This document shows positions 1 through 64,000 of a DNA stretch of 64,000 bases, piece by piece. Source of the DNA: Comamonas terrigena NBRC 13299 (GTDB lineage Bacteria; Pseudomonadota; Gammaproteobacteria; Burkholderiales; Burkholderiaceae_C). The position numbers and the translations under genes are program-made. The stretch's first letter is position 1. Every line of letters begins with the position of its first letter. The stretch spans positions 248,001 to 312,000 of the forward strand of contig NZ_AP019749.1 in NCBI RefSeq assembly GCF_006740045.1, written 5' to 3'. The notes under the pieces are model-generated. The model was not told the DNA's origin, did not search any database, and saw nothing but the letters and a program-made list of their open reading frames with translations.

Positions 1-364
1 GAGCGAATACCAGCGCGACCATTCGCTCTATATTGCCTATGCGCCGGTGGATAACCCCACTATCGCCCTGGCCGTGATCGTGGAGAACGCCGGCTTTGGT
101 GCGGCGGCCGCAGCGCCTATCGCCCGCCGCGTGATGGACTACTGGCTGCTGGGTCGCTACCCCAGCGAGGACGACATGGCCGCCATGCGCAAGGGCCAGG
201 CCTCCACGCCCATCGGCCCCTCGCGCAATGCCAACGACATCCCGCTGCCCGGTGAGACCCTGCCGCTGGCGGGCCTGCCAGTGCATCCGCTGCCCGACTA
301 CCGCACCGATGGGGCCGCCGCGGCGGTCGCACCGAGCGGGCCGGTGGAAGTCGAAGAGGATTGA
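1..364 (+). CDS. mrdA: Penicillin-binding protein 2 (MrdA), C-terminal fragment
   Basis: The reading frame enters from the left edge (first full codon at base 2), so only about 120 C-terminal residues are present. MrdA is the inner-membrane, periplasm-facing transpeptidase that works with RodA in cell elongation. The visible part has the end of the transpeptidase fold (HSLYIAYAPVDNPTIALAV, then VENAGFGAAAAAPIARRV), a signature of PBP2 C-termini, then a Pro/Ala-rich low-complexity tail ending VEVEED. Active-site motifs lie outside the window. Another class B PBP is possible, but the DNPTIALAVIVENAG stretch fits PBP2 best. An intrinsic terminator follows 46 bases after the stop. Confidence 0.85.
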   Translation, partial: SEYQRDHSLYIAYAPVDNPTIALAVIVENAGFGAAAAAPIARRVMDYWLLGRYPSEDDMAAMRKGQASTPIGPSRNANDIPLPGETLPLAGLPVHPLPDYRTDGAAAAVAPSGPVEVEED

Positions 365-410
365 GCGCTGCGGGCCTGGATCCGTGGATGGCCAGGCGGG
401 AGCGGAGATG

Positions 411-436
411 AAAAAAGGCGCCTCAGGGCGCCTTTT
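411..436. terminator. Bidirectional intrinsic terminator
   Basis: A GGCGCC/GGCGCC stem with a four-base loop is flanked by six A on the left and five T on the right. It can end mrdA on the plus strand and the convergent exporter gene on the minus strand. Confidence 0.85.
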
Positions 437-464
437 TGATGGGGGGTAAGCAGAGCCGCAGGGT

Positions 465-1385
465 TCAGGTCTTGGCTGCTTCGGGGAGTGCGCCCGCACC
501 CTCTGCCCGGGCGTGCGCGGCCGGGGTCCACTGGCTGAAGATCAGCGCCACCACGATCAAAGCTGCGCCGGCCATGGCCACGGGGCCCATCTGCTCGCCA
601 ATCAGCACCCAGGCCGTCAGCGCGGCAAACACCGGCTCCAGTCCAAAGACGATGGCGCTGCGCATGGCATCCACGCGCTGCTGGCCCCAGGCCTGCAGCG
701 TCACCACGATCACGCTGGCAATCAGGCCCAGGTAGACCACGGCCATCCAGGCGGTGGAGTCCAGCGCGGCAGCGCCTTCCCACAGTGCCCCAAAACCGCC
801 TTGCAGGGCCAGCGCCACCGTGGCGCAGCCCAGCATCACCGTGGCCTGTGCCGCGGCCATGCGTGTGGCGCGCAGCGGTGCGGCGGCCGTGCGGCGCGCG
901 GCTTCTTCCAGTGCCAGGATGTAGATGGCGTAGAACAGCGTGCTGGCCAGGGTCAGGGTGTCCCCCCAGTTCCAGGGCGCGTCTTCAAAGAACATGAAAA
1001 ACATGCCGGCCAGTGCCATGGCGCAGGCGACCCACAGCTGCCAGCCATAGCGCCGGCCCAGCATGGCCATGGCCAGGATGGGGACCACCAGCACATTCAA
1101 ACCTGTGACAAAGGCGTTGCGGTTGCTGCTGGTGTGGGCCAGGCCTTCCACCTGCAGCCAGAAGGCGATGAACATCAGGCCCCCCAGCAGCAGGCCCCAG
1201 CGGCGCTCGCTGCGGCGCATGCCGCGCCACAGCGGCAGCAGCACGGCGCTGGCAATGATGAAGCGCAGCCAGATGATTTCCAGCGCCGACAGGTGGCCGG
1301 ACAGCAGCTTCATGGCCGGGAAGGTCGTGCCCCAGACTACGGTGACGGTCAGCAGGGCCGCCAGGCCCCAGCGTTCGGTGCGCAT
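465..1385 (-). CDS. EamA/DMT-family transporter
   Basis: A 306-residue integral membrane protein of the drug/metabolite transporter superfamily, probably a metabolite exporter of unknown substrate. Two EamA repeats of about five hydrophobic helices each are visible (about residues 5-140 and 150-285), the first opening with LTVTVVWGTTFPAMKLL, which is typical of the family. The ATG at 1385 puts the first helix at the N-terminus; an upstream in-frame extension to 1436 looks non-coding. The gene lies downstream of the amino acid ABC transporter genes on the same strand after a gap of about 156 bases, so an amino acid-related substrate is conceivable, but that is inference. Confidence 0.85.
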   Translation of the reverse strand: MRTERWGLAALLTVTVVWGTTFPAMKLLSGHLSALEIIWLRFIIASAVLLPLWRGMRRSERRWGLLLGGLMFIAFWLQVEGLAHTSSNRNAFVTGLNVLVVPILAMAMLGRRYGWQLWVACAMALAGMFFMFFEDAPWNWGDTLTLASTLFYAIYILALEEAARRTAAAPLRATRMAAAQATVMLGCATVALALQGGFGALWEGAAALDSTAWMAVVYLGLIASVIVVTLQAWGQQRVDAMRSAIVFGLEPVFAALTAWVLIGEQMGPVAMAGAALIVVALIFSQWTPAAHARAEGAGALPEAAKT

Positions 1386-1541
1386 ACGCAACCCACTTTC
1401 AGTGCCTGTGCGCAGGCAGCAGGCGGTCAAAACCACACAGCAGCAGCCTGTGGCCTTGCAGTGACTGTCTGGAACGCATTGCTGCGCAAGATGGCCACTA
1501 CACGAACACCGCGTGCTCCTTTTTTCGATGTGCTCAGGCGT

Positions 1542-2294
1542 TCAGGCGCTCATGCGGCCGATGAAGGCGCGGATACGGTCATTGGCCGGGTTGTTGAAGA
1601 ACTCGGCGGGCGGCGCATCGTAGGCAATGCAACCCTGGTCGAAGAACATCACGCGGTCGGCCACTTCACGGGCAAAGCCCATTTCGTGGGTCACGACGAT
1701 CATGGTCATGCCGGCCTTGGCCAGCTGGCGCATCACGTCCAGCACTTCCTGCACCATCTCGGGGTCGAGTGCACTGGTGGGCTCGTCGAACAGCATCACC
1801 TTGGGCTCCATGGCCAGCGCACGGGCAATGGCCACGCGCTGCTGCTGGCCACCGGACAGCTGCCAGGGGTATTTGTGCGCATGGGCTTCCATGCCCACGC
1901 GCTTGAGCAGGGTCATGGCCTTCTCGTTGGCCTGGGCGCGTGGCAGCTTGTGGATGCGGCGGGGCGCCAGCGTCACGTTGTCCAGCACGCTCATGTGGCC
2001 GAACAGATTGAACTGCTGGAACACCATGCCGACTTCGCTGCGCTGCTTGAGCAGCGTGGCCTCGTCGTCGGTCACTTCTGTGCCGCCGATGGTGATGGAG
2101 CCGCTGTCATGTGGCTCCAGCCGGTTGATGGCGCGCAGCAGCGTGCTCTTGCCGGAGCCGGAGGCGCCGATGATCACGGTCACCTCGCCGGTGCGGAACA
2201 CCGTGGACACGCCTTTGAGCACCTCGTGGTTGCCAAAGGATTTGCGCACATTCTGCGCAACGATATAGGGGGAGCCGGTTTGCGTGGTGCTCAT
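1542..2294 (-). CDS. Polar amino acid ABC transporter, ATP-binding protein
   Basis: A 250-residue cytoplasmic ATPase of the GlnQ/HisP type that energises amino acid uptake. Walker A is GASGSGKST (43-51), the Q-loop glutamine is about residue 93, the signature is LSGGQQQR (146-153), Walker B with D-loop is [14 protein letters not shown] (about 166-179), and the switch histidine is H203. Its start overlaps the permease stop by four bases (ATGA), which implies translational coupling. The substrate cannot be read from the ATPase; the partner binding proteins point to a polar or basic amino acid. Confidence 0.92.
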
Positions 2295-3073
2295 TTGGCG
2301 CGTCCTTCCACGTCAAAGCGGTACTCGATGGCATGCGTCACCTGTGTCACCAGCGTGGTCAGAATCAGGTAGGTGATGGCCACCGTCACCAGCGTCTGCA
2401 CGGGCTGGAAGGTGGCCGACTGGATGCGGTTGCCCACATTGGTCAGCTCCACCACGCCAATCGCATAGGCCAGCGAGGAATCCTTGAGCAGGGCCACAAA
2501 GTTGCTCACCAGCGGCGGCAGCGAAATCTTGAACGCCTGGGGGAACACCACATCCAGGAACACGCGGGTCTTAGGCAGGCCCAGGGCGCGGGCGGCTTCG
2601 GTCTGACCACGGGGCACGGCCAGCAGACCGGCACGGATGGCTTCTGCGTTGTAGGCGCCGGCATTCAGGCCCAGGGCGACCACGGCCGCGGCGAAGTCCG
2701 GCAGGTTCAGTCCGGGCACCAGCACGGGCAGGGCGAAGTAGACAAACAGGATCTGCACCAGCAGCGGCGTACCGCGGATGGCCCAGATATAGAAACTGGC
2801 AATCCAGCGCAACCAGGCCAGGCGGGAGGTGCGGGCCAGTGCGGCGCCGGTGCCCAGCACCAGGCCGGCGGCGCCGGATACCAGCGTCAGGTACAGCGTG
2901 GTGAGTGCGCCTTCTGCGAACAGTTCGGCATTGGATCCAATGGGTTCAGGGAAATACGAGAGGAACTGACCCAGCAGGGACAGCACCAGCACCATCAGCA
3001 GCAGGGCGGCGATCAGCGTGGCATTGCTGCGCTGGGTGCGGCTCCAGTGCGCGGGCCAGAGGGCGAGAAACAT
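2291..3073 (-). CDS. Polar amino acid ABC transporter, permease
   Basis: A 260-residue inner-membrane permease of the HisM/GlnP family. It has an N-terminal helix (about 20-40) and then the conserved core with the EAA-loop region ([20 protein letters not shown], then ARALGLP), which contacts the ATPase. Only one permease gene is present, so the transporter probably uses a homodimer. The gene sits between the ATPase, which it overlaps by four bases, and the nearest binding protein, from which it is separated by 57 bases containing a strong stem-loop. Confidence 0.92.
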
Positions 3074-3086
3074 GGGCGAATGGAGA

Positions 3087-3122
3087 AAAAAGCAAACGGC
3101 CAGGCCGGGGAGGGCCTGGCCG
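3087..3122 (-). promoter_or_regulatory. Intercistronic stem-loop between binding protein and permease genes
   Basis: On the minus strand a nine-base-pair GC stem (GGCCAGGCC/GGCCTGGCC, six-base loop) is followed by a short T-rich stretch ending in six T. This can work as a partial terminator or an RNA-stabilising hairpin, letting the binding protein be made in excess over permease and ATPase, as is common in such operons. Confidence 0.55.
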
Positions 3123-3130
3123 TCAGGGGG

Positions 3131-3892
3131 TTACTTGCAGGTGACGTCTTCTTGGAAGTACTTCTTGGAGATGGTACCCACGGTGCCATCGGCAATCGCT
3201 TCCTTCAGGGCCTTGTTCCAGGCATCGGCCAGGCCCTGGTTGCCCTTGGAGACGGCGGCGGCAATGTGTTCGATGAACAGCATGTCTCCGGCCTTGAGCC
3301 CAGCCTTGGGGGCCTTGGCCAGCATTTCCTTGGCGACGAAGCGGTCGGTCACCCAGGCGTCGACGCGCTTGGAGCTCAGTGCGCTGCGTGCGGCTTCGTC
3401 GGTGGGGAAATTCTTCACTTCCTTGACGCCAGCCACCTTCTTCACGTTGTCCATGTAGCTGGTGCCGGTCTGCACGGCCACGACCTTGCCGGTCAGATCG
3501 CCGACCTTGGAGATGGAGGGTGTCAGCGACACGATCTGACCGCCCGAGCAGTAATGGGGATGGGTGAAGGTGACTGCCTTGGCGCGCTCTTCGGTGACGC
3601 CGTGCGAGGCGACCACCAGATCCCAGCGGTCCTGGGCCAGCCCAGTCAGCAGGGCGTCGAAGCCCACGGTCTTCCACTCGAACTTCAGGCCCATCTTCTT
3701 GGCCACGGCTTCGCCCACCTCGACTTCGTAGCCGGTCAGCTGCTTGCCCTTGTAGAAGTTGAAGGGTGCGTACTGGCCTTCGGTTGCCAGAACGATGGTG
3801 CCGCTCTTCTGGATCTCTTCCAGCGGGCGGGCTTGGGCAATAACGGCACCGCACAAAGCGGCAGCCACGGCAACGGCCTTCAACACTTGCAT
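3131..3892 (-). CDS. Amino acid ABC transporter, periplasmic binding protein 1
   Basis: A secreted solute-binding protein of family 3 (253 residues from the ATG at 3892, which has a GAGGAG Shine-Dalgarno five bases upstream; a GTG two codons earlier overlaps that Shine-Dalgarno and is less likely). Residues 1-21 form a cleavable signal peptide ending AQA. The mature part has typical type II fold segments: LATEGQYAPFNF, FDALLTGLAQDRWDLV, VAVQTGTSY and NFPTDEAA. It delivers substrate to the permease encoded just downstream. It is strongly similar to the next upstream gene, evidently its paralogue. Confidence 0.92.
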   Translation of the reverse strand: MQVLKAVAVAAALCGAVIAQARPLEEIQKSGTIVLATEGQYAPFNFYKGKQLTGYEVEVGEAVAKKMGLKFEWKTVGFDALLTGLAQDRWDLVVASHGVTEERAKAVTFTHPHYCSGGQIVSLTPSISKVGDLTGKVVAVQTGTSYMDNVKKVAGVKEVKNFPTDEAARSALSSKRVDAWVTDRFVAKEMLAKAPKAGLKAGDMLFIEHIAAAVSKGNQGLADAWNKALKEAIADGTVGTISKKYFQEDVTCK

Positions 3893-4239
3893 ACGCACTC
3901 CTCGTTTCCTTGTGGAATGTTGTTCTGAACAAAAAACCGGCAGGCAGGACAGCCGGTCATTGATTATGGGGAGCAGGGGCGCCAGGGCGCAAAGTACCTA
4001 AACCCACATTAGCAAAATTATAGGGAGATATATGCTTATACCCTATGGCCTCTATAGCGTACGGAATATGGCTGTATGCGATCTATATAGAGTGTGGCTG
4101 CACACTTTCTGCGTGCCGCAAAATTCCTGACAGTTTGGCAACACCCGGGCACCGGGTGTGCGCAAGACCCCACAGAGGACAGCCCGGCGACCGGGCAAGC
4201 GTGCTGGCACGTTGCGTACCGGCAGCGCTTTGCCAAGGC
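3893..4239. other. Intergenic region between the two binding protein genes
   Basis: There is no gene here. The middle is unusually AT-rich (about 4015-4090). On the minus strand a TATAAT hexamer lies at 4017-4022 with no good -35 box (TAGGGT at 17-base spacing), followed by about 120 bases of leader holding the terminator-like hairpin at 3931-3957. Two GC hairpins without T-tracts lie just after the binding protein 2 stop (4140-4158 and 4182-4196). The region probably holds a separate, regulated promoter for the downstream genes. Confidence 0.5.
3931..3957 (-). terminator. Intrinsic terminator or attenuator in the leader of binding protein 1
   Basis: On the minus strand ACCGGC and GCCGGT pair around a ten-base loop and are followed directly by six T. 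The element lies 39 bases upstream of the binding protein 1 start codon. It may stop read-through from binding protein 2 or act as an attenuator for the transporter operon. Confidence 0.6.
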
Positions 4240-5010
4240 TTATTCAGGGCAGCGGATATCTTCCTTGAACCACTTCTGCGAAATCTTGGCGTAGCTGCCG
4301 TCCTTCAGCGATTCGGCAAACGCCTTGTTCCAGGCGCCGACCAGGCTCTGGTTGCCCTTGGCCACGGCCGCGGCAATGCGCTCGACGAACAGCATTTCGC
4401 CCTGCTTGAACTGGATGCTGGGGTTTTTGGCCAGCATTTCCTTGGCCAGGAAGCGCTCGGTGACCCAGGCATCGGCGCGCTTGGACATCAGCGCATGCAT
4501 GGCGGCTTCGTTGGTGGGGAAGTTCACCACGCGCTTCACACCGGGCACATGCTTTTGCACATAGTCCAGGTAAGTGGTGCCGGTCTGGGCCGAGACGGTC
4601 TTGCCGGCCAGGTCCTTGCCGCCCTTGATGCTGTCGGACAGCGAAATCACCTGGGCACCCGAGCAGTAATGGGGCAGGGTGAAGGTCACGGCCTTTTCGC
4701 GTTCGGGCGTGATGCCGTGCGAGGAGATGACCAGATCCCAGCGGTCCTGGGACAGACCGGTCAGCAGGGAATCGAAGGGAATGGTTTTCCATTCGAACTT
4801 CACACCCATCTTCTGGGCCATCAGTTCGGCCAGGTCCACTTCAAAGCCCACCAGCTTCTTGCCTTCAAAGTAGGCAAACGGGGCGTAATAGCCCTCGGTG
4901 GCCAGGCGCAGCGTGCCGTCCTTCTGGATGGCGTCGAACGAACGGGCTTGGGCAGCGGTTGCGCCCAGCAGGGCCAGGGTGGCCGCAGCAATCAGGGAAA
5001 TGCGTTTCAT
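4240..5010 (-). CDS. Amino acid ABC transporter, periplasmic binding protein 2
   Basis: A 256-residue family 3 solute-binding protein with a signal peptide (residues 1-22, ending AAQA). It aligns with binding protein 1 along its whole length without large gaps, sharing blocks such as LLTGL.QDRWDLV, KAVTFT.PHYCSG, QTGT.Y and AKEMLAK. By eye well over half of the residues are identical. It most likely feeds the same permease and widens substrate range or affinity. It lies 347 bases upstream of its paralogue and has no permease or ATPase of its own in the window. Confidence 0.9.
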   Translation of the reverse strand: MKRISLIAAATLALLGATAAQARSFDAIQKDGTLRLATEGYYAPFAYFEGKKLVGFEVDLAELMAQKMGVKFEWKTIPFDSLLTGLSQDRWDLVISSHGITPEREKAVTFTLPHYCSGAQVISLSDSIKGGKDLAGKTVSAQTGTTYLDYVQKHVPGVKRVVNFPTNEAAMHALMSKRADAWVTERFLAKEMLAKNPSIQFKQGEMLFVERIAAAVAKGNQSLVGAWNKAFAESLKDGSYAKISQKWFKEDIRCPE

Positions 5011-5308
5011 GGGAATGGGTTCCAGCAGCCGTCGCGCAGGACAAGTGCCCCGGCCCCGGATGGACGGAGCGCGCCTGCATGATCAGCAGGTCCACAGTGA
5101 GGGCCCACAGCCGCCGGACCGCGGGATGCCGCAAAGGGCGTCGTGCAAGGCGGTGGGCTGGGCTGTGTCGCGCGGCGGTGCGGTGGCACCGGCGTTGTGC
5201 GCGGCTTTAAGGCGAAAGCAGCAGCAATTATAGAAGCGAGGCCCCGTGGCCGCAGATGGCGGGCTTCGCGGCCCGCGTGCACGGCAGGGCTTGCAGGTGG
5301 CTGCGGGC
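5011..5308. other. Intergenic region between binding protein 2 and the TSUP permease
   Basis: GC-rich, no supported gene. The only promoter-like element is TATAAT on the minus strand at 5227-5232, about 215 bases upstream of the binding protein 2 start, with a poor -35 box. The remainder shows several small GC hairpins and no T-tract. Confidence 0.4.
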
Positions 5309-6070
5309 TCAGAGCAGCTTGAAAGCGTCCCAGCCGGTCTTCAGGATCAGCAGGCTCACCACGCCGATGAAAATGGTGCGCACAAAGCCCGTGCCGTGGC
5401 GCAGGGCCATCCAGGTGCCCAGCATGCTGCCCAGCACATTGGCCACGGCCAGCGGGATGGCGAAATGCCACCACACATGGCCCTTGAGCGAGAACAGCAG
5501 CAGCGCTGCCGCGTTGGACGCCAGGTTCAGCAGCTTGGCGCTGGCCGAGGCGTTCAGGAAGTCATAGCCCAGCAGACGCACGAACAGAAAGACAAAGAAG
5601 CTGCCGGTGCCGGGGCCAAAGAACCCGTCATAAAAGCCGATCAGCAGGCCGATGGCGCTGGCCGCCCACATCTCGGTGCGGCCGGTCAGGCGCGGCGCAT
5701 GGTCGCGGCCCAGCTCCTTCTTGGCCAGGGTATACAGCAGCACGCCCAGCAGGATGAAGGGCAGCAGGATGCGCAGAAAGTCGGGCTTGATCAGGGTGAC
5801 CGCCCAGGCCCCCAGAAAGGCTCCGACCAGGGTGGCGCCAATGGCCGGCACCAGCGTGACCCAGGTGATGCGCACCCGGTGGCTGTACTGCCAGGCCGAA
5901 ATCGCCGTGCCCCAGACGGCAGCGCTTTTGTTGGTGCCGAACAGCGTGGCGGGGGTGGTGGTGGGAAAGGCCGCAAACATGGCCGGCACCAGGATCAGAC
6001 CGCCGCCCCCCACGATGGCATCCACAAAACCGGCCAGTGCCGAGGCGAGGGAGACGAGTATCCATTCCAT
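5309..6070 (-). CDS. TSUP (TauE/SafE) family permease
   Basis: A 253-residue inner-membrane protein with about eight hydrophobic segments, of the family that exports or imports sulfur-containing or small organic anions. The N-terminal repeat starts ALAGFVDAIVGGGGLILVPA and the second repeat contains LIGFYDGFFGPGTGSFFVFL, both diagnostic. The ATG at 6070 (MEWILVSLAS) was chosen because the longer frame to 6154 would overlap an upstream terminator and lacks coding character. The gene stands alone; substrate unknown. Confidence 0.9.
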   Translation of the reverse strand: MEWILVSLASALAGFVDAIVGGGGLILVPAMFAAFPTTTPATLFGTNKSAAVWGTAISAWQYSHRVRITWVTLVPAIGATLVGAFLGAWAVTLIKPDFLRILLPFILLGVLLYTLAKKELGRDHAPRLTGRTEMWAASAIGLLIGFYDGFFGPGTGSFFVFLFVRLLGYDFLNASASAKLLNLASNAAALLLFSLKGHVWWHFAIPLAVANVLGSMLGTWMALRHGTGFVRTIFIGVVSLLILKTGWDAFKLL

Positions 6071-6137
6071 AGTGGCGCGGATTGTCGCACCGCCAGGGGC
6101 CGCCGCCGTGCTGCAGGGGCTGAATTCGGCGGGCCAT

Positions 6138-6164
6138 AAAAAAGCGCCGGTCAATGCCGGCGCT
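6138..6164 (-). terminator. Intrinsic terminator (minus strand)
   Basis: An eight-base-pair stem (AGCGCCGG/CCGGCGCT) with a six-base loop is followed on the minus strand by six T. It serves transcription arriving from above 6164, either the GMC oxidoreductase transcript or an independent RNA. Confidence 0.85.
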
Positions 6165-6409
6165 GGGAAAGCAATCTCGATGTCGGATGCTTTTTATGAA
6201 TATTGGTCTGGTTGTGTCGAGTCGTCTCCTCGGCTCCTCCGTGTCGCACCGTGGTGCGCTCAGAAGTGGGACTACTGTAAGACTTGCACTGACGCGGTGC
6301 ATCGGGGATTTCCCGCAGCGGGAAGACCGCTGGTTGTCACGACTGCAAGCAGGTGCAACCGTTTGGACAGCCAGGACCTGCATGGCGCAGGAGGCAACGG
6401 CTTGTGCGC
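6138..6409 (-). ncRNA. Candidate structured non-coding RNA
   Basis: This stretch on the minus strand has no plausible reading frame but ends in a strong terminator and is rich in local structure. CTTGCA/TGCAAG arms (6283-6288 with 6344-6349) enclose further GC hairpins, and CGCACC/GGTGCG pair at 6245-6258. A TATTTT hexamer at 6416-6421 could be the -10 of a promoter starting near 6409, although its -35 is poor. It does not match the conserved cores of 6S RNA, tmRNA, RNase P RNA or SRP RNA that I can recall. It may equally be the long 3' UTR of the GMC oxidoreductase mRNA. Confidence 0.3.
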
Positions 6410-6658
6410 ACTTACAAAATAGGAGCCTACAGCGTACATGCGCCAGGCTTTGGCGGCTTGATGGAGATCAGTTTGCCCATGGAATAAGCCCTCGCTGCTC
6501 TGATTTTTGGATGCCCGCCGAATGCACCATCCTGGTGCGCATCCCGCGCAGCCTGAATCCGGGCAGACGGCAGCCCTGCATGGACCGTCAGCGACCAGGA
6601 GGGGGCGGGCTGACGGTGACGCCTTCACCCCCGGGCCCTGGGGCCGGGCTGGGGCTGC
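6410..6658. other. Gene-free segment downstream of the GMC oxidoreductase
   Basis: No convincing gene on either strand. It holds two clear hairpins: GCACC/GGTGC at about 6524-6540, and an eight-base-pair stem ACCGTCAG/CTGACGGT at about 6584-6617. Together with 6071-6409 it forms a 588-base gap between coding sequences. Confidence 0.4.
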
Positions 6659-8395
6659 TCAGGCGGCTGCCGTTTCCGGCACGGGCGCCACCGCTGCATG
6701 CTGGCGGCGCGCCTGCCGGTCGGCGCGGATCCATTCGGCCGCCTTCTCGGCCATCATCAGCGTGGGGCTGTTGGTGTTGCCGCTGGTGATGGTGGGCATG
6801 GCGCCAGCGTCCACCACGCGCAGCCCGGCCACCAGGCCGCCGCGCCCGTCGCGCACGCGCAGGCGGCTGTCCAGCACGGCGTTCGGGTCGCCGTCCCGGC
6901 CCATGGCGGTGGTGCCTACGGGGTGGAAGATGGTGGTGGCAATGTCGCCCGCCAGGCGGGCCAGGTCTTCATCGCTCTGGTACTGGGGGCCTGGCTTCCA
7001 TTCTTCGGGCTGGTAAGGCGCCAGCGCCGGCTGGGCAGCGATGCGGCGCGTCACGCGCAGGCTGTCGGCCGCCACCTGGCGGTCTTCGGGCGTGGACAGG
7101 TAGTTGGGTGCAATCGCAGGCGCATCCTTGAAATGGGCGCTGGTGATCTGCACCGTGCCCCGGCTGGTGGGGTTGAGGTTACAGACGCTGGCGGTGAAGG
7201 CCGGAAACGGGTGCAGCGGCTCGCCGAACGCATCCAGCGACAAGGGCTGCACGTGGTATTCCAGATTGGGATGGGGCTGGTGGGGGTCGCTGCGCGTGAA
7301 AGCCCCCAGCTGCGAAGGCGCCATGCTCATCGGACCGCTGCGCTTGAAGGCGTATTCCATGCCGATCTTGGCCTTGCCCCACAGGGAGCTGGCCATCACG
7401 TTCAGCGTGGGTGCGCCCCGCACCTTGTAGACGGCGCGGATCTGCAGGTGGTCCTGCAGATTGGCACCCACCCCGGGCAGATCGCACAGCGTGGGAATGC
7501 CATGCTGCTGCAACAGGTGGCCGGGGCCGATGCCCGACAGCTGCAGCAGCTGGGGCGAATTGACGGCGCCCGCGCTGAGCACCACTTCCTCGCTGGCATG
7601 GGCCACCAGGCGTTCATCGCCCGTCCAGACTTCCACGCCGGTGCAGCGCAGGCTGCCGTCCGCCTGGCGCTGGGTGAGCAGGCGCGTGGCCTGGGCGCAG
7701 GTCCACAGTTCGAAATTGGGCCGCCCGTAGCAGGTGGGGCGCAGAAAAGCCTTGGCCGTATTCCAGCGCAGCCCGGCTTTTTGGTTGACTTCGAAGTAGC
7801 CCACGCCTTCGTTGGTGCCGCGGTTGAAATCGTCGGTGGCCGGAATGCCGGCCTGTTGCGCCGCCTGGGCAAAGGCGTCCAGGATGTCCCAGCGCAGGCG
7901 CTGCTTTTCCACCCGCCATTCGCCGGTGCTGCCGGTGGCCTTGTTGCCGTGCAGGCGCTTGAAGTTTTCGTTCACGCCTTCGGGCTGGTCCAGGCGCCAG
8001 TGGTCTTCGTGGCGGCGGAAGGCGGGCAGCACGCTGTCCCAGGTCCAGGCATCGTCGCCGGTGATCTGCGCCCAGGCGTCGTAGTCGCGGGCCTGGCCGC
8101 GCATATAGATCATGCCGTTGATGCTGGAGCACCCTCCCAGCGTCTTGCCGCGGGGGTAGCGCAGGCGGCGGCCGTTCAGGCCGGCGTCGGGTTCGGTCTG
8201 GTAGAGCCAGTCGGTGCGCGGATTGCCGATGCAGTACAGGTAGCCGACGGGGATGTGGATCCAGTGGTAGTCGTCCTTGCGGCCCGCTTCGATCAGCAGC
8301 ACGCGCAGGCTGCGGTCTGCGCTCAGGCGGTTGGCAAGCAGGGCGCCAGCGGTGCCACCGCCGATGATGATGTAGTCAAACTGGTTGTCGCTCAT
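6659..8395 (-). CDS. GMC-family FAD-dependent oxidoreductase (choline/alcohol dehydrogenase-like)
   Basis: A 578-residue flavoenzyme of the glucose-methanol-choline family. The dinucleotide-binding motif is GGGTAG (12-17). The two family signatures are present: PRGKTLGGCSSINGMIYMRG, and SAGAVNSPQLLQLSGIGP. The C-terminal catalytic region has HPVGTTAMG and later GNTNSPTLMMAEKAAEWI. Such enzymes oxidise alcohols or choline and pass electrons to the respiratory chain or oxygen; the substrate cannot be decided here and no betaine genes are adjacent. The start MSDNQFDY at 8395 was preferred over an ATG six codons upstream because it fits the usual start just before the FAD motif. Confidence 0.9.
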   Translation of the reverse strand: MSDNQFDYIIIGGGTAGALLANRLSADRSLRVLLIEAGRKDDYHWIHIPVGYLYCIGNPRTDWLYQTEPDAGLNGRRLRYPRGKTLGGCSSINGMIYMRGQARDYDAWAQITGDDAWTWDSVLPAFRRHEDHWRLDQPEGVNENFKRLHGNKATGSTGEWRVEKQRLRWDILDAFAQAAQQAGIPATDDFNRGTNEGVGYFEVNQKAGLRWNTAKAFLRPTCYGRPNFELWTCAQATRLLTQRQADGSLRCTGVEVWTGDERLVAHASEEVVLSAGAVNSPQLLQLSGIGPGHLLQQHGIPTLCDLPGVGANLQDHLQIRAVYKVRGAPTLNVMASSLWGKAKIGMEYAFKRSGPMSMAPSQLGAFTRSDPHQPHPNLEYHVQPLSLDAFGEPLHPFPAFTASVCNLNPTSRGTVQITSAHFKDAPAIAPNYLSTPEDRQVAADSLRVTRRIAAQPALAPYQPEEWKPGPQYQSDEDLARLAGDIATTIFHPVGTTAMGRDGDPNAVLDSRLRVRDGRGGLVAGLRVVDAGAMPTITSGNTNSPTLMMAEKAAEWIRADRQARRQHAAVAPVPETAAA

Positions 8396-8688
8396 GGGGT
8401 GCACAGGCCGCAAAAAAGAGGTCCGGCTCGCTGGAAGCCGGGGTCAATGGGATGGCAACAATTGTGGGAAACGGCCTGCCACTGTCGAGAGGGAAAACGG
8501 CAGCTTGCTTGTAAAGATGTAGCTGCATAGGCACGCAGAACTTGATTTGCCGCGGGTTTTTGATAAATATTGCAGCGCCACATCCTGCGGATGCAGCGGA
8601 TTGCGATGCAGGGCGGCCGTGCCAGGGCGCGGCGCTGCCGTTATCCTGTGGTCTTGTCTGTTGCCGGAGTAGCCGTATCACCTTGCCC
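8396..8688. promoter_or_regulatory. Divergent promoter region, GMC oxidoreductase / MCE operon
   Basis: This 293-base gap separates divergent genes. On the plus strand TTGATT (8542-8547) and TAAATA (8564-8569) are 16 bases apart in an AT-rich patch and make a reasonable sigma-70 promoter for the lipid transport operon. I see no clear operator or promoter for the minus-strand gene. Confidence 0.4.
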
Positions 8689-9816
8689 ATGACTTCCTTG
8701 CCGCCGCAGCTGCAACGCCAGAACTCCCCGGAAGGGGCCTGGGCCGTGCTGCAGGGCCGATGGGGCGCCGCCGATTTCGGTGACCGCGCCCACTGGGCGC
8801 GCGTGCAGGCACAGCTCAAGGCGGCGCCGGCGCAGCCCGATCTGGGCTGGGATCTGCACGGTGTGGACTGGCTGGACCATGTGGGTGCCCAGCTGCTGTG
8901 GCAGCACTGGCAGGGCCAATGGCCTGCGCGCCTGCAGGCCACGCCGGGGCAGAAGGCCATGCTGCAGCGGGTGGAACGCTTCACCGCGCCCCCGGCGCCC
9001 ATACCCAAGCCCCATCCGGTGCGCGAGGCCGTGGAGTCCCTGGGGTGCATGGTCATCCAGGGGCGCGAACATCTGCTGGCCATGGTGCAACTGGTCGGCC
9101 AATTGCTGCTGGATGTGCTGCGCCTGTTGCGCGCACCGCTGCGTGGACCCTGGCGCGATGTATCGGGTCACCTCTACAACATGGGTGCCATGGCGCTGCC
9201 CATCACGGCCCTGGTGGGTTTTCTGATCGGCGTGGTGCTGGCCTATCTGATGTCGCTGCAACTGCGCCAGTTCGGGGCAGAGGCCTTCATCGTCAACATC
9301 CTGGGCATTTCGCTGATCCGGGAGCTGGGGCCGCTGTTGGGCGCCATTCTGGTGGCGGGCCGCACCGGCTCGGCCATCACGGCCCAGATCGGCGTGATGC
9401 GGGTGACCGAGGAGCTTGACGCCATGCAGGTCATGGGCATTCCCCAGGGCTACCGCCTGGTGATGCCGCGTGCGCTGGCGCTGGCGCTGGCCATGCCCCT
9501 GATCAGCCTGTGGACCACGCTGGCCGCGCTGGCCGGCGGCATGCTGGCGGCGGATATGACCATGGGCATCTCGGCCGCGTACTTTCTGCAGTCGCTGCCG
9601 GACGCGGTCAATGTCGGCAATCTGTGGCTGGCCATGGGCAAGTCGGTGGTGTTTGGCGTGTTCATCGCGCTGATCGGCTGCCACTGGGGCCTGCGGGTGG
9701 AGCCCAACACCCAGAGCCTGGGCCAGGGCACCACGGCCTCGGTGGTCACGGCCATCACCATGGTGATCGTGGTGGATGCGGTCTTCGCCATTCTGTTTCG
9801 CAACGTGGGTTTCTGA
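8689..9816 (+). CDS. MlaE-family ABC permease with N-terminal STAS-like region
   Basis: A 375-residue inner-membrane permease of MCE-type lipid transporters. The MlaE domain covers about residues 150-375 and shows GHLYNMGAMALPITALVGFL, GAEAFIVNILGISLIRELGP and AGRTGSAITAQIGVMRVTEE, all conserved. The first 100 or so residues are soluble and look like a STAS domain (DLGWDLHGVDWLDHVGAQLL), the role MlaB plays as a separate protein in the classical Mla system. The start MTSLPPQ was chosen because the longer frame is implausible. It heads a tight four-gene operon with ATPase, MCE protein and lipoprotein, and probably moves phospholipids between inner and outer membranes. Confidence 0.9.
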   Translation: MTSLPPQLQRQNSPEGAWAVLQGRWGAADFGDRAHWARVQAQLKAAPAQPDLGWDLHGVDWLDHVGAQLLWQHWQGQWPARLQATPGQKAMLQRVERFTAPPAPIPKPHPVREAVESLGCMVIQGREHLLAMVQLVGQLLLDVLRLLRAPLRGPWRDVSGHLYNMGAMALPITALVGFLIGVVLAYLMSLQLRQFGAEAFIVNILGISLIRELGPLLGAILVAGRTGSAITAQIGVMRVTEELDAMQVMGIPQGYRLVMPRALALALAMPLISLWTTLAALAGGMLAADMTMGISAAYFLQSLPDAVNVGNLWLAMGKSVVFGVFIALIGCHWGLRVEPNTQSLGQGTTASVVTAITMVIVVDAVFAILFRNVGF

Positions 9817-10664
9817 TGGTCGATACCGCAGTCTCTCCCCCTTCCGCGGCCGCAGCCCTCTGGGCGCAGGGCGAGCGCGTGGTGCACATCGACAAGCTGT
9901 GGAGCATCTTTGGTGAAGGCGAGAGCCAGTTCGCCGTGCACCAGGACCTGGACCTGGACATCTACCGCGGCGAGATGCTGTCCATCGTCGGCGGCTCGGG
10001 GACCGGCAAGACGGTGCTGCTGCGCCAGATCCTGGGGCTGCTGCAGCCGGGCAAGGGCACGGTGGAGGTGCTGGGCCAGCCGGCGGCGGCCATGGGGGGC
10101 GAAGGCGCGGCCAGCCGCGTGGGCATGCTGTTCCAGCAGGGGGCGCTGTATTCGGCCTTCAACGTGCTGGACAACGTGGCATTTCCGCTGCGCGAGCTGG
10201 GGACGCTGCCGCGCGCGCTGGTGGATGCCGCCGCCCTGGTCAAGCTGCAGATGGTGGGCCTCAAGCCCGAGCACGCCATGCGCATGCCGGCCGACCTGTC
10301 GGGTGGCATGATCAAGCGGGTGGCGCTGGCGCGGGCGCTGATCATGGATCCGCCGTTGCTGCTGCTGGACGAGCCCACGGCAGGACTGGACCCGAATGGC
10401 TCGGACGATTTCTGTGCGCTGCTGCGCGAGCTGCATGCCGAGCTGGACCTGACCGTGGTCATGGTCACCCACGATCTGGATACGCTGTTCGCGCTGTCCA
10501 GCCGCGTGGCCGTGCTGGCCGAGAAAAAAGTGCTGGTCACCGGCACCCCGCAGGAGGTGGCGGTCTTTCCCCACCCCTTTGTTGCGCAATTCTTTCAGGG
10601 TGAGCGTGGCCGCAGGGCCATGGCACCTGCACCATCCGGGCCGGGCCCAGAGGGAGGTCAATGA
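9816..10664 (+). CDS. MlaF-family ABC transporter ATP-binding protein
   Basis: A 282-residue ATPase. Walker A is GGSGTGKT (59-66), the signature is LSGGMIKR and Walker B is LLLLDEPTAGLDP; LSGGM in place of LSGGQ is typical of MlaF-like proteins. Its ATG overlaps the permease stop by one base (TGATG), and its own end overlaps the MCE gene, so the three genes are translationally coupled. It powers the permease for lipid transport. The C-terminal tail (about 15 residues, Pro/Gly-rich) is longer than in E. coli MlaF. Confidence 0.92.
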   Translation: MVDTAVSPPSAAAALWAQGERVVHIDKLWSIFGEGESQFAVHQDLDLDIYRGEMLSIVGGSGTGKTVLLRQILGLLQPGKGTVEVLGQPAAAMGGEGAASRVGMLFQQGALYSAFNVLDNVAFPLRELGTLPRALVDAAALVKLQMVGLKPEHAMRMPADLSGGMIKRVALARALIMDPPLLLLDEPTAGLDPNGSDDFCALLRELHAELDLTVVMVTHDLDTLFALSSRVAVLAEKKVLVTGTPQEVAVFPHPFVAQFFQGERGRRAMAPAPSGPGPEGGQ

Positions 10665-11647
10665 TGGAAAACAAGTCCCATGCCATGGCCGCAGGCCTGT
10701 TCGTGGTGGCGGTGGTCTGCCTGCTGGCAGGGTTGGCCATGTGGCTGACACGTGACCGCCACCAGTATGTGGAATACGAAATGTCCACCAAGGACGCCAT
10801 CAGTGGCCTGCAGCCCCAGGCCACGGTGCGCTACAAGGGCGTGTCGGTGGGCAAGGTCACGCGCATCGGCTTTGATCCGCAAAGCAGCGGCAATGTGCTG
10901 ATCCGCATTGCGGTCGACGCGGATGCCCCGGTCAGCCCCCAGACCACTTATGCCCAGCTGGGTTACCAGGGGGTGACCGGCATCGCCCACATCCAGCTGG
11001 ACGACAGCGACACACCGCAAAGCGTGCTGACTACCGGTCCCAGCGGGCTGCCGCGTCTGCCCATGCGCTCCTCGCCGCTGACCGTGCTGGCCGACCAGGG
11101 CATGCTCATCATGGGGCGGGTGGACGAAGCCACGCGCCGCATCAACGAACTGCTGGGCACCGAGAACCAGCAGCGTTTCTCGGCCGCATTGGGTGACATT
11201 GCCGGCGCGGCCAAGGGGGTGAACGAGCTGACCCACAGCCTGAACCGCACCATCACCGAGCGCATCGACCCGGCGGCGGCCCAGCTGCCGGAGCTGTCGG
11301 AGAACGCCCGGCGCAGCATGCTGGCGCTGGAAAAGGCCGGGCAGGAGGCTGGTCAGCTGGCCACCGAGGTGCGCCAGCTGGCGCAGCGCTTGCAGAACCA
11401 GGGTGGGCCGATGGACCAGCTGGAGCGCGGCGCCGAGTCCATGGGGGCGGCGGCAGAGCAGCTGTCCCGCACCACCTTGCCGGCCGTGACCCAGGCGGCC
11501 AGCGATGTCTCGCGCGCTGCGCGCGGCATGGGGGCGGCGGCCTCGGGCATCACCAACAACCCCCAGTCCCTGATATTTGGCGAAGGCCGCGTCCAGCCAG
11601 GACCGGGTGAGCCGGGCTTTGCCGCACCTGCCGCGGCCGGCCGCTAA
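10661..11647 (+). CDS. MlaD-family MCE-domain protein
   Basis: A 328-residue periplasmic protein anchored by one N-terminal helix (about residues 9-28, AAGLFVVAVVCLLAGLAMWL). A single MCE domain follows (about 35-115: ISGLQPQATVRYKGVSVGKV), then a long predicted helical and coiled-coil region that may form the barrel or needle through which lipids pass. It is longer than E. coli MlaD (about 183 residues) and nearer the MCE proteins of single-domain operons with a lipoprotein partner. Two ATGs (10661, 10664) are possible; both overlap the ATPase stop. Confidence 0.9.
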   Translation: MMENKSHAMAAGLFVVAVVCLLAGLAMWLTRDRHQYVEYEMSTKDAISGLQPQATVRYKGVSVGKVTRIGFDPQSSGNVLIRIAVDADAPVSPQTTYAQLGYQGVTGIAHIQLDDSDTPQSVLTTGPSGLPRLPMRSSPLTVLADQGMLIMGRVDEATRRINELLGTENQQRFSAALGDIAGAAKGVNELTHSLNRTITERIDPAAAQLPELSENARRSMLALEKAGQEAGQLATEVRQLAQRLQNQGGPMDQLERGAESMGAAAEQLSRTTLPAVTQAASDVSRAARGMGAAASGITNNPQSLIFGEGRVQPGPGEPGFAAPAAAGR

Positions 11648-11663
11648 GGCCAAGGAGAACACC

Positions 11664-12311
11664 ATGCGTGCAAGCACTTTGTGGGGAGCCGCCTTGCTGG
11701 CGACGGGGCTGAGCGCCTGCAGCAACCTGCCGTCGTCGCCCAACCAGCCGGCGCGTTTCGACCTCGGGCCACTGCCCGCGGTGGCCGCGGCGGCACCCGC
11801 CAGCGTCCACCCGGTGCTGGCGCTGGCCGATATCCAGGCGCGGGCCCAGAACGAGAACAGCACCTCCGTGCTCTACCGCCTGGCCTATGCCGATGCCAAC
11901 GCTCAGCATGCCTATGCCTATGCGCGCTGGAGCCAGCCGCCAGCGGTGCTGGTGCAGCAGCGGCTGCGCGACATCCTGAGCCAGGACCGGATCGTGCTGT
12001 CCGCCGAGCGCGGGGCCCAGGCGCCGCGCGTGCAGGGCCAGACGCCGCCGGTGCTGCAGCTGGCGCTGGAAGAGTTTGAACAGGTGTTCACCGGCAGCAC
12101 GGCCAGCGTAGGGGCGCTGCGCTTGCGTGCCACCTTGATCGACTCCCGGCGCGGCGGGGATGTGCTGCTGGGGCAGCGGCTGTTCGCCCTGCAGCAGCCG
12201 GCCAGTGCCGCCAATGCGGCCGCGGGCGCGCAGGCCCTGGCCCAGGCGGTGGACCAGGCCGGGCTGCAGCTGCAGCAATGGCTGACGCAGCTGCCCGCCA
12301 AAGCCCCCTGA
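11664..12311 (+). CDS. ABC-type transport auxiliary lipoprotein (PqiC/DUF330-like)
   Basis: A 215-residue lipoprotein. The signal peptide ends in the lipobox LSAC, with C19 the lipidated residue. The rest fits the ABC transport auxiliary component family found with MCE operons, which provides the outer-membrane end of the lipid path: NSTSVLYRLAYADANAQHAYAYARW, split here as NSTSVLYRLAY and ARWSQPPAVLVQQRLRDIL, is characteristic. The ATG at 11664 follows an AAGGAG Shine-Dalgarno, 16 bases after the MCE gene. It completes the operon. Confidence 0.88.
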   Translation: MRASTLWGAALLATGLSACSNLPSSPNQPARFDLGPLPAVAAAAPASVHPVLALADIQARAQNENSTSVLYRLAYADANAQHAYAYARWSQPPAVLVQQRLRDILSQDRIVLSAERGAQAPRVQGQTPPVLQLALEEFEQVFTGSTASVGALRLRATLIDSRRGGDVLLGQRLFALQQPASAANAAAGAQALAQAVDQAGLQLQQWLTQLPAKAP

Positions 12312-12320
12312 ATCCGTTTT

Positions 12321-12341
12321 CACACCGCCTGCGGCGGTGTG
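12321..12341 (+). terminator. Stem-loop after the MCE operon
   Basis: A perfect nine-base-pair stem (CACACCGCC/GGCGGTGTG) with a three-base loop lies ten bases after the lipoprotein stop. There is no T-tract, so it may stabilise the 3' end or assist factor-dependent termination, and is not a proper intrinsic terminator. Confidence 0.35.
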
Positions 12342-12465
12342 CCAGGGGCGCGCACCCGCTCCGCCCGGCGGCGGCCCCCGGACAGTGAATCCTTGATGTG
12401 GCTCAACCTGCAGGGCCACTGTGTCGCCGTAAGCTGCCCTGCATTGCAATTTGCGGAGCAGGCAC

Positions 12466-12990
12466 ATGGCCACACTGGAATGGAGCGACGAACTGGCGCT
12501 GGATATGGCGGCGATGGACGACACGCACCAAGAGTTCGTTGACCTGCTGGCCGTGGTGGAAGAAGCCCCCGATGCGGAGCTTCCCGCTGCCTGGCGGGCG
12601 CTGGTGGAGCATACCGATGGCCACTTCGGCCAGGAAGACCGCTGGATGGTCAGCACCGGCTTTGCGCCGGACAACTGCCACAGCCTGCAGCACCGCGTCG
12701 TGCTGCAGATCATGCGCGAGGGGGCGGAACGCGGTGCACAGGGGGAGCTGCATGTGATCCGCGGCATGGCGGCCGAGCTGGTGACCTGGTTCACCCACCA
12801 TGCCCAGACCATGGATGCGGCGCTGGCCAAGCACCTCCAGGATGTGAATTTCGATCCCGCCTCGGGGGTAGTCTACCTCCCGCAATCGCTGCCGCAGGCC
12901 CCCATCCACGGCTGCGGTGGGGCCTGTTCCACGGGCGATGACCATGTGGAGCAGCAGACCCGCACGGAACAGGTGGCCAGCAGTCTCTAG
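12466..12990 (+). CDS. Hemerythrin domain protein
   Basis: A 174-residue cytoplasmic protein with a four-helix hemerythrin fold for a di-iron, oxygen-binding site. Candidate ligands are H21 (DDTHQEF), H49/H53 and E57 (HTDGHFGQED), H72/H76 (HSLQH), H111/H112 and D117 (HHAQTMD), which is the expected H-HxxxE-HxxxH-HxxxxD pattern. Residues 130-174 are an extra tail with two cysteines (GCGGACS). Roles of such proteins include oxygen sensing or storage and iron handling. The gene stands alone; the ATG at 12466 lies just after an in-frame upstream ATG that lacks a good ribosome binding site. Confidence 0.9.
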   Translation: MATLEWSDELALDMAAMDDTHQEFVDLLAVVEEAPDAELPAAWRALVEHTDGHFGQEDRWMVSTGFAPDNCHSLQHRVVLQIMREGAERGAQGELHVIRGMAAELVTWFTHHAQTMDAALAKHLQDVNFDPASGVVYLPQSLPQAPIHGCGGACSTGDDHVEQQTRTEQVASSL

Positions 12991-13111
12991 GCTTCCGGAC
13001 GGACAAGGGGGAGCGGGGAGGCAAGCAGCAAGAAGAAGCGGGCGCGGGAAGGGTAATGCTCCTTCCCGCAGCCATGCCATCACCGAGCGGCCCAGGGACG
13101 GGCCGCGAGCG

Positions 13112-13750
13112 TCAGTGGACGCCGGCCAGTGCCGGGAAGATTTTCACCAGGCCGCCGGCCATCACCTCGATGGCCAGTGCCGCCAGGATCAGGCCCATCA
13201 GGCGGGTCATCACGTTGATGCCGGTCTTGCCCAGCACACGGCTGATGGGATCGGCCAGCGAGAACGCGGCCCACACGGCCGCAGCCACTACCACGCCGTA
13301 ACCCAGCAGTGCAATGTGCTGCCAGATGCTGCGTGCCTGATCGGCATAGATCACCACGGTGGACATGGCGGCCGGCCCGGTCAGCAGCGGGATGGTCAAG
13401 GGGACGACCGCAATGCTGTTGCCCATGGCCGCTTTTTCAACCCCAGCCTCCAGCGTGCCGGTGTTGGGCCGGTCTTCGGCCGGACGGGCGTTGAGCATGT
13501 TCATCGCGCTGATCAGCAGCAGCAGGCCGCCGCCGACCTGAAAGCTCTGCAGCGAGATGTTGAAGAAATCCAGCACCTGCAGCCCGATCAGGGCACAGGC
13601 GCAGATCACCACACAGGTGCTGATGGCGGCGGTGCGGATGGTCTGGCGGCGCTGGGTCTCGTCAAACCCCTGGGTGTAGTGGATGAAAAAAGGGACGATG
13701 GCCAGCGGGTTGACGATGGCCACCAGCGTGATCAGGGGTTTGAGGTCCAT
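13112..13750 (-). CDS. MarC-family integral membrane protein
   Basis: A 212-residue inner-membrane protein with about six helices. It starts LKPLITLVAIVNPLAIVPFF and contains AVVPLTIPLLTGPAAMSTVV, both conserved in the MarC/UPF0056 family. The biochemical role of the family is not settled, in spite of the name referring to multiple antibiotic resistance. Start at 13750 gives the usual length. The SDR gene lies just upstream on the same strand (nine bases apart), so the two are probably co-transcribed. Confidence 0.9.
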   Translation of the reverse strand: MDLKPLITLVAIVNPLAIVPFFIHYTQGFDETQRRQTIRTAAISTCVVICACALIGLQVLDFFNISLQSFQVGGGLLLLISAMNMLNARPAEDRPNTGTLEAGVEKAAMGNSIAVVPLTIPLLTGPAAMSTVVIYADQARSIWQHIALLGYGVVVAAAVWAAFSLADPISRVLGKTGINVMTRLMGLILAALAIEVMAGGLVKIFPALAGVH

Positions 13751-13759
13751 GGGTGTATT

Positions 13760-14518
13760 TCAGTGCCGGCCACCGGAGACTTCGGTGAAACTGGCCGTGG
13801 TGTAGCTGGAAGCGGGAGACATCAGCCACAGGATAGCTTCTGCCACCTCGTCGGCGGAGCCGCCGCGCTGCATGGGCACCTGGTGTTGCAGTTCGCGCAC
13901 ACGGTCGGGCAGGCCGCCGCTGGCGTGGATCTCGGTCTCGATCAGCCCCGGGCGCACCGCGTTGACGCGGATCCCCTCGGCCGCCACCTCCTTGGCCAGA
14001 CCGCGCGTCATCACATCCACCGCACCCTTGGCGGCGGCGTAGTCCACATACTGGTGGGCTGCGCCCAGCAAGGCAGCGGCACTGGAGACATTGACGATGC
14101 TGCCGCCCTGGCCGCCGCGGGCCGTGCTCATGCGGCGCACGGCCTCGCGCGCGCAGTAGAAGCTGCCCAGCACATTGACGCGGAACATGCGCTCCAGCCG
14201 TGCAGCAGACATGTCGGCCACCTGGCTGGGGCGGTCCACCACGCCGGCGTTGTTCACCAGGACCGCCAGCGGCCGGCCCCAGTGGCGGTCCATGGCTTCA
14301 TACATCGCCACTACCTGGGCCTCATCGCCCACATCGCCTTGCACGGCCATGGCCTCGCCACCCGCGCACTGGATCTCGTGCACCAGCGCATCGGCGGCAT
14401 CGCGGCGCTGCTGGTAGTTCACGGCCACGGCCCAGCCCCGGGCGGCAGCCAGGCGGGCGGTTGCGGCGCCAATACCACGGCTGGCACCGGTGATCAGGAC
14501 GATGGGTGGTGGCGACAT
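13760..14518 (-). CDS. Short-chain dehydrogenase/reductase (SDR)
   Basis: A 252-residue NAD(P)-dependent oxidoreductase. The cofactor motif is TGASRGIG (10-17), followed by NNAG (89-92), the catalytic serine in NVSSAAALL (about S145/S146) and YAAAK (Y160, K164). The glucose/ribitol dehydrogenase-like classical SDR layout and the C-terminal ASFTEVSGGRH are like YgfF/YjgI-type proteins. The substrate is not evident. It lies immediately upstream of the MarC gene and is divergent from the dienelactone hydrolase-like gene. Confidence 0.9.
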   Translation of the reverse strand: MSPPPIVLITGASRGIGAATARLAAARGWAVAVNYQQRRDAADALVHEIQCAGGEAMAVQGDVGDEAQVVAMYEAMDRHWGRPLAVLVNNAGVVDRPSQVADMSAARLERMFRVNVLGSFYCAREAVRRMSTARGGQGGSIVNVSSAAALLGAAHQYVDYAAAKGAVDVMTRGLAKEVAAEGIRVNAVRPGLIETEIHASGGLPDRVRELQHQVPMQRGGSADEVAEAILWLMSPASSYTTASFTEVSGGRH

Positions 14519-14645
14519 GCGGTCTCCTGTAAAAATCGTGCTGTGTCTGGCATACCGTCAGGCATTACAGCACGGCACCTTGCCCGCAGGGTGCCGTGGC
14601 TTCGCCCCCGCTTTGACCTCGGCGCCACCTCCCCTAGGAAGCTCC

Positions 14646-15359
14646 ATGCCCCATACCGGCCAACTCCTGAATCTGCAGACCCCCGACGGTCGCTTGCTGC
14701 CAGCCTGGGCGGCCATTCCCGAGGGCCCGTTGTGCGGGGCCGTGGTGGTGTTGCAGGAGATCTTCGGCGTCAACAGCCACATCCGCGCCGTGACCGAGCG
14801 TTTTGCCGCACGGGGCTTTGCGGCCGTGGCGCCGGCGCTGTTCTACCGCCTGGCACCCTGCGACACCTTGGGCGTGGAGCTGGGCTACAGCGATGCCGAC
14901 ATGCAGCAGGGCCGCCAGCTCAAGGCCCAGGCCGAAGCTCTGCCGCCTCCTGGCATGGCGCAGGACGTCGGTACCGCCGTGGACTGGCTGGCCACCACCA
15001 CCGGCCAGAAAGTGGGGGCCGTGGGCTTTTGCTGGGGCGGATTGCTGGCCTGGCGCGCGGCCTGCAGCCTGCCGCAGCTGTCGGCGGCCGTCTGCTACTA
15101 CGGCGGCGGCATGACCGGGCCCGAGGAACGCAGCCGCCAGCCGCTGTGCCCGGTGATGGCGCATTTCGGCCGCCATGACCATTTCATCCCCGTCGATACG
15201 GTGCTGGCTTTTGACCAGGTCCAGCCCCAGGCCCAGGTGTTTGTCTATGACGCCGACCACGGCTTCAACTGTGACCAGCGCGCCAGCTACGACGATGCCT
15301 CGGCCCTGGTGGCGCGGGACAGGACGCTGGCATTTCTGGATACGCAACTGCGCACCTGA
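14646..15359 (+). CDS. Dienelactone hydrolase family protein
   Basis: A 237-residue alpha/beta hydrolase with the cysteine nucleophile of the family: GFCWGG (C129), acid D178 (GRHDHFIP) and base H205 (YDADHGFNCD). E38 (VLQEIFG), which tunes the cysteine in true dienelactone hydrolase, is conserved. Dienelactone hydrolase opens the lactone in the beta-ketoadipate-type degradation of chlorocatechols, but no other ring-cleavage gene is nearby, so the physiological substrate is open. The ATG at 14646 gives the family length. Confidence 0.88.
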   Translation: MPHTGQLLNLQTPDGRLLPAWAAIPEGPLCGAVVVLQEIFGVNSHIRAVTERFAARGFAAVAPALFYRLAPCDTLGVELGYSDADMQQGRQLKAQAEALPPPGMAQDVGTAVDWLATTTGQKVGAVGFCWGGLLAWRAACSLPQLSAAVCYYGGGMTGPEERSRQPLCPVMAHFGRHDHFIPVDTVLAFDQVQPQAQVFVYDADHGFNCDQRASYDDASALVARDRTLAFLDTQLRT

Positions 15360-15410
15360 GGGCGGGCGCGCCGCGCCGTTGCCTGCACCGGGCGTCTGCG
15401 CTGCGCGGTC

Positions 15411-16535
15411 TCAGCGCAGGCTGTTGCGGTCCAGATAGCGCCGGCGCCAGAAGAACACCAGCAGCGCCAGCGCGATCAACGCCATGCTGGCCACGGCCCA
15501 CCAGAAGCCGTGGCTTTGGTGGATCCAGGGAATGAATTCGAAGTTCATGCCGAAGATGGCCGCAATCAGGTTCAACGGCAGGAACACGGCGGTGAGCGTG
15601 GTCAGCGTGCGCATGATGTCGTTGGCGCGGTTGCTCTGCGACGAGAAATGCATCTGCACGGCCGCTTCGGCGCTCTGCTCGATGCGGCGCACATGGTGGA
15701 TCACGCGCTCGATGTGCTCCAGCACGTCGCGTGAGCGTACGCGCAGCAGCTCGTGCTCGCGCCGGTCGTGGCCGGAGTCGTCGGGCCAGCTGTCCATGGC
15801 CTCGATCCAGTCCTGCACGGCACCGCGCTGGTCTTCGCAGATTTCGTCCAGCTGGTGCAGCGCCAGGCGGGCATCCAGCACCGCGCTCCAGTCGTGGAAC
15901 TTGGCGCGTGGGCGCAGCAGCGACAGCTGCCAGTGGTCCAGCTGGCGCGTCATCACGCGGCGCAGGTCCAGGTAGCCGTCCACCATCTGGTTGAGCATGC
16001 GCAGCATCAGGTCGGCCGGGCTGTGCGGCAGCTTGGCGGCGCCGGGCCGGCCTTCGGGCACCTGGCGGGCCGTTTCCAGCCGCTGCTGGAACTGCTGCTG
16101 CAGCGGACAGGCGGGTGGGTGCACGGTCAGCAGCAGCTGGTCGTACACCGCAAAGCCGATGGGCTGGGTGCGCACGCGCTGCAGCACCGGGGTGGGCGGC
16201 GGCGCGGTGCCGCCCTTGCCGGCGGCGCGGATGGCGGCGGGGGAGTCGCTGGCGCCGGAGTCCACCAGGCGGTGGAACAGCATCACGTCGTACTGGGAGG
16301 TGTAGTCCGAGGTGGACGGGATGTGGGCGTTGAGCAGGTCGGACACATGCAGGTCCAGCAGCGGCGCACCGCAGACGGCCTGCAGCATGGCCTGGATTTC
16401 CGGCAACCGGGCCTCGAGCTCGGTGCGCTCGCAGGCCAGCCACCAGAAGCTGCCCGGCTCCGGCGCAGCGGAGGGCAGGGCGGTGCCCCGGTCTTCCACC
16501 AGGTGGGCAGCGGGGTGGATGCGCAGCAGGTGCAT
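15411..16535 (-). CDS. CorA-family divalent cation transporter (ZntB-like)
   Basis: A 374-residue protein with a long cytoplasmic N-terminal domain and two C-terminal membrane helices. The selectivity-filter motif GMN is at 329-331 (IFGMNFEFIPW), followed by the last helix and a short basic tail. The family forms pentameric Mg2+/Co2+/Ni2+ or Zn2+ channels; the N-terminal sequence is diverged from classical CorA and nearer ZntB-like members, so metal specificity is uncertain. It stands alone, convergent with the dienelactone hydrolase-like gene. Confidence 0.88.
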   Translation of the reverse strand: MHLLRIHPAAHLVEDRGTALPSAAPEPGSFWWLACERTELEARLPEIQAMLQAVCGAPLLDLHVSDLLNAHIPSTSDYTSQYDVMLFHRLVDSGASDSPAAIRAAGKGGTAPPPTPVLQRVRTQPIGFAVYDQLLLTVHPPACPLQQQFQQRLETARQVPEGRPGAAKLPHSPADLMLRMLNQMVDGYLDLRRVMTRQLDHWQLSLLRPRAKFHDWSAVLDARLALHQLDEICEDQRGAVQDWIEAMDSWPDDSGHDRREHELLRVRSRDVLEHIERVIHHVRRIEQSAEAAVQMHFSSQSNRANDIMRTLTTLTAVFLPLNLIAAIFGMNFEFIPWIHQSHGFWWAVASMALIALALLVFFWRRRYLDRNSLR

Positions 16536-16633
16536 GTCGTGCCTAAAAAAGGCCGCTGCCGGGGCTGCCTGCGCTGGCGGAGCCGGTCAGCGGCGGTGGC
16601 CGCAGGGGCCGGGTGGAGCGCTGTGGCCCCGGC

Positions 16634-17936
<1,303 letters not shown>

Positions 17937-17965
17937 ACGGTGCGTACGGCTCGTACACTGGACCC

Positions 17966-18382
17966 ATGTTGTGGGTCAAAGCTTTTCACATTGTGTTCGT
18001 GGCCAGCTGGTTCGCTGGCCTCTTCTATCTGCCACGCATTTACGTCAATCTGGCCATGGTGACGCCCGGTTCCGTGGCCGAGCGCGAGCGCCTGCTGTTG
18101 ATGGCACGCAAACTGCTGCGCTTCACCACCATGCTGGCGGTGCCCGCCGTGGGCCTGGGTCTGTGGCTGTGGCTGGGTTACGGTTTTGCCGGCGGCTGGC
18201 TGCACGCCAAGCTGGCGGTGGTGGCGCTGGTGGTGGTCTACCACGGGGTGTGCGCCCGGTTGCTGCAACAGCTGGCGGCCGATGACTGCCGCCACAGCCA
18301 CCGGTGGTTTCGCTGGTTCAATGAAATTCCGGTGCTGCTGCTGATCGTGGCGGTGGTGCTGGTGGTGGTCAAGCCTTTCTAA
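17966..18382 (+). CDS. hemJ: Protoporphyrinogen IX oxidase HemJ (CopD-like membrane protein)
   Basis: A 138-residue inner-membrane protein with four helices. HemJ performs the six-electron oxidation of protoporphyrinogen IX to protoporphyrin IX in many bacteria lacking HemG and HemY. The sequence opens LWVKAFHIVFVASWFAGLFY, with H8, and has K82 in LHAKLAVV; the equivalent His and Lys are essential in studied HemJ proteins. It is divergent from hemB, consistent with a haem role. A plain CopD-family assignment is the alternative. A terminator-like hairpin lies 30 bases before the start. The VanZ-like and ferredoxin genes follow. Confidence 0.85.
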   Translation: MLWVKAFHIVFVASWFAGLFYLPRIYVNLAMVTPGSVAERERLLLMARKLLRFTTMLAVPAVGLGLWLWLGYGFAGGWLHAKLAVVALVVVYHGVCARLLQQLAADDCRHSHRWFRWFNEIPVLLLIVAVVLVVVKPF

Positions 18383-18456
18383 GCCCCGCTTTCCACGTGG
18401 AAAGCACTGCGGCCGCGCCTGCGCTGGTGCGCCGCGAGGAGGAGAATTTTCGCCCT

Positions 18457-19572
18457 ATGCAGCCACGCAGCTCCGCATGGACCCTGGCGGCCATCTATGC
18501 CGCGCTGATTGTGTTCGCCAGCCTGTTTCCGTTCGAAGGCTGGCGCGTGCAGGGGGTGGACCCGTGGGTGTTTCTGACGGCGAAGCTGCCGCCTCCCTAC
18601 TGGACCTGGTTCGACGTCAATACCAACATCGCCGGCTATGTGCCCCTGGGCTTTCTGCTGGCGCTGGGCATGCTGCGCGATGGCCGGCGTGCCCGCTGGG
18701 CCGTGCCGCTGGCGGCGCTGCTGGGTGCGGCGCTGTCGCTGGGCATGGAGTTCCTGCAGATCTACCTGCCGCGGCGGGTGCCGTCGAATCTGGACCTGTC
18801 GCTGAACGCCGCGGGCGCGCTGCTGGGGGCCTTGCTGGCGGCGCTGCTGGAGCGCCTGGGGGCTTTGCAGCGCTGGGCGCAGTTTCGTGAGCGCTGGCTG
18901 GCGCCGGGGTCCGGCGGTGCGGTGGCTTTGCTGGCGCTGTGGCCGGCGTCGCTGCTGTTCCCCACGGCCCTGCCATTCGGGCTGGGCCAGGTACTGGAGC
19001 GGCTGGATCTGTGGCTGGACGAGCAGCTGGAAGACACGCCGTTCATGAGTTGGCTGCCGCTGTGGGATGCGCCCATGACGCCGCTGACGCCAGGAGCCGA
19101 GTTGCTGTGCGTGATGCTGGGCCTGCTGATCCCCTGTCTGCTGGGCTACTGCGTCATCACGCACAAGCTGCGGCGGGCGGTGTTTGCGGTCTGCATCGTG
19201 CTGGCGGGGGTGGGGGTGACGGCCCTGTCGGCGGCGCTGACCTATGGGCCGGCGCATGCCTGGGAATGGCTGCAGGCGCCGGGGCGTGCGGCCATCTGGG
19301 GTGGGGTGCTGGTGGCGCTGGCCCTGGTGCCGGTGCCGCGGCGCATCTGCGGCGTGCTGCTGCTGGTGGCCTTGTCCATGCACCTGAGCTGGCTCAACCA
19401 GGCGTCCACCGATGTCTACTTTGCACAGACGCTGCAGGTGTGGGAGCAGGGGCGCTTCATCCGCTTCTACGGTCTGGCCCAGTGGCTGGGCTGGCTGTGG
19501 CCGTACGCCACCCTCATCTATGTGGGCTGGTATGTGGCGCAGCGCGCTGCCGCTCCTAGAATGGCGGCATGA
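18457..19572 (+). CDS. VanZ-like family membrane protein
   Basis: A 371-residue integral membrane protein with many hydrophobic helices. The N-terminal part matches the VanZ-like family (NIAGYVPLGFLLALGM, then LSLGMEFLQIYLPRRVPSNLDL), whose founding member affects teicoplanin resistance; the cellular role here is unknown. The ATG at 18457 follows a GAGGAGGAG Shine-Dalgarno; a GTG at 18397 in the same frame has none. The end overlaps the ferredoxin gene by four bases (ATGA), so these two are coupled. Confidence 0.82.
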   Translation: MQPRSSAWTLAAIYAALIVFASLFPFEGWRVQGVDPWVFLTAKLPPPYWTWFDVNTNIAGYVPLGFLLALGMLRDGRRARWAVPLAALLGAALSLGMEFLQIYLPRRVPSNLDLSLNAAGALLGALLAALLERLGALQRWAQFRERWLAPGSGGAVALLALWPASLLFPTALPFGLGQVLERLDLWLDEQLEDTPFMSWLPLWDAPMTPLTPGAELLCVMLGLLIPCLLGYCVITHKLRRAVFAVCIVLAGVGVTALSAALTYGPAHAWEWLQAPGRAAIWGGVLVALALVPVPRRICGVLLLVALSMHLSWLNQASTDVYFAQTLQVWEQGRFIRFYGLAQWLGWLWPYATLIYVGWYVAQRAAAPRMAA

Positions 19573-19928
19573 GCGATCACTCCCGTGCGCCCGAGGCGCA
19601 AGCCGGCTACTACGCCCGCCACATCTTCTTCTGCCTGAATGAACGCCCCAATGGCGAAGACTGCTGTGCCTTGCATGGCGCGAAGGAGGGCTTCGACCAT
19701 TGCAAGAAGCGGGTCAAGGAAGCCGGTCTGGCCGGCAAAGGCCAGGTGCGCGTGAACAAGGCCGGGTGCCTGGACCGCTGTGCGGCCGGCCCCGTGGCCG
19801 TGGTCTATCCCGAAGGCACCTGGTACACCTTCGTGGACGAGGCGGACATCGATGAAATCGTCGATTCCCACCTGAAGCACGGCCAGGTGGTGGAGCGTCT
19901 GCTGGTGCCACCGGAACTTGGGCGCTAA
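19569..19928 (+). CDS. Thioredoxin-like [2Fe-2S] ferredoxin domain protein
   Basis: A 119-residue soluble protein of the thioredoxin-like ferredoxin family, related to NuoE C-terminal domains and cobalamin-associated 2Fe-2S proteins. Cluster ligands are likely C22 (FFCLNERP), one of C32/C33, and C67 and C71 (KAGCLDRCAAGP), followed by the typical VVYPEGTWYTFVDE. It may carry electrons for an oxidoreductase; no partner is obvious. It overlaps the VanZ-like gene by four bases, probably in one operon with hemJ. Confidence 0.88.
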   Translation: MSDHSRAPEAQAGYYARHIFFCLNERPNGEDCCALHGAKEGFDHCKKRVKEAGLAGKGQVRVNKAGCLDRCAAGPVAVVYPEGTWYTFVDEADIDEIVDSHLKHGQVVERLLVPPELGR

Positions 19929-20012
19929 AACGCGCTCACACGCTTCATTGGCCAAATTACCCTGCTGGACGCGCTGTGTTTGCGCGAGCAGCTCCTGATG
20001 GAATAGCAGTAC

Positions 20013-20657
20013 GTGAATGTGCAGACTGAAAAATTCACCCTGACTGGCGCGGCAGGCGCCATCGAGGCCTTGCGTGACCAGCCCAGCCTGGACGGGGGGC
20101 TGCCGGCCCCGCGCGGCGTGGCGGTGATCACCCATCCCCACCCGCTGTTCGGCGGCACCATGGACAACAAGGTGGTGCAGACCCTGGCACGTGCCTTTGT
20201 GCAGTGCGGCTGGACCACGGTGCGTTTCAATTTCCGTGGTGTGGGCGCCAGCGCCGGCACGCACGATGCAGGCCGCGGCGAGCTGGACGATCTGCTGGCC
20301 GTGGTGCGCCAGGTGGCGCCCGAGGGGCCGCTGGCACTGGCCGGCTTTTCCTTTGGGGCCTTTGTGGCCAGCCATGCCCTGGCCACGCTGTGGCACGAAG
20401 GCCGCATCGCCAAGGCGGTGCTGGTGGGGACGGCGGCCAGCCGCTTCGAGGTGGCGCCTGTGCCACCCGAGGCCCATGAGCGCACGCTGGTGGTCCACGG
20501 CGAGCAGGACGACACCGTGCCCCTGTCCGCCGTGATGGACTGGGCACGGCCACAGATACTGCCTGTAACCGTCGTGCCCGGAGGCGGGCATTTCTTCCAC
20601 GGACAATTGCCGTTGCTCAAAGGGTTGGTTGTGCGCCACCTGCAGTCGGCAGCATGA
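20013..20657 (+). CDS. Alpha/beta hydrolase
   Basis: A 214-residue cytoplasmic hydrolase. The oxyanion-side motif is HPHPLFGGTMDN, the nucleophile elbow is GFSFG (S113), the acid is in GEQDDTVPL and the base in GGGHFFHG, which is the pattern of the small YpfH/UPF0227-like and carboxylesterase-like group common in Proteobacteria. The start is a GTG at 20013 with a weak ribosome binding site; no better start is available. Substrate unknown. It follows the ferredoxin gene by 84 bases and precedes the carboxypeptidase gene. Confidence 0.85.
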   Translation: MNVQTEKFTLTGAAGAIEALRDQPSLDGGLPAPRGVAVITHPHPLFGGTMDNKVVQTLARAFVQCGWTTVRFNFRGVGASAGTHDAGRGELDDLLAVVRQVAPEGPLALAGFSFGAFVASHALATLWHEGRIAKAVLVGTAASRFEVAPVPPEAHERTLVVHGEQDDTVPLSAVMDWARPQILPVTVVPGGGHFFHGQLPLLKGLVVRHLQSAA

Positions 20658-20723
20658 TGGCTGGAAGGCCATCGCTCACCCTTTTTCTTTTGTTTTGTCT
20701 ATTTGTCTGAGCATTCTGTTCCC

Positions 20724-21893
20724 ATGAAAACTGTGAAAACGCACCTGCAAGCCCTGGTTCTAAGTGCGGCCCTGGTGCCGGTCTGGGGTCTGGCGCAGAT
20801 CGCCCAACCCCAACCCCCCGAGATCGCGGCCCGCAACTACCTGCTGATCGATGTGACGGCCAACCAGATCCTGGCCTCCAAGGAGCCGGATGTGGCCATC
20901 GAGCAAGCCTCGCTGACCAAGCTGATGACGGGCTATCTGGTGTTCGACGCGCTGCGCACCAAGAAGATCACGCTGGAGCAGACGCTGCCGGTGAGCGAGC
21001 AGGCCTGGAAGATGCCGGGTTCGCGCATGTTCATCGACCCCAAGATGCAGGTGAAGGTGGACGACCTGCTGCACGGCATGATCGTGCAGTCGGGCAACGA
21101 TGCGACCATGGCGCTGGCCGAGGGCGTGGGCGGCAGCAAGGAAAATTTCGTGCGCCTCATGAACGAGCAGGCCAAGGCCCTCGGCATGAAGAACACCTCG
21201 TACAAGAACCCCGAAGGCCTGACCGAGCCGGGCCACCTGACGACGGCGCGTGACCTCTCCATCCTGGCCACGCGCCTGATGCATGACTTCCCCCAGTACA
21301 TGCACTACTACGCGACCAAGCAGTACCGCTACCCGGGCACGCCTGCGTCCAATAGCAACAATCGCAACGCTTTGTTGTTCCGTGATCCCACGGTGGACGG
21401 ACTGAAGACCGGTCACACCGCTGCCGCGGGCTACTGCCTGGTGGCCACGGCCAAGCGCGACATGCCCAATGTGGGCAGCCGCCGCCTGCTGTCCATCGTG
21501 CTGGGTACGGCCAGCGAGAACGCCCGTTCGGGCGAAAGCCAGAAGCTGCTGAACTGGGGTTACACCGCGTTCGACGGCGTCAAGCTGTTCGATGCCGGTC
21601 AGCCCGTGGAAGAGGCCCGTCTGTGGAAGGGCCAGAAGGACGCGCTGAAGATCGGCCAGGAAAGCGCCATTGTGGTGACCGTGCCGGCCGGCAGCGCAGG
21701 CAAGCTGACCACCCAGGTGGTGCGCAAGGATCCGCTGGTGGCCCCCATCGCCAAGGGGCAGAACGTAGGCTCCCTGAAGGTGCTGCTGGGTGCGGACACC
21801 GTGGCCGAAGTGCCTGTGGTGGCGCTGGAAGATGTGCCGGAAGCCGGCTTCTTCGGTCGCCTGTGGGATGCCATCCGCCTCTGGATCATGTAA
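20724..21893 (+). CDS. D-alanyl-D-alanine carboxypeptidase (PBP5/6 type)
   Basis: A 389-residue periplasmic DD-carboxypeptidase (DacA/DacC class) that trims the terminal D-Ala of peptidoglycan pentapeptides. A signal peptide covers residues 1-25. The active-site motifs are SLTK (63-66), SGN (123-125) and KTG (228-230). The C-terminal beta domain is followed by an amphipathic helix (FFGRLWDAIRLWIM) that anchors the enzyme to the outer face of the inner membrane. The ATG at 20724 was chosen; a TTG seven codons earlier is also in frame. A GC stem-loop without T-tract follows (21908-21936). Confidence 0.93.
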   Translation: MKTVKTHLQALVLSAALVPVWGLAQIAQPQPPEIAARNYLLIDVTANQILASKEPDVAIEQASLTKLMTGYLVFDALRTKKITLEQTLPVSEQAWKMPGSRMFIDPKMQVKVDDLLHGMIVQSGNDATMALAEGVGGSKENFVRLMNEQAKALGMKNTSYKNPEGLTEPGHLTTARDLSILATRLMHDFPQYMHYYATKQYRYPGTPASNSNNRNALLFRDPTVDGLKTGHTAAAGYCLVATAKRDMPNVGSRRLLSIVLGTASENARSGESQKLLNWGYTAFDGVKLFDAGQPVEEARLWKGQKDALKIGQESAIVVTVPAGSAGKLTTQVVRKDPLVAPIAKGQNVGSLKVLLGADTVAEVPVVALEDVPEAGFFGRLWDAIRLWIM

Positions 21894-21999
21894 GCAGTCC
21901 GGGCGGAGCGCCGGCGGCCCGTGCCGCTGCCGGCGCGCAAGTGCTTGATTCCACGGGGCTTGTGCAGCCGGTGGTTAGCAAGGGGTTATGCAAGGTCCC

Positions 22000-22028
22000 T
22001 TGCTTGCACTTGACCAAGCTGGTACATT
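22000..22028 (+). promoter_or_regulatory. Probable str operon promoter
   Basis: TTGCTT (22000-22005) and TACATT (22023-22028) are separated by exactly 17 bases, about 77 bases before rpsL. A GCAAGG/CCTTGC dyad (21990-22003) overlaps the -35 box. The A/T-rich leader that follows is typical of ribosomal protein operons. Confidence 0.6.
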
Positions 22029-22104
22029 TGAGGGCTTTTCGGAATTTCCGAAGGGTTTCACGTTTTCGCTTTGAAAAGCAAATTCACGTTTAGGGACGTT
22101 TTTA

Positions 22105-22482
22105 ATGCCAACCATTAACCAACTCGTGCGTCAGGGCCGCACGGTCGAAGTTGTCAAATCCAAGAGCCCTGCTATGGAAAACTGCCCCCAACGCCGTGGC
22201 GTGTGCACCCGTGTGTACACCACCACGCCTAAGAAGCCTAACTCGGCTCTGCGTAAGGTGGCCAAGGTGCGTCTGACCAACGGTTTCGAAGTCATTTCGT
22301 ACATCGGCGGTGAAGGCCACAACCTGCAAGAACACAGCGTGGTGCTGGTTCGCGGCGGCCGTGTGAAGGACTTGCCTGGTGTGCGTTACCACATCGTGCG
22401 CGGTTCGCTTGACCTGCAAGGCGTCAAGGACCGTAAGCAAGCCCGTTCCAAGTACGGTGCCAAGAAGCCTAAGGCCAAGTAA
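22105..22482 (+). CDS. rpsL: 30S ribosomal protein S12
   Basis: A 125-residue decoding-centre protein of the small subunit. [11 protein letters not shown] holds K43 and K44, and [12 protein letters not shown] holds K88, all wild-type at the positions where streptomycin-resistance substitutions arise, so this allele is predicted streptomycin-sensitive. It is the first gene of the fused str/S10 cluster. Codon choice (CGT, GGT, GTG) shifts to that of highly expressed genes compared with the preceding genes. Confidence 0.99.
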
Positions 22483-22511
22483 GCCCTGGTTTTTTGAAAA
22501 GACAAGTAGGT

Positions 22512-22629
22512 GCTGTATCCCGCGTGGCGCGAGATTCAGCGTAGTGACCCGAAGCGCAAATGTTTTGTGTGGGTCGAGTAAGTGGGAGTCCAGTTTTGGC
22601 TCTCGCGGTGTCTGAAAAGACGCCAACTG
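22512..22629 (+). promoter_or_regulatory. Structured rpsL-rpsG spacer, candidate S7 autoregulatory element
   Basis: The 168-base spacer contains two strong stem-loops: GCTGtATC.CGCG paired with CGCG.GATtCAGC (22512-22540), and a longer one ending just before the rpsG ribosome binding site (22591-22629) built of CAGTT/AACTG, GGC/GCC and GTCT/AGAC closed by GAAA. In E. coli, S7 represses the str operon at this same intercistronic position. Whether these hairpins imitate the S7 site of 16S rRNA is not shown. Confidence 0.45.
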
Positions 22630-22650
22630 AAGCAAAGATAGAGGTAAAAA

Positions 22651-23124
22651 ATGCCACGTCGTCGCGAAGTCCCCAAACGTGAAATTCTGCCGGATCCCAA
22701 GTTCGGCAATGTCGAGCTGTCCAAGTTCATGAACGTGATCATGGAAGGCGGCAAGAAGGCTGTTGCAGAACGCATCATCTACGGTGCTCTGGAACTGATC
22801 TCCAAGAAGTCGCCCGAAAAGGACGCTCTGGAAGTGTTCACCACCGCCATCAACAACGTGAAGCCCATGGTGGAAGTGAAGTCCCGCCGCGTGGGTGGCG
22901 CCAACTACCAGGTGCCCGTGGAAGTGCGCCCTGTCCGTCGTCTGGCGCTGTCCATGCGCTGGATCAAGGAAGCCGCCCGCAAGCGTGGTGAAAAGTCCAT
23001 GGCCCAGCGCTTGGCCAACGAACTGATGGAAGCCACCGAAGGTCGTGGCGGCGCTATGAAGCGCCGTGACGAAGTGCACCGCATGGCCGAAGCCAACAAG
23101 GCTTTCAGCCACTTCCGCTTCTAA
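22651..23124 (+). CDS. rpsG: 30S ribosomal protein S7
   Basis: A 157-residue primary assembly protein of the 30S head ([17 protein letters not shown], and later [16 protein letters not shown]), full length. In other bacteria S7 is also the translational repressor of the str operon. An AGAGGT-type Shine-Dalgarno precedes the start. A GGCCGCA/TGCGGCC hairpin (23149-23175) lies between this gene and fusA. Confidence 0.99.
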
Positions 23125-23148
23125 TCGGAATTTCGCTCTCGCGAACGG

Positions 23149-23175
23149 GGCCGCACGCAAAAACTTGCTGCGGCC
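23149..23175 (+). promoter_or_regulatory. Stem-loop between rpsG and fusA
   Basis: A seven-base-pair GC stem with a 13-base loop, followed by TTGTCTC. It could be a weak terminator or processing site lowering or separating fusA expression. A poor promoter-like pair (TTGTCT, TATTGA) follows it. Confidence 0.3.
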
Positions 23176-23270
23176 TTGTCTCGATTTAGAGCGTCCCCAT
23201 ATTGAACTGCTGGCCTTGCACACAAGGCGGGGTCCAGCAGATCTCCCATACGATCAATCAAGGATCCATC

Positions 23271-25379
<2,109 letters not shown>

Positions 25380-25393
25380 GCATTTCGGTCATA

Positions 25394-25444
25394 ATCCGAA
25401 ATTCGCCCGAAGGCAGCTGATGCTGCTTTCGGGCGAACTCGGAT
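25394..25444 (+). promoter_or_regulatory. Long hairpin between fusA and tuf
   Basis: A 16-base-pair arm pair (25402-25417 with 25422-25437, one G-U wobble, loop TGAT) is extended by TCCGA/TCGGA flanks. No T-tract follows, so it is not an intrinsic terminator; an RNase III-type processing site or mRNA-stability element is more likely. Confidence 0.5.
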
Positions 25445-25563
25445 TGAAACAAGTTGCCGGTCTGCGACTGCATGCCGTCCTGTCACCTGTGCGGGGCGAA
25501 ACAGCAATGCGGTGCAGACCTTAAACATCACACAGGTTTGCTCTTTTCTCTGGAGAATTTGCA

Positions 25564-26754
<1,191 letters not shown>

Positions 26755-26779
26755 TTCTTAGCACAACTAGGAATTAACA

Positions 26780-27091
26780 ATGTCCAAGCAAAAGATCCGC
26801 ATCCGCCTGAAGGCATTCGACTACAAGCTGATCGATCAGTCTGCAGCCGAGATCGTTGACACTGCCAAGCGCACCGGCGCGATCGTCAAGGGCCCCGTGC
26901 CCCTGCCGACCCGCATGAAACGCTTCGACATCCTGCGTTCGCCGCACGTCAACAAGACCAGCCGTGACCAGTTCGAAATCCGTACGCACCAGCGTCTGAT
27001 GGACATCGTGGACCCCACCGACAAGACTGTGGACGCCCTGATGAAGTTGGACCTGCCTGCTGGCGTGGACGTCGAAATCAAACTGCAATAA
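26780..27091 (+). CDS. rpsJ: 30S ribosomal protein S10
   Basis: A 103-residue 30S head protein, also the NusE subunit of antitermination complexes. [20 protein letters not shown] and [20 protein letters not shown] are diagnostic (given separately). Unusually, it is separated from rplC by a 204-base structured spacer, so the cluster may be read as a str transcript ending with rpsJ plus a second transcript starting before rplC. Confidence 0.99.
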
Positions 27092-27098
27092 GACCTGG

Positions 27099-27199
27099 GT
27101 GAGGTGATTTCGCCTCACATCGGTTCTTCCTTTTAACGCGAACTTGCTTGAAAAAGCAGTTCGCGTTAAAATTTGGAGCTTCGCTAATTTCTAGCGGAG
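27099..27199 (+). promoter_or_regulatory. rpsJ-rplC spacer: hairpins and internal promoter
   Basis: Three hairpins lie in series. GTGAGG/CCTCAC (27099-27118) is followed by an interrupted U-rich stretch. A very long dyad of 18 pairs with a GAAA loop covers 27131-27171. CTTCGCTA/TAGCGGAG (27179-27199) is followed by TTTT. Inside the long dyad, TTGCTT (27144-27149) and TAAAAT (27167-27172) are exactly 17 bases apart, a good sigma-70 promoter starting near 27179, so the third hairpin would be at the very 5' end of the new transcript. It could replace the S10 leader, which in E. coli precedes rpsJ. Confidence 0.6.
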
Positions 27200-27295
27200 T
27201 TTTATCAACCTTCTTTCGTGCGCCTCAGGGCTTTCCTGGTTAGGCGCAACGCTGGGCCAATTGCAGTTACAGCGGCGAAAGTTTTGGAGAAACAA

Positions 27296-27970
27296 ATGAG
27301 TCTGAGCAACTCCCTGGGGTTGCTGGGCCGCAAGGTGGGCATGATGCGTCTGTTCACTGATGACGGGGACGCAGTGCCTGTCACAGTGGTGGATGTTTCT
27401 AACAACCGCGTGACCCAGATCAAAACCCAAGAGAACGATGGCTATGTGGCCCTGCAGGTCACATTCGGCGCACGCAAAGCTTCGCGTGTGACCAAGCCTC
27501 AAGCCGGCCACCTTGCCAAGGCAGGTGTGGAAGCCGGTGAAGTGACCCAAGAATTCCGAGTGACCGAAGAAACTGCTGCCAAGTACGCAGCAGGTGCAGT
27601 GCTGCCCGTGGCAGAACTGTTCGCCGTCGGTCAAAAGGTGGACGTGCAAGGCACTTCCATCGGTAAGGGCTTCCAAGGCACGATCAAGCGTCACAACTTC
27701 GGTGCACAACGCGCTTCGCACGGTAACAGCCGTTCGCACCGCGTGCCCGGTTCTATCGGTATGGCACAAGACCCCGGTCGCGTGTTCCCCGGTAAGCGCA
27801 TGTCCGGCCATATGGGCGACGTGACTGTGACCACCCAAAACCTCGACGTGGTTCGTATCGACGAAGCACGCCAACTGCTCTTGATCAAGGGCGCTGTTCC
27901 TGGCTCCAAGGGTGGCTTCGTGTCCGTGCGTCCCGCCGTGAAGGCCCAAGCTTCTAAAGGAGCGAACTAA
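27296..27970 (+). CDS. rplC: 50S ribosomal protein L3
   Basis: A 224-residue early-assembly protein whose extension reaches the peptidyl transferase centre. [18 protein letters not shown] and [20 protein letters not shown] (in part) identify it. The glutamine in [12 protein letters not shown], methylated by PrmB in other bacteria, is present. The ATG at 27296 follows GGAG. Its stop overlaps the rplD start by one base (TAATG). Confidence 0.99.
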
Positions 27971-28590
27971 TGCAGCTCGAACTCCTGAATGAGCAAGGCC
28001 AGGCCGCATCCAAGTGCGATGTGCCTGAAACCGTGTTCGGCCGTGATTTCAACGAAGACCTGGTCCACCAGATCGTGACCGCCTTCCGTGCCAACGCACG
28101 TCAAGGTACCCGCGCTCAAAAGGACCGTGAGCAAGTGCGTCACACCACTGCCAAGCCTTTCAAGCAAAAGGGTACTGGTCGTGCACGTGCTGGTATGTCC
28201 TCCTCGCCTCTGTGGCGTGGCGGCGGTCGCATCTTCCCGAATCTGCCTGAAGAAAACTTCACGCAGAAGATCAACAAGAAGATGTACCGCGCCGGCATGG
28301 CTTCCATCCTGTCGCAACTGGCCCGCGAAGGCCGTCTGGCCGTGGTGGACTCCCTGAAGCTGGAAAGCCCCAAGACCAAGGTCCTGGCTGACAAGTTCAA
28401 GTCCATGAACCTGGAGTCGGTGATGGTGATCGCCGAGGAAGTCGACGAGAACCTGTACCTGGCTTCGCGCAATCTGAAGAACGTGTTCGTGGTGGAGCCT
28501 CGCTACGCCGATCCCGTTTCGCTGATCCATTACAAGAAAGTGCTCGTCACCAAGGGCGCAATCGACAAACTCAAGGAGATGTTCGCATGA
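27970..28590 (+). CDS. rplD: 50S ribosomal protein L4
   Basis: A 206-residue protein lining the exit tunnel. The loop [20 protein letters not shown] (tunnel tip) and [14 protein letters not shown] are visible. In E. coli L4 represses the S10 operon by attenuation at a leader hairpin; the rpsJ-rplC spacer is the natural candidate target here. Overlaps the rplW start by four bases. Confidence 0.99.
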
Positions 28591-28901
28591 GCACGCTCAA
28601 GTTTGACGAAGGTCGTCTGATGCAAGTGTTGGTCGCTCCCATCGTGTCCGAAAAGGCCACCATGGTTGCCGAGAAGTCCAATGCTGTGACATTCAAGGTG
28701 CTGCAGAACGCTACCAAGCCTGAAATCAAAGCCGCTGTTGAACTGCTGTTCAAGGTGGAAGTGGCTGGCGTTTCCGTGGTGAACACCAAGGGCAAGACCA
28801 AGCGCTTCGGCAAGACCGTTGGCCGCCGCGACAATGTGCGCAAGGCTTACGTGATGCTCAAGCCCGGTCAAGAGCTGAACCTGTCTGGGGAGGCTGCTTA
28901 A
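28587..28901 (+). CDS. rplW: 50S ribosomal protein L23
   Basis: A 104-residue protein at the tunnel exit, docking site for SRP and trigger factor. [20 protein letters not shown] and [19 protein letters not shown] are typical. The start ATGA overlaps rplD, and rplB follows two bases later, so translation is coupled. Confidence 0.98.
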
Positions 28902-28903
28902 TC

Positions 28904-29728
28904 ATGGCTGTTATCAAACTCAAGCCCACTTCGCCTGGCCAACGCGGCACGGTGAAGGTGACCCGCGATCACCTGTACAAGGGTGCTCCTCACGCCCCCC
29001 TGCTGGAAGCACAATTCCAGAAGGCCGGTCGTAACAACAACGGTCACATCACAACCCGTCACAAGGGCGGTGGTCACAAGCACCACTACCGCGTGGTGGA
29101 CTTCAAGCGCACCAAGGACGGTATCCCCGCCAAGGTTGAGCGCATTGAATACGACCCGAACCGTACGGCCCACATCGCTCTGGTGTGCTATGCCGACGGC
29201 GAACGTCGCTACATCATTGCTCCTCGCAACCTGGAAGTGGGCGCAACCATCGTCAGCGGCTCTGAAGCGCCGATCCGCGTGGGTAACACCCTGCCGATCC
29301 GCAACATCCCTGTGGGTTCGACCATCCACTGCATCGAGCTGAACATCGGTGGCGGCGCGCAAATCGCCCGTTCCGCTGGTACCTCGGCTACGCTGCTGGC
29401 CCGCGAAGGCATCTACGCCCAAGTGCGTATGCGTTCGGGCGAAGTGCGCAAGGTGCACATCGAGTGCCGTGCCACCATCGGTGAAGTTGCCAACGAAGAA
29501 CACAGCCTGCGCCAACTGGGCAAGGCCGGTGTGAAGCGTTGGATGGGTATCCGTCCGACCGTTCGCGGCGTTGCCATGAACCCTGTGGATCACCCCCACG
29601 GCGGTGGTGAAGGTCGTACCGGTGAAGGCCGTCATGCAGTTGACCCATGGGGCAATCTGACGAAGGGCTACCGTACCCGTAACAACAAGCGCACACAAGT
29701 CATGATTGTGTCGCGTCGTAAAAAGTAA
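28904..29728 (+). CDS. rplB: 50S ribosomal protein L2
   Basis: A 274-residue core protein of the large subunit, needed for subunit association and peptidyl transfer. The C-terminal region [20 protein letters not shown] carries the conserved histidine near the active centre. Full length, directly after rplW. Confidence 0.99.
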
Positions 29729-29738
29729 GGGGTAGCAA

Positions 29739-30014
29739 ATGACTCGTTCTCTCAAAAAGGGTCCGTTTGTTGACCATCACTTGTTGGCTAAGGTCGAAAA
29801 GGCCGTCACCACCAAGGACAAGCGCCCTGTTAAGACCTGGTCGCGTCGCTCCATGGTTCTGCCCGAGTTCATCGGTCTGACCATCGCCGTGCACAACGGC
29901 AAGCAGCACGTGCCTGTCTACATCACCGACCAAATGGTAGGTCACAAGCTGGGCGAATTCGCTCTGACTCGTACCTTCAAGGGTCACCCCGCCGACAAGA
30001 AGGCCAAGAAGTAA
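29739..30014 (+). CDS. rpsS: 30S ribosomal protein S19
   Basis: A 91-residue 30S head protein ([16 protein letters not shown], and later [16 protein letters not shown]). It lies between rplB and rplV with short spacers. Confidence 0.99.
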
Positions 30015-30023
30015 GGAACGACC

Positions 30024-30356
30024 ATGTCTGAAACACGTGCAGTCCTCCGTGGCGTCCGCTTGTCGGTTGACAAGGGTCGCCTGGTCGCGGATCTGATCCG
30101 CGGCAAGAAGGTGGATCAAGCTCTGAACATCCTGGCTTTCACGCAGAAAAAAGCTGCCGTGATCGTGAAGAAGGTTCTGGAGTCCGCCATCGCCAACGCT
30201 GAGCACAACGACGGCGCCGATATCGACGAACTGAAGGTCAAGACCATCTTCGTCGAACAAGGCACCACGCTCAAGCGTTTCACCGCTCGCGCCAAGGGCC
30301 GTGGCAACCGCATCAGCAAGCCTACCTGCCACATCTACGTGACCGTGGGTAACTGA
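30024..30356 (+). CDS. rplV: 50S ribosomal protein L22
   Basis: A 110-residue protein with a beta-hairpin reaching into the exit tunnel. [20 protein letters not shown] and the C-terminal [20 protein letters not shown] region are conserved; the macrolide-related hairpin looks normal. rpsC follows after 16 bases. Confidence 0.98.
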
Positions 30357-30372
30357 GGCCTAAAGGAAGAAT

Positions 30373-31245
30373 ATGGGACAGAAAATCCATCCTACCGGCT
30401 TCCGTCTGGCGGTGAGCCGCAACTGGGCAAGCCGTTGGTACGCAAGCAACCGTGATTTCGCCGGCATGCTGGCCGAAGACATCAAGGTTCGTGAGTACCT
30501 GAAGGCCAAGCTGAAGAACGCCGCTGTGTCGCGCGTCCTGATCGAGCGTCCTGCCAAGAACGCCCGCATCACCATTTTCTCGGCTCGTCCGGGCGTGGTG
30601 ATCGGCAAGAAGGGTGAAGACATCGAGAACCTGAAGAAGGAACTCGCTACTCGCCTGGGCGTGCCTGTTGCTGTGAACATCGAAGAAGTGCGCAAGCCCG
30701 AAATCGATGCCAAGCTGATCGCTGACTCGATCACCCAGCAGCTGGAAAAGCGCATCATGTTCCGTCGCGCCATGAAGCGCGCCATGCAAAGCGCCATGCG
30801 TCTGGGTGCCCAAGGCATCAAGATCATGTCGTCGGGTCGTCTGAACGGCATCGAAATCGCACGTACCGAGTGGTACCGCGAAGGTCGCGTGCCTCTTCAC
30901 ACCCTGCGTGCGGACATCGACTATGGCTTCTCTGAAGCCAAGACCACCTACGGCATCATCGGCGTGAAGGTCTGGGTCTACAAGGGTGACACCTTGGGCC
31001 GCAACGATCTGCCCGCCGTGGAAACGCCCCGTCCTGACGACGAGCGTCGTCCTCGCGGTCCTCGCCGCGATGGTCGCCGTGACGGCGGTCGTGACGGTGC
31101 AGGCCGCGGTGCTCGCCGCCCTGCCGGCGGTAACGCGGCTCCTGCTGACGGTAGCGACAAGGCTGCCGCCGCTGGCGCTGACTCCGTTAAGCGCGTTCGT
31201 AAGGCTGACGCGCCCGCTACAGCAGCGGACGGTAAAGGAGAATAA
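30373..31245 (+). CDS. rpsC: 30S ribosomal protein S3
   Basis: A 290-residue protein at the mRNA entry. The KH domain has [17 protein letters not shown] and the C-terminal domain contains [20 protein letters not shown]. After about residue 220 there is a roughly 70-residue tail, first rich in Arg/Gly/Asp, then Ala/Lys, absent from the 233-residue E. coli protein but common in Burkholderiales. rplP follows after two bases. Confidence 0.99.
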
Positions 31246-31247
31246 AC

Positions 31248-31664
31248 ATGCTGCAACCTGCACGCCGCAAGTTCCGTAAGGAACAAAAGGGCCGCAACAC
31301 CGGTATCGCTACCCGTGGCAACTCCGTTGCCTTCGGCGATTTCGGTCTGAAGTCCACGGACCGTGGCCGTCTGACGGCCCGCCAGATCGAAGCCGCACGT
31401 CGTGCGATTTCCCGTCACGTGAAGCGTGGCGGCCGTATCTGGATCCGCGTGTTCCCGGACAAGCCAATCTCTACCAAGCCCGCAGAAGTGCGTATGGGTA
31501 ACGGTAAGGGCAACCCCGAGTACTACGTGGCCGAAATCCAGCCCGGCAAGGTGATCTACGAAATCGTAGGTGTGCCCGAAGAGCTGGCCCGTGAAGCGTT
31601 CCGCCTGGCTGCTGCCAAGCTGCCGCTGCGCACGACCTTCGTGTCCCGTCAAATTGGTGCTTAA
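31248..31664 (+). CDS. rplP: 50S ribosomal protein L16
   Basis: A 138-residue protein of the A-site region ([40 protein letters not shown]). The arginine in RVFPDKP hydroxylated by YcfD in E. coli lies at the expected place, though the modification cannot be inferred. Full length. Confidence 0.99.
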
Positions 31665-31674
31665 GGAGATCAAC

Positions 31675-31872
31675 ATGACGAAATCTGCTGAACTCCGCCA
31701 AAAAGACGTGGCTGGTCTGGAAACTGAAGTGAAGTCCCTGCAAAAGGCTCATTTCGGTCTGCGCATGCAAAAGGCCACGCAACAACTGGGCAACACTGCG
31801 ACCCTCAAGGCTACCCGCCGCGACATCGCTCGTGCCAAGACCATCCTTGCTGAAAAGCAAGCCGCCAAGTAA
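31675..31872 (+). CDS. rpmC: 50S ribosomal protein L29
   Basis: A 65-residue two-helix protein at the tunnel exit ([20 protein letters not shown], and the conserved [12 protein letters not shown]). The ATG at 31675 follows AAGGAG; an in-frame ATG upstream lies inside rplP and is not used. Confidence 0.98.
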
Positions 31873-31881
31873 GGAGCCGAC

Positions 31882-32151
31882 ATGACGGAAGCTAAAACAT
31901 CCCTCAAGCGCACCTTGATTGGCAAGGTGGTCAGCGACAAGCGCGCCAAGACCGTGACGGTCCTGGTCGAACGCAGCGTGAAGCACCCGATCTATGACAA
32001 GATCGTGGTGAAGTCGAGCAAGTACCACGCTCACGACGAGCAAGGCCAGTACAAGATGGGTGACACCATCGAGATCACTGAAAGCCGCCCTCTGTCGAAG
32101 ACCAAGAACTGGGTGGCTACCCGCTTGGTGCAAAAGGCTGCTCTGGTCTAA
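31882..32151 (+). CDS. rpsQ: 30S ribosomal protein S17
   Basis: An 89-residue primary rRNA-binding protein ([27 protein letters not shown]). It is the last gene of the cluster here; a strong terminator follows 34 bases after the stop and the usual next genes rplN-rplX-rplE are not present. Confidence 0.98.
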
Positions 32152-32180
32152 GCATTCACCCGCTTTGACAGCAAAGTCTT

Positions 32181-32212
32181 AAAAAGCGACCCACAATGTG
32201 GGTCGCTTTTTT
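32181..32212 (+). terminator. Intrinsic terminator of the S10 cluster
   Basis: GCGACCCACA/TGTGGGTCGC form a stem of up to ten pairs, flanked by five A and a run of six T. It ends transcription after rpsQ. Confidence 0.93.
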
Positions 32213-32274
32213 GTTTCCGGGACCTGCGTGCATGTCGCCGCAGGCTGGATTCATTTCATGACAAAGGACGCACC

Positions 32275-32784
32275 ATGATCAAGGTTGGAGACACACTGCC
32301 CGCATGCAAGCTGATGGAATATGTGGAAGTGGAGGGCAATGGCTGCAGCATCGGCCCCAATCCGGTGGAACTGCCCCAGGCCCTGGCTGGCAAGACGATT
32401 GCCCTGTTCGCCGTGCCCGGCGCGTTCACACCCACCTGCTCGGCCAAGCACCTGCCCGGCTACATCGAGCAAGTGGAGGCCTTCAAGGCCGCCGGCGTGG
32501 ATGAAATCTGGTGCGTGGCTGTCAACGACGCCTTTGTGATGGGTGCCTGGGGCCGCGACCAGAAGGCCGGCGGCAAGGTGCGCATGATCGCCGACGGCGA
32601 TGCTGCGTTCGCCAAGGCCATCGGCCTGACGCTGGACCTGAACGGCAAGGGCCTGGGTCTGCGCAGCAACCGTTACTCCATGCTGGTCAAGGACGGCAAG
32701 GTGGTGAGCCTGAACGTGGAAGGCCCTGGCAAGTTCGAAGTCAGCGACGCAGCGACCCTGCTGGGCCAGGCCAAGGCCGCCTGA
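32275..32784 (+). CDS. Peroxiredoxin (Prx5 type)
   Basis: A 169-residue thiol peroxidase of the Prx5 group that reduces hydrogen and organic peroxides. The peroxidatic cysteine is C55 in PGAFTPTCSAKHLPGY, and FVMGAWG and GLGLRSNRYSMLVKDGKV, typical for the group, follow. Further cysteines (C11, C24 and one in EIWCVAV) exist, but a resolving role is uncertain. It stands alone between two intrinsic terminators, so it has its own promoter. Confidence 0.93.
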   Translation: MIKVGDTLPACKLMEYVEVEGNGCSIGPNPVELPQALAGKTIALFAVPGAFTPTCSAKHLPGYIEQVEAFKAAGVDEIWCVAVNDAFVMGAWGRDQKAGGKVRMIADGDAAFAKAIGLTLDLNGKGLGLRSNRYSMLVKDGKVVSLNVEGPGKFEVSDAATLLGQAKAA

Positions 32785-32815
32785 CGCTGCGGGACCTCGC
32801 GGTACCCTCCCAAAG

Positions 32816-32840
32816 AACGCCACAGCCGTGGCGTTTTTTT
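32816..32840 (+). terminator. Intrinsic terminator after the peroxiredoxin gene
   Basis: AACGCCAC/GTGGCGTT, four-base loop, followed by five more T. It may also work weakly in the opposite direction for the convergent gene. Confidence 0.9.
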
Positions 32841-32858
32841 ATGGGCCGTTGCGTTTGC

Positions 32859-33437
32859 TCAGGCTTCAGTCTCCGCGGCCGGTGGTCGCTTCAGGGAAGA
32901 GGAGGGCGCGCCGTTGTCCAGGATGGGGGTGGTCCAGCGTCCGGTCTTGAAGACATCGGACACGCCGCGGTTGCGGGCCTCCTGCTCCACGGTCTTGCGC
33001 CAGTCTTCCAGCAGCTGGGTGCGGCCCGCAGTGTCCTGCATCAGCAGGGCGGTTTTCAGGAAATGCATGAGCCGCGTGACGGTCGAGGAAGGACGGGCAT
33101 CCGGGCGCATCCAGCGGTAGGCGGCAGAGCTTTCCGCGCCGAAGTAGGTGGCGAAACGCTTGGGCTCCACATCGGCCACCTCGTTCATCAGCGCGAACAT
33201 TTCGCCCGCCGTGGGCTGGCGCGGCACCACGGCCAGTTCGGGGTGCTGGGCCAGAAAGCGCACCAGCAGGGCCAGGGTGGGGTCCTTCACCGGCTCGTCC
33301 GGCGCCTGGCGCACCACCTGCATCCAGCGCGTGATGGACATGCTCAGCACCCAGATGATGTCGTTGGTCAGCAGACCGAATTCCTGACGGACGGCATCCA
33401 GATCGCGGCCCAGGACGGGGCGGTTTGATGGAATCAT
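32859..33437 (-). CDS. Uncharacterised protein with two helix-turn-helix-like repeats
   Basis: A 192-residue soluble protein I cannot assign to a named family. Two segments look like copies of one helical unit: about residues 24-66 (IIWVLSMSITRWMQVVR, then TLALLVRFLAQHP) and about 93-130 (FATYFGAESSAAYRWMRP, then TVTRLMHFLKTAL). Both have the spacing of a small Xre-like DNA-binding fold. The C-terminus is disordered. It is divergent from the next unknown gene across an AT-rich 200-base region and lies next to the flagellar locus, so a regulatory role is a reasonable guess, unproven. Confidence 0.6.
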   Translation of the reverse strand: MIPSNRPVLGRDLDAVRQEFGLLTNDIIWVLSMSITRWMQVVRQAPDEPVKDPTLALLVRFLAQHPELAVVPRQPTAGEMFALMNEVADVEPKRFATYFGAESSAAYRWMRPDARPSSTVTRLMHFLKTALLMQDTAGRTQLLEDWRKTVEQEARNRGVSDVFKTGRWTTPILDNGAPSSSLKRPPAAETEA

Positions 33438-33637
33438 TGTGAGAGAATGTTAAGAATTTACAAATTATTACCAGTTTCACTGCACTTTTGGCAGGGACGG
33501 CATCTGAGCTGACATGCTGTGCTGCCAATTGCGAGCAAGCTAGCCGAATTATTCCAAAATCGAGACAAATTTAGCATTGCAAATATACCGTGCGTCAGTA
33601 CGTATATTCGCCATGCCTGTAACAAAACGTTTTCCGA
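33438..33637. promoter_or_regulatory. AT-rich divergent promoter region with inverted repeat
   Basis: This is a 200-base, AT-rich island in GC-rich DNA. AATATAC (33582-33588) and GTATATT (33602-33608) form a perfect seven-base inverted repeat with a 13-base spacer, centred about 43 bases before the plus-strand start. No clear -35/-10 pair is seen on either strand. Confidence 0.45.
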
Positions 33638-34387
33638 ATGCCCCATAACGCCACCTCCCGTGTCCAGCTCACGCTGCTCAGCCTCATCCGTGTGCATGGT
33701 CAGCAGGTACAGCCCATGGTGGGCACCAGCCGGGTGTGCGAGCAGGGGGACGATGTGCACCTGGTGGCGGGCTCCATTCCGTTCCACGACCGGGCCATGG
33801 ACGCCAAGGCCCCCACACCGGGCAAGGGTCTGCTGGCCTTGTTCGGCATCCGGGATGCGCTGGACGAGCTGCAGCACTGGCGCACCGTGGCGCGCAACTC
33901 ACAGGCCCAGTTCGCCTACCTGCAGCTGCAGGTGGAAGTGGGCACGCCGGCGCCGGGCGCTGTCACGCGCCAGATGCTGCGGGAATGCGGCGCCCAGCTG
34001 CGCTTCCTGAATGTGCGCCGCAGTGCGGCCGAGTTCCAGAAGGAAGCGCTGGCCCGGTTTGCCGGCTGGGTGGCCGAGGAAGGCGGAGACCCGGGGCGCG
34101 ACATGGCGCATGTGCGGCAGATGGCCTTGCGCCCGGACCTGTTCGAGCGCCTGCTGTACGAAGATGCGGACCTGCAGCACATCGATGTGATGGTGCTGCC
34201 CCTGGCCGACTGGCCCGATCCGGCGCGCGTGCGCCAGGTGGCCTATGTGCGTGCCGGCACGCCGCTGATGGCCCAGGTGCAGGGCAGCGACCGGATGCAG
34301 GTCCACCTGCCCGGCTGGATGGCACAGCGCCACGGGCCGGACCAGGACATGGCCTACCTGCCTTGTTGCGAGGACAGGGCTGCCTAG
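33638..34387 (+). CDS. Uncharacterised protein next to the flagellar locus
   Basis: A 249-residue protein with no signal peptide or membrane helix and no family I recognise. It is mixed alpha/beta in character, with a central helical part (FGIRDALDELQHWRTVARNS) and PLADWPDPARVRQVAYVRAG near the C-terminus. The ATG at 33638 has no clear Shine-Dalgarno; M27 (33716) is an alternative start. It is divergent from the HTH-like gene and convergent with flhA. It may be a flagellar or surface-behaviour accessory, but only the location suggests that. Confidence 0.6.
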   Translation: MPHNATSRVQLTLLSLIRVHGQQVQPMVGTSRVCEQGDDVHLVAGSIPFHDRAMDAKAPTPGKGLLALFGIRDALDELQHWRTVARNSQAQFAYLQLQVEVGTPAPGAVTRQMLRECGAQLRFLNVRRSAAEFQKEALARFAGWVAEEGGDPGRDMAHVRQMALRPDLFERLLYEDADLQHIDVMVLPLADWPDPARVRQVAYVRAGTPLMAQVQGSDRMQVHLPGWMAQRHGPDQDMAYLPCCEDRAA

Positions 34388-34474
34388 CGCCGCAGCACCA
34401 CTTGCGGCGAAGGGGGTGCGGTCCTACCCCCGCCGCCGCGATGCCTGCACCCGGCACGCAGGCCGTTGCAGCAC

Positions 34475-36565
34475 TTATCCCACGGTGCCCAGGACTTTCA
34501 GTTCCTTGCCTTCGGGCACTTCGTTGAAGGACAGCACCTGCAGGCCCTGGGCAAACAGGCGCGCATAGCGGGCCAGCAGCGGGCGCAGCTGGGGCGTGAC
34601 CAGCAGGATGGGCGCGGTGGCCTGCTGCTTCATCAGGTCACGCGCATGTGCCATGTGCTCCTGCAGCTGGCCGAGCAGGCTGGGATCCACCGGGTAATTG
34701 TCCAGCGGTACTTTCTTGTTGGTGTGGCGGGCGCTGCTGAGGGCGCCCAGCAGCAGCTGCTCCAGCTCCGTGCCCAGGGTGAAGGCCTTGATCTCGGGGG
34801 CCGTGCTGACGAGCTGGCGGCGCAGTGCGCAGCGCACTTCGGCGGTCAGCAGGATGGGGTCCTTGGTGGTGTCGATGCTGTCCAGCAGCGCGGTGGCGAT
34901 CTGCACAATGTCCTTCAGGGCCACCCCTTCACGCAGCAGCTGCTTGAACACGGCGTGCTGCAATTGGGCCGGACAGGCCTTTTCCAGCGCGGCGGCCAGC
35001 TTGGGCGACAGGGCATTGAGCCGTTCGTGCAAGGCATGCACATCGTCGTGGCGGATCAGCTCGTCCAGGTGCTGGCGCACCACGCGCGTCACATGGGTGG
35101 CGACAATGCTGACGCAGTCCGCCACCTGGTAGCCCATGCCCAGGGCATGGGCCTTGTCCTTGGGGTCGATCCAGGTCACCGGCAGCTGGTAGGCCGGTTC
35201 GATGCCGGGAATGCCGTCGAGCTGGCCGTACACATGGGGCGAGGGAATGGCCATCAGCTTGTCGGCGTGCACCTCGGCCTTGGCGACGATGCTGTCGTTG
35301 ATCAGGATGGTGTACTGGTTGGGAGGCAGGGTCAGGTCGTCGCGCACATGGACCGGGGGCAGGACAAAGCCCATTGCCTCGCTGACGCTCTGGCGCACGC
35401 CCTTGAGCCGTGTGGCCAGCGGTGCGCCCTGCCCGGGGTCGAGCTGGCTGACCAGGCGGTAGCCCACGCGCACCGACAGCTGCTCGGTGATGGGCAGGCT
35501 CTGCCAGCCAAAATCCTGCACGGCCGCCGCGGTCACGCTCTGCAGCAGACCCAGGTTGTCGGGCGCCGGCTGCACGCCCCCGGGCTGCTTGGCCATGGCC
35601 CAGCCACCCAGCACCAGCACCGCGGCAAACGCCAGGAAAGGCATCCAGGGCATGCCGGGGATCAGGCCCAGCACCAGCATCACGCCGGCGGCGCTGTACA
35701 GCACGGCCGGCTTGGCCAGCAGCTGCTGGCGCACCTGGTCCGAGAACTCGCCGGCATCCGCATCGCTGATGCGGGTGACGATCACCGCCGATGCGGCCGA
35801 CAGCAGCAGCGCCGGGATCTGGGCGACCAGGCCGTCACCGATGGTCAGCAGCGCATACAGGCGGAATGACTCGCCCAGCGGCAGATCGTGCATCAGCGAG
35901 CCGATGGCCACGCCGCCGATCAGGTTGATGATCAGGATCAGGATGGAGGCAATCGCATCGCCCCGCACAAACTTGGAGGCACCGTCCATGGCGCCGTAGA
36001 AGTCGGCTTCGGTGGCGACTTCCTTGCGCCGCGTCTGGGCCTGCTGCTGGTTGATCAGACCGGCGTTCAGGTCGGCGTCGATGGCCATCTGCTTGCCGGG
36101 CAGCGCATCCAGCGTGAAGCGGGCCGAGACTTCCGAGATCCGCTCCGCGCCTTTGGTCACCACCACGAAGTTGATGATCATCAGGATGATGAACACCACC
36201 AGGCCGACGACGAAATTGCCGCCGATCACCACGTTGCCGAAGGACTCGATCACATGGCCGGCGGCATCGGGTCCGTTCTGGCCGTGCAGCAGCACCACGC
36301 GGGTCGATGCCACGTTCAGGCCCAGGCGCATCAGGGTGGTGACCAGGATGATGGTGGGGAAGACGGCAAAGTCCAGCGGCCGCTTGACGCCCACGGCCAC
36401 CAGCACCACCACCAGCGACAGCACGATGTTGAAGGTGAAGAAGATGTCCAGCGCCAGCGGAGGCAGCGGCAGCATGACCATGGCCAGCAGCGCCAGCAAA
36501 AACACAGGCACAGCCCATTGGTGGCGGGACAGAGCCTGGCGCAGTTCGGTGACGTAGTGCTTCAT
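34475..36565 (-). CDS. flhA: Flagellar export gate protein FlhA
   Basis: A 696-residue inner-membrane export gate component. There are about eight helices in the first 320 residues, with FHIPEP-family hallmarks such as PTIILVTTLMRLGLNVASTR and GKQMAIDADLNAGLINQQQA, then a cytoplasmic domain that forms the nonameric ring receiving substrates and chaperones. It is the last gene of the leftward arm and overlaps flhB by four bases. Overall it resembles FlhA of lateral (Flag-2) systems in gene order, though sequence alone does not prove that. Confidence 0.96.
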   Translation of the reverse strand: MKHYVTELRQALSRHQWAVPVFLLALLAMVMLPLPPLALDIFFTFNIVLSLVVVLVAVGVKRPLDFAVFPTIILVTTLMRLGLNVASTRVVLLHGQNGPDAAGHVIESFGNVVIGGNFVVGLVVFIILMIINFVVVTKGAERISEVSARFTLDALPGKQMAIDADLNAGLINQQQAQTRRKEVATEADFYGAMDGASKFVRGDAIASILILIINLIGGVAIGSLMHDLPLGESFRLYALLTIGDGLVAQIPALLLSAASAVIVTRISDADAGEFSDQVRQQLLAKPAVLYSAAGVMLVLGLIPGMPWMPFLAFAAVLVLGGWAMAKQPGGVQPAPDNLGLLQSVTAAAVQDFGWQSLPITEQLSVRVGYRLVSQLDPGQGAPLATRLKGVRQSVSEAMGFVLPPVHVRDDLTLPPNQYTILINDSIVAKAEVHADKLMAIPSPHVYGQLDGIPGIEPAYQLPVTWIDPKDKAHALGMGYQVADCVSIVATHVTRVVRQHLDELIRHDDVHALHERLNALSPKLAAALEKACPAQLQHAVFKQLLREGVALKDIVQIATALLDSIDTTKDPILLTAEVRCALRRQLVSTAPEIKAFTLGTELEQLLLGALSSARHTNKKVPLDNYPVDPSLLGQLQEHMAHARDLMKQQATAPILLVTPQLRPLLARYARLFAQGLQVLSFNEVPEGKELKVLGTVG

Positions 36566-37701
36566 GGTGCAGGAGACGGATCAGACAGTTCGGTAGGGAC
36601 GTCCAGCGCGTGCGGCATCTCCGGGCGTGCAGGGCGCTGGCCCTGGCGGAAGGCCTTGATCTGCAGCACGTAATGCAGCACCTGGGCCACGCTGCGGTAG
36701 AGCACGGCCGGGATCTGCTGGTTGACTTGGCTGGTGTGGTAGACGGCGCGCGCCAGTGCCGGGATGCTGACGACCTCGACCTGGTGCTGCAGCGCGATCT
36801 CGCGGATGTAGAAGGCCATCTCGTCCACGCCCTTGGCGATCACATACGGCGCTTCGGCCCGCTGGGTGTCGTAGCGCACGGCCACGGCAAAGTGTTCGGG
36901 GTTGACGATCACGGCATCGGCCTTGGGGACGGTGGCACGCACGCTGCGCCGGGCCAGCTGCCGCTGGATCTGGCGGATGCGGTTTTTCACTTCCGGGCGG
37001 CCTTCGTTGCTCTTGTGCTCTTCCTTGACTTCCTGCTTGCTCATGCGCTGGCTGCGCAGAAAGAAAAAGCGCTGCAGCGGAACGTCGATCAGCGCCAGGA
37101 TGACGAAGATGACCACGATGGACATCACGCCGGACAGGAACAGGGCAATGCCTTCCCGCACCGCCAGGTCCAGGGTCATCGAAGGCAGTGCGGTGAAATG
37201 GCGCACATTGGCCTTGCAGTAGGCGTAGACCACGCCGGCCACGGTCGCAGCCTTGAGCACGGACATCAGCAGGTCGCCGTAGTGCTTGGCCTTGAAGAAC
37301 TTCGACAGGTTCTGTTTCGGGCTCAAGCGGCTGAACTTGGGCTGCAGGTTCTTTGGCGACAGCAGCCAGCCGCCAGGAAACAGGGACGCGACGGCCACCA
37401 GCAGCGGGGTGATGAACAGCGGCAGCAGCATCTGGGCGAACAGCATCCCGGCATCGGCCCAGACGGCCCCCACCATGGCGTCGATGGTGCCGGTACCGGA
37501 GGCATCGTCCAGGCCGCGCTGGAACAGGCCGTGGAATTTGCGCAGGTAGTCGGGCATGAACAGCGCCGTCACCTGCAGCGTGACCACCAGCCCCACCGCC
37601 GTGGCCAGGTCGCGCGAGCGCGCCACCTGGCCTTCTTCGCGCATTTTGCGCAGCTTGTGGTCGGAGGCCCGTTCGGACTTGTCGCCTGCACTGTCTGCCA
37701 T
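36562..37701 (-). CDS. flhB: Flagellar export switch protein FlhB
   Basis: A 379-residue inner-membrane protein: four helices in the first 215 residues and a cytoplasmic domain that, after self-cleavage, switches export from rod/hook to filament substrates. The cleavage motif, normally NPTH, reads NPEH at 267-270 (VIVNPEHFAVAVRY), keeping the catalytic Asn-Pro but with Glu in place of Thr. The C-terminal part extends about 30 residues, Pro-rich. Start MADSAGDKSE at 37701, typical; fliR ends five bases upstream. Confidence 0.95.
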   Translation of the reverse strand: MADSAGDKSERASDHKLRKMREEGQVARSRDLATAVGLVVTLQVTALFMPDYLRKFHGLFQRGLDDASGTGTIDAMVGAVWADAGMLFAQMLLPLFITPLLVAVASLFPGGWLLSPKNLQPKFSRLSPKQNLSKFFKAKHYGDLLMSVLKAATVAGVVYAYCKANVRHFTALPSMTLDLAVREGIALFLSGVMSIVVIFVILALIDVPLQRFFFLRSQRMSKQEVKEEHKSNEGRPEVKNRIRQIQRQLARRSVRATVPKADAVIVNPEHFAVAVRYDTQRAEAPYVIAKGVDEMAFYIREIALQHQVEVVSIPALARAVYHTSQVNQQIPAVLYRSVAQVLHYVLQIKAFRQGQRPARPEMPHALDVPTELSDPSPAP

Positions 37702-37705
37702 CTGC

Positions 37706-38482
37706 TCAGGCTTTCATCATCAGGGTCAGCATGTCCAGCGCGCGCCGGGTCATCTGCAGGTAGTGGGCCGGGATGTGGCGCAGCATGAAGGCGAGCATGG
37801 CCAGGCCGAACAGCGTGACGACGGAAAAGCCCAGCGCAAAGATGTTCAGGCTGGGGGAGATGCGGGCCATGAAGCCAAAGCCCAGCTGCACCAGCATGGC
37901 GGCAAAGATGATGGGCGTGGCCAGCAGAAAGGCGGCGGCAAACACCCAGCCCATGTTGTAGGCCACGGTCTGCAACTGCAGCCGGTTCAGGCTCTGGCCC
38001 ACCGGCCAGGCATCGAAGCTGGCCGAGACGATGCCGGCCACCAGCAGGTGGATGTCCAGCACAAAGAACAGCAGCATGCCCAGCAGCAGGGCCAGCACCG
38101 ACAGCGCATCGGAGGAGCTGCCGTTCACCGGGTCGTTGAGCATGGCCATGGCCAGGCTGGTCTGGGAGGCGCTCAGAAACCCGAAGATGCTCAGTGCGGT
38201 CGTGGCGAACTGCAGGCCCAGGCCCAGCACGGCGCCAATGGCGATCTGCTCCAGCGTCAGGGCCACGGCCGTCAGCGAAAACGCATTCACGGAAATGACG
38301 GCACTGCTGACCGAGGGCAGGGCCACCACGGCCAGGGTCAGCGCGATCGTGACCCGCACCCGCACCGGGACGGTGGGGTCGCCGAAGATGGGGGCAAACG
38401 CCAGCAGGGCCATGATGCGGGCAAACGGCCACCACAGGATCTGCAGCCAGTGCAGCAAAAAGGGGTAGAGGCCTTGCTCCAT
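37706..38482 (-). CDS. fliR: Flagellar export protein FliR
   Basis: A 258-residue membrane protein that forms part of the helical FliPQR export channel. About six hydrophobic helices; FAPIFGDPTVPVRVRVTIAL and GLQFATTALSIFGF are typical. It lies between fliQ and flhB with spacers of only a few bases. Confidence 0.94.
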   Translation of the reverse strand: MEQGLYPFLLHWLQILWWPFARIMALLAFAPIFGDPTVPVRVRVTIALTLAVVALPSVSSAVISVNAFSLTAVALTLEQIAIGAVLGLGLQFATTALSIFGFLSASQTSLAMAMLNDPVNGSSSDALSVLALLLGMLLFFVLDIHLLVAGIVSASFDAWPVGQSLNRLQLQTVAYNMGWVFAAAFLLATPIIFAAMLVQLGFGFMARISPSLNIFALGFSVVTLFGLAMLAFMLRHIPAHYLQMTRRALDMLTLMMKA

Positions 38483-38490
38483 GGCGGTGG

Positions 38491-38760
38491 TCAGCCCAGC
38501 AGCGTGCTGGCGTACTGGAAGAAGCGCACGCAGAAATCCATCAGCTGGGTGACCAGCCAGCGCGCGCTCACTGCCAGGGCCAGCAGCGTGACCATCAGGC
38601 GGGGCAGAAAACTCAGCGTCTGCTCGTTGATTTGCGTGGCGGCCTGGAACAGGCTGACCAGCAGGCCCACGATCAGGCCCGGAACCACCAGCACGGCCAC
38701 GATCACGAGCACCAGCTGGATGGCCTGCAGCAGCAGGTCGACCGCGATATCGGGCGTCAT
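38491..38760 (-). CDS. fliQ: Flagellar export protein FliQ
   Basis: An 89-residue protein with two membrane helices (about 12-38 and 50-75), MTPDIAVDLLLQAIQLVLVI at the start and AATQINEQTLSFLPRL between them, the conserved FliQ core. Several copies pack around FliP/FliR in the export gate. Confidence 0.95.
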   Translation of the reverse strand: MTPDIAVDLLLQAIQLVLVIVAVLVVPGLIVGLLVSLFQAATQINEQTLSFLPRLMVTLLALAVSARWLVTQLMDFCVRFFQYASTLLG

Positions 38761-38764
38761 GGCG

Positions 38765-39532
38765 CTACAGCCCCTGGACGCTGGTGACCAGCGTGTTGAC
38801 CGTCAGGGACCAGCCGTCCACCAGCACGAAAAGCAGGATCTTGAAGGGCAGCGAAATCACCAGCGGAGACAGCATCATCATGCCCATGGCCATCAGCACC
38901 GAGGAGACGACCAGGTCGATCACCAGAAACGGAATGAAGAGCACGCAGCCGATCATGAAGGCGGTTTTCAGCTCGCTCAGCACGAAGGCCGCGACCTTGA
39001 CGGTGAAGGCATGGTCCTGGGGCGTGGCGACCGGGCCTTCCTTGGCCAGTGCGCTGACCTGTTTCAGTGCTGCCTCATGGGTCTGTGCCAGCAGGAAGTC
39101 CGACATCGGTTTTTCGGCGCGCCGCAGTGCATCGATCAGGCTGATCTGGTCTTTTTCGTACGGCTCGAAAGCCTCGGTCCACAGCCGCTCCCCCACCGGG
39201 CGCATGACCAGCAGGGTCAGGATCAGCGCCACGCCGGTCAGCACCCGGGTCGGCAGGCCCTGCTGCAGACCCAGTGCGGAGCGCAGCAGTGCCAGCACGA
39301 TGATGAAGCGCGTGAACGTCGTCATCATCAGTGCCATCATGGGCAGCAGGCCCAGCAGCGTCATCAGGACCAGCACCTCGGTCTTGACCGAGAGCTGGGT
39401 CACGCCATGGGCTTGCTGGCTTTCCATCAAGGGAATGTTCGCGGCCTGCGCCACGGGCAGCCAGGCGCAGAGGCAGGCTGCCAGCGCCCACCAAACAAGG
39501 GCGCGATGCGCCCTGTGACGGTGCGGTTCCAT
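38765..39532 (-). CDS. fliP: Flagellar export protein FliP
   Basis: A 255-residue export-gate subunit with a signal peptide (residues 1-30, ending AQA) and four helices. Conserved stretches are LLPMMALMMTTFTRFIIVLA and FLVIDLVVSSVLMAMGMMML. The ATG at 39532 was chosen since it begins the signal peptide. It starts only 19 bases after the fliN stop, which leaves no room for fliO. Confidence 0.95.
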   Translation of the reverse strand: MEPHRHRAHRALVWWALAACLCAWLPVAQAANIPLMESQQAHGVTQLSVKTEVLVLMTLLGLLPMMALMMTTFTRFIIVLALLRSALGLQQGLPTRVLTGVALILTLLVMRPVGERLWTEAFEPYEKDQISLIDALRRAEKPMSDFLLAQTHEAALKQVSALAKEGPVATPQDHAFTVKVAAFVLSELKTAFMIGCVLFIPFLVIDLVVSSVLMAMGMMMLSPLVISLPFKILLFVLVDGWSLTVNTLVTSVQGL

Positions 39533-39551
39533 GCGGGTGTGCGGCGCTGGC

Positions 39552-39905
39552 TCAGAGGCCCAGGGCGGGCAGCTCGGCATGCAGCTCCAGCACCTTGAGG
39601 CCGTAGGATTCACCGCAGACCACCACCTCGCCCTTGCCGATGGCGGCACCGTTGACCTTGATGGTCAGCGGCTCGCCCACGATGGTGTCCAGCGGCACCA
39701 CGCTGTCCGGCCCCAGATCGGCCAGTTCCTGCAAGGTGATACGGGCGGAGCCGGCTTCCAGCGTCAGGGTCACGGGAATGCGGTGCAGAAAGGGCGACAG
39801 GCGCTCGGGTTCCGGGAGGGCCGGGGCCAGGGCGGGCGCTTCGGGGGCCGCTTCCGCGTTGCCCGCCAGCAGGTCTTGCAGGTCCATGTTGTTGTCGAGT
39901 TCCAT
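39552..39905 (-). CDS. fliN: Flagellar C-ring protein FliN
   Basis: A 117-residue switch protein. The C-terminal SpoA domain is clear (RIPVTLTLEAGSARITLQEL, then PLDTIVGEPLTIKVNGAAIG and KGEVVV). With FliM it forms the lower C-ring and binds FliH-FliI export complexes. It lies five bases after the FliM-like gene. Confidence 0.94.
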   Translation of the reverse strand: MELDNNMDLQDLLAGNAEAAPEAPALAPALPEPERLSPFLHRIPVTLTLEAGSARITLQELADLGPDSVVPLDTIVGEPLTIKVNGAAIGKGEVVVCGESYGLKVLELHAELPALGL

Positions 39906-39910
39906 AGTCT

Positions 39911-40687
39911 TTATTCCAAGGTCTCAAAGGCAGTCAGGTGCAGCTTGCCGTGGTGTTCGGCCACCGATGCGGTGAGCAGGGCTTCGCCGTTGAGCAGCAC
40001 CGTGGTGCGCCCCAGGGCAATCGGTAGCACGCTGCCCCGTCGCAGCGCCTGGATGTCGGCGGTGGACACGGTTTTTTCCAGCAGGCGTGCGGTCAGCTCC
40101 ACCTGCAGCGGGGCCGCCGGTTTGGCCGCGCCCGGCGGGGCGGTGCGCTGGGTGCGGCGCAGCTGCAGCGCGTAATGCTCCAGCGTGCGGCTGGCATCGG
40201 CATCCAGCGTGATATGCAGCGGCTGCCAGTCGCTGTCCCCCACCTGGATGCGTGCCTGCCATTGCCAGGCGCTCGCCGACGTGGAAGGGGGGCTGTCCAG
40301 CGCCGCACCGGCCTGGGCGCACAGCGCGGCAACGGCGCGCAGCACCGCGTCCTGCAGGGCCTGGCCAATGCGCCGCTCGGTGCTGCTGGGAGGGGTGTCG
40401 GGGGCATCCGCCTGACCGTCGGCAGTGAAGCCATAGCGGGCCGCCATATGGGCGAGCACGGTGGCGCGCTGCAACTCAATTTGTAACGCCTGGGGTGCGA
40501 CACCTGGCAGCGGCGTGAAGTGGGCGTGCGCGATCTGGATGGCAATCGGACGGTGGCCGGTGCCATGCAGCTGTGCCTGTACATGCTGTGCCAGATCGGC
40601 CGCCAACTGATCGAAGGCTTGCACCGGGCGCCCCAGCAAGACGGGGTTCAGGGTTTTGATGTTCTGCACAGTAGATATCTTTTTCAC
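39911..40687 (-). CDS. fliM: Short FliM-like C-ring protein
   Basis: A 258-residue protein, about 70 residues shorter than classical FliM. The last 75 residues are a SpoA domain (QVELTARLLEKTVSTADIQA, RGSVLPIALGR.TVLLNGEAL). The N-terminus (MKKISTVQNIKTLNP) has no EIDALL-type CheY-binding segment, and I cannot find the GGxG loop by which FliM binds FliG. Position just before fliN identifies it; short FliM of this kind is known from lateral flagellar systems. It begins the leftward arm, divergent from fliE. Confidence 0.8.
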   Translation of the reverse strand: MKKISTVQNIKTLNPVLLGRPVQAFDQLAADLAQHVQAQLHGTGHRPIAIQIAHAHFTPLPGVAPQALQIELQRATVLAHMAARYGFTADGQADAPDTPPSSTERRIGQALQDAVLRAVAALCAQAGAALDSPPSTSASAWQWQARIQVGDSDWQPLHITLDADASRTLEHYALQLRRTQRTAPPGAAKPAAPLQVELTARLLEKTVSTADIQALRRGSVLPIALGRTTVLLNGEALLTASVAEHHGKLHLTAFETLE

Positions 40688-40875
40688 CTTTTATTTAAGG
40701 TGTGGCGTCACGCAAAATGAGGCTGATACAGAGGGCAACACAGGGGATATGGAATGTATTGCGAAATCGCTAGTATTTGTATCAGTTGTGAATAGTATAC
40801 TGTTCGTGCAACAACTTATTCCCTCGAAATCAGCGACGCACCTGTGCAGATGGGTGCTGTCGGTGGCGCAGGGGC
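40688..40875. promoter_or_regulatory. Divergent promoter region, fliM / fliE
   Basis: An AT-rich 188-base region drives both arms. The most striking element is the near-perfect palindrome GAATAGTATACTGTTC (40790-40805, one mismatched pair), which contains a -10-like TATACT without a matching -35; this suggests activator-dependent transcription. No sigma-28 or sigma-54 promoter of correct spacing is visible. Confidence 0.5.
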
Positions 40876-41217
40876 ATGCCGATGAACATCGAACCCTCAA
40901 GCCTTTTGCTGCAGACCCGGGGCGCTTTTGCGCAGTTCGTGCCGCCCCAGCTGGACCAGGCGCCCGTCATGCCCGCAGCCGGCCAGCAGGCCGCAGGCAG
41001 CGGCTTTCTGCACCTGATGGAAAACGCCGTGCTGTCCGTGGATGCCCAGGGGCGTGCCGCTTCGGACCGGATGGCCGCGGTCGATGCGGGCAAAAGTGAT
41101 GACCTGGTCGGGGCCATGCTGTCCAGCCAGGAAGCCAGTCTGTCGTTCTCCATGTTGATGCAGGTGCGCAACAAGGTGATGGGAGCGATGGACGAGGTCG
41201 TGAAGCTCCAGGTTTGA
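40876..41217 (+). CDS. fliE: Flagellar hook-basal body protein FliE
   Basis: A 113-residue protein linking the MS-ring to the rod. The conserved C-terminus is present (SSQEASLSFSMLMQVRNKVM and AMDEVVKLQV). ATGs at 40876 and 40882 are both possible. It starts the rightward arm, 16 bases before fliF. Confidence 0.92.
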   Translation: MPMNIEPSSLLLQTRGAFAQFVPPQLDQAPVMPAAGQQAAGSGFLHLMENAVLSVDAQGRAASDRMAAVDAGKSDDLVGAMLSSQEASLSFSMLMQVRNKVMGAMDEVVKLQV

Positions 41218-41233
41218 GGCAGAGGACATACCG

Positions 41234-42928
41234 GTGTTGGATTCCCTTAAAAAACGCTTCGCAGGCATGCCTGCCGCACAGAGCGTGCTTTCTTTCTCGT
41301 CCTCTCCCGGTATGGCGCGTGTCGCCGTGCCGCTGGTGCTGGCGGCGGCCCTCGTCACGGCGCTGGTGGTGCTGGTGCTGTGGCAGAGCAGCGGCAACTA
41401 CCGCCCCCTGTTCGGCGCCCGCGAGAACGTGGTGACCTCGGATGTGGTGGCGGCTCTGGAGGCCGATGGCCTGAAGTACCGCCTGCATCCGGATTCCGGC
41501 CAGGTGCTGGTGGCCGAGTCCGATCTGGGGCGCGCCCGCATGCTGCTGGCCGCCAAGGGCGTGGCGGCCAAATTGCCCGAAGGCCTGGAGCTGATGGACC
41601 GCAACGATCCGTTGGGGGTGAGCCAGTTTGTGCAGGACGTGCGCTTCCGCCGCGGCCTGGAAGGCGAGCTGGCGCGCAGCATCACCACCCTGGATGCGGT
41701 GGCTGCGGCACGGGTGCACCTGTCGATTGCACGCTCGTCGTCGTTCGTGGTGAACACCGGGGACAAGAGCTCGGCATCGGTGGTGCTGCAGATGCAGCCG
41801 GGGCAGCAGCTCAAGCAGGAACAGATCGCCGCCATCATCCACATGGTGTCCAGCAGCGTGGCCGGACTGGATCCCCAGCGCGTGGCGCTGACCGACCAGG
41901 CGGGCAATTTCCTGTCGGCCCGCGTGGACCTGTCGGAAGGCTTCGATCCGCTGGCGCAGGAAGGCCAGGCCGGCAAGCTGAGTGCCGAGCTGCGCCAGAA
42001 CGCCCAGGAGCTGCTGACCGCCGCCGTGGGGGCGGGGCATTTCCGTGTGACGGTGACGGCCGATCTGAGCCAGGACCGCACCGAAGAGTCTTACGAACAG
42101 TACAACGGCGATCCGCGCGTGCTCAGCGAAGCCACGCGGGAAGAAAACGACCGCAGCGGCGGGGTGGCCCTGGGCGTGCCCGGCTCGCTGAGCAACCGTC
42201 CGGTGAATGTGCCCTCCGAACCGGAGTCCAAGGACGGCAAGGATGCCAACAACAGCAACTTCCGCGCCGCCGTGTCGCGCAACTACGCCTACGACCGCAG
42301 CGTGGTCCAGGTCAAGCGCGGCAAGGGCCGCATCAACAAGCTGCATGTGGCGGTGATCCTGGACGACACCGTGGCGCCCAAGGGCAGCACCGCGTGGAGC
42401 CCGGAAGCGTTGCAGCGCGTGGAGAAGCTGCTGCGCGTGGGCATGGGCGTGGACAGTGTGCGGGGCGACCAGATTGCAGTCTCCAGCATGCCATTTACCG
42501 TGCCGCCCCCGGTGCCCCAGTGGTGGGAAGAGCCGGCCAACTGGTATGGCGCGGTGGTGATGGTGCTGTGGACCATCGCCGGCGGGGTGGTGCTGGTGCT
42601 GCTGGTGCGCCTGGTGAATGCGGTGCTGCGCCATCTGCGCGAAGGCGCCAAGACGGCCGCCGCGGTGGCGCAGGCCGCTCCGGCCCTGGCGGGTGGCGGC
42701 GAGACCGACCTTGCACTGCTGCAGGCGCCGGACAGCGCCCGGGTGTCCACGACCGATATGTCGATGGTGCCCTTGCTGGAGAACGTGGACCTGCCGCCCC
42801 CGGGCTCGGAAGTGGATGTGATGGTGGAGCATTTGCGCACGCTGGCGGCCAAGGAGCCGGAGCGCGTGGCGGAAGTGGTCAAACAATGGGTGCAAAAACA
42901 TGGCCAACCAGTCGGTAGCGAGCGCTGA
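41234..42928 (+). CDS. fliF: MS-ring protein FliF
   Basis: A 564-residue inner-membrane ring protein. Two membrane helices (about 32-53 and 430-455) flank the periplasmic ring-building domains; DRNDPLGVSQFVQDVRFRRG and TLDAVAAARVHLSIARSS, then the RNYAYDRSVVQVKRGKG region, are characteristic. The C-terminal tail binds FliG. The start is a GTG at 41234 (a TTG codon follows immediately). Its last 29 bases overlap fliG. Confidence 0.96.
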   Translation: MLDSLKKRFAGMPAAQSVLSFSSSPGMARVAVPLVLAAALVTALVVLVLWQSSGNYRPLFGARENVVTSDVVAALEADGLKYRLHPDSGQVLVAESDLGRARMLLAAKGVAAKLPEGLELMDRNDPLGVSQFVQDVRFRRGLEGELARSITTLDAVAAARVHLSIARSSSFVVNTGDKSSASVVLQMQPGQQLKQEQIAAIIHMVSSSVAGLDPQRVALTDQAGNFLSARVDLSEGFDPLAQEGQAGKLSAELRQNAQELLTAAVGAGHFRVTVTADLSQDRTEESYEQYNGDPRVLSEATREENDRSGGVALGVPGSLSNRPVNVPSEPESKDGKDANNSNFRAAVSRNYAYDRSVVQVKRGKGRINKLHVAVILDDTVAPKGSTAWSPEALQRVEKLLRVGMGVDSVRGDQIAVSSMPFTVPPPVPQWWEEPANWYGAVVMVLWTIAGGVVLVLLVRLVNAVLRHLREGAKTAAAVAQAAPALAGGGETDLALLQAPDSARVSTTDMSMVPLLENVDLPPPGSEVDVMVEHLRTLAAKEPERVAEVVKQWVQKHGQPVGSER

Positions 42929-43955
42929 GGGCGCAGCGCGCCTGGCATTGCCGGGCAAGAGCGCGGAAGAGCTGAACCTCATTGAACAGGCGGCCATCGT
43001 GCTGCTGAGCATGGGTGAGGAGCCGGCCGCTGGTGTGCTGCGCTGCCTGGAGCGCGAGGATCTGCTGGCGGTGACCCAGGTGATGTCGCGTCTGAGCGGC
43101 ATCCGCGTGGATTCCGTGCGCCAGTCGCTGCAGCATTTCTTCGATGACTACCGGGAGCAAAGCGGGGTGCATGGCGCATCGCGCAGCTTTCTGCAGCGCT
43201 CGCTGGGGCTGGCGCTGGGCGGCGACATTGCCGGCAGCGTGCTGGACAGCATCTACGGCGATGAAGTGCGGCCCAAGATGGCGCGACTGCAATGGGCTTC
43301 GCCGGCGTGGCTGGCCGAGCGGCTGGCCCAGGAGCACCCGCGCATGCAGGCCGTGTTCCTGGCCTTTCTGCCCCCGAAACTGGCAGGCGATGTGATCGAG
43401 TACCTGCCGGCGTCGGGGCGCGAAGCGCTGGTGCTGAACGTGGCCAGGCTCAAGGATGTGGACCGCGATCTGCTGGTCCAGCTGGAGGTGCTGACCGACC
43501 AGTACCTGAGCGAATTCGGCACGCAAAGCGTGGCCATGGAAGGCGTGAAGCAGGCGGCAGAAATCCTGAACCGCATTCCCGGCAACAAGCAGGAGCTGGT
43601 GGAGCAGCTGCGGGCGCGGGACCCGGAGATCGCCTCGGCGATCGAGACCGAGATGTACGACTTCTTCGTGCTGTCCACGCAGTCCGAAGCCACGCTGACG
43701 CAGATCATCGAGGCGGTGCCGGCCGAGCTGTGGGCACTGGCGCTCAAGGGGGCGGAGCTCGCCGTGCGCAAGGCCGTGCTGGGTGCCATGCCCCGGCGCC
43801 AGGCACAGAGCTTCGAAGACCAGATGCGCCGCAGCGGACCGGTGCCGCTCAGCCGGGTGGAGCAGGCGCGGCGTGAAATCATGGACCTGGTCAAGGCCAT
43901 GGTGGATGCCGGCGAGCTGGAGATCCAGCTGTTTGCCGAAGCCGTGGTGGAGTGA
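42900..43955 (+). CDS. fliG: Flagellar motor switch protein FliG
   Basis: A 351-residue rotor protein of the C-ring that interacts with MotA. EQAAIVLLSMGEEPAAGVLR at the N-terminal domain and MPRRQAQSFEDQMRRSGPVP with SRVEQARREIMDLVKAM at the torque-generating C-terminal domain fit the family. The ATG at 42900 lies inside fliF. The end overlaps fliH by four bases. Confidence 0.95.
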   Translation: MANQSVASAEGAARLALPGKSAEELNLIEQAAIVLLSMGEEPAAGVLRCLEREDLLAVTQVMSRLSGIRVDSVRQSLQHFFDDYREQSGVHGASRSFLQRSLGLALGGDIAGSVLDSIYGDEVRPKMARLQWASPAWLAERLAQEHPRMQAVFLAFLPPKLAGDVIEYLPASGREALVLNVARLKDVDRDLLVQLEVLTDQYLSEFGTQSVAMEGVKQAAEILNRIPGNKQELVEQLRARDPEIASAIETEMYDFFVLSTQSEATLTQIIEAVPAELWALALKGAELAVRKAVLGAMPRRQAQSFEDQMRRSGPVPLSRVEQARREIMDLVKAMVDAGELEIQLFAEAVVE

Positions 43956-44641
43956 ACGTGCTGTACCGCCCCTACCACTTCCCCCCTCTGGACCTGGTGC
44001 AGGCCGACAGCCTGCAGCAGACCTCCGCGCCCGCCGGCGAACGCGAACGCAATGCCCAGGAGCTGGCCCAGGCCTACGAGCAGGCGGTGCAGCGCGGGCA
44101 TGCCCAGGGCGTTGCGCAAGGGCAGGCCGATGGCGAGCGCGCCGGCTATGAAGTGGGGCAGCAGGCCGGCATGGCCGCCGGGCGGGCCCAGGCCCTGCAG
44201 GCCGCGCGCGAGGAGCTGCAGCGCCTCGGCGCCCCGGTGACGGCCGCCGCCGCGCAGCTGCAGTTGCTGCACGCCGACTGGGAGGCCAGCTTGCGCAAGG
44301 ATCTGATCGATCTGGTGGAAAAAGTGGCGCGCCAGGTGGTGCGCTGCGAGCTGACGCTGCAACCGGCGCAGATTCTGGCCCTGGTGGAAGAAACGCTGGC
44401 CGGCATGCCGCAGCGTACCGGGGCCGTGCAGGTGTTCCTGAACCCGTCGGATCTGCAGCGCATCCAGGAGCTGGACCACAGCCGTGTACCGGCGTGGCAG
44501 CTGCAGGCTGACAGCGCACTGGAGGCGGGCGAATGCCGCCTGCTGGTGGGCGATGAAGAAGTGGATGCCGGCTGCAAGCAGCGCATGGCGGCCTGCATGG
44601 ACCAGGTGCGCGGACAGCTGCACCCGGTGGAGCCGGTATGA
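43952..44641 (+). CDS. fliH: Flagellar export ATPase regulator FliH
   Basis: A 229-residue cytoplasmic protein that dimerises and holds FliI inactive until docking. The N-terminal half has the Gly-rich repeat segment (GHAQGVAQGQADGERAGYEV, then GQQAGMAAGRAQ) typical of FliH GxxxG helices, and the C-terminal part is the FliI-binding V-ATPase E-like domain. GTG start at 43952, overlapping fliG; end overlaps fliI. Confidence 0.92.
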   Translation: MNVLYRPYHFPPLDLVQADSLQQTSAPAGERERNAQELAQAYEQAVQRGHAQGVAQGQADGERAGYEVGQQAGMAAGRAQALQAAREELQRLGAPVTAAAAQLQLLHADWEASLRKDLIDLVEKVARQVVRCELTLQPAQILALVEETLAGMPQRTGAVQVFLNPSDLQRIQELDHSRVPAWQLQADSALEAGECRLLVGDEEVDAGCKQRMAACMDQVRGQLHPVEPV

Positions 44642-45987
44642 GTAGCCTGGCGCCGCCACGGTCTGCGCCGGAAGGCGGGCTGGCGCATTCGCTGCGCAGC
44701 GTGCAATTGTCCGATGTGCCGGTGGCGCAGCCCACGGCCCGCCTGCATGCCGCCACCGGGCTGCTGCTGGAGGCGACGGGCGCGGCACTGCCGCTGGGCG
44801 CGCGCTGCCAGATCGAGGGGCCGGGCGGCGTGCCGCTGCCGGCCCAGGTGGTGGGGTTCCGCGGTGCGGTCTCGTACCTGATGCCGCTGAAGGCGGTCAC
44901 CGGTCTGGCGACGGGTGCCCGCGTCACGCCGGATTCGGAAACGCAGACACCGCACATTGGCGCCAGCTGGCTGGGACGCGTGATCAATGGCCTGGCGGAG
45001 CCGCTGGATGGTCTGGGGCGCCTGACGGGCGATGTGCCTTTGCCGGCCCATCCGCCCAAGGTGCATCCGCTGAAGAAGCGACCGATTGCCCAGCCGCTGG
45101 ATGTGGGTGTGCGCAGCATCAATGGGCTGCTGACCCTGGGGCGCGGTCAGCGGGTCGGGCTGTTTGCGGGCAGCGGCGTGGGCAAGAGCGTGCTGCTGGG
45201 CATGATCACGCGCCAGACCGAGGCCGATGTTATTGTGGTGGGGCTGATCGGCGAGCGCGGGCGTGAGGTGCGCGAATTCATTGAACATGCGCTGGGGGCC
45301 GAGGGTCTGCGCCGTGCCATCGTGGTGGTGGCCCCCGCCGACGAGCCGGCGCTGATGCGCATGATGGCGGCCGAGCTGTGCCACACCATTGCGGCGCATT
45401 TCCGCGACCAGGGGCGCAATGTGCTGCTGCTGCTGGATTCGCTGACCCGCTACGCCATGGCGCGGCGCGAGATTGCGCTGGCCCTGGGTGAGCCTCCGGC
45501 GACGCGGGGCTATCCGCCGTCGGTCTTCAGCATGCTGCCGCAGTTGGTGGAAAGCGCCGGCAACGGCGAGCAGGGGCAGGGCAGCATGACGGCCATCTAC
45601 ACCGTGCTGGCCGAAGGCGACGACCAGCAGGACCCGGTGGCCGATACGGCGCGCGCCATTCTGGATGGCCACATCGTGCTGCGGCGCGAACTGGCAGAAC
45701 GTGGGCAGTACCCCGCCATCGATGTGGCGGCATCCATCAGCCGCTGCATGCCCCAGGTCGTGGCGGAGGGCCATTTGCAGGCCGCCCGCCAGGCCAAGGA
45801 GCTGCTGGCGCGCTACAGCCAGGTGCGGGACCTGATTCCCATGGGGGCCTATGTGCCTGGCGCCGATGCACGAACGGACCAGGCCGTGCAGCGTTGGCCG
45901 CTGCTGGAGGCCTATCTGCGCCAGGGCACCCATGAGGCGGCGATGTTGCCTGCGTGCATGGCGCAGCTGCAGGAGGTGTTGGCATGA
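44638..45987 (+). CDS. fliI: Flagellum-specific ATPase FliI
   Basis: A 449-residue hexameric ATPase that helps unfold and deliver export substrates. Walker A is AGSGVGKS (177-184), followed by VIVVGLIGERGREVREFIEH and the DSLTRYAMARREIALALGEP block. The N-terminal domain is of normal length. Start overlaps fliH, end overlaps fliJ. Confidence 0.97.
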   Translation: MSSLAPPRSAPEGGLAHSLRSVQLSDVPVAQPTARLHAATGLLLEATGAALPLGARCQIEGPGGVPLPAQVVGFRGAVSYLMPLKAVTGLATGARVTPDSETQTPHIGASWLGRVINGLAEPLDGLGRLTGDVPLPAHPPKVHPLKKRPIAQPLDVGVRSINGLLTLGRGQRVGLFAGSGVGKSVLLGMITRQTEADVIVVGLIGERGREVREFIEHALGAEGLRRAIVVVAPADEPALMRMMAAELCHTIAAHFRDQGRNVLLLLDSLTRYAMARREIALALGEPPATRGYPPSVFSMLPQLVESAGNGEQGQGSMTAIYTVLAEGDDQQDPVADTARAILDGHIVLRRELAERGQYPAIDVAASISRCMPQVVAEGHLQAARQAKELLARYSQVRDLIPMGAYVPGADARTDQAVQRWPLLEAYLRQGTHEAAMLPACMAQLQEVLA

Positions 45988-46436
45988 ATGTCCCGGTCCC
46001 CGCCCTGGCGCAGTACGTGCACGTGCTGGACCAGCGTGCCCAGCAATCGCTGGCGCAAACCAGCCAGGCCCGCACCCGCCTGGACCATACCCAGACGCAG
46101 CTGGAGCGGCTGCGAAACATGGCCCGCAGCGCCGGGGTAAAGAATTTGCACGGAAGTGTCGCCCTATATGCGAACGCAGCGGGTTTCCGTTCCGGGCTGA
46201 TGGACATGGCCGAGCAATTTCGCGACACCCTGGGGGTGCAGCAGCTCGAATATGTCCAGGCCCAGGCGCAGATGCAGAAGGCTTTCCGCCAGCATGGCAG
46301 CATGCAGACGGTGTTGGAGCGAGTGCGCACTGACATGGCTGTGGTGCAGCAGCGCCAGGAACAAAAGCACACGGACGAGCTGGCGGGCCAGGCATGGCAG
46401 CGTCAGCTTCGGCAGCCGGATACCGGAAACCGCTAG
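45984..46436 (+). CDS. fliJ: Flagellar export protein FliJ
   Basis: A 150-residue, almost entirely helical coiled-coil protein. It acts as the stalk of the FliI ring and escorts chaperones. Assignment rests on position after fliI, length, charge and heptad character (LDHTQTQLERLRNMAR, LQYVQAQAQMQKAF-like helices), since FliJ sequences are poorly conserved. ATG at 45984 overlaps the fliI stop. Confidence 0.85.
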   Translation: MNVPVPALAQYVHVLDQRAQQSLAQTSQARTRLDHTQTQLERLRNMARSAGVKNLHGSVALYANAAGFRSGLMDMAEQFRDTLGVQQLEYVQAQAQMQKAFRQHGSMQTVLERVRTDMAVVQQRQEQKHTDELAGQAWQRQLRQPDTGNR

Positions 46437-46472
46437 TACGGCCCAATCGCGAACGCATACCAGGGGAATACA

Positions 46473-47939
46473 GTGGCAACCTACGATCCAGTCTCTACCG
46501 CTAAGGCACTTGCCGAAAGCTATGTCTACGCCCGCCAGACGCAGGTAGATACCAACACGTCCAAGACGCAGGGCAAGGTGACCGCCCTCACCAGCCTGCA
46601 GACGGCACTGTCCACCTTCACCACTGCGCTCAACACGCTCAGCGCCAAGGGCAGCGTGGTGGCACAGACGGCCACGGTGTCGCGCAGCACGGCCGCCTCG
46701 GCCTCGGTGTCGGGCACGGCGTCGGCCGGCAGCTACAGCTTCGCGGTCAGCCAGCTGGCCACGGCCCAGCAGTCGCTCTACAGCATGGAAGACCTGGGGC
46801 TGGCACTGGACACCACCTTCCCGCAGGACACCACCATGGTGGTGACCGCCGTCGGGGGCGCGGGCTACATCCAGGTGGACCTGGCGGCGGCCGATGAAAA
46901 CAACGACGGCAAGCTGTCCGTCACGGAAATCGCCCGTGCGCTGAACCAGGCCAGCGATGGCAAGGTCACGGCCTCGGTGGTGACGCAGAACGGCAAGCAG
47001 CAGCTGCTGCTGAACGCCGGAGGCACCGGGCTGGAGAACGCCTTCCAGCTGCACATGGTGTCGTCGAGCGGTGCCGATGCGGCCGCCCAGCAGCTGGCGA
47101 CCGACTGGGCCGCCACCGTGGCGGGGCTGCAGAACGGCACGATCACAGCCATGCCGGCCGCTGGCGGCGCGAGCATCGGCGGCAAAGGTACCCAGCTGTC
47201 GCTGGCGCAGGACGCGGTGTTCAAGCTGGGCGGCGATACGGGCGTGGAGATGCGCCAGGCGTCCAACACCTATACGGGCATCGACGGACTGTCGGTGACC
47301 TTCCAGGAAGTCACCACCAGCCCGGTGACGGTCACGGTGGCCAAGGACGATGCCGCGACCAAAAGCAATATGCAGAGCTTTGTGGACGCCTACAACACGC
47401 TGGTGAAGGCCATGGACAAGCTGACGGCCGCAGGCAATGCCGAAGGCGGCGTGGCCGCAGGTGCGCTCAACGGGGATTCGGGCGTGCGCACGCTGCGCAA
47501 CCAGCTCAACAGCCTGCTGCGCACCAGCGTGGGCGGTGTGAGCCTGACGGACTATGGCATCTCGGCCCAGCGCGACGGCACCATCGCCCTCGATGCGGAC
47601 CGTTTTGCCAAGAAGGTGGCCGCCAACCCCGACGCCCTGACCAGCCTGCTGGGCCAGACCAATTCCCTGGAATACAAGCGCACCGGCGTGCTGGGCAGCC
47701 TGCAGACCTATATCAACACCTGGAGCAATGCCTCGACGGGGTTCCTGAAGTCGCGCCAGGACGGACTGCAAAAGCAGCTGACGCAGTACAGCAAGGACCA
47801 GGACAACATCGACCGCCTGTATGCACAGGCCTACCAACGCTATCTGACGCAATTCACGACGCTGGCCAACCTCGAAACCACGATGGGCAACACCACGAGT
47901 CTGCTGGACTCGCTGTTCTCTTCGTCGTCTTCGAGCTGA
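46473..47939 (+). CDS. fliD: Flagellar filament cap protein FliD, with EF-hand-like loop
   Basis: A 488-residue secreted cap protein that promotes flagellin assembly. The start is a GTG with an AGGGGA Shine-Dalgarno seven bases upstream. The N-terminal region (TALTSLQTALSTFTTALNTL) and the C-terminal region (YNTLVKAMDKL, FLKSRQDGLQKQL, RYLTQFTTLANLETTMGNTT) are typical. Residues 141-152 read DENNDGKLSVTE, a full match to the twelve-residue EF-hand calcium loop (D1, N3, D5, G6, L8, E12), followed by a helix. The last seven residues are six serines preceded by Phe-Ser. fliS follows. Confidence 0.93.
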   Translation: MATYDPVSTAKALAESYVYARQTQVDTNTSKTQGKVTALTSLQTALSTFTTALNTLSAKGSVVAQTATVSRSTAASASVSGTASAGSYSFAVSQLATAQQSLYSMEDLGLALDTTFPQDTTMVVTAVGGAGYIQVDLAAADENNDGKLSVTEIARALNQASDGKVTASVVTQNGKQQLLLNAGGTGLENAFQLHMVSSSGADAAAQQLATDWAATVAGLQNGTITAMPAAGGASIGGKGTQLSLAQDAVFKLGGDTGVEMRQASNTYTGIDGLSVTFQEVTTSPVTVTVAKDDAATKSNMQSFVDAYNTLVKAMDKLTAAGNAEGGVAAGALNGDSGVRTLRNQLNSLLRTSVGGVSLTDYGISAQRDGTIALDADRFAKKVAANPDALTSLLGQTNSLEYKRTGVLGSLQTYINTWSNASTGFLKSRQDGLQKQLTQYSKDQDNIDRLYAQAYQRYLTQFTTLANLETTMGNTTSLLDSLFSSSSSS

Positions 47940-47962
47940 GGCGGTGTCGCGCATCCCGAGCT

Positions 47963-48361
47963 ATGAACGACAACCTTTGGAATGATGGATACGGGGGCTA
48001 CCGCTCCGCCAACATGGTGGCCCAGACCGCACAGGCATCGCCTGTGGAGCTGGTGCTGATGCTGGTGGACGGCCTGCTGGAAGAGATGGCGCGCCTGCGC
48101 ATGCACATCGCCCATGGCCGGTTCGAGGAGAAAGCCCATTCCATCGCCAAATGCGCCGACATCCTGACCGGGCTGGGCAGCGCACTGGAGGTCGAGGCGG
48201 GCAACGAGGTGGTGGAAAACCTGTCCCGCCTCTATGACTTCTGTGCCCAGCGCCTGAACCAGGCGGGCTTTGACATGGATGCCGACAAGGTGGGCGAAGT
48301 GCAGGACATCGTCCAGACGCTGCGTGCCGGATGGCAGGGGATGGCGGATGCCCGCCTTTGA
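47963..48361 (+). CDS. fliS: Flagellin export chaperone FliS
   Basis: A 132-residue helical chaperone that binds the C-terminus of flagellin. YRSANMVAQTAQASPVELVL and LMLVDGLLEEMARLRMHIAH are typical for FliS (tyrosine near the N-terminus, SPVELVLMLVDG core). It overlaps the next gene by 14 bases, indicating coupling. Confidence 0.93.
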   Translation: MNDNLWNDGYGGYRSANMVAQTAQASPVELVLMLVDGLLEEMARLRMHIAHGRFEEKAHSIAKCADILTGLGSALEVEAGNEVVENLSRLYDFCAQRLNQAGFDMDADKVGEVQDIVQTLRAGWQGMADARL

Positions 48362-48653
48362 TGCCAAGCGCCTGGAAGCGCTGGCCCAGCAACTGCAGGC
48401 CGCGGCGACCGCGCAGGATTGGGTGCGCCTGGGGCAGCTGGACCAGTTGCTGAGCCAATGGCTGGCCGAAGAGCAGGCCACGCCGTCGGCTGACCCTGCC
48501 CAGCAGGCGGCATGGCGCCGGGTGGCGTCCGCCCATGGGCAGGCGCGCAGCGCATGCCAGCAGGCATTGCAAGAAGCAGGGGCGCGCTTGCGCGACCTGC
48601 ACAACCACAACGAGGCGCACAAGGCCTACGCATGGCAGGAGCAGCTTTCATGA
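48348..48653 (+). CDS. fliT: FliT-like export chaperone
   Basis: A 101-residue, wholly helical protein in the place of FliT (chaperone of FliD) or LafD of lateral systems. Sequence similarity is weak, so the call rests on position between fliS and fliK, size and helicity. The ATG at 48348 overlaps fliS by 14 bases, and the stop overlaps fliK. Confidence 0.7.
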   Translation: MPAFDAKRLEALAQQLQAAATAQDWVRLGQLDQLLSQWLAEEQATPSADPAQQAAWRRVASAHGQARSACQQALQEAGARLRDLHNHNEAHKAYAWQEQLS

Positions 48654-49681
48654 ATTCAATGCCGGTCAGCACCGCGCTGGCCTCGGCGCCTGCCGGAGCC
48701 ACACAGGGGCCTGCCGTGGCCCAGGCCACCGAGCCTGCGGCAGCAGGCACTGCCGCACCCCAACAAGCCTTCGCCCCCGGCGCGGCCGACTACGCGCGGG
48801 TGCTGGAACAGACAACGCTGCCACAGGGCCTGTGGGCGGAACCGGGTGGGCATGCCAAGGCTTCCACCGTGCAGGCCTTGCTGGCCAAGACCGAGCAGGC
48901 CTGGGCCGACGAAACCGACAGCGCGCTGGATGCCAACGCCCTGCCGCTGCTGCCGAGTCTGGCACCGGCCTGGCAGCCGGAGATGCTGAAGCCACGGCAT
49001 GCACAGGGGGCACCGATGCCCCATCCCGCAGAGGCGGATGCCGCCCTGGCCACGGCGGCCATGGCGGTGCAGATGCCGGCCGTGCCGGCAGAGACGGCTG
49101 TGCTGCAGCGCGTGCAAGCCCCGGCGGAGACGGTGGTGGCCACGCCCGCCGCCGTGCATGCCGCGGTGTCGCCTGAAGCCGCGGCGGTGCTGCCGGCGGC
49201 ACTGCAGCTGGCACCGACCCCGGGTGGACTGTCGCTCGAGCTGCCCGCCAAGGCCGCGGTACCGACCACGGCTGCAGCGGCGCGTACGGAGCAACCAGTG
49301 CTGCAGGCACTGGCTCAGCGCATTCAGCTGCAGCAGTCGCAGGGTGTGGAGGTGGCGACGGTGCGCCTGGATCCGCCACAGCTGGGCACCCTGGAAGTCC
49401 GCATCCAGCATGATCCGTCCGGGGTGCAGGTGACGCTCCAGGCCTCGCATGCGGAAGTGGGGCGCCAGCTGGCCGGCCTGGCAGAAGGTTTGCGCCATGA
49501 ACTGCAGGCCCGCACGCAGGGCGAAGTCTCGGTGGTGGTGGCACAGGGCCGACCGTCCAGCCAGACGGCGGGACAAGGCGGGCAGTCGCGCGACAACCCT
49601 GCGCCCTGGGCACAGGCTGAGGAAGAAGCAATCGGTCAGGCTCTGCAGGCCTGGCAGTCCGCGGCGCAGGCGGCGGGCTGA
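48650..49681 (+). CDS. fliK: Flagellar hook-length control protein FliK
   Basis: A 343-residue secreted ruler protein. The first 220 residues are Ala/Pro-rich and poorly ordered; the C-terminal switch domain is clear (VRLDPPQLGTLEVRIQHDPS, then VQVTLQASHAEVGRQLAGL and the LRHELQARTQGEVSVVV end). It interacts with FlhB to stop hook growth. ATG at 48650 overlaps the FliT-like gene by four bases. Confidence 0.9.
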   Translation: MNSMPVSTALASAPAGATQGPAVAQATEPAAAGTAAPQQAFAPGAADYARVLEQTTLPQGLWAEPGGHAKASTVQALLAKTEQAWADETDSALDANALPLLPSLAPAWQPEMLKPRHAQGAPMPHPAEADAALATAAMAVQMPAVPAETAVLQRVQAPAETVVATPAAVHAAVSPEAAAVLPAALQLAPTPGGLSLELPAKAAVPTTAAAARTEQPVLQALAQRIQLQQSQGVEVATVRLDPPQLGTLEVRIQHDPSGVQVTLQASHAEVGRQLAGLAEGLRHELQARTQGEVSVVVAQGRPSSQTAGQGGQSRDNPAPWAQAEEEAIGQALQAWQSAAQAAG

Positions 49682-49698
49682 GGCACAGAGCGGGAGGG

Positions 49699-50157
49699 AT
49701 GATGGCGAAGAAAATCGGAATGCTGTTGGCGTTGGTGGCGATCCTGGGAGTGGGTGTCGCTGCCGGGGGATGGTGGTGGGGGCAGCGTGCGCCGGTGGCG
49801 GTGGCTGCGCAGACCTCGCCGCAACTGGATGTGCGCCAGGCCAGCTATGTGTCGCTGGACAAGATCGTGGTCATGCTCAAGACCGACCAGAGCCTGCGCA
49901 CGGCCAACACCTATATGTCGCTGGATCTGGTGCTGCGCACGGACAAGCTGCACGAGAAGGCCGCGAAGGCCGAGCTGCCCATGCTCAAGGGGGTGGCGGT
50001 GCGCACGCTGTCCCAGGTGGCGATGGAGCAGGCCAAGGCCATGAGCATCGACGAATGGACCGAGCTGCTGACGGCGGACCTGGTGGCGGCCTATGCCAGC
50101 CACCCGGATCTGCGGCCGTTCGACAAGGTCATGGTGTCGCGGCTGATCATCGAATAA
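49699..50157 (+). CDS. fliL: Flagellar basal body-associated protein FliL
   Basis: A 152-residue protein with one N-terminal membrane helix (about 7-28) and a periplasmic domain that surrounds stators and supports their engagement; the family is often required for swarming. SYVSLDKIVVMLKTD and VMVSRLIIE are in the expected places. ATGs at 49699 and 49702 both follow a GGAGGG Shine-Dalgarno. Confidence 0.88.
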   Translation: MMAKKIGMLLALVAILGVGVAAGGWWWGQRAPVAVAAQTSPQLDVRQASYVSLDKIVVMLKTDQSLRTANTYMSLDLVLRTDKLHEKAAKAELPMLKGVAVRTLSQVAMEQAKAMSIDEWTELLTADLVAAYASHPDLRPFDKVMVSRLIIE

Positions 50158-50166
50158 GTCCCGCCC

Positions 50167-50931
50167 ATGCTGCAGCAAGACACCTCCGCTTCGTATGGCG
50201 ACGCTGCCGCGCTGGTGGCCGGAGGCTGGGCACCAGCCGACGGGCTCTACAGCACGGCAGCCGTGTCGCCGCAGCAGGAACAGGCGGTGCTGACCGCCTA
50301 CCTGCCCATGGTCAAGCGGGTCGTGCGCCAGCTGGCCTCGCAGGCGGGGGAGGTCATGGACCAGAACGATATGACCCAGGTGGGTCTGATGGGCCTGCTG
50401 GAGGCATTGCGTCGCTACGGTGCGGTGGACGAGGCCTTTGCCGGCTATGCCCGCCAGCGGGTGCGCGGGGCCATTCTGGATGAACTGCGGCGCCAGGACT
50501 GGCGTCCGCGCACGGTGCGCCAGAGTGCCCACAAGGCACGGGATGCGGTGCGCGCCCTGCGCCGTCAGCTGGGGGCGGAGCCCACGCCGGCACAGATTCA
50601 GCAGGCCCTGGGCATGGACGACGAGGCCTACCTGGCATACGAACAGGCCGAGTCTGCGGAGGCCATGGCCAGTCTGGATGAAATGGTCGGTCAGGGCATG
50701 GACCTGCCCAGTTCGGCGGCAGACCCCCAGCACGCGGTGCTGCAGCGCCATCTGCTGGAGCAGATGCTGGCGCAGCTGAACGAGCGGGAACAGCGCGTCA
50801 TCCAGCTCTATTACGAATTCGACCTCAACCTCAAGGAAATTGCAGCGGTGCTGGAGTTGTCCGAGGCGCGGGTCTGTCAGATCAACAAGGAAGCGCTGCG
50901 CAAGATGCGTGCAGCGCTGGAGGGGGCGTAA
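50167..50931 (+). CDS. fliA: Flagellar sigma factor (FliA/sigma-28; LafS-like)
   Basis: A 254-residue sigma-70 family factor. Region 2 contains VKRVVRQLASQAGEVMDQND and LRRYGAVDEAFAGYARQRVR, and region 4 ends LNLKEIAAVLELSEARVCQI, all like FliA. It directs late flagellar promoters. Placement beside motA and motB, and not in a separate regulatory cluster, is the arrangement of lafS-lafT-lafU in lateral flagellar loci. Its anti-sigma factor flgM is encoded three genes downstream. Confidence 0.93.
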   Translation: MLQQDTSASYGDAAALVAGGWAPADGLYSTAAVSPQQEQAVLTAYLPMVKRVVRQLASQAGEVMDQNDMTQVGLMGLLEALRRYGAVDEAFAGYARQRVRGAILDELRRQDWRPRTVRQSAHKARDAVRALRRQLGAEPTPAQIQQALGMDDEAYLAYEQAESAEAMASLDEMVGQGMDLPSSAADPQHAVLQRHLLEQMLAQLNEREQRVIQLYYEFDLNLKEIAAVLELSEARVCQINKEALRKMRAALEGA

Positions 50932-50963
50932 GCCCCCCGCCGTCATTTCGGGAAACACAAAGC

Positions 50964-51848
50964 ATGTTGCAACTTCTGGGCATCTTCATTGTGCTGGGCA
51001 CCGTCTTCGGAGGGTTTGTGCTCAGCGGCGGTCAACTGGGGGTGATCTGGCAGCCGATGGAGGTCTTCATCATTGCCGGTGCCGGCCTGGGGGCGCTGGT
51101 GCTGGGCAATCCCAAGCACATCTTGTCGGAGCTGTGGCTGCAGCTGCGCAATGTGATGTCGCAGACCAAGCAGACGGTGGAGTTCCAGCGCCAGCTGCTG
51201 CTGCTGATGTACGAGCTGCTGCTGACTGCGTCCGGGGGGCTGAAGGCCCTGGATGCGCATGTGGAAAAGCCCAAGGACAGCCCGTTGTTCCAGCGCTATC
51301 CGCTGGTGCTGGCGGACGCCAAGCTGCTGCATTTCATCGTGGACAACTTCCGCCTGATGGCCATGGGCAAGATCAGCAGCCACGAGCTGGAAGGCGTGCT
51401 GGACCAGGAGCTGGAAACCATCCAGGAAGAGCTGCTGCAGCCGGCCAAATCGCTGGGCAAGATCGCGGAGGCGATGCCGGGCTTCGGCATCCTGGCGGCG
51501 GTGCTGGGCATTGTGATGGCCATGAGCTATGTGGCCGATGGCGCCACGGCCGGCGAGATCGCGGTCAAGGTCGGTGCTGCCATGGTGGGCACCTTCATCG
51601 GCATTTTCCTGTGCTACGGCGTGCTGGATCCGCTGTGCAACTTCATGAAGCAGCGTGTGATGGAACACATTGCCGCCATGGAGTGCGTGAAAGTGGTGCT
51701 GGTGGCCCATGTGGCGGGCAAGCCGCCGCTGCTGTCCATCGATGCGGGGCGCCGCCTGGTGCCGCTGAACATCAAGCCCAGCTTTGCCGCGCTGGAGACC
51801 TGGATCACCGACATGACGGCCCGCGAGACCGGAGGGGCCCGTGCTTAA
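50964..51848 (+). CDS. motA: Flagellar motor stator protein MotA (LafT-like)
   Basis: A 294-residue inner-membrane stator subunit with four helices, residues in the cytoplasmic loop for rotor contact, and ILAAVLGIVMAMSYVADG plus GTFIGIFLCYGVLDPLCNFM, which are conserved in proton-driven MotA. Together with MotB it forms the 5:2 ion-driven motor. The stop overlaps the motB start by eight bases. Confidence 0.95.
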   Translation: MLQLLGIFIVLGTVFGGFVLSGGQLGVIWQPMEVFIIAGAGLGALVLGNPKHILSELWLQLRNVMSQTKQTVEFQRQLLLLMYELLLTASGGLKALDAHVEKPKDSPLFQRYPLVLADAKLLHFIVDNFRLMAMGKISSHELEGVLDQELETIQEELLQPAKSLGKIAEAMPGFGILAAVLGIVMAMSYVADGATAGEIAVKVGAAMVGTFIGIFLCYGVLDPLCNFMKQRVMEHIAAMECVKVVLVAHVAGKPPLLSIDAGRRLVPLNIKPSFAALETWITDMTARETGGARA

Positions 51849-52803
51849 GCGTGCCGGCCAGGAGCATGGTGAGGTCGTCGTCAAGAAAAGCGGCGGCAAG
51901 CACCAGCATGAAGAGCACAACAGCGCCTGGAAGGTGGCGTTTGCCGACTTCTGTCTGGCCCTGATGTGTCTTTTCCTGGTGCTGTGGGTGCTGGCCGCGC
52001 GGGACAAGGAAGAGATCGAGATGGCCATGGCCGCAGGTGCCGCCCCCAATATGACCTACCAGGGCCAGGGCGTGCGCATGATCGGCGAGTACCAGCCGGG
52101 TTCGCTGATCCCCAAGAATCCCGTCAGGCCGCAGGCCCAGGAAGAGACGGGCGGCCAGCCCCGGGTGCAGAAGCTGCTGGACAGCCCGGAAGAGCTGGCG
52201 CAGCTGTCGCGCCGGGTGCGGGAGGTCGGGGAGCAGGTCGGCCTGGGTGACCACATCGTGACCGCCGTGACGGCCGAAGGCCTGCGCATCACCGTGCACG
52301 ACACCGAGCAGAGCGGCATGTTCAAGCTGGGCAGCGCTGAGCCCACCGCCGAGTTCGTGCGGCTGCTGCGCCGCATCGGCCCGATGTTCCGCGAGATCGA
52401 CAACCAGTTGGTGATTGCCGGGCACACCGATGCCTTGCCCTATTCCAGCCACAGTGCGTTTGCCGCATCCAACTGGTCGCTGTCCATGCAGCGGGCGCTG
52501 GCGGCGCGCGGCCACATGATGCTGGGCGGCATGCCGGAGCGCAGCGTGCTGCAGGTGATCGGCATGGCCGAAGTGGCGCCAGCCGATCCAGAGCAGCCCC
52601 AGGCGGCCATCAACCGGCGTGTCGAGTTGCTGGTGACCACCAAGGCCCATGCCCAGAATGTGCACCAGACGTTTGGCCGACTGCCGGTGAGCGAGCCCTT
52701 GACGCCCGGGCTGCAAAGCTCGCCCGCGGACACGCCCATGCTGGAGTTGCTGCGCAAGGTATTGCTGCAGCCTTTGCAGGGCGAAGCGCAGGCCAAGCCC
52801 TAA
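51841..52803 (+). CDS. motB: Flagellar motor stator protein MotB (LafU-like)
   Basis: A 320-residue protein with a single membrane helix (about 32-55: KVAFADFCLALMCLFLVLWV) whose D36 is the proton-binding aspartate. A plug/linker follows, then an OmpA-like peptidoglycan-binding domain (VIAGHTDALPYSSHSAF, INRRVELLV). The start is GTG at 51841, inside motA. The ADFCLALM membrane sequence agrees with H+ coupling, but the ion cannot be proved from sequence. Confidence 0.95.
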   Translation: MLKRAGQEHGEVVVKKSGGKHQHEEHNSAWKVAFADFCLALMCLFLVLWVLAARDKEEIEMAMAAGAAPNMTYQGQGVRMIGEYQPGSLIPKNPVRPQAQEETGGQPRVQKLLDSPEELAQLSRRVREVGEQVGLGDHIVTAVTAEGLRITVHDTEQSGMFKLGSAEPTAEFVRLLRRIGPMFREIDNQLVIAGHTDALPYSSHSAFAASNWSLSMQRALAARGHMMLGGMPERSVLQVIGMAEVAPADPEQPQAAINRRVELLVTTKAHAQNVHQTFGRLPVSEPLTPGLQSSPADTPMLELLRKVLLQPLQGEAQAKP

Positions 52804-52844
52804 AAACTGTCATCATGCAAAGCAGCAAACTCAGAGGCTCCCGG

Positions 52845-53135
52845 ATGAAACTTTCCCCCATTGCGCCCGCTGCGGGCAGTGTGGCTGCACAGGGCGACCG
52901 GGTGCAGGACCTGGCCGCATCCCTGCCGGTGGCAGCGGCCGTGGTGGCCCCGGACGTGCAGGTGGGTGTGCAGGCTGCCAGCGTGCAGCGCGCCCAGGTG
53001 CAGGCGGCGCAGATGCCGGACGTGGATGTGGCGCGCGTGGCGGAAATCAAGGAAGCGCTGGCGCGTGGCGACATCAGCTTCAATCCCCAGAAGCTGGCAC
53101 AGCTCATCCTGCGCCACCATGGAGGTGGGGCGTGA
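52845..53135 (+). CDS. flgM: Anti-sigma-28 factor FlgM
   Basis: A 96-residue, Ala/Val-rich, largely disordered protein whose C-terminal 35 residues are the FlgM core (ARVAEIKEALARGDISFNPQ, then LAQLILRHH). It keeps FliA inactive until exported through a finished hook. The ATG at 52845 follows AGAGG by seven bases; a further ATG at 52815 has no ribosome binding site. It overlaps flgN. Confidence 0.9.
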   Translation: MKLSPIAPAAGSVAAQGDRVQDLAASLPVAAAVVAPDVQVGVQAASVQRAQVQAAQMPDVDVARVAEIKEALARGDISFNPQKLAQLILRHHGGGA

Positions 53136-53605
53136 TGGCCGATGCCCCTGCTGCCCCCGGCGCCGCACCGTCGCTGTCGACCCGCCAGCGCTGGGCTGCC
53201 ATTGCCCAGGGCATGCAGCAGGACATGACGGCATACGGTCATCTGTGCGAGTTGCTGCACACGCAGTTCCATGCCGCCTTGCGCCACGATGCCGAAGCCA
53301 TGCAGGAGGCTGCGGTACAGATCACGGCCCAGGTGCAATGGCTGGAAGGTACCCGCAAGGAACGTGGCCAGCATGTGCGGGCGCTGCTGCCTGCGGGTGC
53401 ACCGCTGTCGATGGAGGCGGCGTTTGCCTTGCTGCAGGCGCCGCTGCAGCAGCAGTTGCTGGGCCTGTGGGGGCAGCTGGAAGCCCAGGTACAGGTGTGC
53501 AAGGCCATGAACCAGCGCAATTGCCAGCTCATCATGGAGCAGGCCGAAGTGATGCGCGCCGTGATTGTGGGCAATGCCCAGCCGGAGATCTATGCTCCGC
53601 TCTGA
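53132..53605 (+). CDS. flgN: FlgN-like export chaperone
   Basis: A 157-residue (GTG start) or 156-residue (ATG at 53135) helical protein in the usual place of flgN, the chaperone of hook-filament junction proteins FlgK and FlgL. Sequence conservation is low, but length, the long helices and the pattern NQRNCQLIMEQAEVMRAV near the C-terminus suit the family. Overlaps flgM and, by 14 bases, the glucosaminidase gene. Confidence 0.82.
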   Translation: MMADAPAAPGAAPSLSTRQRWAAIAQGMQQDMTAYGHLCELLHTQFHAALRHDAEAMQEAAVQITAQVQWLEGTRKERGQHVRALLPAGAPLSMEAAFALLQAPLQQQLLGLWGQLEAQVQVCKAMNQRNCQLIMEQAEVMRAVIVGNAQPEIYAPL

Positions 53606-54401
53606 TTTTCTGCCTTTGCCGGCTTGGCCGGGTACCGGTGGCACGGTACCGTCGGGTGCTGCGGTGGCGCCGGCCGCACGGCTGCCCCAGCTGCCGGCCA
53701 CGACCCCGGTGGCCGCAGAAACGGCCGTGTACACCCCTTTGGGGCAGGATGTGGCGCGGGAGGTGCAGCAGTTCATCAGCCAGGGCAGCGGCGGTGCCGC
53801 ATTGGCGTCGCCCCAGGCGCGCTGGCTGGCGCTGCAGGCCGCACGCCAGGCCGCGCGCAGTGAGCGGAGCAAGGAGGGCCTGTCTGCCACGGGCGGCGTG
53901 CGCAGCGCAGCCGCGGCCGTGGGTGCGGCAGCCTCCCTGCAGCCAGCGCAGCAGGCCTTTCTGGACCGCATTGCCCCCTGGGCGCAGCAGGCTGCGCAGC
54001 GCTTGGGCGTGTCGCCGCGGGCGGTCATGGCGCATGCCGCGCTGGAAAGCGGCTGGGGGCAGCGCCCCGTGCGGGATGCGCTGGGCCAGGATAGTCTGAA
54101 CCTGTTCGGCATCAAGGCGCAAGGCGGATGGACAGGCGCCAGCACCCCGGCGCTGACCACCGAATACGAGGCCGGGCAGGCGGTGCGGCAGACCCAGTCG
54201 TTCCGCCAGTACGCCGACCTCGATGCCACCTTTGGGGACTATGTGCGCCTGCTGGCGCACAGCCCGCGTTACCAGGCGGCCCTGCGCACCGGTGACGATG
54301 TGCAGGCCTTTGCCAGCGGCCTGGCGGCGGGCGGCTACGCCACCGATCCGGACTATGCGCAAAAGCTGGTGCGCATCAGTCGCCAGATTCCATCGCCTTG
54401 A
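53592..54401 (+). CDS. Flagellar beta-N-acetylglucosaminidase (FlgJ C-terminal half as a separate protein)
   Basis: A 269-residue protein. The first 115 residues are low-complexity with no rod-binding domain; the rest is a family 73 glucosaminidase (QQAFLDRIAPWAQQAAQRLG, HAALESGWGQRP with catalytic E152, NLFGIKA, RQYADLDATFGDYVRLL). It would cut peptidoglycan for the growing rod. No conventional signal peptide is seen, consistent with export through the flagellar apparatus. The missing FlgJ N-terminal domain is encoded separately at 61636-62013. Its end overlaps the convergent flgA by 26 bases. Confidence 0.85.
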   Translation: MLRSDFLPLPAWPGTGGTVPSGAAVAPAARLPQLPATTPVAAETAVYTPLGQDVAREVQQFISQGSGGAALASPQARWLALQAARQAARSERSKEGLSATGGVRSAAAAVGAAASLQPAQQAFLDRIAPWAQQAAQRLGVSPRAVMAHAALESGWGQRPVRDALGQDSLNLFGIKAQGGWTGASTPALTTEYEAGQAVRQTQSFRQYADLDATFGDYVRLLAHSPRYQAALRTGDDVQAFASGLAAGGYATDPDYAQKLVRISRQIPSP

Positions 54402-55146
54402 CCTTCACGCCGCCGCCCGGTGCCTGCGGGGCGGCCAGCAGCACGCCGGGGGCAATCAACTGCCCTTTCACCGGCCGGCCGGTGCGGGCATTGCGCACGG
54501 TCACCGTGTCCCCCAGCTTGCCGGAGCCCGTGGCCAGCCCCATCACGCTGACCTGTACGCCGTCGCCCTGGGCACGGATCTCGATCTTGTCCCCCTTGCG
54601 CATGGCCACCGGGCTGAGGAGCTGGCGCGCCTGCAAGGCCTGACCGGCCCGTCCGGCAGTCTTGAGCTGCTGGCCCACGGGGGCGGGCGTGTCCAGCAGC
54701 TCGTTGCGGTGGGCGAGTGTTTGCGGGCGCAGTTCCAGATCTTCAGCCAGCAAGGCCTGCCCGGCCGGCACGTCGCTGCGCAATGTCCAGACCGGGGCGC
54801 TGGCCTGCAGCTGCGCCACCACGCTGCCGCGCTGGCTGCCGCAGCGCACCGGGATGGAGGCACGGGTCAGGCTGTGCAGTTCCACGGCAGGGACCATCCA
54901 GCCTTCGGGGCAGGGTGTGTGGGCAGCCCCGCGAGGGGCTGTGAACTGCACCTGCAGCCGGGCCTGTGCGCGCTGTGCGGCGGGAAGCAACTGGGCCCAC
55001 GCGGCCTGCAACTGGGCCTGGGCGGCGGCCTGCAGCTCGGCCGGCAGCACCGGTGGTGGCGCGGGGGCCTGCTGTGCCGCGGCCTGTGCCGACAGCCCCA
55101 GGGCGCACAGCAGGATGGGAGTCCATCTGGTCAGGAATGAATTCAT
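54376..55146 (-). CDS. flgA: P-ring assembly chaperone FlgA
   Basis: A 256-residue periplasmic protein with a signal peptide (residues 1-24). The C-terminal SAF domain is typical (DVPAGQALLAEDLELRPQTL, then MRKGDKIEIRAQGDGVQVSV and GKLGDTVTVRNARTGRPVKG). It helps FlgI form the P-ring. It is transcribed away from flgB, and its 3' end overlaps the glucosaminidase gene. Confidence 0.92.
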   Translation of the reverse strand: MNSFLTRWTPILLCALGLSAQAAAQQAPAPPPVLPAELQAAAQAQLQAAWAQLLPAAQRAQARLQVQFTAPRGAAHTPCPEGWMVPAVELHSLTRASIPVRCGSQRGSVVAQLQASAPVWTLRSDVPAGQALLAEDLELRPQTLAHRNELLDTPAPVGQQLKTAGRAGQALQARQLLSPVAMRKGDKIEIRAQGDGVQVSVMGLATGSGKLGDTVTVRNARTGRPVKGQLIAPGVLLAAPQAPGGGVKVKAMESGD

Positions 55147-55513
55147 TGCAAATTAAATATCTTTTGTGCAATTATAAAAACTACTGAATCGGTGTGAGTG
55201 GCAAAAATCACCACGCCTGGCATCTCCGGCGTCATTCTGTGTGAAAGATGGCTGGCAGTGTTTGTTGCTGATGGATGGATGATTTTGAACGCCATTGGCT
55301 GTATTTTTGCGTGTGTTGACGAACTGATTGTTTGATTGTTTTCTGTCGATGGCTTGCGGATCGGGTTTGTAAGCGCATTAGGTAGCGCTTTGTGTGAAAA
55401 GTAGCAACGTGAAACAATCTGCATAGTATGATTTGAGAACGCGCAAGAAATATCTCATGCGCAAATGATCAACACAGGGTTGCGCACTCCTGCAGGGGCG
55501 CAACGGGGGCGAT
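55147..55513. promoter_or_regulatory. Divergent promoter region, flgA / flgB
   Basis: This 367-base, AT-rich, gene-free region lies between divergent operons. Notable elements: TGTGTGAAA repeated directly at 55238-55246 and 55391-55399; AAGCGC/GCGCTT inverted repeat at 55371-55390; a -10-like TATGAT near 55425; and a perfect seven-base stem GTTGCGC/GCGCAAC at 55479-55504 containing CCTGCAGG, directly before the flgB ribosome binding site. No clear sigma-28 promoter is visible. Confidence 0.5.
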
Positions 55514-55879
55514 ATGGCACTGAATTTCGACTCGGCGTTGTCCGTGCATGCGCAAGCGCTGCGCGTGCGCTCTGACCGCACGCAATTGCTGGCTTCCAAC
55601 CTGGCCAATGCCAGCACGCCGGGCTACCAGTCGCGGGACATCGACTTCGCGGAGGCCATGGCGCGTACGGGCCAGGAGGCGGGCTTGCCGTCGCTGGATT
55701 GGGGCGGCAGTGCAGATGCGCTGTTCCGCGTGCCCAACCATCCCTCGCAGGACGGCAACACCGTGGAGGTGGGCGTGGAGCAGGCGCTGTTTTCGCAGAA
55801 CGCCTCGGACTTCCAGACCAGCCTGACCTTTCTGAACATGAAGCTGCGCGGCCTGCAGTCCGCCATCAAGGGTGAATGA
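55514..55879 (+). CDS. flgB: Proximal rod protein FlgB
   Basis: A 121-residue rod protein exported through the flagellar gate, with the conserved LLASNLANASTPGYQSRDID motif near the N-terminus and a C-terminal helix (TSLTFLNMKLRGLQSAI). First gene of the flgBCDEFGHIJKL operon; the stop overlaps flgC by four bases. Confidence 0.95.
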   Translation: MALNFDSALSVHAQALRVRSDRTQLLASNLANASTPGYQSRDIDFAEAMARTGQEAGLPSLDWGGSADALFRVPNHPSQDGNTVEVGVEQALFSQNASDFQTSLTFLNMKLRGLQSAIKGE

Positions 55880-56301
55880 GCATGGGTTTTCGTGAAATCG
55901 CGCAGATTGCCGGCTCCGCCATGACGGCCCAGAGCACGCGCCTGAACACCGTGGCCAGCAACCTGGCCAATGCCGGTGCGGCCGCCTCTTCCGAATCCGA
56001 GGCATACAAGGCACGCAAGCCGGTGTTTGCTGCCGTGATGGGCGAAAGCACGCTGGACAGCTATGCCGCCCGCGTCCAGGTGCTGGATGTGCTGGAGACG
56101 ACCGAGCCGGTGCGCAAGGTGCACGAGCCGGGCAACCCCGTGGCCGATAAGGCCGGCTTTGTCTACTACTCCAACGTCAATTCCGTGGCCGAGATGACCG
56201 ACATGATGTCCGCATCGCGTGCCTTTGAAACCAATGTCGAGGTGCTGGGGCGCGTGCGCTCCATGCAGCAATCGCTGCTGCGCCTTGGGGAGCAATCATG
56301 A
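55876..56301 (+). CDS. flgC: Proximal rod protein FlgC
   Basis: A 141-residue rod protein (TRLNTVASNLANAGAAASSE and the C-terminal NSVAEMTDMMSASRAFETNV). The ANAGAAAS segment differs from the usual ANA(D/N)T. Overlaps flgB and flgD by four bases each. Confidence 0.95.
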   Translation: MSMGFREIAQIAGSAMTAQSTRLNTVASNLANAGAAASSESEAYKARKPVFAAVMGESTLDSYAARVQVLDVLETTEPVRKVHEPGNPVADKAGFVYYSNVNSVAEMTDMMSASRAFETNVEVLGRVRSMQQSLLRLGEQS

Positions 56302-56960
56302 GCTTGATCAACAGCGCCTCCGGCACGGGCACCAACGCCGGCTCCAGCAGCAGCGACGCCATCTCGCAGGCCCTGGGCGGCACCGAACTGGGCCAGATGT
56401 TCACCAAGCTGCTGGTGGCCCAGGTGCAGTACCAGGACCCGCTGGAGCCCACGGATTCCAGCACCTTCGTTACCCAGCTCACGCAGCTGAGCCAGACGGA
56501 GTCGCTGCAGTCGCTGACGTCGCAGCTCAAGACCCAGTCCTCCATTCTGGACAGCCTGCAGACCATGCAGCTGGGCAGCCAGGTCGGCTCCACGGTCATG
56601 GTCGCCACCAACAGCGTGCAGCTGGACGACAGCACCGTGAATGCCGTGGTCAATCTGCCGGCCACGGCCGATCTGACGCTGCAGCTGACGGCCCCGGATG
56701 GCAAGGTGACCACGGTCAGCCTGGGCTCCAACGCGGTGGGCGATGCCAACTTCACCATCGACCCCGCCGCGCTGGGCCTGCCTGCGGGCAAGTACGGCAT
56801 CGTGGTCAAGGATGCCAGCGGCACCAGCTACCCCGTGGAAGTGGCGGGCACGCTGCAGGCCGTGCGCCTGACGTCGAGCGGCAGCGTGGCCCTGCAGGTG
56901 CAGGGCCTGGGCGATGTGCTGCCTTCCAGCGTGACGCGTTTCGTGGGTCAGAAGGCCTGA
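56298..56960 (+). CDS. flgD: Hook cap protein FlgD
   Basis: A 220-residue hook scaffold. FTKLLVAQVQYQDPLEPTDS with SSTFVTQLTQLSQTESLQSL (given in parts) identifies it, and an Ig-like C-terminal half follows. It is needed for polymerising FlgE. flgE starts 42 bases later. Confidence 0.95.
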   Translation: MSLINSASGTGTNAGSSSSDAISQALGGTELGQMFTKLLVAQVQYQDPLEPTDSSTFVTQLTQLSQTESLQSLTSQLKTQSSILDSLQTMQLGSQVGSTVMVATNSVQLDDSTVNAVVNLPATADLTLQLTAPDGKVTTVSLGSNAVGDANFTIDPAALGLPAGKYGIVVKDASGTSYPVEVAGTLQAVRLTSSGSVALQVQGLGDVLPSSVTRFVGQKA

Positions 56961-57002
56961 GCGCCCTGACGTTTTCTCCCTCTCTTCACCAGGCCTGAAA
57001 TC

Positions 57003-58184
57003 ATGAGCTTCCAGATTGCGCTGTCGGCGCTCCAAGCGATCAACAACCAGCTCGACAACATCTCGCAGAACATCGCCAACACCGGCACCACGGGCTACAA
57101 GTCCAGCCGCACCAACTTCGCGGCCATGTATGCCGGCTCGTCGCCCAACGGCGTGCGCGCCGCCTCCACCACCCAGACCCTGGATGTGGCGGGCGGTCTG
57201 CTGAGCACCGGCCGCAACCTGGATGTGGCCATCGCGGGCAATGGCTACTTCATGGTGAAGGACAGCACCGGCGTGATGAACTACACCCGTGTCGGCGTGT
57301 TCGATGTGGACAAGCAGGGCGTGCTGGTGGACCACATGGGTCGCCAGGTGCAGGGGTACGGCGTGACCGCCGGCAATGCGGCCCTGGGCAATCTGGGCAA
57401 CCTGACGGTGCCGACCGGCCAGATCCCGGCGCAGGCCAGCACCTCGGTGGACTTCGTGGCCAATCTGTCGGCGGACTGGAGCGTGCCGGCCAATGCGTTC
57501 AACCCCACGGATTCCAGCAGCTACAACAGCTCGACCGTGTCCGTGGTGTATGACTCGCTGGGTCGCCAGCACACCGTCACCCAGTACTTCGTCAAGACGG
57601 CGAACAACACGGTGGAAGTGCACTACCAGAACGAAAACACCGCCGTGGGCACCAGCACGCTGAAGTTCACGACTGCAGGGCAGCTGGACACCGCGGCTTC
57701 CACCGTTGCGGCCGTGAACCTGACACCGGCCGGCGCGAATGCGCTGTCGGTGACGTTCGACTATGCCGGCACCACCCAGTTTGCCGGTGACACCTCGACC
57801 ACCACCAATGCCTCGGACGGCTATGCCTCGGGCACGATGGTGAATGTGCTGGTCGGCGCCGATGGCTCGGTGAATGCGCAGTACAGCAACGGCATGGTGC
57901 AGAGCGTGGGCGTGATCGCGCTGGCCACTTTCCCCAGCGACAGCGGGCTGACGGCCGTGGACGGCACCAGCTGGCAGGCTTCGGCCAAGTCCGGTGCCGC
58001 ACTGATCGGCACCCCTGGCACGGGGCAGCTGGGCGAGCTGGAAAGCCAGCAGCTGGAGCAGTCGAATGTGGAAGTCGCATCCGAGCTGGTGGACCTGATG
58101 GGCGCGCAGCGCAACTACCAGGCCAACACCAAGGTGATCAGCACGCAGAACGAAATCATGCAGTCGCTGATGCAGGTGATGTAA
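57003..58184 (+). CDS. flgE: Flagellar hook protein FlgE
   Basis: A 393-residue hook subunit: QNIANTGTTGYKSSRTNFAA at the N-terminus, and QSNVEVASELVDLMGAQRNY with QANTKVISTQNEIMQSLMQV at the C-terminus. The central part is Thr/Ser/Gly-rich. Followed by flgF after 16 bases. Confidence 0.96.
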   Translation: MSFQIALSALQAINNQLDNISQNIANTGTTGYKSSRTNFAAMYAGSSPNGVRAASTTQTLDVAGGLLSTGRNLDVAIAGNGYFMVKDSTGVMNYTRVGVFDVDKQGVLVDHMGRQVQGYGVTAGNAALGNLGNLTVPTGQIPAQASTSVDFVANLSADWSVPANAFNPTDSSSYNSSTVSVVYDSLGRQHTVTQYFVKTANNTVEVHYQNENTAVGTSTLKFTTAGQLDTAASTVAAVNLTPAGANALSVTFDYAGTTQFAGDTSTTTNASDGYASGTMVNVLVGADGSVNAQYSNGMVQSVGVIALATFPSDSGLTAVDGTSWQASAKSGAALIGTPGTGQLGELESQQLEQSNVEVASELVDLMGAQRNYQANTKVISTQNEIMQSLMQVM

Positions 58185-58200
58185 GGCGGGAGCGGCGCTC

Positions 58201-58923
58201 ATGGACAAGCTGATCTATACCGTCATGACGGGCGCGGAGCGTGCGTTCCATGCCCAGCAGGTGCACGCCAACAACCTGGCCAATGCCGACACCACGGGCT
58301 TTCGTGCCGACTACGAAGTGGCCGGCACGCAGGCCGTGGGCGGGTATGGCTACGACAGCCGCCACCAGAGCACTGGGGCCACGGATGTGGTGTCGCAGCG
58401 CCTGGGGGCGGTGCGCGAAACCGGGCGCGATCTGGACGTCGCCGTGCTGGGCCAGGGGCTGATCACGGTGGCGGACGCCGGCGGCGAGGCCTATACCCGT
58501 GCCGGTGCCATGCTGGTGGACAGCGAAGGCAATCTCTCCATCAACGGCCGGGCAGTGCTGGGCGATGGCGGACCGATTGTGCTGCCGCCGTTTCGCGTCC
58601 TGTCGGTGGCCGAGGATGGCACCGTGTCCATCCTGCCGGAGAACGGGACCGAGATGCAGGAAGTCGACCGGCTGAAGCTGGTGGACGGCAGTCAGCCCAT
58701 GACCAAGACCACCGCAGGTCTGCTGGTGTCGCGCAGCGGCGAAGCCCTGCCCGCCAGCGAGACCGTGCGCGTGCGCAGCGGCGCGCTGGAGTCGTCCAAC
58801 GTGCAGGCCGTGGAGGAGATGGTGGCCGTGATGGACATCAGCCGCCAGTTTGAAATCCAGATGAAGTTGTATCAGGCCGCCGACGGCATGGCCGAGGCCG
58901 GCAACCGGCTGCTGCGTGATTGA
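58201..58923 (+). CDS. flgF: Proximal rod protein FlgF
   Basis: A 240-residue rod protein. HANNLANADTTGFRADYE and ALESSNVQAVEEMVAVMDIS with RQFEIQMKLYQAADGMAEAG (in parts) are conserved. It lies between flgE and flgG; length is normal. Confidence 0.95.
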   Translation: MDKLIYTVMTGAERAFHAQQVHANNLANADTTGFRADYEVAGTQAVGGYGYDSRHQSTGATDVVSQRLGAVRETGRDLDVAVLGQGLITVADAGGEAYTRAGAMLVDSEGNLSINGRAVLGDGGPIVLPPFRVLSVAEDGTVSILPENGTEMQEVDRLKLVDGSQPMTKTTAGLLVSRSGEALPASETVRVRSGALESSNVQAVEEMVAVMDISRQFEIQMKLYQAADGMAEAGNRLLRD

Positions 58924-58977
58924 GTTGCAGTGCGTCGCCCGCCAGGGTGACAGGGACCACGTAAAAGGAACACCACC

Positions 58978-59763
58978 ATGAATCCCGCTTTGCTCGTGAG
59001 CAAGACCGGCCTGCAGGCCCAGGACGCCAAGTTGCAGGTGATTGCGCACAATCTGGCCAACGTAAACACCGTGGGCTTCAAGCGCAACAGTGCAGCGTTT
59101 GAAGACCAGTTCTATGAAATCACCCGCATGCCGGGCAGCAACAGCCAGGGCGACAACCGCGTGCCCGCCGGCGTGCAGCTGGGCACCGGCGTGCGGCTGG
59201 TGTCCACGCACAAGCAGTTCACCGAAGGCAGCATGCAGAACACCAGCCAGCAGCTGGATGTGGCCATCGTGGGCAATGGCTTTCTGCAGGTGCTGCAGGC
59301 GAACGGCGATACGGCCTATACCCGTGCCGGTCAGCTGCAGGTGGACAACGAAGGCCGCCTGGTCAACGCCAACGGCTTGCCGCTGCAGCCGGAAATCACC
59401 ATCCCCGAAGGCGCCAAGTCGGTGACCATCAGCGAAACCGGTCTGGTCAGCGCCATGGTGGGCACGGATGCCACCGCGCAGGAGCTGGGCACGCTGCAAC
59501 TGGCCACGTTCGTGAACCCGGCCGGCCTGCAGGCCCAGGGCGACAACTTGTACCTGGTGTCGCAAGCCAGCGGCGATGCGGTGCTGGGCGAGCCCGGGGA
59601 AGCCGGCTTCGGCACGCTGCGCCAGTTCGCGCTGGAAAGCTCCAACGTGCAGGCGGTGGAAGAAATGGTGGACATGATCTCGGCCCAGCGCAGCTACGAG
59701 ATGAACACCAAGGTGCTGTCCGCTGCGGACGACATGATGCGCAACCTGGCGCAAGCTGCATGA
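58978..59763 (+). CDS. flgG: Distal rod protein FlgG
   Basis: A 261-residue distal rod protein, very conserved: VIAHNLANVNTVGFKRNSAA, EGSMQNTSQQLDVAIVGNGF and ESSNVQAVEEMVDMISAQRS. Overlaps flgH by four bases (ATGA). Confidence 0.97.
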   Translation: MNPALLVSKTGLQAQDAKLQVIAHNLANVNTVGFKRNSAAFEDQFYEITRMPGSNSQGDNRVPAGVQLGTGVRLVSTHKQFTEGSMQNTSQQLDVAIVGNGFLQVLQANGDTAYTRAGQLQVDNEGRLVNANGLPLQPEITIPEGAKSVTISETGLVSAMVGTDATAQELGTLQLATFVNPAGLQAQGDNLYLVSQASGDAVLGEPGEAGFGTLRQFALESSNVQAVEEMVDMISAQRSYEMNTKVLSAADDMMRNLAQAA

Positions 59764-60443
59764 TCTGCCGCGCTGCATGGGTGCTGCGCTGGCGTGCGGC
59801 GGGTGCTGCGCTGGCCTTGCTGGCGCTGGCAGGTTGCGCGGTGCGCCCGCCCGAGGTGATGCAGCCGGCCGAATCGGTGCCGGAGTTTCTGATGGCGCCG
59901 CAGGCCAGGGCCCAGGGCGGCGGGCTGTTCGTGCCCCATGCGTCCACAGGCCTGGTGGCCGACCAGCGTGCGCACCGCGCTGGCGACATCCTGACGGTGT
60001 TGCTGGAAGAGGTGACCCAGGCCAGCAAGAAAGCCAATACCCAGACCAGCAAGGGCAGCAGCGTCGGCATCTCGCCGCCCATTCTGGGCGGCAAGAGCAT
60101 CAAGGCCGACATCGAGCTGGAAGGCAGCAGCAAGTTCAGCGGCGGCGGCAGCAGCACGCAACAGAATGCGCTGTCCGGAGCCATGACCGTCATCGTCCAG
60201 CAGGTGCTGCCCAACGGCCTGCTCTACATCAAGGGCGACCGCGCGCTGTCGCTCAACCAGGGCGATGAAGTGCTGCGCCTGAGCGGCTATGTGCGCGCCA
60301 CCGATGTGGACCTGAACAACCGCGTGTCCTCGCTGCGCGTCGCCAATGCGCGCATCAGCTACTCGGGCCATGGCGCGCTGTCCGATGCCAGCGAAGCTGG
60401 CTGGCTGACACGCTTCTTCCAAAGCCCGCTTTTCCCCTTCTGA
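59760..60443 (+). CDS. flgH: Flagellar L-ring protein FlgH
   Basis: A 227-residue outer-membrane lipoprotein; the lipobox is LAGC with C26. It forms the L-ring bushing. The family features are [32 protein letters not shown]-like region ([20 protein letters not shown]) and [16 protein letters not shown]. Starts inside flgG; flgI begins two bases after its stop. Confidence 0.95.
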
Positions 60444-60445
60444 TC

Positions 60446-61624
60446 GTGATGATGTTTGCACGCCTGCTGTCTCGTTTCCTCTGTCGCGGTGCCATGGCCC
60501 TGGTGCTGGCAGGTCTGGCCCTGCCTTCCGGGGCGCAGCCCGCGGGCAAAACGGTGCGCGGTGCCGAGGCGGGCGCCAAGACCAGCATGCGGCCCCTGCG
60601 CCATCTGGTGCATGTCGAAGGCGTGCGCGAAAACCAGCTGATCGGTTACGGCCTGGTGGTGGGCCTGAACGGCACGGGCGACAGCACGCAGGTCAAGTTT
60701 GCGGGCCAGTCCGTGGCCAATATGCTGACCCAGTTCGGCATCAAGCTGCCCGAGAAGACCAGCACCAAGTTGAAGAACGTGGCCACGGTGATGGTCAGCG
60801 GGGTGTTCCCGCCGGGCTACCGCAAGGGCCAGAGCATCGACGTGACCGTGTCCTCGCTGGGCGATGCGAAAAGCCTGCGCGGCGGCATGCTGCTGATGGC
60901 GCCGCTGCGCGGGGTGGACAACGAGATCTATGCCATCGCCCAGGGGCAGCTGGTGGTGGGGGGCTTGAATGCCACCGGCAACAGCGGCTCCAGCGTCACC
61001 GTCAATACGCCCACTTCCGGCCGCATTCCCAACGGCGCCACGGTGGAGCGCGAGATCCCTTCCGACTTCGAGAGCGGCGAGACCGTGCTGCTGTCGCTGC
61101 GCCAGCCGAGCTTTCGCACGGCCCGCAATATCGTCCAGGCCATCAACACGCGCTACGGCGATATCGCCAGCACGCGCGATGGCACCAGCATCGAGGTGCG
61201 CGCACCGCTGGTGCCGACGCAGCGGGTCGGCTTTGTTGCCGACCTGCAGGATCTGCAGGTGGCCATGGGGCAGGAGCTGCCGCGCGTGGTCTTCAATTCG
61301 CGCACCGGCACGGTGGTGATTGCCGAAGGCGTCACGGTCAAGGCGGCCGCCGTCTCGCACGGTGCGCTGCGCGTGGTGATCCGCGAGCAGTCCAATGTCA
61401 GCCAGCCGGCACCGTTCAGCCAGGGCAACACCGTGGTGACGCCGGAGTCGAACGTGCAGGTGCAGGAGGGCAATGGGCACATGTTCGAGTGGCCTGCCGG
61501 TGCCAAGCTGCAGACCATCATCGACACCATCAACCGCACCGGTGCCTCGCCGGACGACATCATGTCCATCCTGCAGGCCCTGGACCAGGCCGGTGCACTG
61601 CATGGCGAGCTGGTGGTGATCTAA
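60446..61624 (+). CDS. flgI: Flagellar P-ring protein FlgI
   Basis: A 392-residue periplasmic ring protein with a signal peptide (about residues 1-32). [20 protein letters not shown] and [20 protein letters not shown] are conserved. The start may be GTG at 60446 or ATG at 60449 or 60452. It needs FlgA for assembly. The FlgJ rod-binding gene follows after 11 bases. Confidence 0.96.
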
Positions 61625-61635
61625 AGGGACACCCC

Positions 61636-62013
61636 ATGGAAACCTCCACCACCCGCCTTGCCGCCGAACGTCCCACGGTCCCCGCCGGAGAGGCTGGCCA
61701 ACCCCCCGTGGCCGCGGCACAGCCTGCCGACGACGCGACCGTGCAGCGCCTGACGGCTGCCGCAGTGAAGTTCGAAGGCTTTTTTGTCGCCCAGATGTTG
61801 AAGCAGATGCGACAGGCCACGGCGGCGATGGCCGATTCCGGCAGTGCCATCAATGACCGGGTCAATGACAGCACGCTGGCATTGGCCGAGCAGACCGTGG
61901 CCGACGGACTGGCGGGTCAGCGCGCATTTGGGATCGCCGATGTGCTGGTGCGGCAGATGCTGCCCCAGTCCGGCGCGGCAGTGAACGCTGCGGGAACAAG
62001 GAAACTTTCATGA
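61636..62013 (+). CDS. flgJ: FlgJ-like rod-binding protein (N-terminal half only)
   Basis: A 125-residue protein matching the rod-capping domain of FlgJ (AAVKFEGFFVAQMLKQMRQA, and later LALAEQTVADGLAGQRAFGI with ADVLVRQML). It ends where the peptidoglycan hydrolase domain would begin in the roughly 310-residue enterobacterial protein. The hydrolase is a separate gene at 53592-54401. It overlaps flgK by four bases. Confidence 0.9.
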   Translation: METSTTRLAAERPTVPAGEAGQPPVAAAQPADDATVQRLTAAAVKFEGFFVAQMLKQMRQATAAMADSGSAINDRVNDSTLALAEQTVADGLAGQRAFGIADVLVRQMLPQSGAAVNAAGTRKLS

Positions 62014-63395
62014 GCATGCTTTTCAACGGACTGACCGGTGTGGTGGCCTCGCAGGTCGCCCTCAATACCGTCAGCCACAACCTGGCGAATGCCCTGACCC
62101 CCAACTACACCCGCCAGGGCGTGGTGCTGACGGCCAAGGCGTCGGCCAACACCGCGCTGTCCGCTGGCGACGGGGTGGCCGTCACGTCGTTGATCCGCTA
62201 TGCCGACAGCTACAAGACCCAGCAGATGTGGCGCGCTGCCAGCACCAAGGGGGAATACGAGGCAGCGCAGACCTACCTGCTGCAGCTGGAACAGGTGATG
62301 GGCGATGCCGATGGCGGCATCAACGCCGCGCTGGACAAATTCTTCAGCGCCCTGAGCGCCACCAGCGTAGAGCCCACGTCCACGCCGCTGCGCCAGCAGA
62401 TCATCGAAGCCGCCAAGGCGCTGGGCCAGACCATCAACAACATCGGCCAGATCGTGTCCAACCAGGCGCTGGCCGTGCGCCAGCAGCGTGCCGTGGCGGT
62501 GGACCAGGTCAATTCCTATATCCACGAAATTGCCGCGCTGAACGACAAGATCACGCAGAGCGCCGGTGCCGGGCTGAATACCTCCTCGCTGCAGGACCAG
62601 CGTGACGCCAAGGTCGACGAGCTGTCCAAGCTGGTGGGCCTGCAGACGACCACGCAGCCGGATGGCTCCATCAATCTGTCGCTGCGCGGCGGCCAGCCCC
62701 TGGTGGTGGGCAACCGTGCCTCCACGGTCAGCGTGGATGCGGGTTCGCAGTTCCTGAGCGTGAGCTTCGGGACCGAGACGTTCCAGCTGGGCGCCGAGAA
62801 CTGGGGCGGAACCCTGGGCGGCCTGGCAGCGCTGGAGAGCGATGTGCTGCAGCCCCTGGATGCGTCCATCCGCGGGCTGGCGCAGGTCATTGCCAGCGAA
62901 ACCAATGCGGTGCTGCAGTCGGGCTATGGCACCAATGGTGCTGCAGGGACGGACCTGTTCGTGTTCGATGCCACCTCCACCTCGGCCATGCTGACGGTCA
63001 GCGCCGGCATCACCCCGGAACAGCTGGGCCTGTCGGGGGACCCCGCCAAGGTCGGCGACAGCACCAAGCTGCAGGAGCTGATTGCCTTGCAGAGCAAGGC
63101 CGTGAACATCTATGGCCCCGGAGGCACCGGCATGGTGGGCAGCTCCGTGCTGCTGGGGGATGTGTACACCCAGCTGGTGGGCAAGCTGGCCATGTACAGC
63201 CAGCAGAACAACGCTTCCTATGAAACGGCGCAGACGGTGCGCGACCAGTCGGAATCGAACTGGCGCTCCACCAGCGCGGTCAACACCGATGAAGAGGCGG
63301 TGAACCTGATGCAGTACCAGCAGATGTACCAGGCCAATATGAAGGTCATCACCGTGGCCAACGAGCTGTTCGACAGCCTGCTGGAAATGCGCTGA
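62010..63395 (+). CDS. flgK: Hook-filament junction protein FlgK
   Basis: A 461-residue junction protein (HAP1), shorter than the 540-odd residues usual in Enterobacteria; the shortening is in the variable middle. N-terminal NTVSHNLANALTPNYTRQGV and C-terminal TDEEAVNLMQYQQMYQANMK plus VITVANELFDSLLEMR are conserved. Starts inside the flgJ gene and is followed by flgL after 36 bases. Confidence 0.95.
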   Translation: MSMLFNGLTGVVASQVALNTVSHNLANALTPNYTRQGVVLTAKASANTALSAGDGVAVTSLIRYADSYKTQQMWRAASTKGEYEAAQTYLLQLEQVMGDADGGINAALDKFFSALSATSVEPTSTPLRQQIIEAAKALGQTINNIGQIVSNQALAVRQQRAVAVDQVNSYIHEIAALNDKITQSAGAGLNTSSLQDQRDAKVDELSKLVGLQTTTQPDGSINLSLRGGQPLVVGNRASTVSVDAGSQFLSVSFGTETFQLGAENWGGTLGGLAALESDVLQPLDASIRGLAQVIASETNAVLQSGYGTNGAAGTDLFVFDATSTSAMLTVSAGITPEQLGLSGDPAKVGDSTKLQELIALQSKAVNIYGPGGTGMVGSSVLLGDVYTQLVGKLAMYSQQNNASYETAQTVRDQSESNWRSTSAVNTDEEAVNLMQYQQMYQANMKVITVANELFDSLLEMR

Positions 63396-63431
63396 GGCGC
63401 ACCACCCATTCACGGACAAGGATTTCAGGCC

Positions 63432-64000
63432 ATGCGCGTATCCAGCAACCAGTACCACATCACCGTCAACGCCTCGCTGCAGAACTCCAACACCCAGCTG
63501 GAGAAGCTGATGGGGCAGATGTCCAGCGGCAATCGCCTGACGCGGCCCAGCGACGACCCCATCGCCCATGTGCGCATTTCGCGCCTGCAGCGCGAGGAGG
63601 CCAGCATCGCGCAGTACAAGGACAACATCGGTGCGCTCTCCAACCGCATGACGCAGAGCGAGACCGTGCTCAGCAGCATCAACAGCGACCTGCTGAGCAC
63701 GCGCGATCTGCTGGTGTGGGCCCTGGATGGCGGCAACACCGGCGAGGACCTGAGCGCCATGGCCACGAACCTGGAGTCCTTGCGCGATGCCCTGTACGCC
63801 AGCGCGCTGACCAAGGACCAGGAAGGCTCCTACCTGTTCTCCGGCACCCTGTCCAAGACCGCAACCGTGGGCTTCAACGCCGCGGCGGCCGCCGGTACCC
63901 GCTACACGGTGGGCGGCAACAGCGAACAGCAGCAGGTGGTGGTGGGCAATGGCCTGACCCAGCCTGCGAACGTGACGCTGGGCGATGAAATGGCGGCCAT
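63432..64000 (+). CDS. flgL: Hook-filament junction protein FlgL, 3' partial
   Basis: The frame is open from the ATG at 63432 to the right edge (189 codons visible). MRVSSNQYHITVNASLQNSN, then LEKLMGQMSSGNRLTRPSDD and PIAHVRISRLQREEA, with the flagellin-like N-terminal helix pattern, identify HAP3. LFSGTLSKTA marks the start of the middle domain. The C-terminal helix lies beyond the window; the flagellin gene is expected further right. Confidence 0.93.
   Translation, partial: MRVSSNQYHITVNASLQNSNTQLEKLMGQMSSGNRLTRPSDDPIAHVRISRLQREEASIAQYKDNIGALSNRMTQSETVLSSINSDLLSTRDLLVWALDGGNTGEDLSAMATNLESLRDALYASALTKDQEGSYLFSGTLSKTATVGFNAAAAAGTRYTVGGNSEQQQVVVGNGLTQPANVTLGDEMAA

Follow-up and report, generated by a model that had tools for sequence, protein, structure and literature searches.

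The flagellar genes in the right-hand part of the window (the whole 64,000-nucleotide stretch of Comamonas terrigena DNA analysed here) very probably form a secondary, lateral-type (laf/Flag-2) flagellar locus belonging to the betaproteobacterial branch of that type. The sequence shows that the locus has separate genes for export gate, ATPase, C-ring, rod, rings, hook, cap, stators, sigma-28, FlgM and flagellin, and that a primary set lies elsewhere in the same genome (4.67 Mb, one contig). The primary set, found when the rest of the genome was searched, lies about 124 kb further along. It spans 439.7 kb (FlgL) to 489.9 kb (FliR) of the genome, includes a second FlhA (454553-456562) and has homologues of 27/40 of the lateral-locus proteins; with it go cheA, near 493 kb, and three flagellins. 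In a midpoint-rooted FlhA tree of primary and lateral systems, the window's FlhA fell on the lateral side (support 100/100) and, within that side, with the betaproteobacterial lateral proteins (again 100/100) and not among the primary betaproteobacterial rows; one row labelled lateral beforehand (Zooshikella) fell with the primaries in this tree. FliI is likewise 62% identical to FliI of E. coli Flag-2 vs. 52% to that of the primary set, and for all 19 comparable locus genes (19/19) the score is better against E. coli Flag-2 than against the genome's own primary copies, the comparison set being 30 proteins of record NZ_CP104632, a set without FlhB, FliR, FliQ and FlgD-I.

The preliminary description had proposed a secondary locus, which these results bear out, and had offered as its alternative that these genes are the only flagellar system of the genome, arranged in an unusual order. 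The order does differ from that of gammaproteobacterial lateral loci, and we found nothing else in favor of this alternative; the same order recurs in other betaproteobacterial lateral loci, and the primary set elsewhere in the genome, together with an FlhA standing apart from all primary rows of the tree, leaves the alternative practically no chance.

The gene content and the two-arm divergent layout described for 34475-64000 also stood, and the frames used are open. The limits did not: past 64000 the locus goes on with the end of flgL, a LafW-like gene, a PilZ gene and an inverted lafA, and the inserted block takes in two genes left of flhA (Table 1). Calls for FliT, FliL and the FlgJ rod-binding domain fall under the Pfam cut-off and lean on position too. 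FlgJ is split into a rod-cap protein and a separate glucosaminidase, the latter matched at the same place in 6/6 named betaproteobacterial loci; no FliO, FlhF, FlhG or chemotaxis genes were noticed by eye among the ORFs.

Table 1. Features of the lateral flagellar locus in window coordinates (window-equivalent beyond 64000). "Pfam" marks calls confirmed by Pfam and "BLAST" calls identified by BLAST.
Feature	Position	Strand	Basis or remark
reg192, 192-aa helix-turn-helix protein	32859..33437	-
hyp249, 249-aa protein	33638..34387	+	divergent partner of reg192
flhA (lateral)	34475..36565	-	Pfam FHIPEP E 7.8e-228; tree
flhB	36562..37701	-	BLAST; 88% to congeners, 37% to own primary
fliR	37706..38482	-	BLAST
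fliQ	38491..38760	-	BLAST
fliP	38765..39532	-	BLAST; 58% to E. coli Flag-2 FliP
fliN	39552..39905	-	Pfam FliMN_C
fliM, 258 aa	39911..40687	-	Pfam, C-terminal domain only; no N-terminal CheY-binding motif
near palindrome GAATAGTATACTGTTC	40790..40805	none	fliM/fliE promoter region; ATAGTATACT at 40792
fliE	40876..41217	+	Pfam E 4.4e-17
fliF	41234..42928	+	Pfam
fliG	42900..43955	+	Pfam
fliH	43952..44641	+	Pfam
fliI	44638..45987	+	62% to E. coli Flag-2, 52% to own primary
fliJ	45984..46436	+	Pfam E 4.9e-9
fliD (filament cap)	46473..47939	+	Pfam
fliS (flagellin chaperone)	47963..48361	+	Pfam
fliT, start uncertain	48351..48653	+	Pfam FliT E 0.0011, under cut-off; position
fliK, start read by eye	48650..49681	+	Pfam Flg_hook E 1.3e-13
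fliL	49699..50157	+	Pfam E 7.5e-4, under cut-off; 70% to congeners
fliA/lafS, own sigma-28	50167..50931	+	Pfam sigma-70 regions; NCBIfam FliA_WhiG over cut-off
motA/lafT	50964..51848	+	Pfam; 55% to Flag-2 MotA
motB/lafU	51841..52803	+	Pfam MotB_plug, OmpA
flgM (anti-sigma-28)	52815..53135	+	Pfam E 1.8e-9
flgN	53132..53605	+	Pfam E 6.9e-12
glucosaminidase (FlgJ muramidase half), separate	53565..54401	+	Pfam PF01832 E 4.1e-31
flgA	54376..55146	-	Pfam ChapFlgA; TIGR03170
promoter element ATAGTATGAT	55423..55432	+	upstream of flgB
imperfect palindrome GCGCAAGAAATATCTCATGCGC	55441..55462	+	kept in 2 congeners; single site in window
flgB	55514..55879	+	BLAST; 48% to Flag-2 FlgB
flgC	55876..56301	+	BLAST; 61% to Flag-2 FlgC
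flgD	56298..56960	+	Pfam
flgE (hook)	57003..58184	+	Pfam
flgF	58201..58923	+	BLAST
flgG	58978..59763	+	BLAST
flgH (L ring)	59760..60443	+	Pfam
flgI (P ring)	60446..61624	+	BLAST
flgJ, rod-cap half only	61636..62013	+	Pfam Rod-binding E 0.0075, under cut-off; position
flgK	62010..63395	+	BLAST; 37% to Flag-2 FlgK
flgL	63432..64000 in window, on to 64346	+
LafW-like gene	64343..65413		after flgL
PilZ gene (YcgR-like)	65432..66208		between LafW-like gene and lafA
lafA flagellin	66326..67159	-

A flagellin of LafA type and a sigma-28, FlgM and stators of the locus's own are all present by Pfam/NCBIfam; the top NCBIfam match of lafA is lat_flg_LafA_2, at 329.7 bits under its cut-off of 365. The gene 3' of flgL stands where LafW is expected and is 27% identical to it over 294 residues (E 4e-7 in a single comparison); a tblastn search with E. 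coli LafW (E 1e-3) did not pick it up, and no Pfam family was found for it. The available part of PMC6993521 names three Flag-2 marker genes; two of them, LafK and LafZ, are missing from the locus, which we count against the lateral reading. Between the LafW-like gene and lafA, where LafZ was sought, there is only the PilZ gene, with a LafZ query that matched none of the loci searched and thus had no positive control.

The N-terminal CheY-binding motif (LSQxEIDALL-type) is missing from the window's FliM, from E. coli Flag-2 FliM and from 15 other lateral FliM proteins (17/17, beta- and gammaproteobacterial), and is present in 2/2 primary or polar FliM proteins compared. Because the lateral FliM lacks this motif, no chemotactic switching is expected; that is, the lateral motor, which its own MotAB would power, would rotate as a steady pusher beside CheY-steered primary flagella. 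Chemotaxis-independent rotation of the whole lateral class thus becomes a general claim that can be tested. The lateral motor of Shewanella putrefaciens is stated, in the excerpt of PMC8203827 available, to be outside chemotactic control. The PilZ protein (Pfam PilZ E 3.5e-6; 22.3 bits vs. NCBIfam YcgR, whose cut-off is 400) carries the RxxxR and [DN]xSxxG motifs at residues 144 and 174, the latter kept as DxSxxG, and is predicted to brake the lateral motor at high c-di-GMP.

In gammaproteobacteria, LafK, a sigma-54 regulator, is known or predicted to act as the switch for lateral flagella. It lies next to fliE in 7/7 gammaproteobacterial lateral loci read and was found in the fliE-fliM interval of 0/7 named betaproteobacterial loci read, being absent as well from four loci of the genus, the window's included. 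The top LafK-like protein of the host genome reaches 203.6 bits, as a partial match, vs. 337.2 and 310.8 bits at the lateral loci of two gammaproteobacterial controls, on a scale that is not exclusive to LafK (one control has a second protein, at 320.6 bits, away from its lateral locus). This raises the question of how the betaproteobacterial branch is switched, for which the genus offers a testable candidate. Under the order of events that we propose, the hook-basal body would be made from promoters in the fliM/fliE and flgA/flgB intervals, the finished hook would allow FlgM to be exported and LafS to be freed, and LafS would fire lafA from TTTAAGTT-N13-GTCGCTTA. Two ATAGTATNNT sites occur in the window vs. 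0.08 expected, one of them the element upstream of flgB, with a pattern derived from these same sites; the fliE and flgB regions show no likeness beyond ATAGTAT (p 0.16-0.82).

The candidate is the divergent pair left of flhA, reg192 and hyp249, which is part of the same inserted block and accompanies the lateral locus within the genus. Relatives of the pair adjoin conjugation genes on plasmids: on RPME01 and pACP3.1, where reg192 is 59 and 64% and hyp249 38 and 42% identical and the divergent arrangement is kept, the pair adjoins icmP/dotM and a gene with a TraM-recognition domain, whereas the window's pair adjoins lateral flhA. The reg192 protein has an HTH fold and an adjacent partner homologous to that of the plasmid pairs, and a distant plasmid relative matches HTH_31 under the cut-off (E 0.002); hyp249 gives weak structural matches to RES toxins and no Pfam RES match. 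When the pair promoter was compared with the fliE region, the signal of a shared operator was weak over whole regions (p 0.042 in the window, 0.052 in genome G049, 0.024 in G044; the p of 0.001 in G028 stems from an alignment that is long and poor and lacks the motif), with p of 0.087, 0.007 and 0.20 for conserved blocks; with the flgB region, p was 0.025 in G049 and 0.58 and 0.95 in two others. Since reg192 is absent from 9/9 other betaproteobacterial genomes with lateral FlhA tested (some assemblies incomplete), any role as a switch would be confined to this genus.

The pair may be a replacement switch, with reg192 as the candidate regulator, or a toxin-antitoxin-like stabiliser that would hold the block in the genome, the evidence being weak in both cases. 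In its fullest form, our model, put forward tentatively, is that in this genus a plasmid-type pair (HTH plus perhaps a RES-like partner) became the switch or guard of a 34-kb, LafK-less lateral locus, whose built-in PilZ brake and CheY-deaf FliM would give it inputs apart from those of the primary flagella. Alternatively, with a chance somewhat below even, the pair is a divergent relative of Xre-RES toxin-antitoxin modules, derived from a plasmid or integrative element, and serves as a guard against block loss or as a hitch-hiker, not as a flagellar switch. It is also conceivable, if somewhat doubtful, that FlhDC of the primary system switches the lateral genes on with the pair uninvolved: the genome has a single copy of FlhC and no LafK-like protein above the partial match mentioned, and shared regulators are suggested for Burkholderia dolosa (PMC5773237, in the part available), with the pair's company to the locus within the genus as the sole counterpoint.

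The locus is inserted between a GNAT gene and a peroxiredoxin gene that comes after genes of the S10 operon, and it is carried by 4/53 genomes of the genus. The rpsC-GNAT distance is 36-38 kb in the three carriers with both flanks found (3/3; the fourth has the same left flank) vs. 1.7-2.5 kb in 4/4 non-carriers examined, clean empty sites that make the genus a natural with/without comparison. More broadly, lateral FlhA occurs in 24/399 sampled genomes and 16/141 genera of the family. The patchy presence within the genus, with carriers scattered on its primary-FlhA tree (4 changes), might suggest that the locus is unused, decaying cargo, which we consider very unlikely given that the frames are intact and that the proteins remain 60-97% identical to those of G044 and G049 while fourfold sites are saturated, and therefore have been under long purifying selection. 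The same scatter, and an identity to congeners of 89-90% for lateral vs. 86-87% for primary FlhA, could be read as two carrier groups having gained the locus by separate, recent transfers; the shared insertion site and left flank speak against this, as does a fourfold-site identity of 0.64-0.69, which lies at saturation (paralogues show 0.64-0.67) and cannot decide old events, so that we regard separate transfers as unlikely.

Finally, lateral flagella of betaproteobacteria are already in print (PMC5773237), and the locus is of a known kind with new features. In the available parts of the reports cited, Burkholderia dolosa and other betaproteobacteria likewise have a lateral set beside a polar one, patchy among close relatives (PMC5773237), but there the set is in several clusters with FliL and FliT reported missing, whereas in the window the locus is in one piece, has FliL and a weakly matched FliT, and adds the HTH pair and the PilZ gene. 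Flag-2 of Enterobacterales (excerpt of PMC6993521) agrees with the window in flhAB-fliRQPNM opposite fliEFGHIJ, the flg arm, the LafW-like gene, lafA and the stators; the window differs in having no LafK and no LafZ at its place, a fliD...motB block between fliJ and flgM, an inverted lafA at the far end and a glucosaminidase gene after flgN. Vibrio lateral flagella share FlhA on the lateral side and a FliM without the CheY motif, although in V. campbellii, unlike in the window, LafK is present and the laf block adjoins flhA. The secondary system of Shewanella putrefaciens (PMC8203827, in part) also encodes a PilZ protein in its lateral locus; that protein, MotL, consists of a single PilZ domain and is encoded downstream of motB, whereas the window has a longer YcgR-like protein. 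FLAG-1 of Delftia tsuruhatensis, a betaproteobacterium of the Comamonadaceae (the family named in the preliminary description), is called a putative lateral flagellum and is said to occur in all strains of that species (PMC9045143, in part). What is unusual in the present locus is that the standard switch gene, LafK, is missing and that a small adjoining pair has its relatives on transferable plasmids.

The rest of the Comamonas terrigena NBRC 13299 genome, a single contig of 4,673,011 bases of which the window covers 248001-312000, does encode a second flagellar set, as the preliminary description had anticipated, with FlhA present in two copies. The region around the other FlhA holds homologues for 27 of the 40 locus proteins and three flagellins at 471-474 kb; Pfam confirmed CheA, FliM, FliG, a flagellin, a CheY-like receiver and FliA for this primary set, and the single FlhC copy lies at 3.89 Mb. 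Primary-type FlhA was also found in all 11 searched genomes behind named lateral loci (9 beta- and 2 gammaproteobacterial). Two further flagellin_N-containing genes are distant from both flagellar loci. In the congener G049, a different contig carries an additional FlhC-like gene, a divergent one that scores 49 bits. Six genus members (G002, G003, G006, G010, G027 and G039) encode additional FlhA-like proteins with 33-38% identity, presumably the level of non-flagellar type III export gates.

The FlhA tree (50 rows, midpoint root) agrees with the lateral assignment proposed earlier: the window FlhA falls on the lateral side (100/100), where it joins three congeners (100/100) and next nine other betaproteobacterial lateral rows (100/100), and this side also holds Vibrio, Enterobacter, Hafnia, E. 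coli Flag-2, Stutzerimonas and Endozoicomonas. The genome's own primary FlhA is placed among the primary betaproteobacterial proteins, and the Zooshikella row, entered as lateral, grouped with the primaries. When locus proteins were scored against the E. coli Flag-2 set (30 proteins) and the own primary region, Flag-2 gave the higher score for all 19 genes matched in both. Lateral FlhA occurs in 24 of the 399 sampled genomes of the family, i.e., in 16 of 141 genera.

All genes attributed to 34475-64000 are present with open frames, most confirmed by Pfam and the rest by BLAST (FliT, FliL and the FlgJ rod-cap protein score under the Pfam cut-off). The gene content of that interval thus stands, but its right end does not, since flgL and further genes continue past the window (see table). 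A counterpart of the glucosaminidase gene occupies the same place in 6/6 named betaproteobacterial loci. Two tandem lafA copies are found in G049 and three in the congener G044, vs. one in the window genome. No tRNA gene was found at the insertion within 28000-64000.

Coordinates of the features discussed (window numbering, continued past the window edge, unless a genome or locus is named)
Feature	Position	Remark
Shared pattern, fliM-fliE region	40792
Sigma-54-like site	48960	within fliK
Glucosaminidase gene	53565-54401	one of two genes dividing the FlgJ roles
Shared pattern, flgA-flgB region	55423
Rod-cap gene	61636-62013	the other of these two genes
flgL	end at 64346	past window edge
LafW-like gene		beyond flgL
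Sigma-54-like site	65376	at end of LafW-like gene
PilZ gene		beyond flgL
lafA (flagellin)	66326-67159	beyond flgL
Region around primary FlhA	439681 (FlgL) to 489881 (FliR)	genome position
flagellin_N-containing gene	G000:C1:2723861-2724271	own genome; frame open, 571 aa
flagellin_N-containing gene	G000:C1:3107027-3107266	own genome; frame open, 376 aa
Second FlhC-like gene	G049:C2:100131-100652	congener
Regulator-like gene	L128:16238-17119	Chromobacterium
Distant reg192 relative	L214:4944-8099	Shewanella plasmid

All 7 gammaproteobacterial lateral loci that were read contain LafK, the sigma-54 regulator usually found next to fliE. No betaproteobacterial lateral locus showed it, the fliE-fliM interval having been read in seven named ones and in the four carriers of this genus. 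The best LafK match in the own genome is partial (203.6 bits) and lies away from the locus; LafK at the lateral loci of two gammaproteobacterial controls scores 337.2 and 310.8 bits, on a scale that is not exclusive, since a further protein of one control reaches 320.6 bits. Conserved blocks were observed in the fliM-fliE region of 4/4 carriers and in the flgA-flgB region of the three alignable ones, and ATAGTATNNT occurs within the window only in these two regions (expected 0.08), the pattern having been derived from these very sites. A sigma-28-like lafA promoter, TTTAAGTT-N13-G(T/C)CGCTTA, is shared by the window genome, G049 and G044; it was spotted through alignment with a congener, not through the consensus scan of the locus (TAAA-N14..16-GCCGATAA, at most one mismatch), which returned zero sites. 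The sigma-54 scan of the locus gave two sites that resemble the consensus. Regulator-like genes adjoining the Chromobacterium lateral locus (the gene in the table and the motB-flgM gap) and the Pseudorhodoferax one (the fliM-fliE gap) are of different kinds: a BetR domain with a receiver (Pfam), and CRP-like and kinase-like ORFs recognized by eye.

The divergent pair left of flhA, reg192 (a 192-aa helix-turn-helix protein) and hyp249 (249 aa), is not described in the titles and abstract openings listed in the literature searches on betaproteobacterial lateral flagella. We rejected reg192 as a general master regulator of these flagella, since it is present in 0/9 other betaproteobacterial genomes with lateral FlhA. 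It occurs in at least 4 of the 399 sampled family genomes (with up to 7 candidates scored per genome, weak copies may be missed), one of which, the own genome, is a lateral carrier. Two comparisons for operator sharing, one of which took the fliE region of the congener G028 from the other strand, gave a marginal signal. The top Foldseek row for hyp249 is a kinesin (E 0.34), and profile searches with both proteins revealed no related solved structure by sequence, the sole strong line being a designed protein over 32 residues. Because of the hyp249 structure results, the reading of the pair as a switch only was rated lower and a toxin-antitoxin-like rival was added; that the pair serves as either switch or guard of the locus, judged jointly, is possible but less likely than not. 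On a 245-kb Shewanella plasmid that also has a ParM-type partition gene, the first part of a 1051-aa protein is distantly related to reg192.

As for the history of the locus, the four carriers are scattered over the primary FlhA tree of 40 genus genomes (13/53 were omitted because primary FlhA was not found, or not fetched), with 4 changes. Fourfold-site identity of the window lateral FlhA to primary paralogues (0.67 and 0.64) is saturated, and hence excludes recent exchange within the genus and nothing more. Given this divergence and the common insertion site, an old presence of the locus with repeated loss seems more probable than its recent transfer.

The lateral FliM (258 aa) has a Pfam match limited to the FliN-like C-terminal domain; as in three of the lateral FliM named below that were also scanned, the middle-domain match of the own primary FliM is absent. 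FliM was sought at 20 loci, two of which lacked a FliN match and one a FliM candidate. No LSQxEIDALL-type N-terminal motif was found in the window FliM, E. coli Flag-2 FliM or 15 other lateral FliM (8 beta- and 7 gammaproteobacterial); the own primary FliM and one Pseudomonas FliM have it. Chemotactic control is stated not to reach the lateral motors of Shewanella putrefaciens (PMC8203827). The present flagellum would rotate without switching, judging from its FliM sequence. The PilZ protein retains RxxxR and DxSxxG and, by analogy with YcgR and MotL, should act as a c-di-GMP brake.

The gene order, flhA-flhB-fliRQPNM, then fliE-F-G-H-I ... fliD-S ... fliK-L-A-motA-B-flgM-N-glucosaminidase-flgA, then flgB...flgL, is indeed unlike that of gammaproteobacterial lateral loci, as first noted, and recurs in other betaproteobacterial ones: it is the same in Roseateles, Massilia, Methylibium and Pseudorhodoferax, holds up to the glucosaminidase in Chromobacterium, and is partly kept, permuted, on a Ralstonia contig. 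The laf block of V. campbellii adjoins flhA. From these comparisons, we regard this order as a mark of the betaproteobacterial branch. The position of lafA varies: this genus has it at the flg end and Ralstonia beside fliM; in Chromobacterium, Massilia, Methylibium and Pseudorhodoferax it lies on the flhA side, and none was seen within the Roseateles stretch read. The E. coli record NZ_CP104632.1, a 100-kb plasmid record, has genes such as fadE, dinB and pepD besides its Flag-2 locus, in which hypothetical and glycosyltransferase genes sit between fliJ and flgN and the hypothetical gene after flgN has no match in a Pfam scan. Earlier accounts already describe lateral flagella of betaproteobacteria (PMC5773237) and Flag-2 (PMC6993521, PMC7526173), and name a putative lateral flagellum for Delftia tsuruhatensis, of the Comamonadaceae (PMC9045143). 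The locus is of an already described sort; what makes it a variant is that LafK is missing, that the gene pair is of plasmid type and that a PilZ gene is built in.
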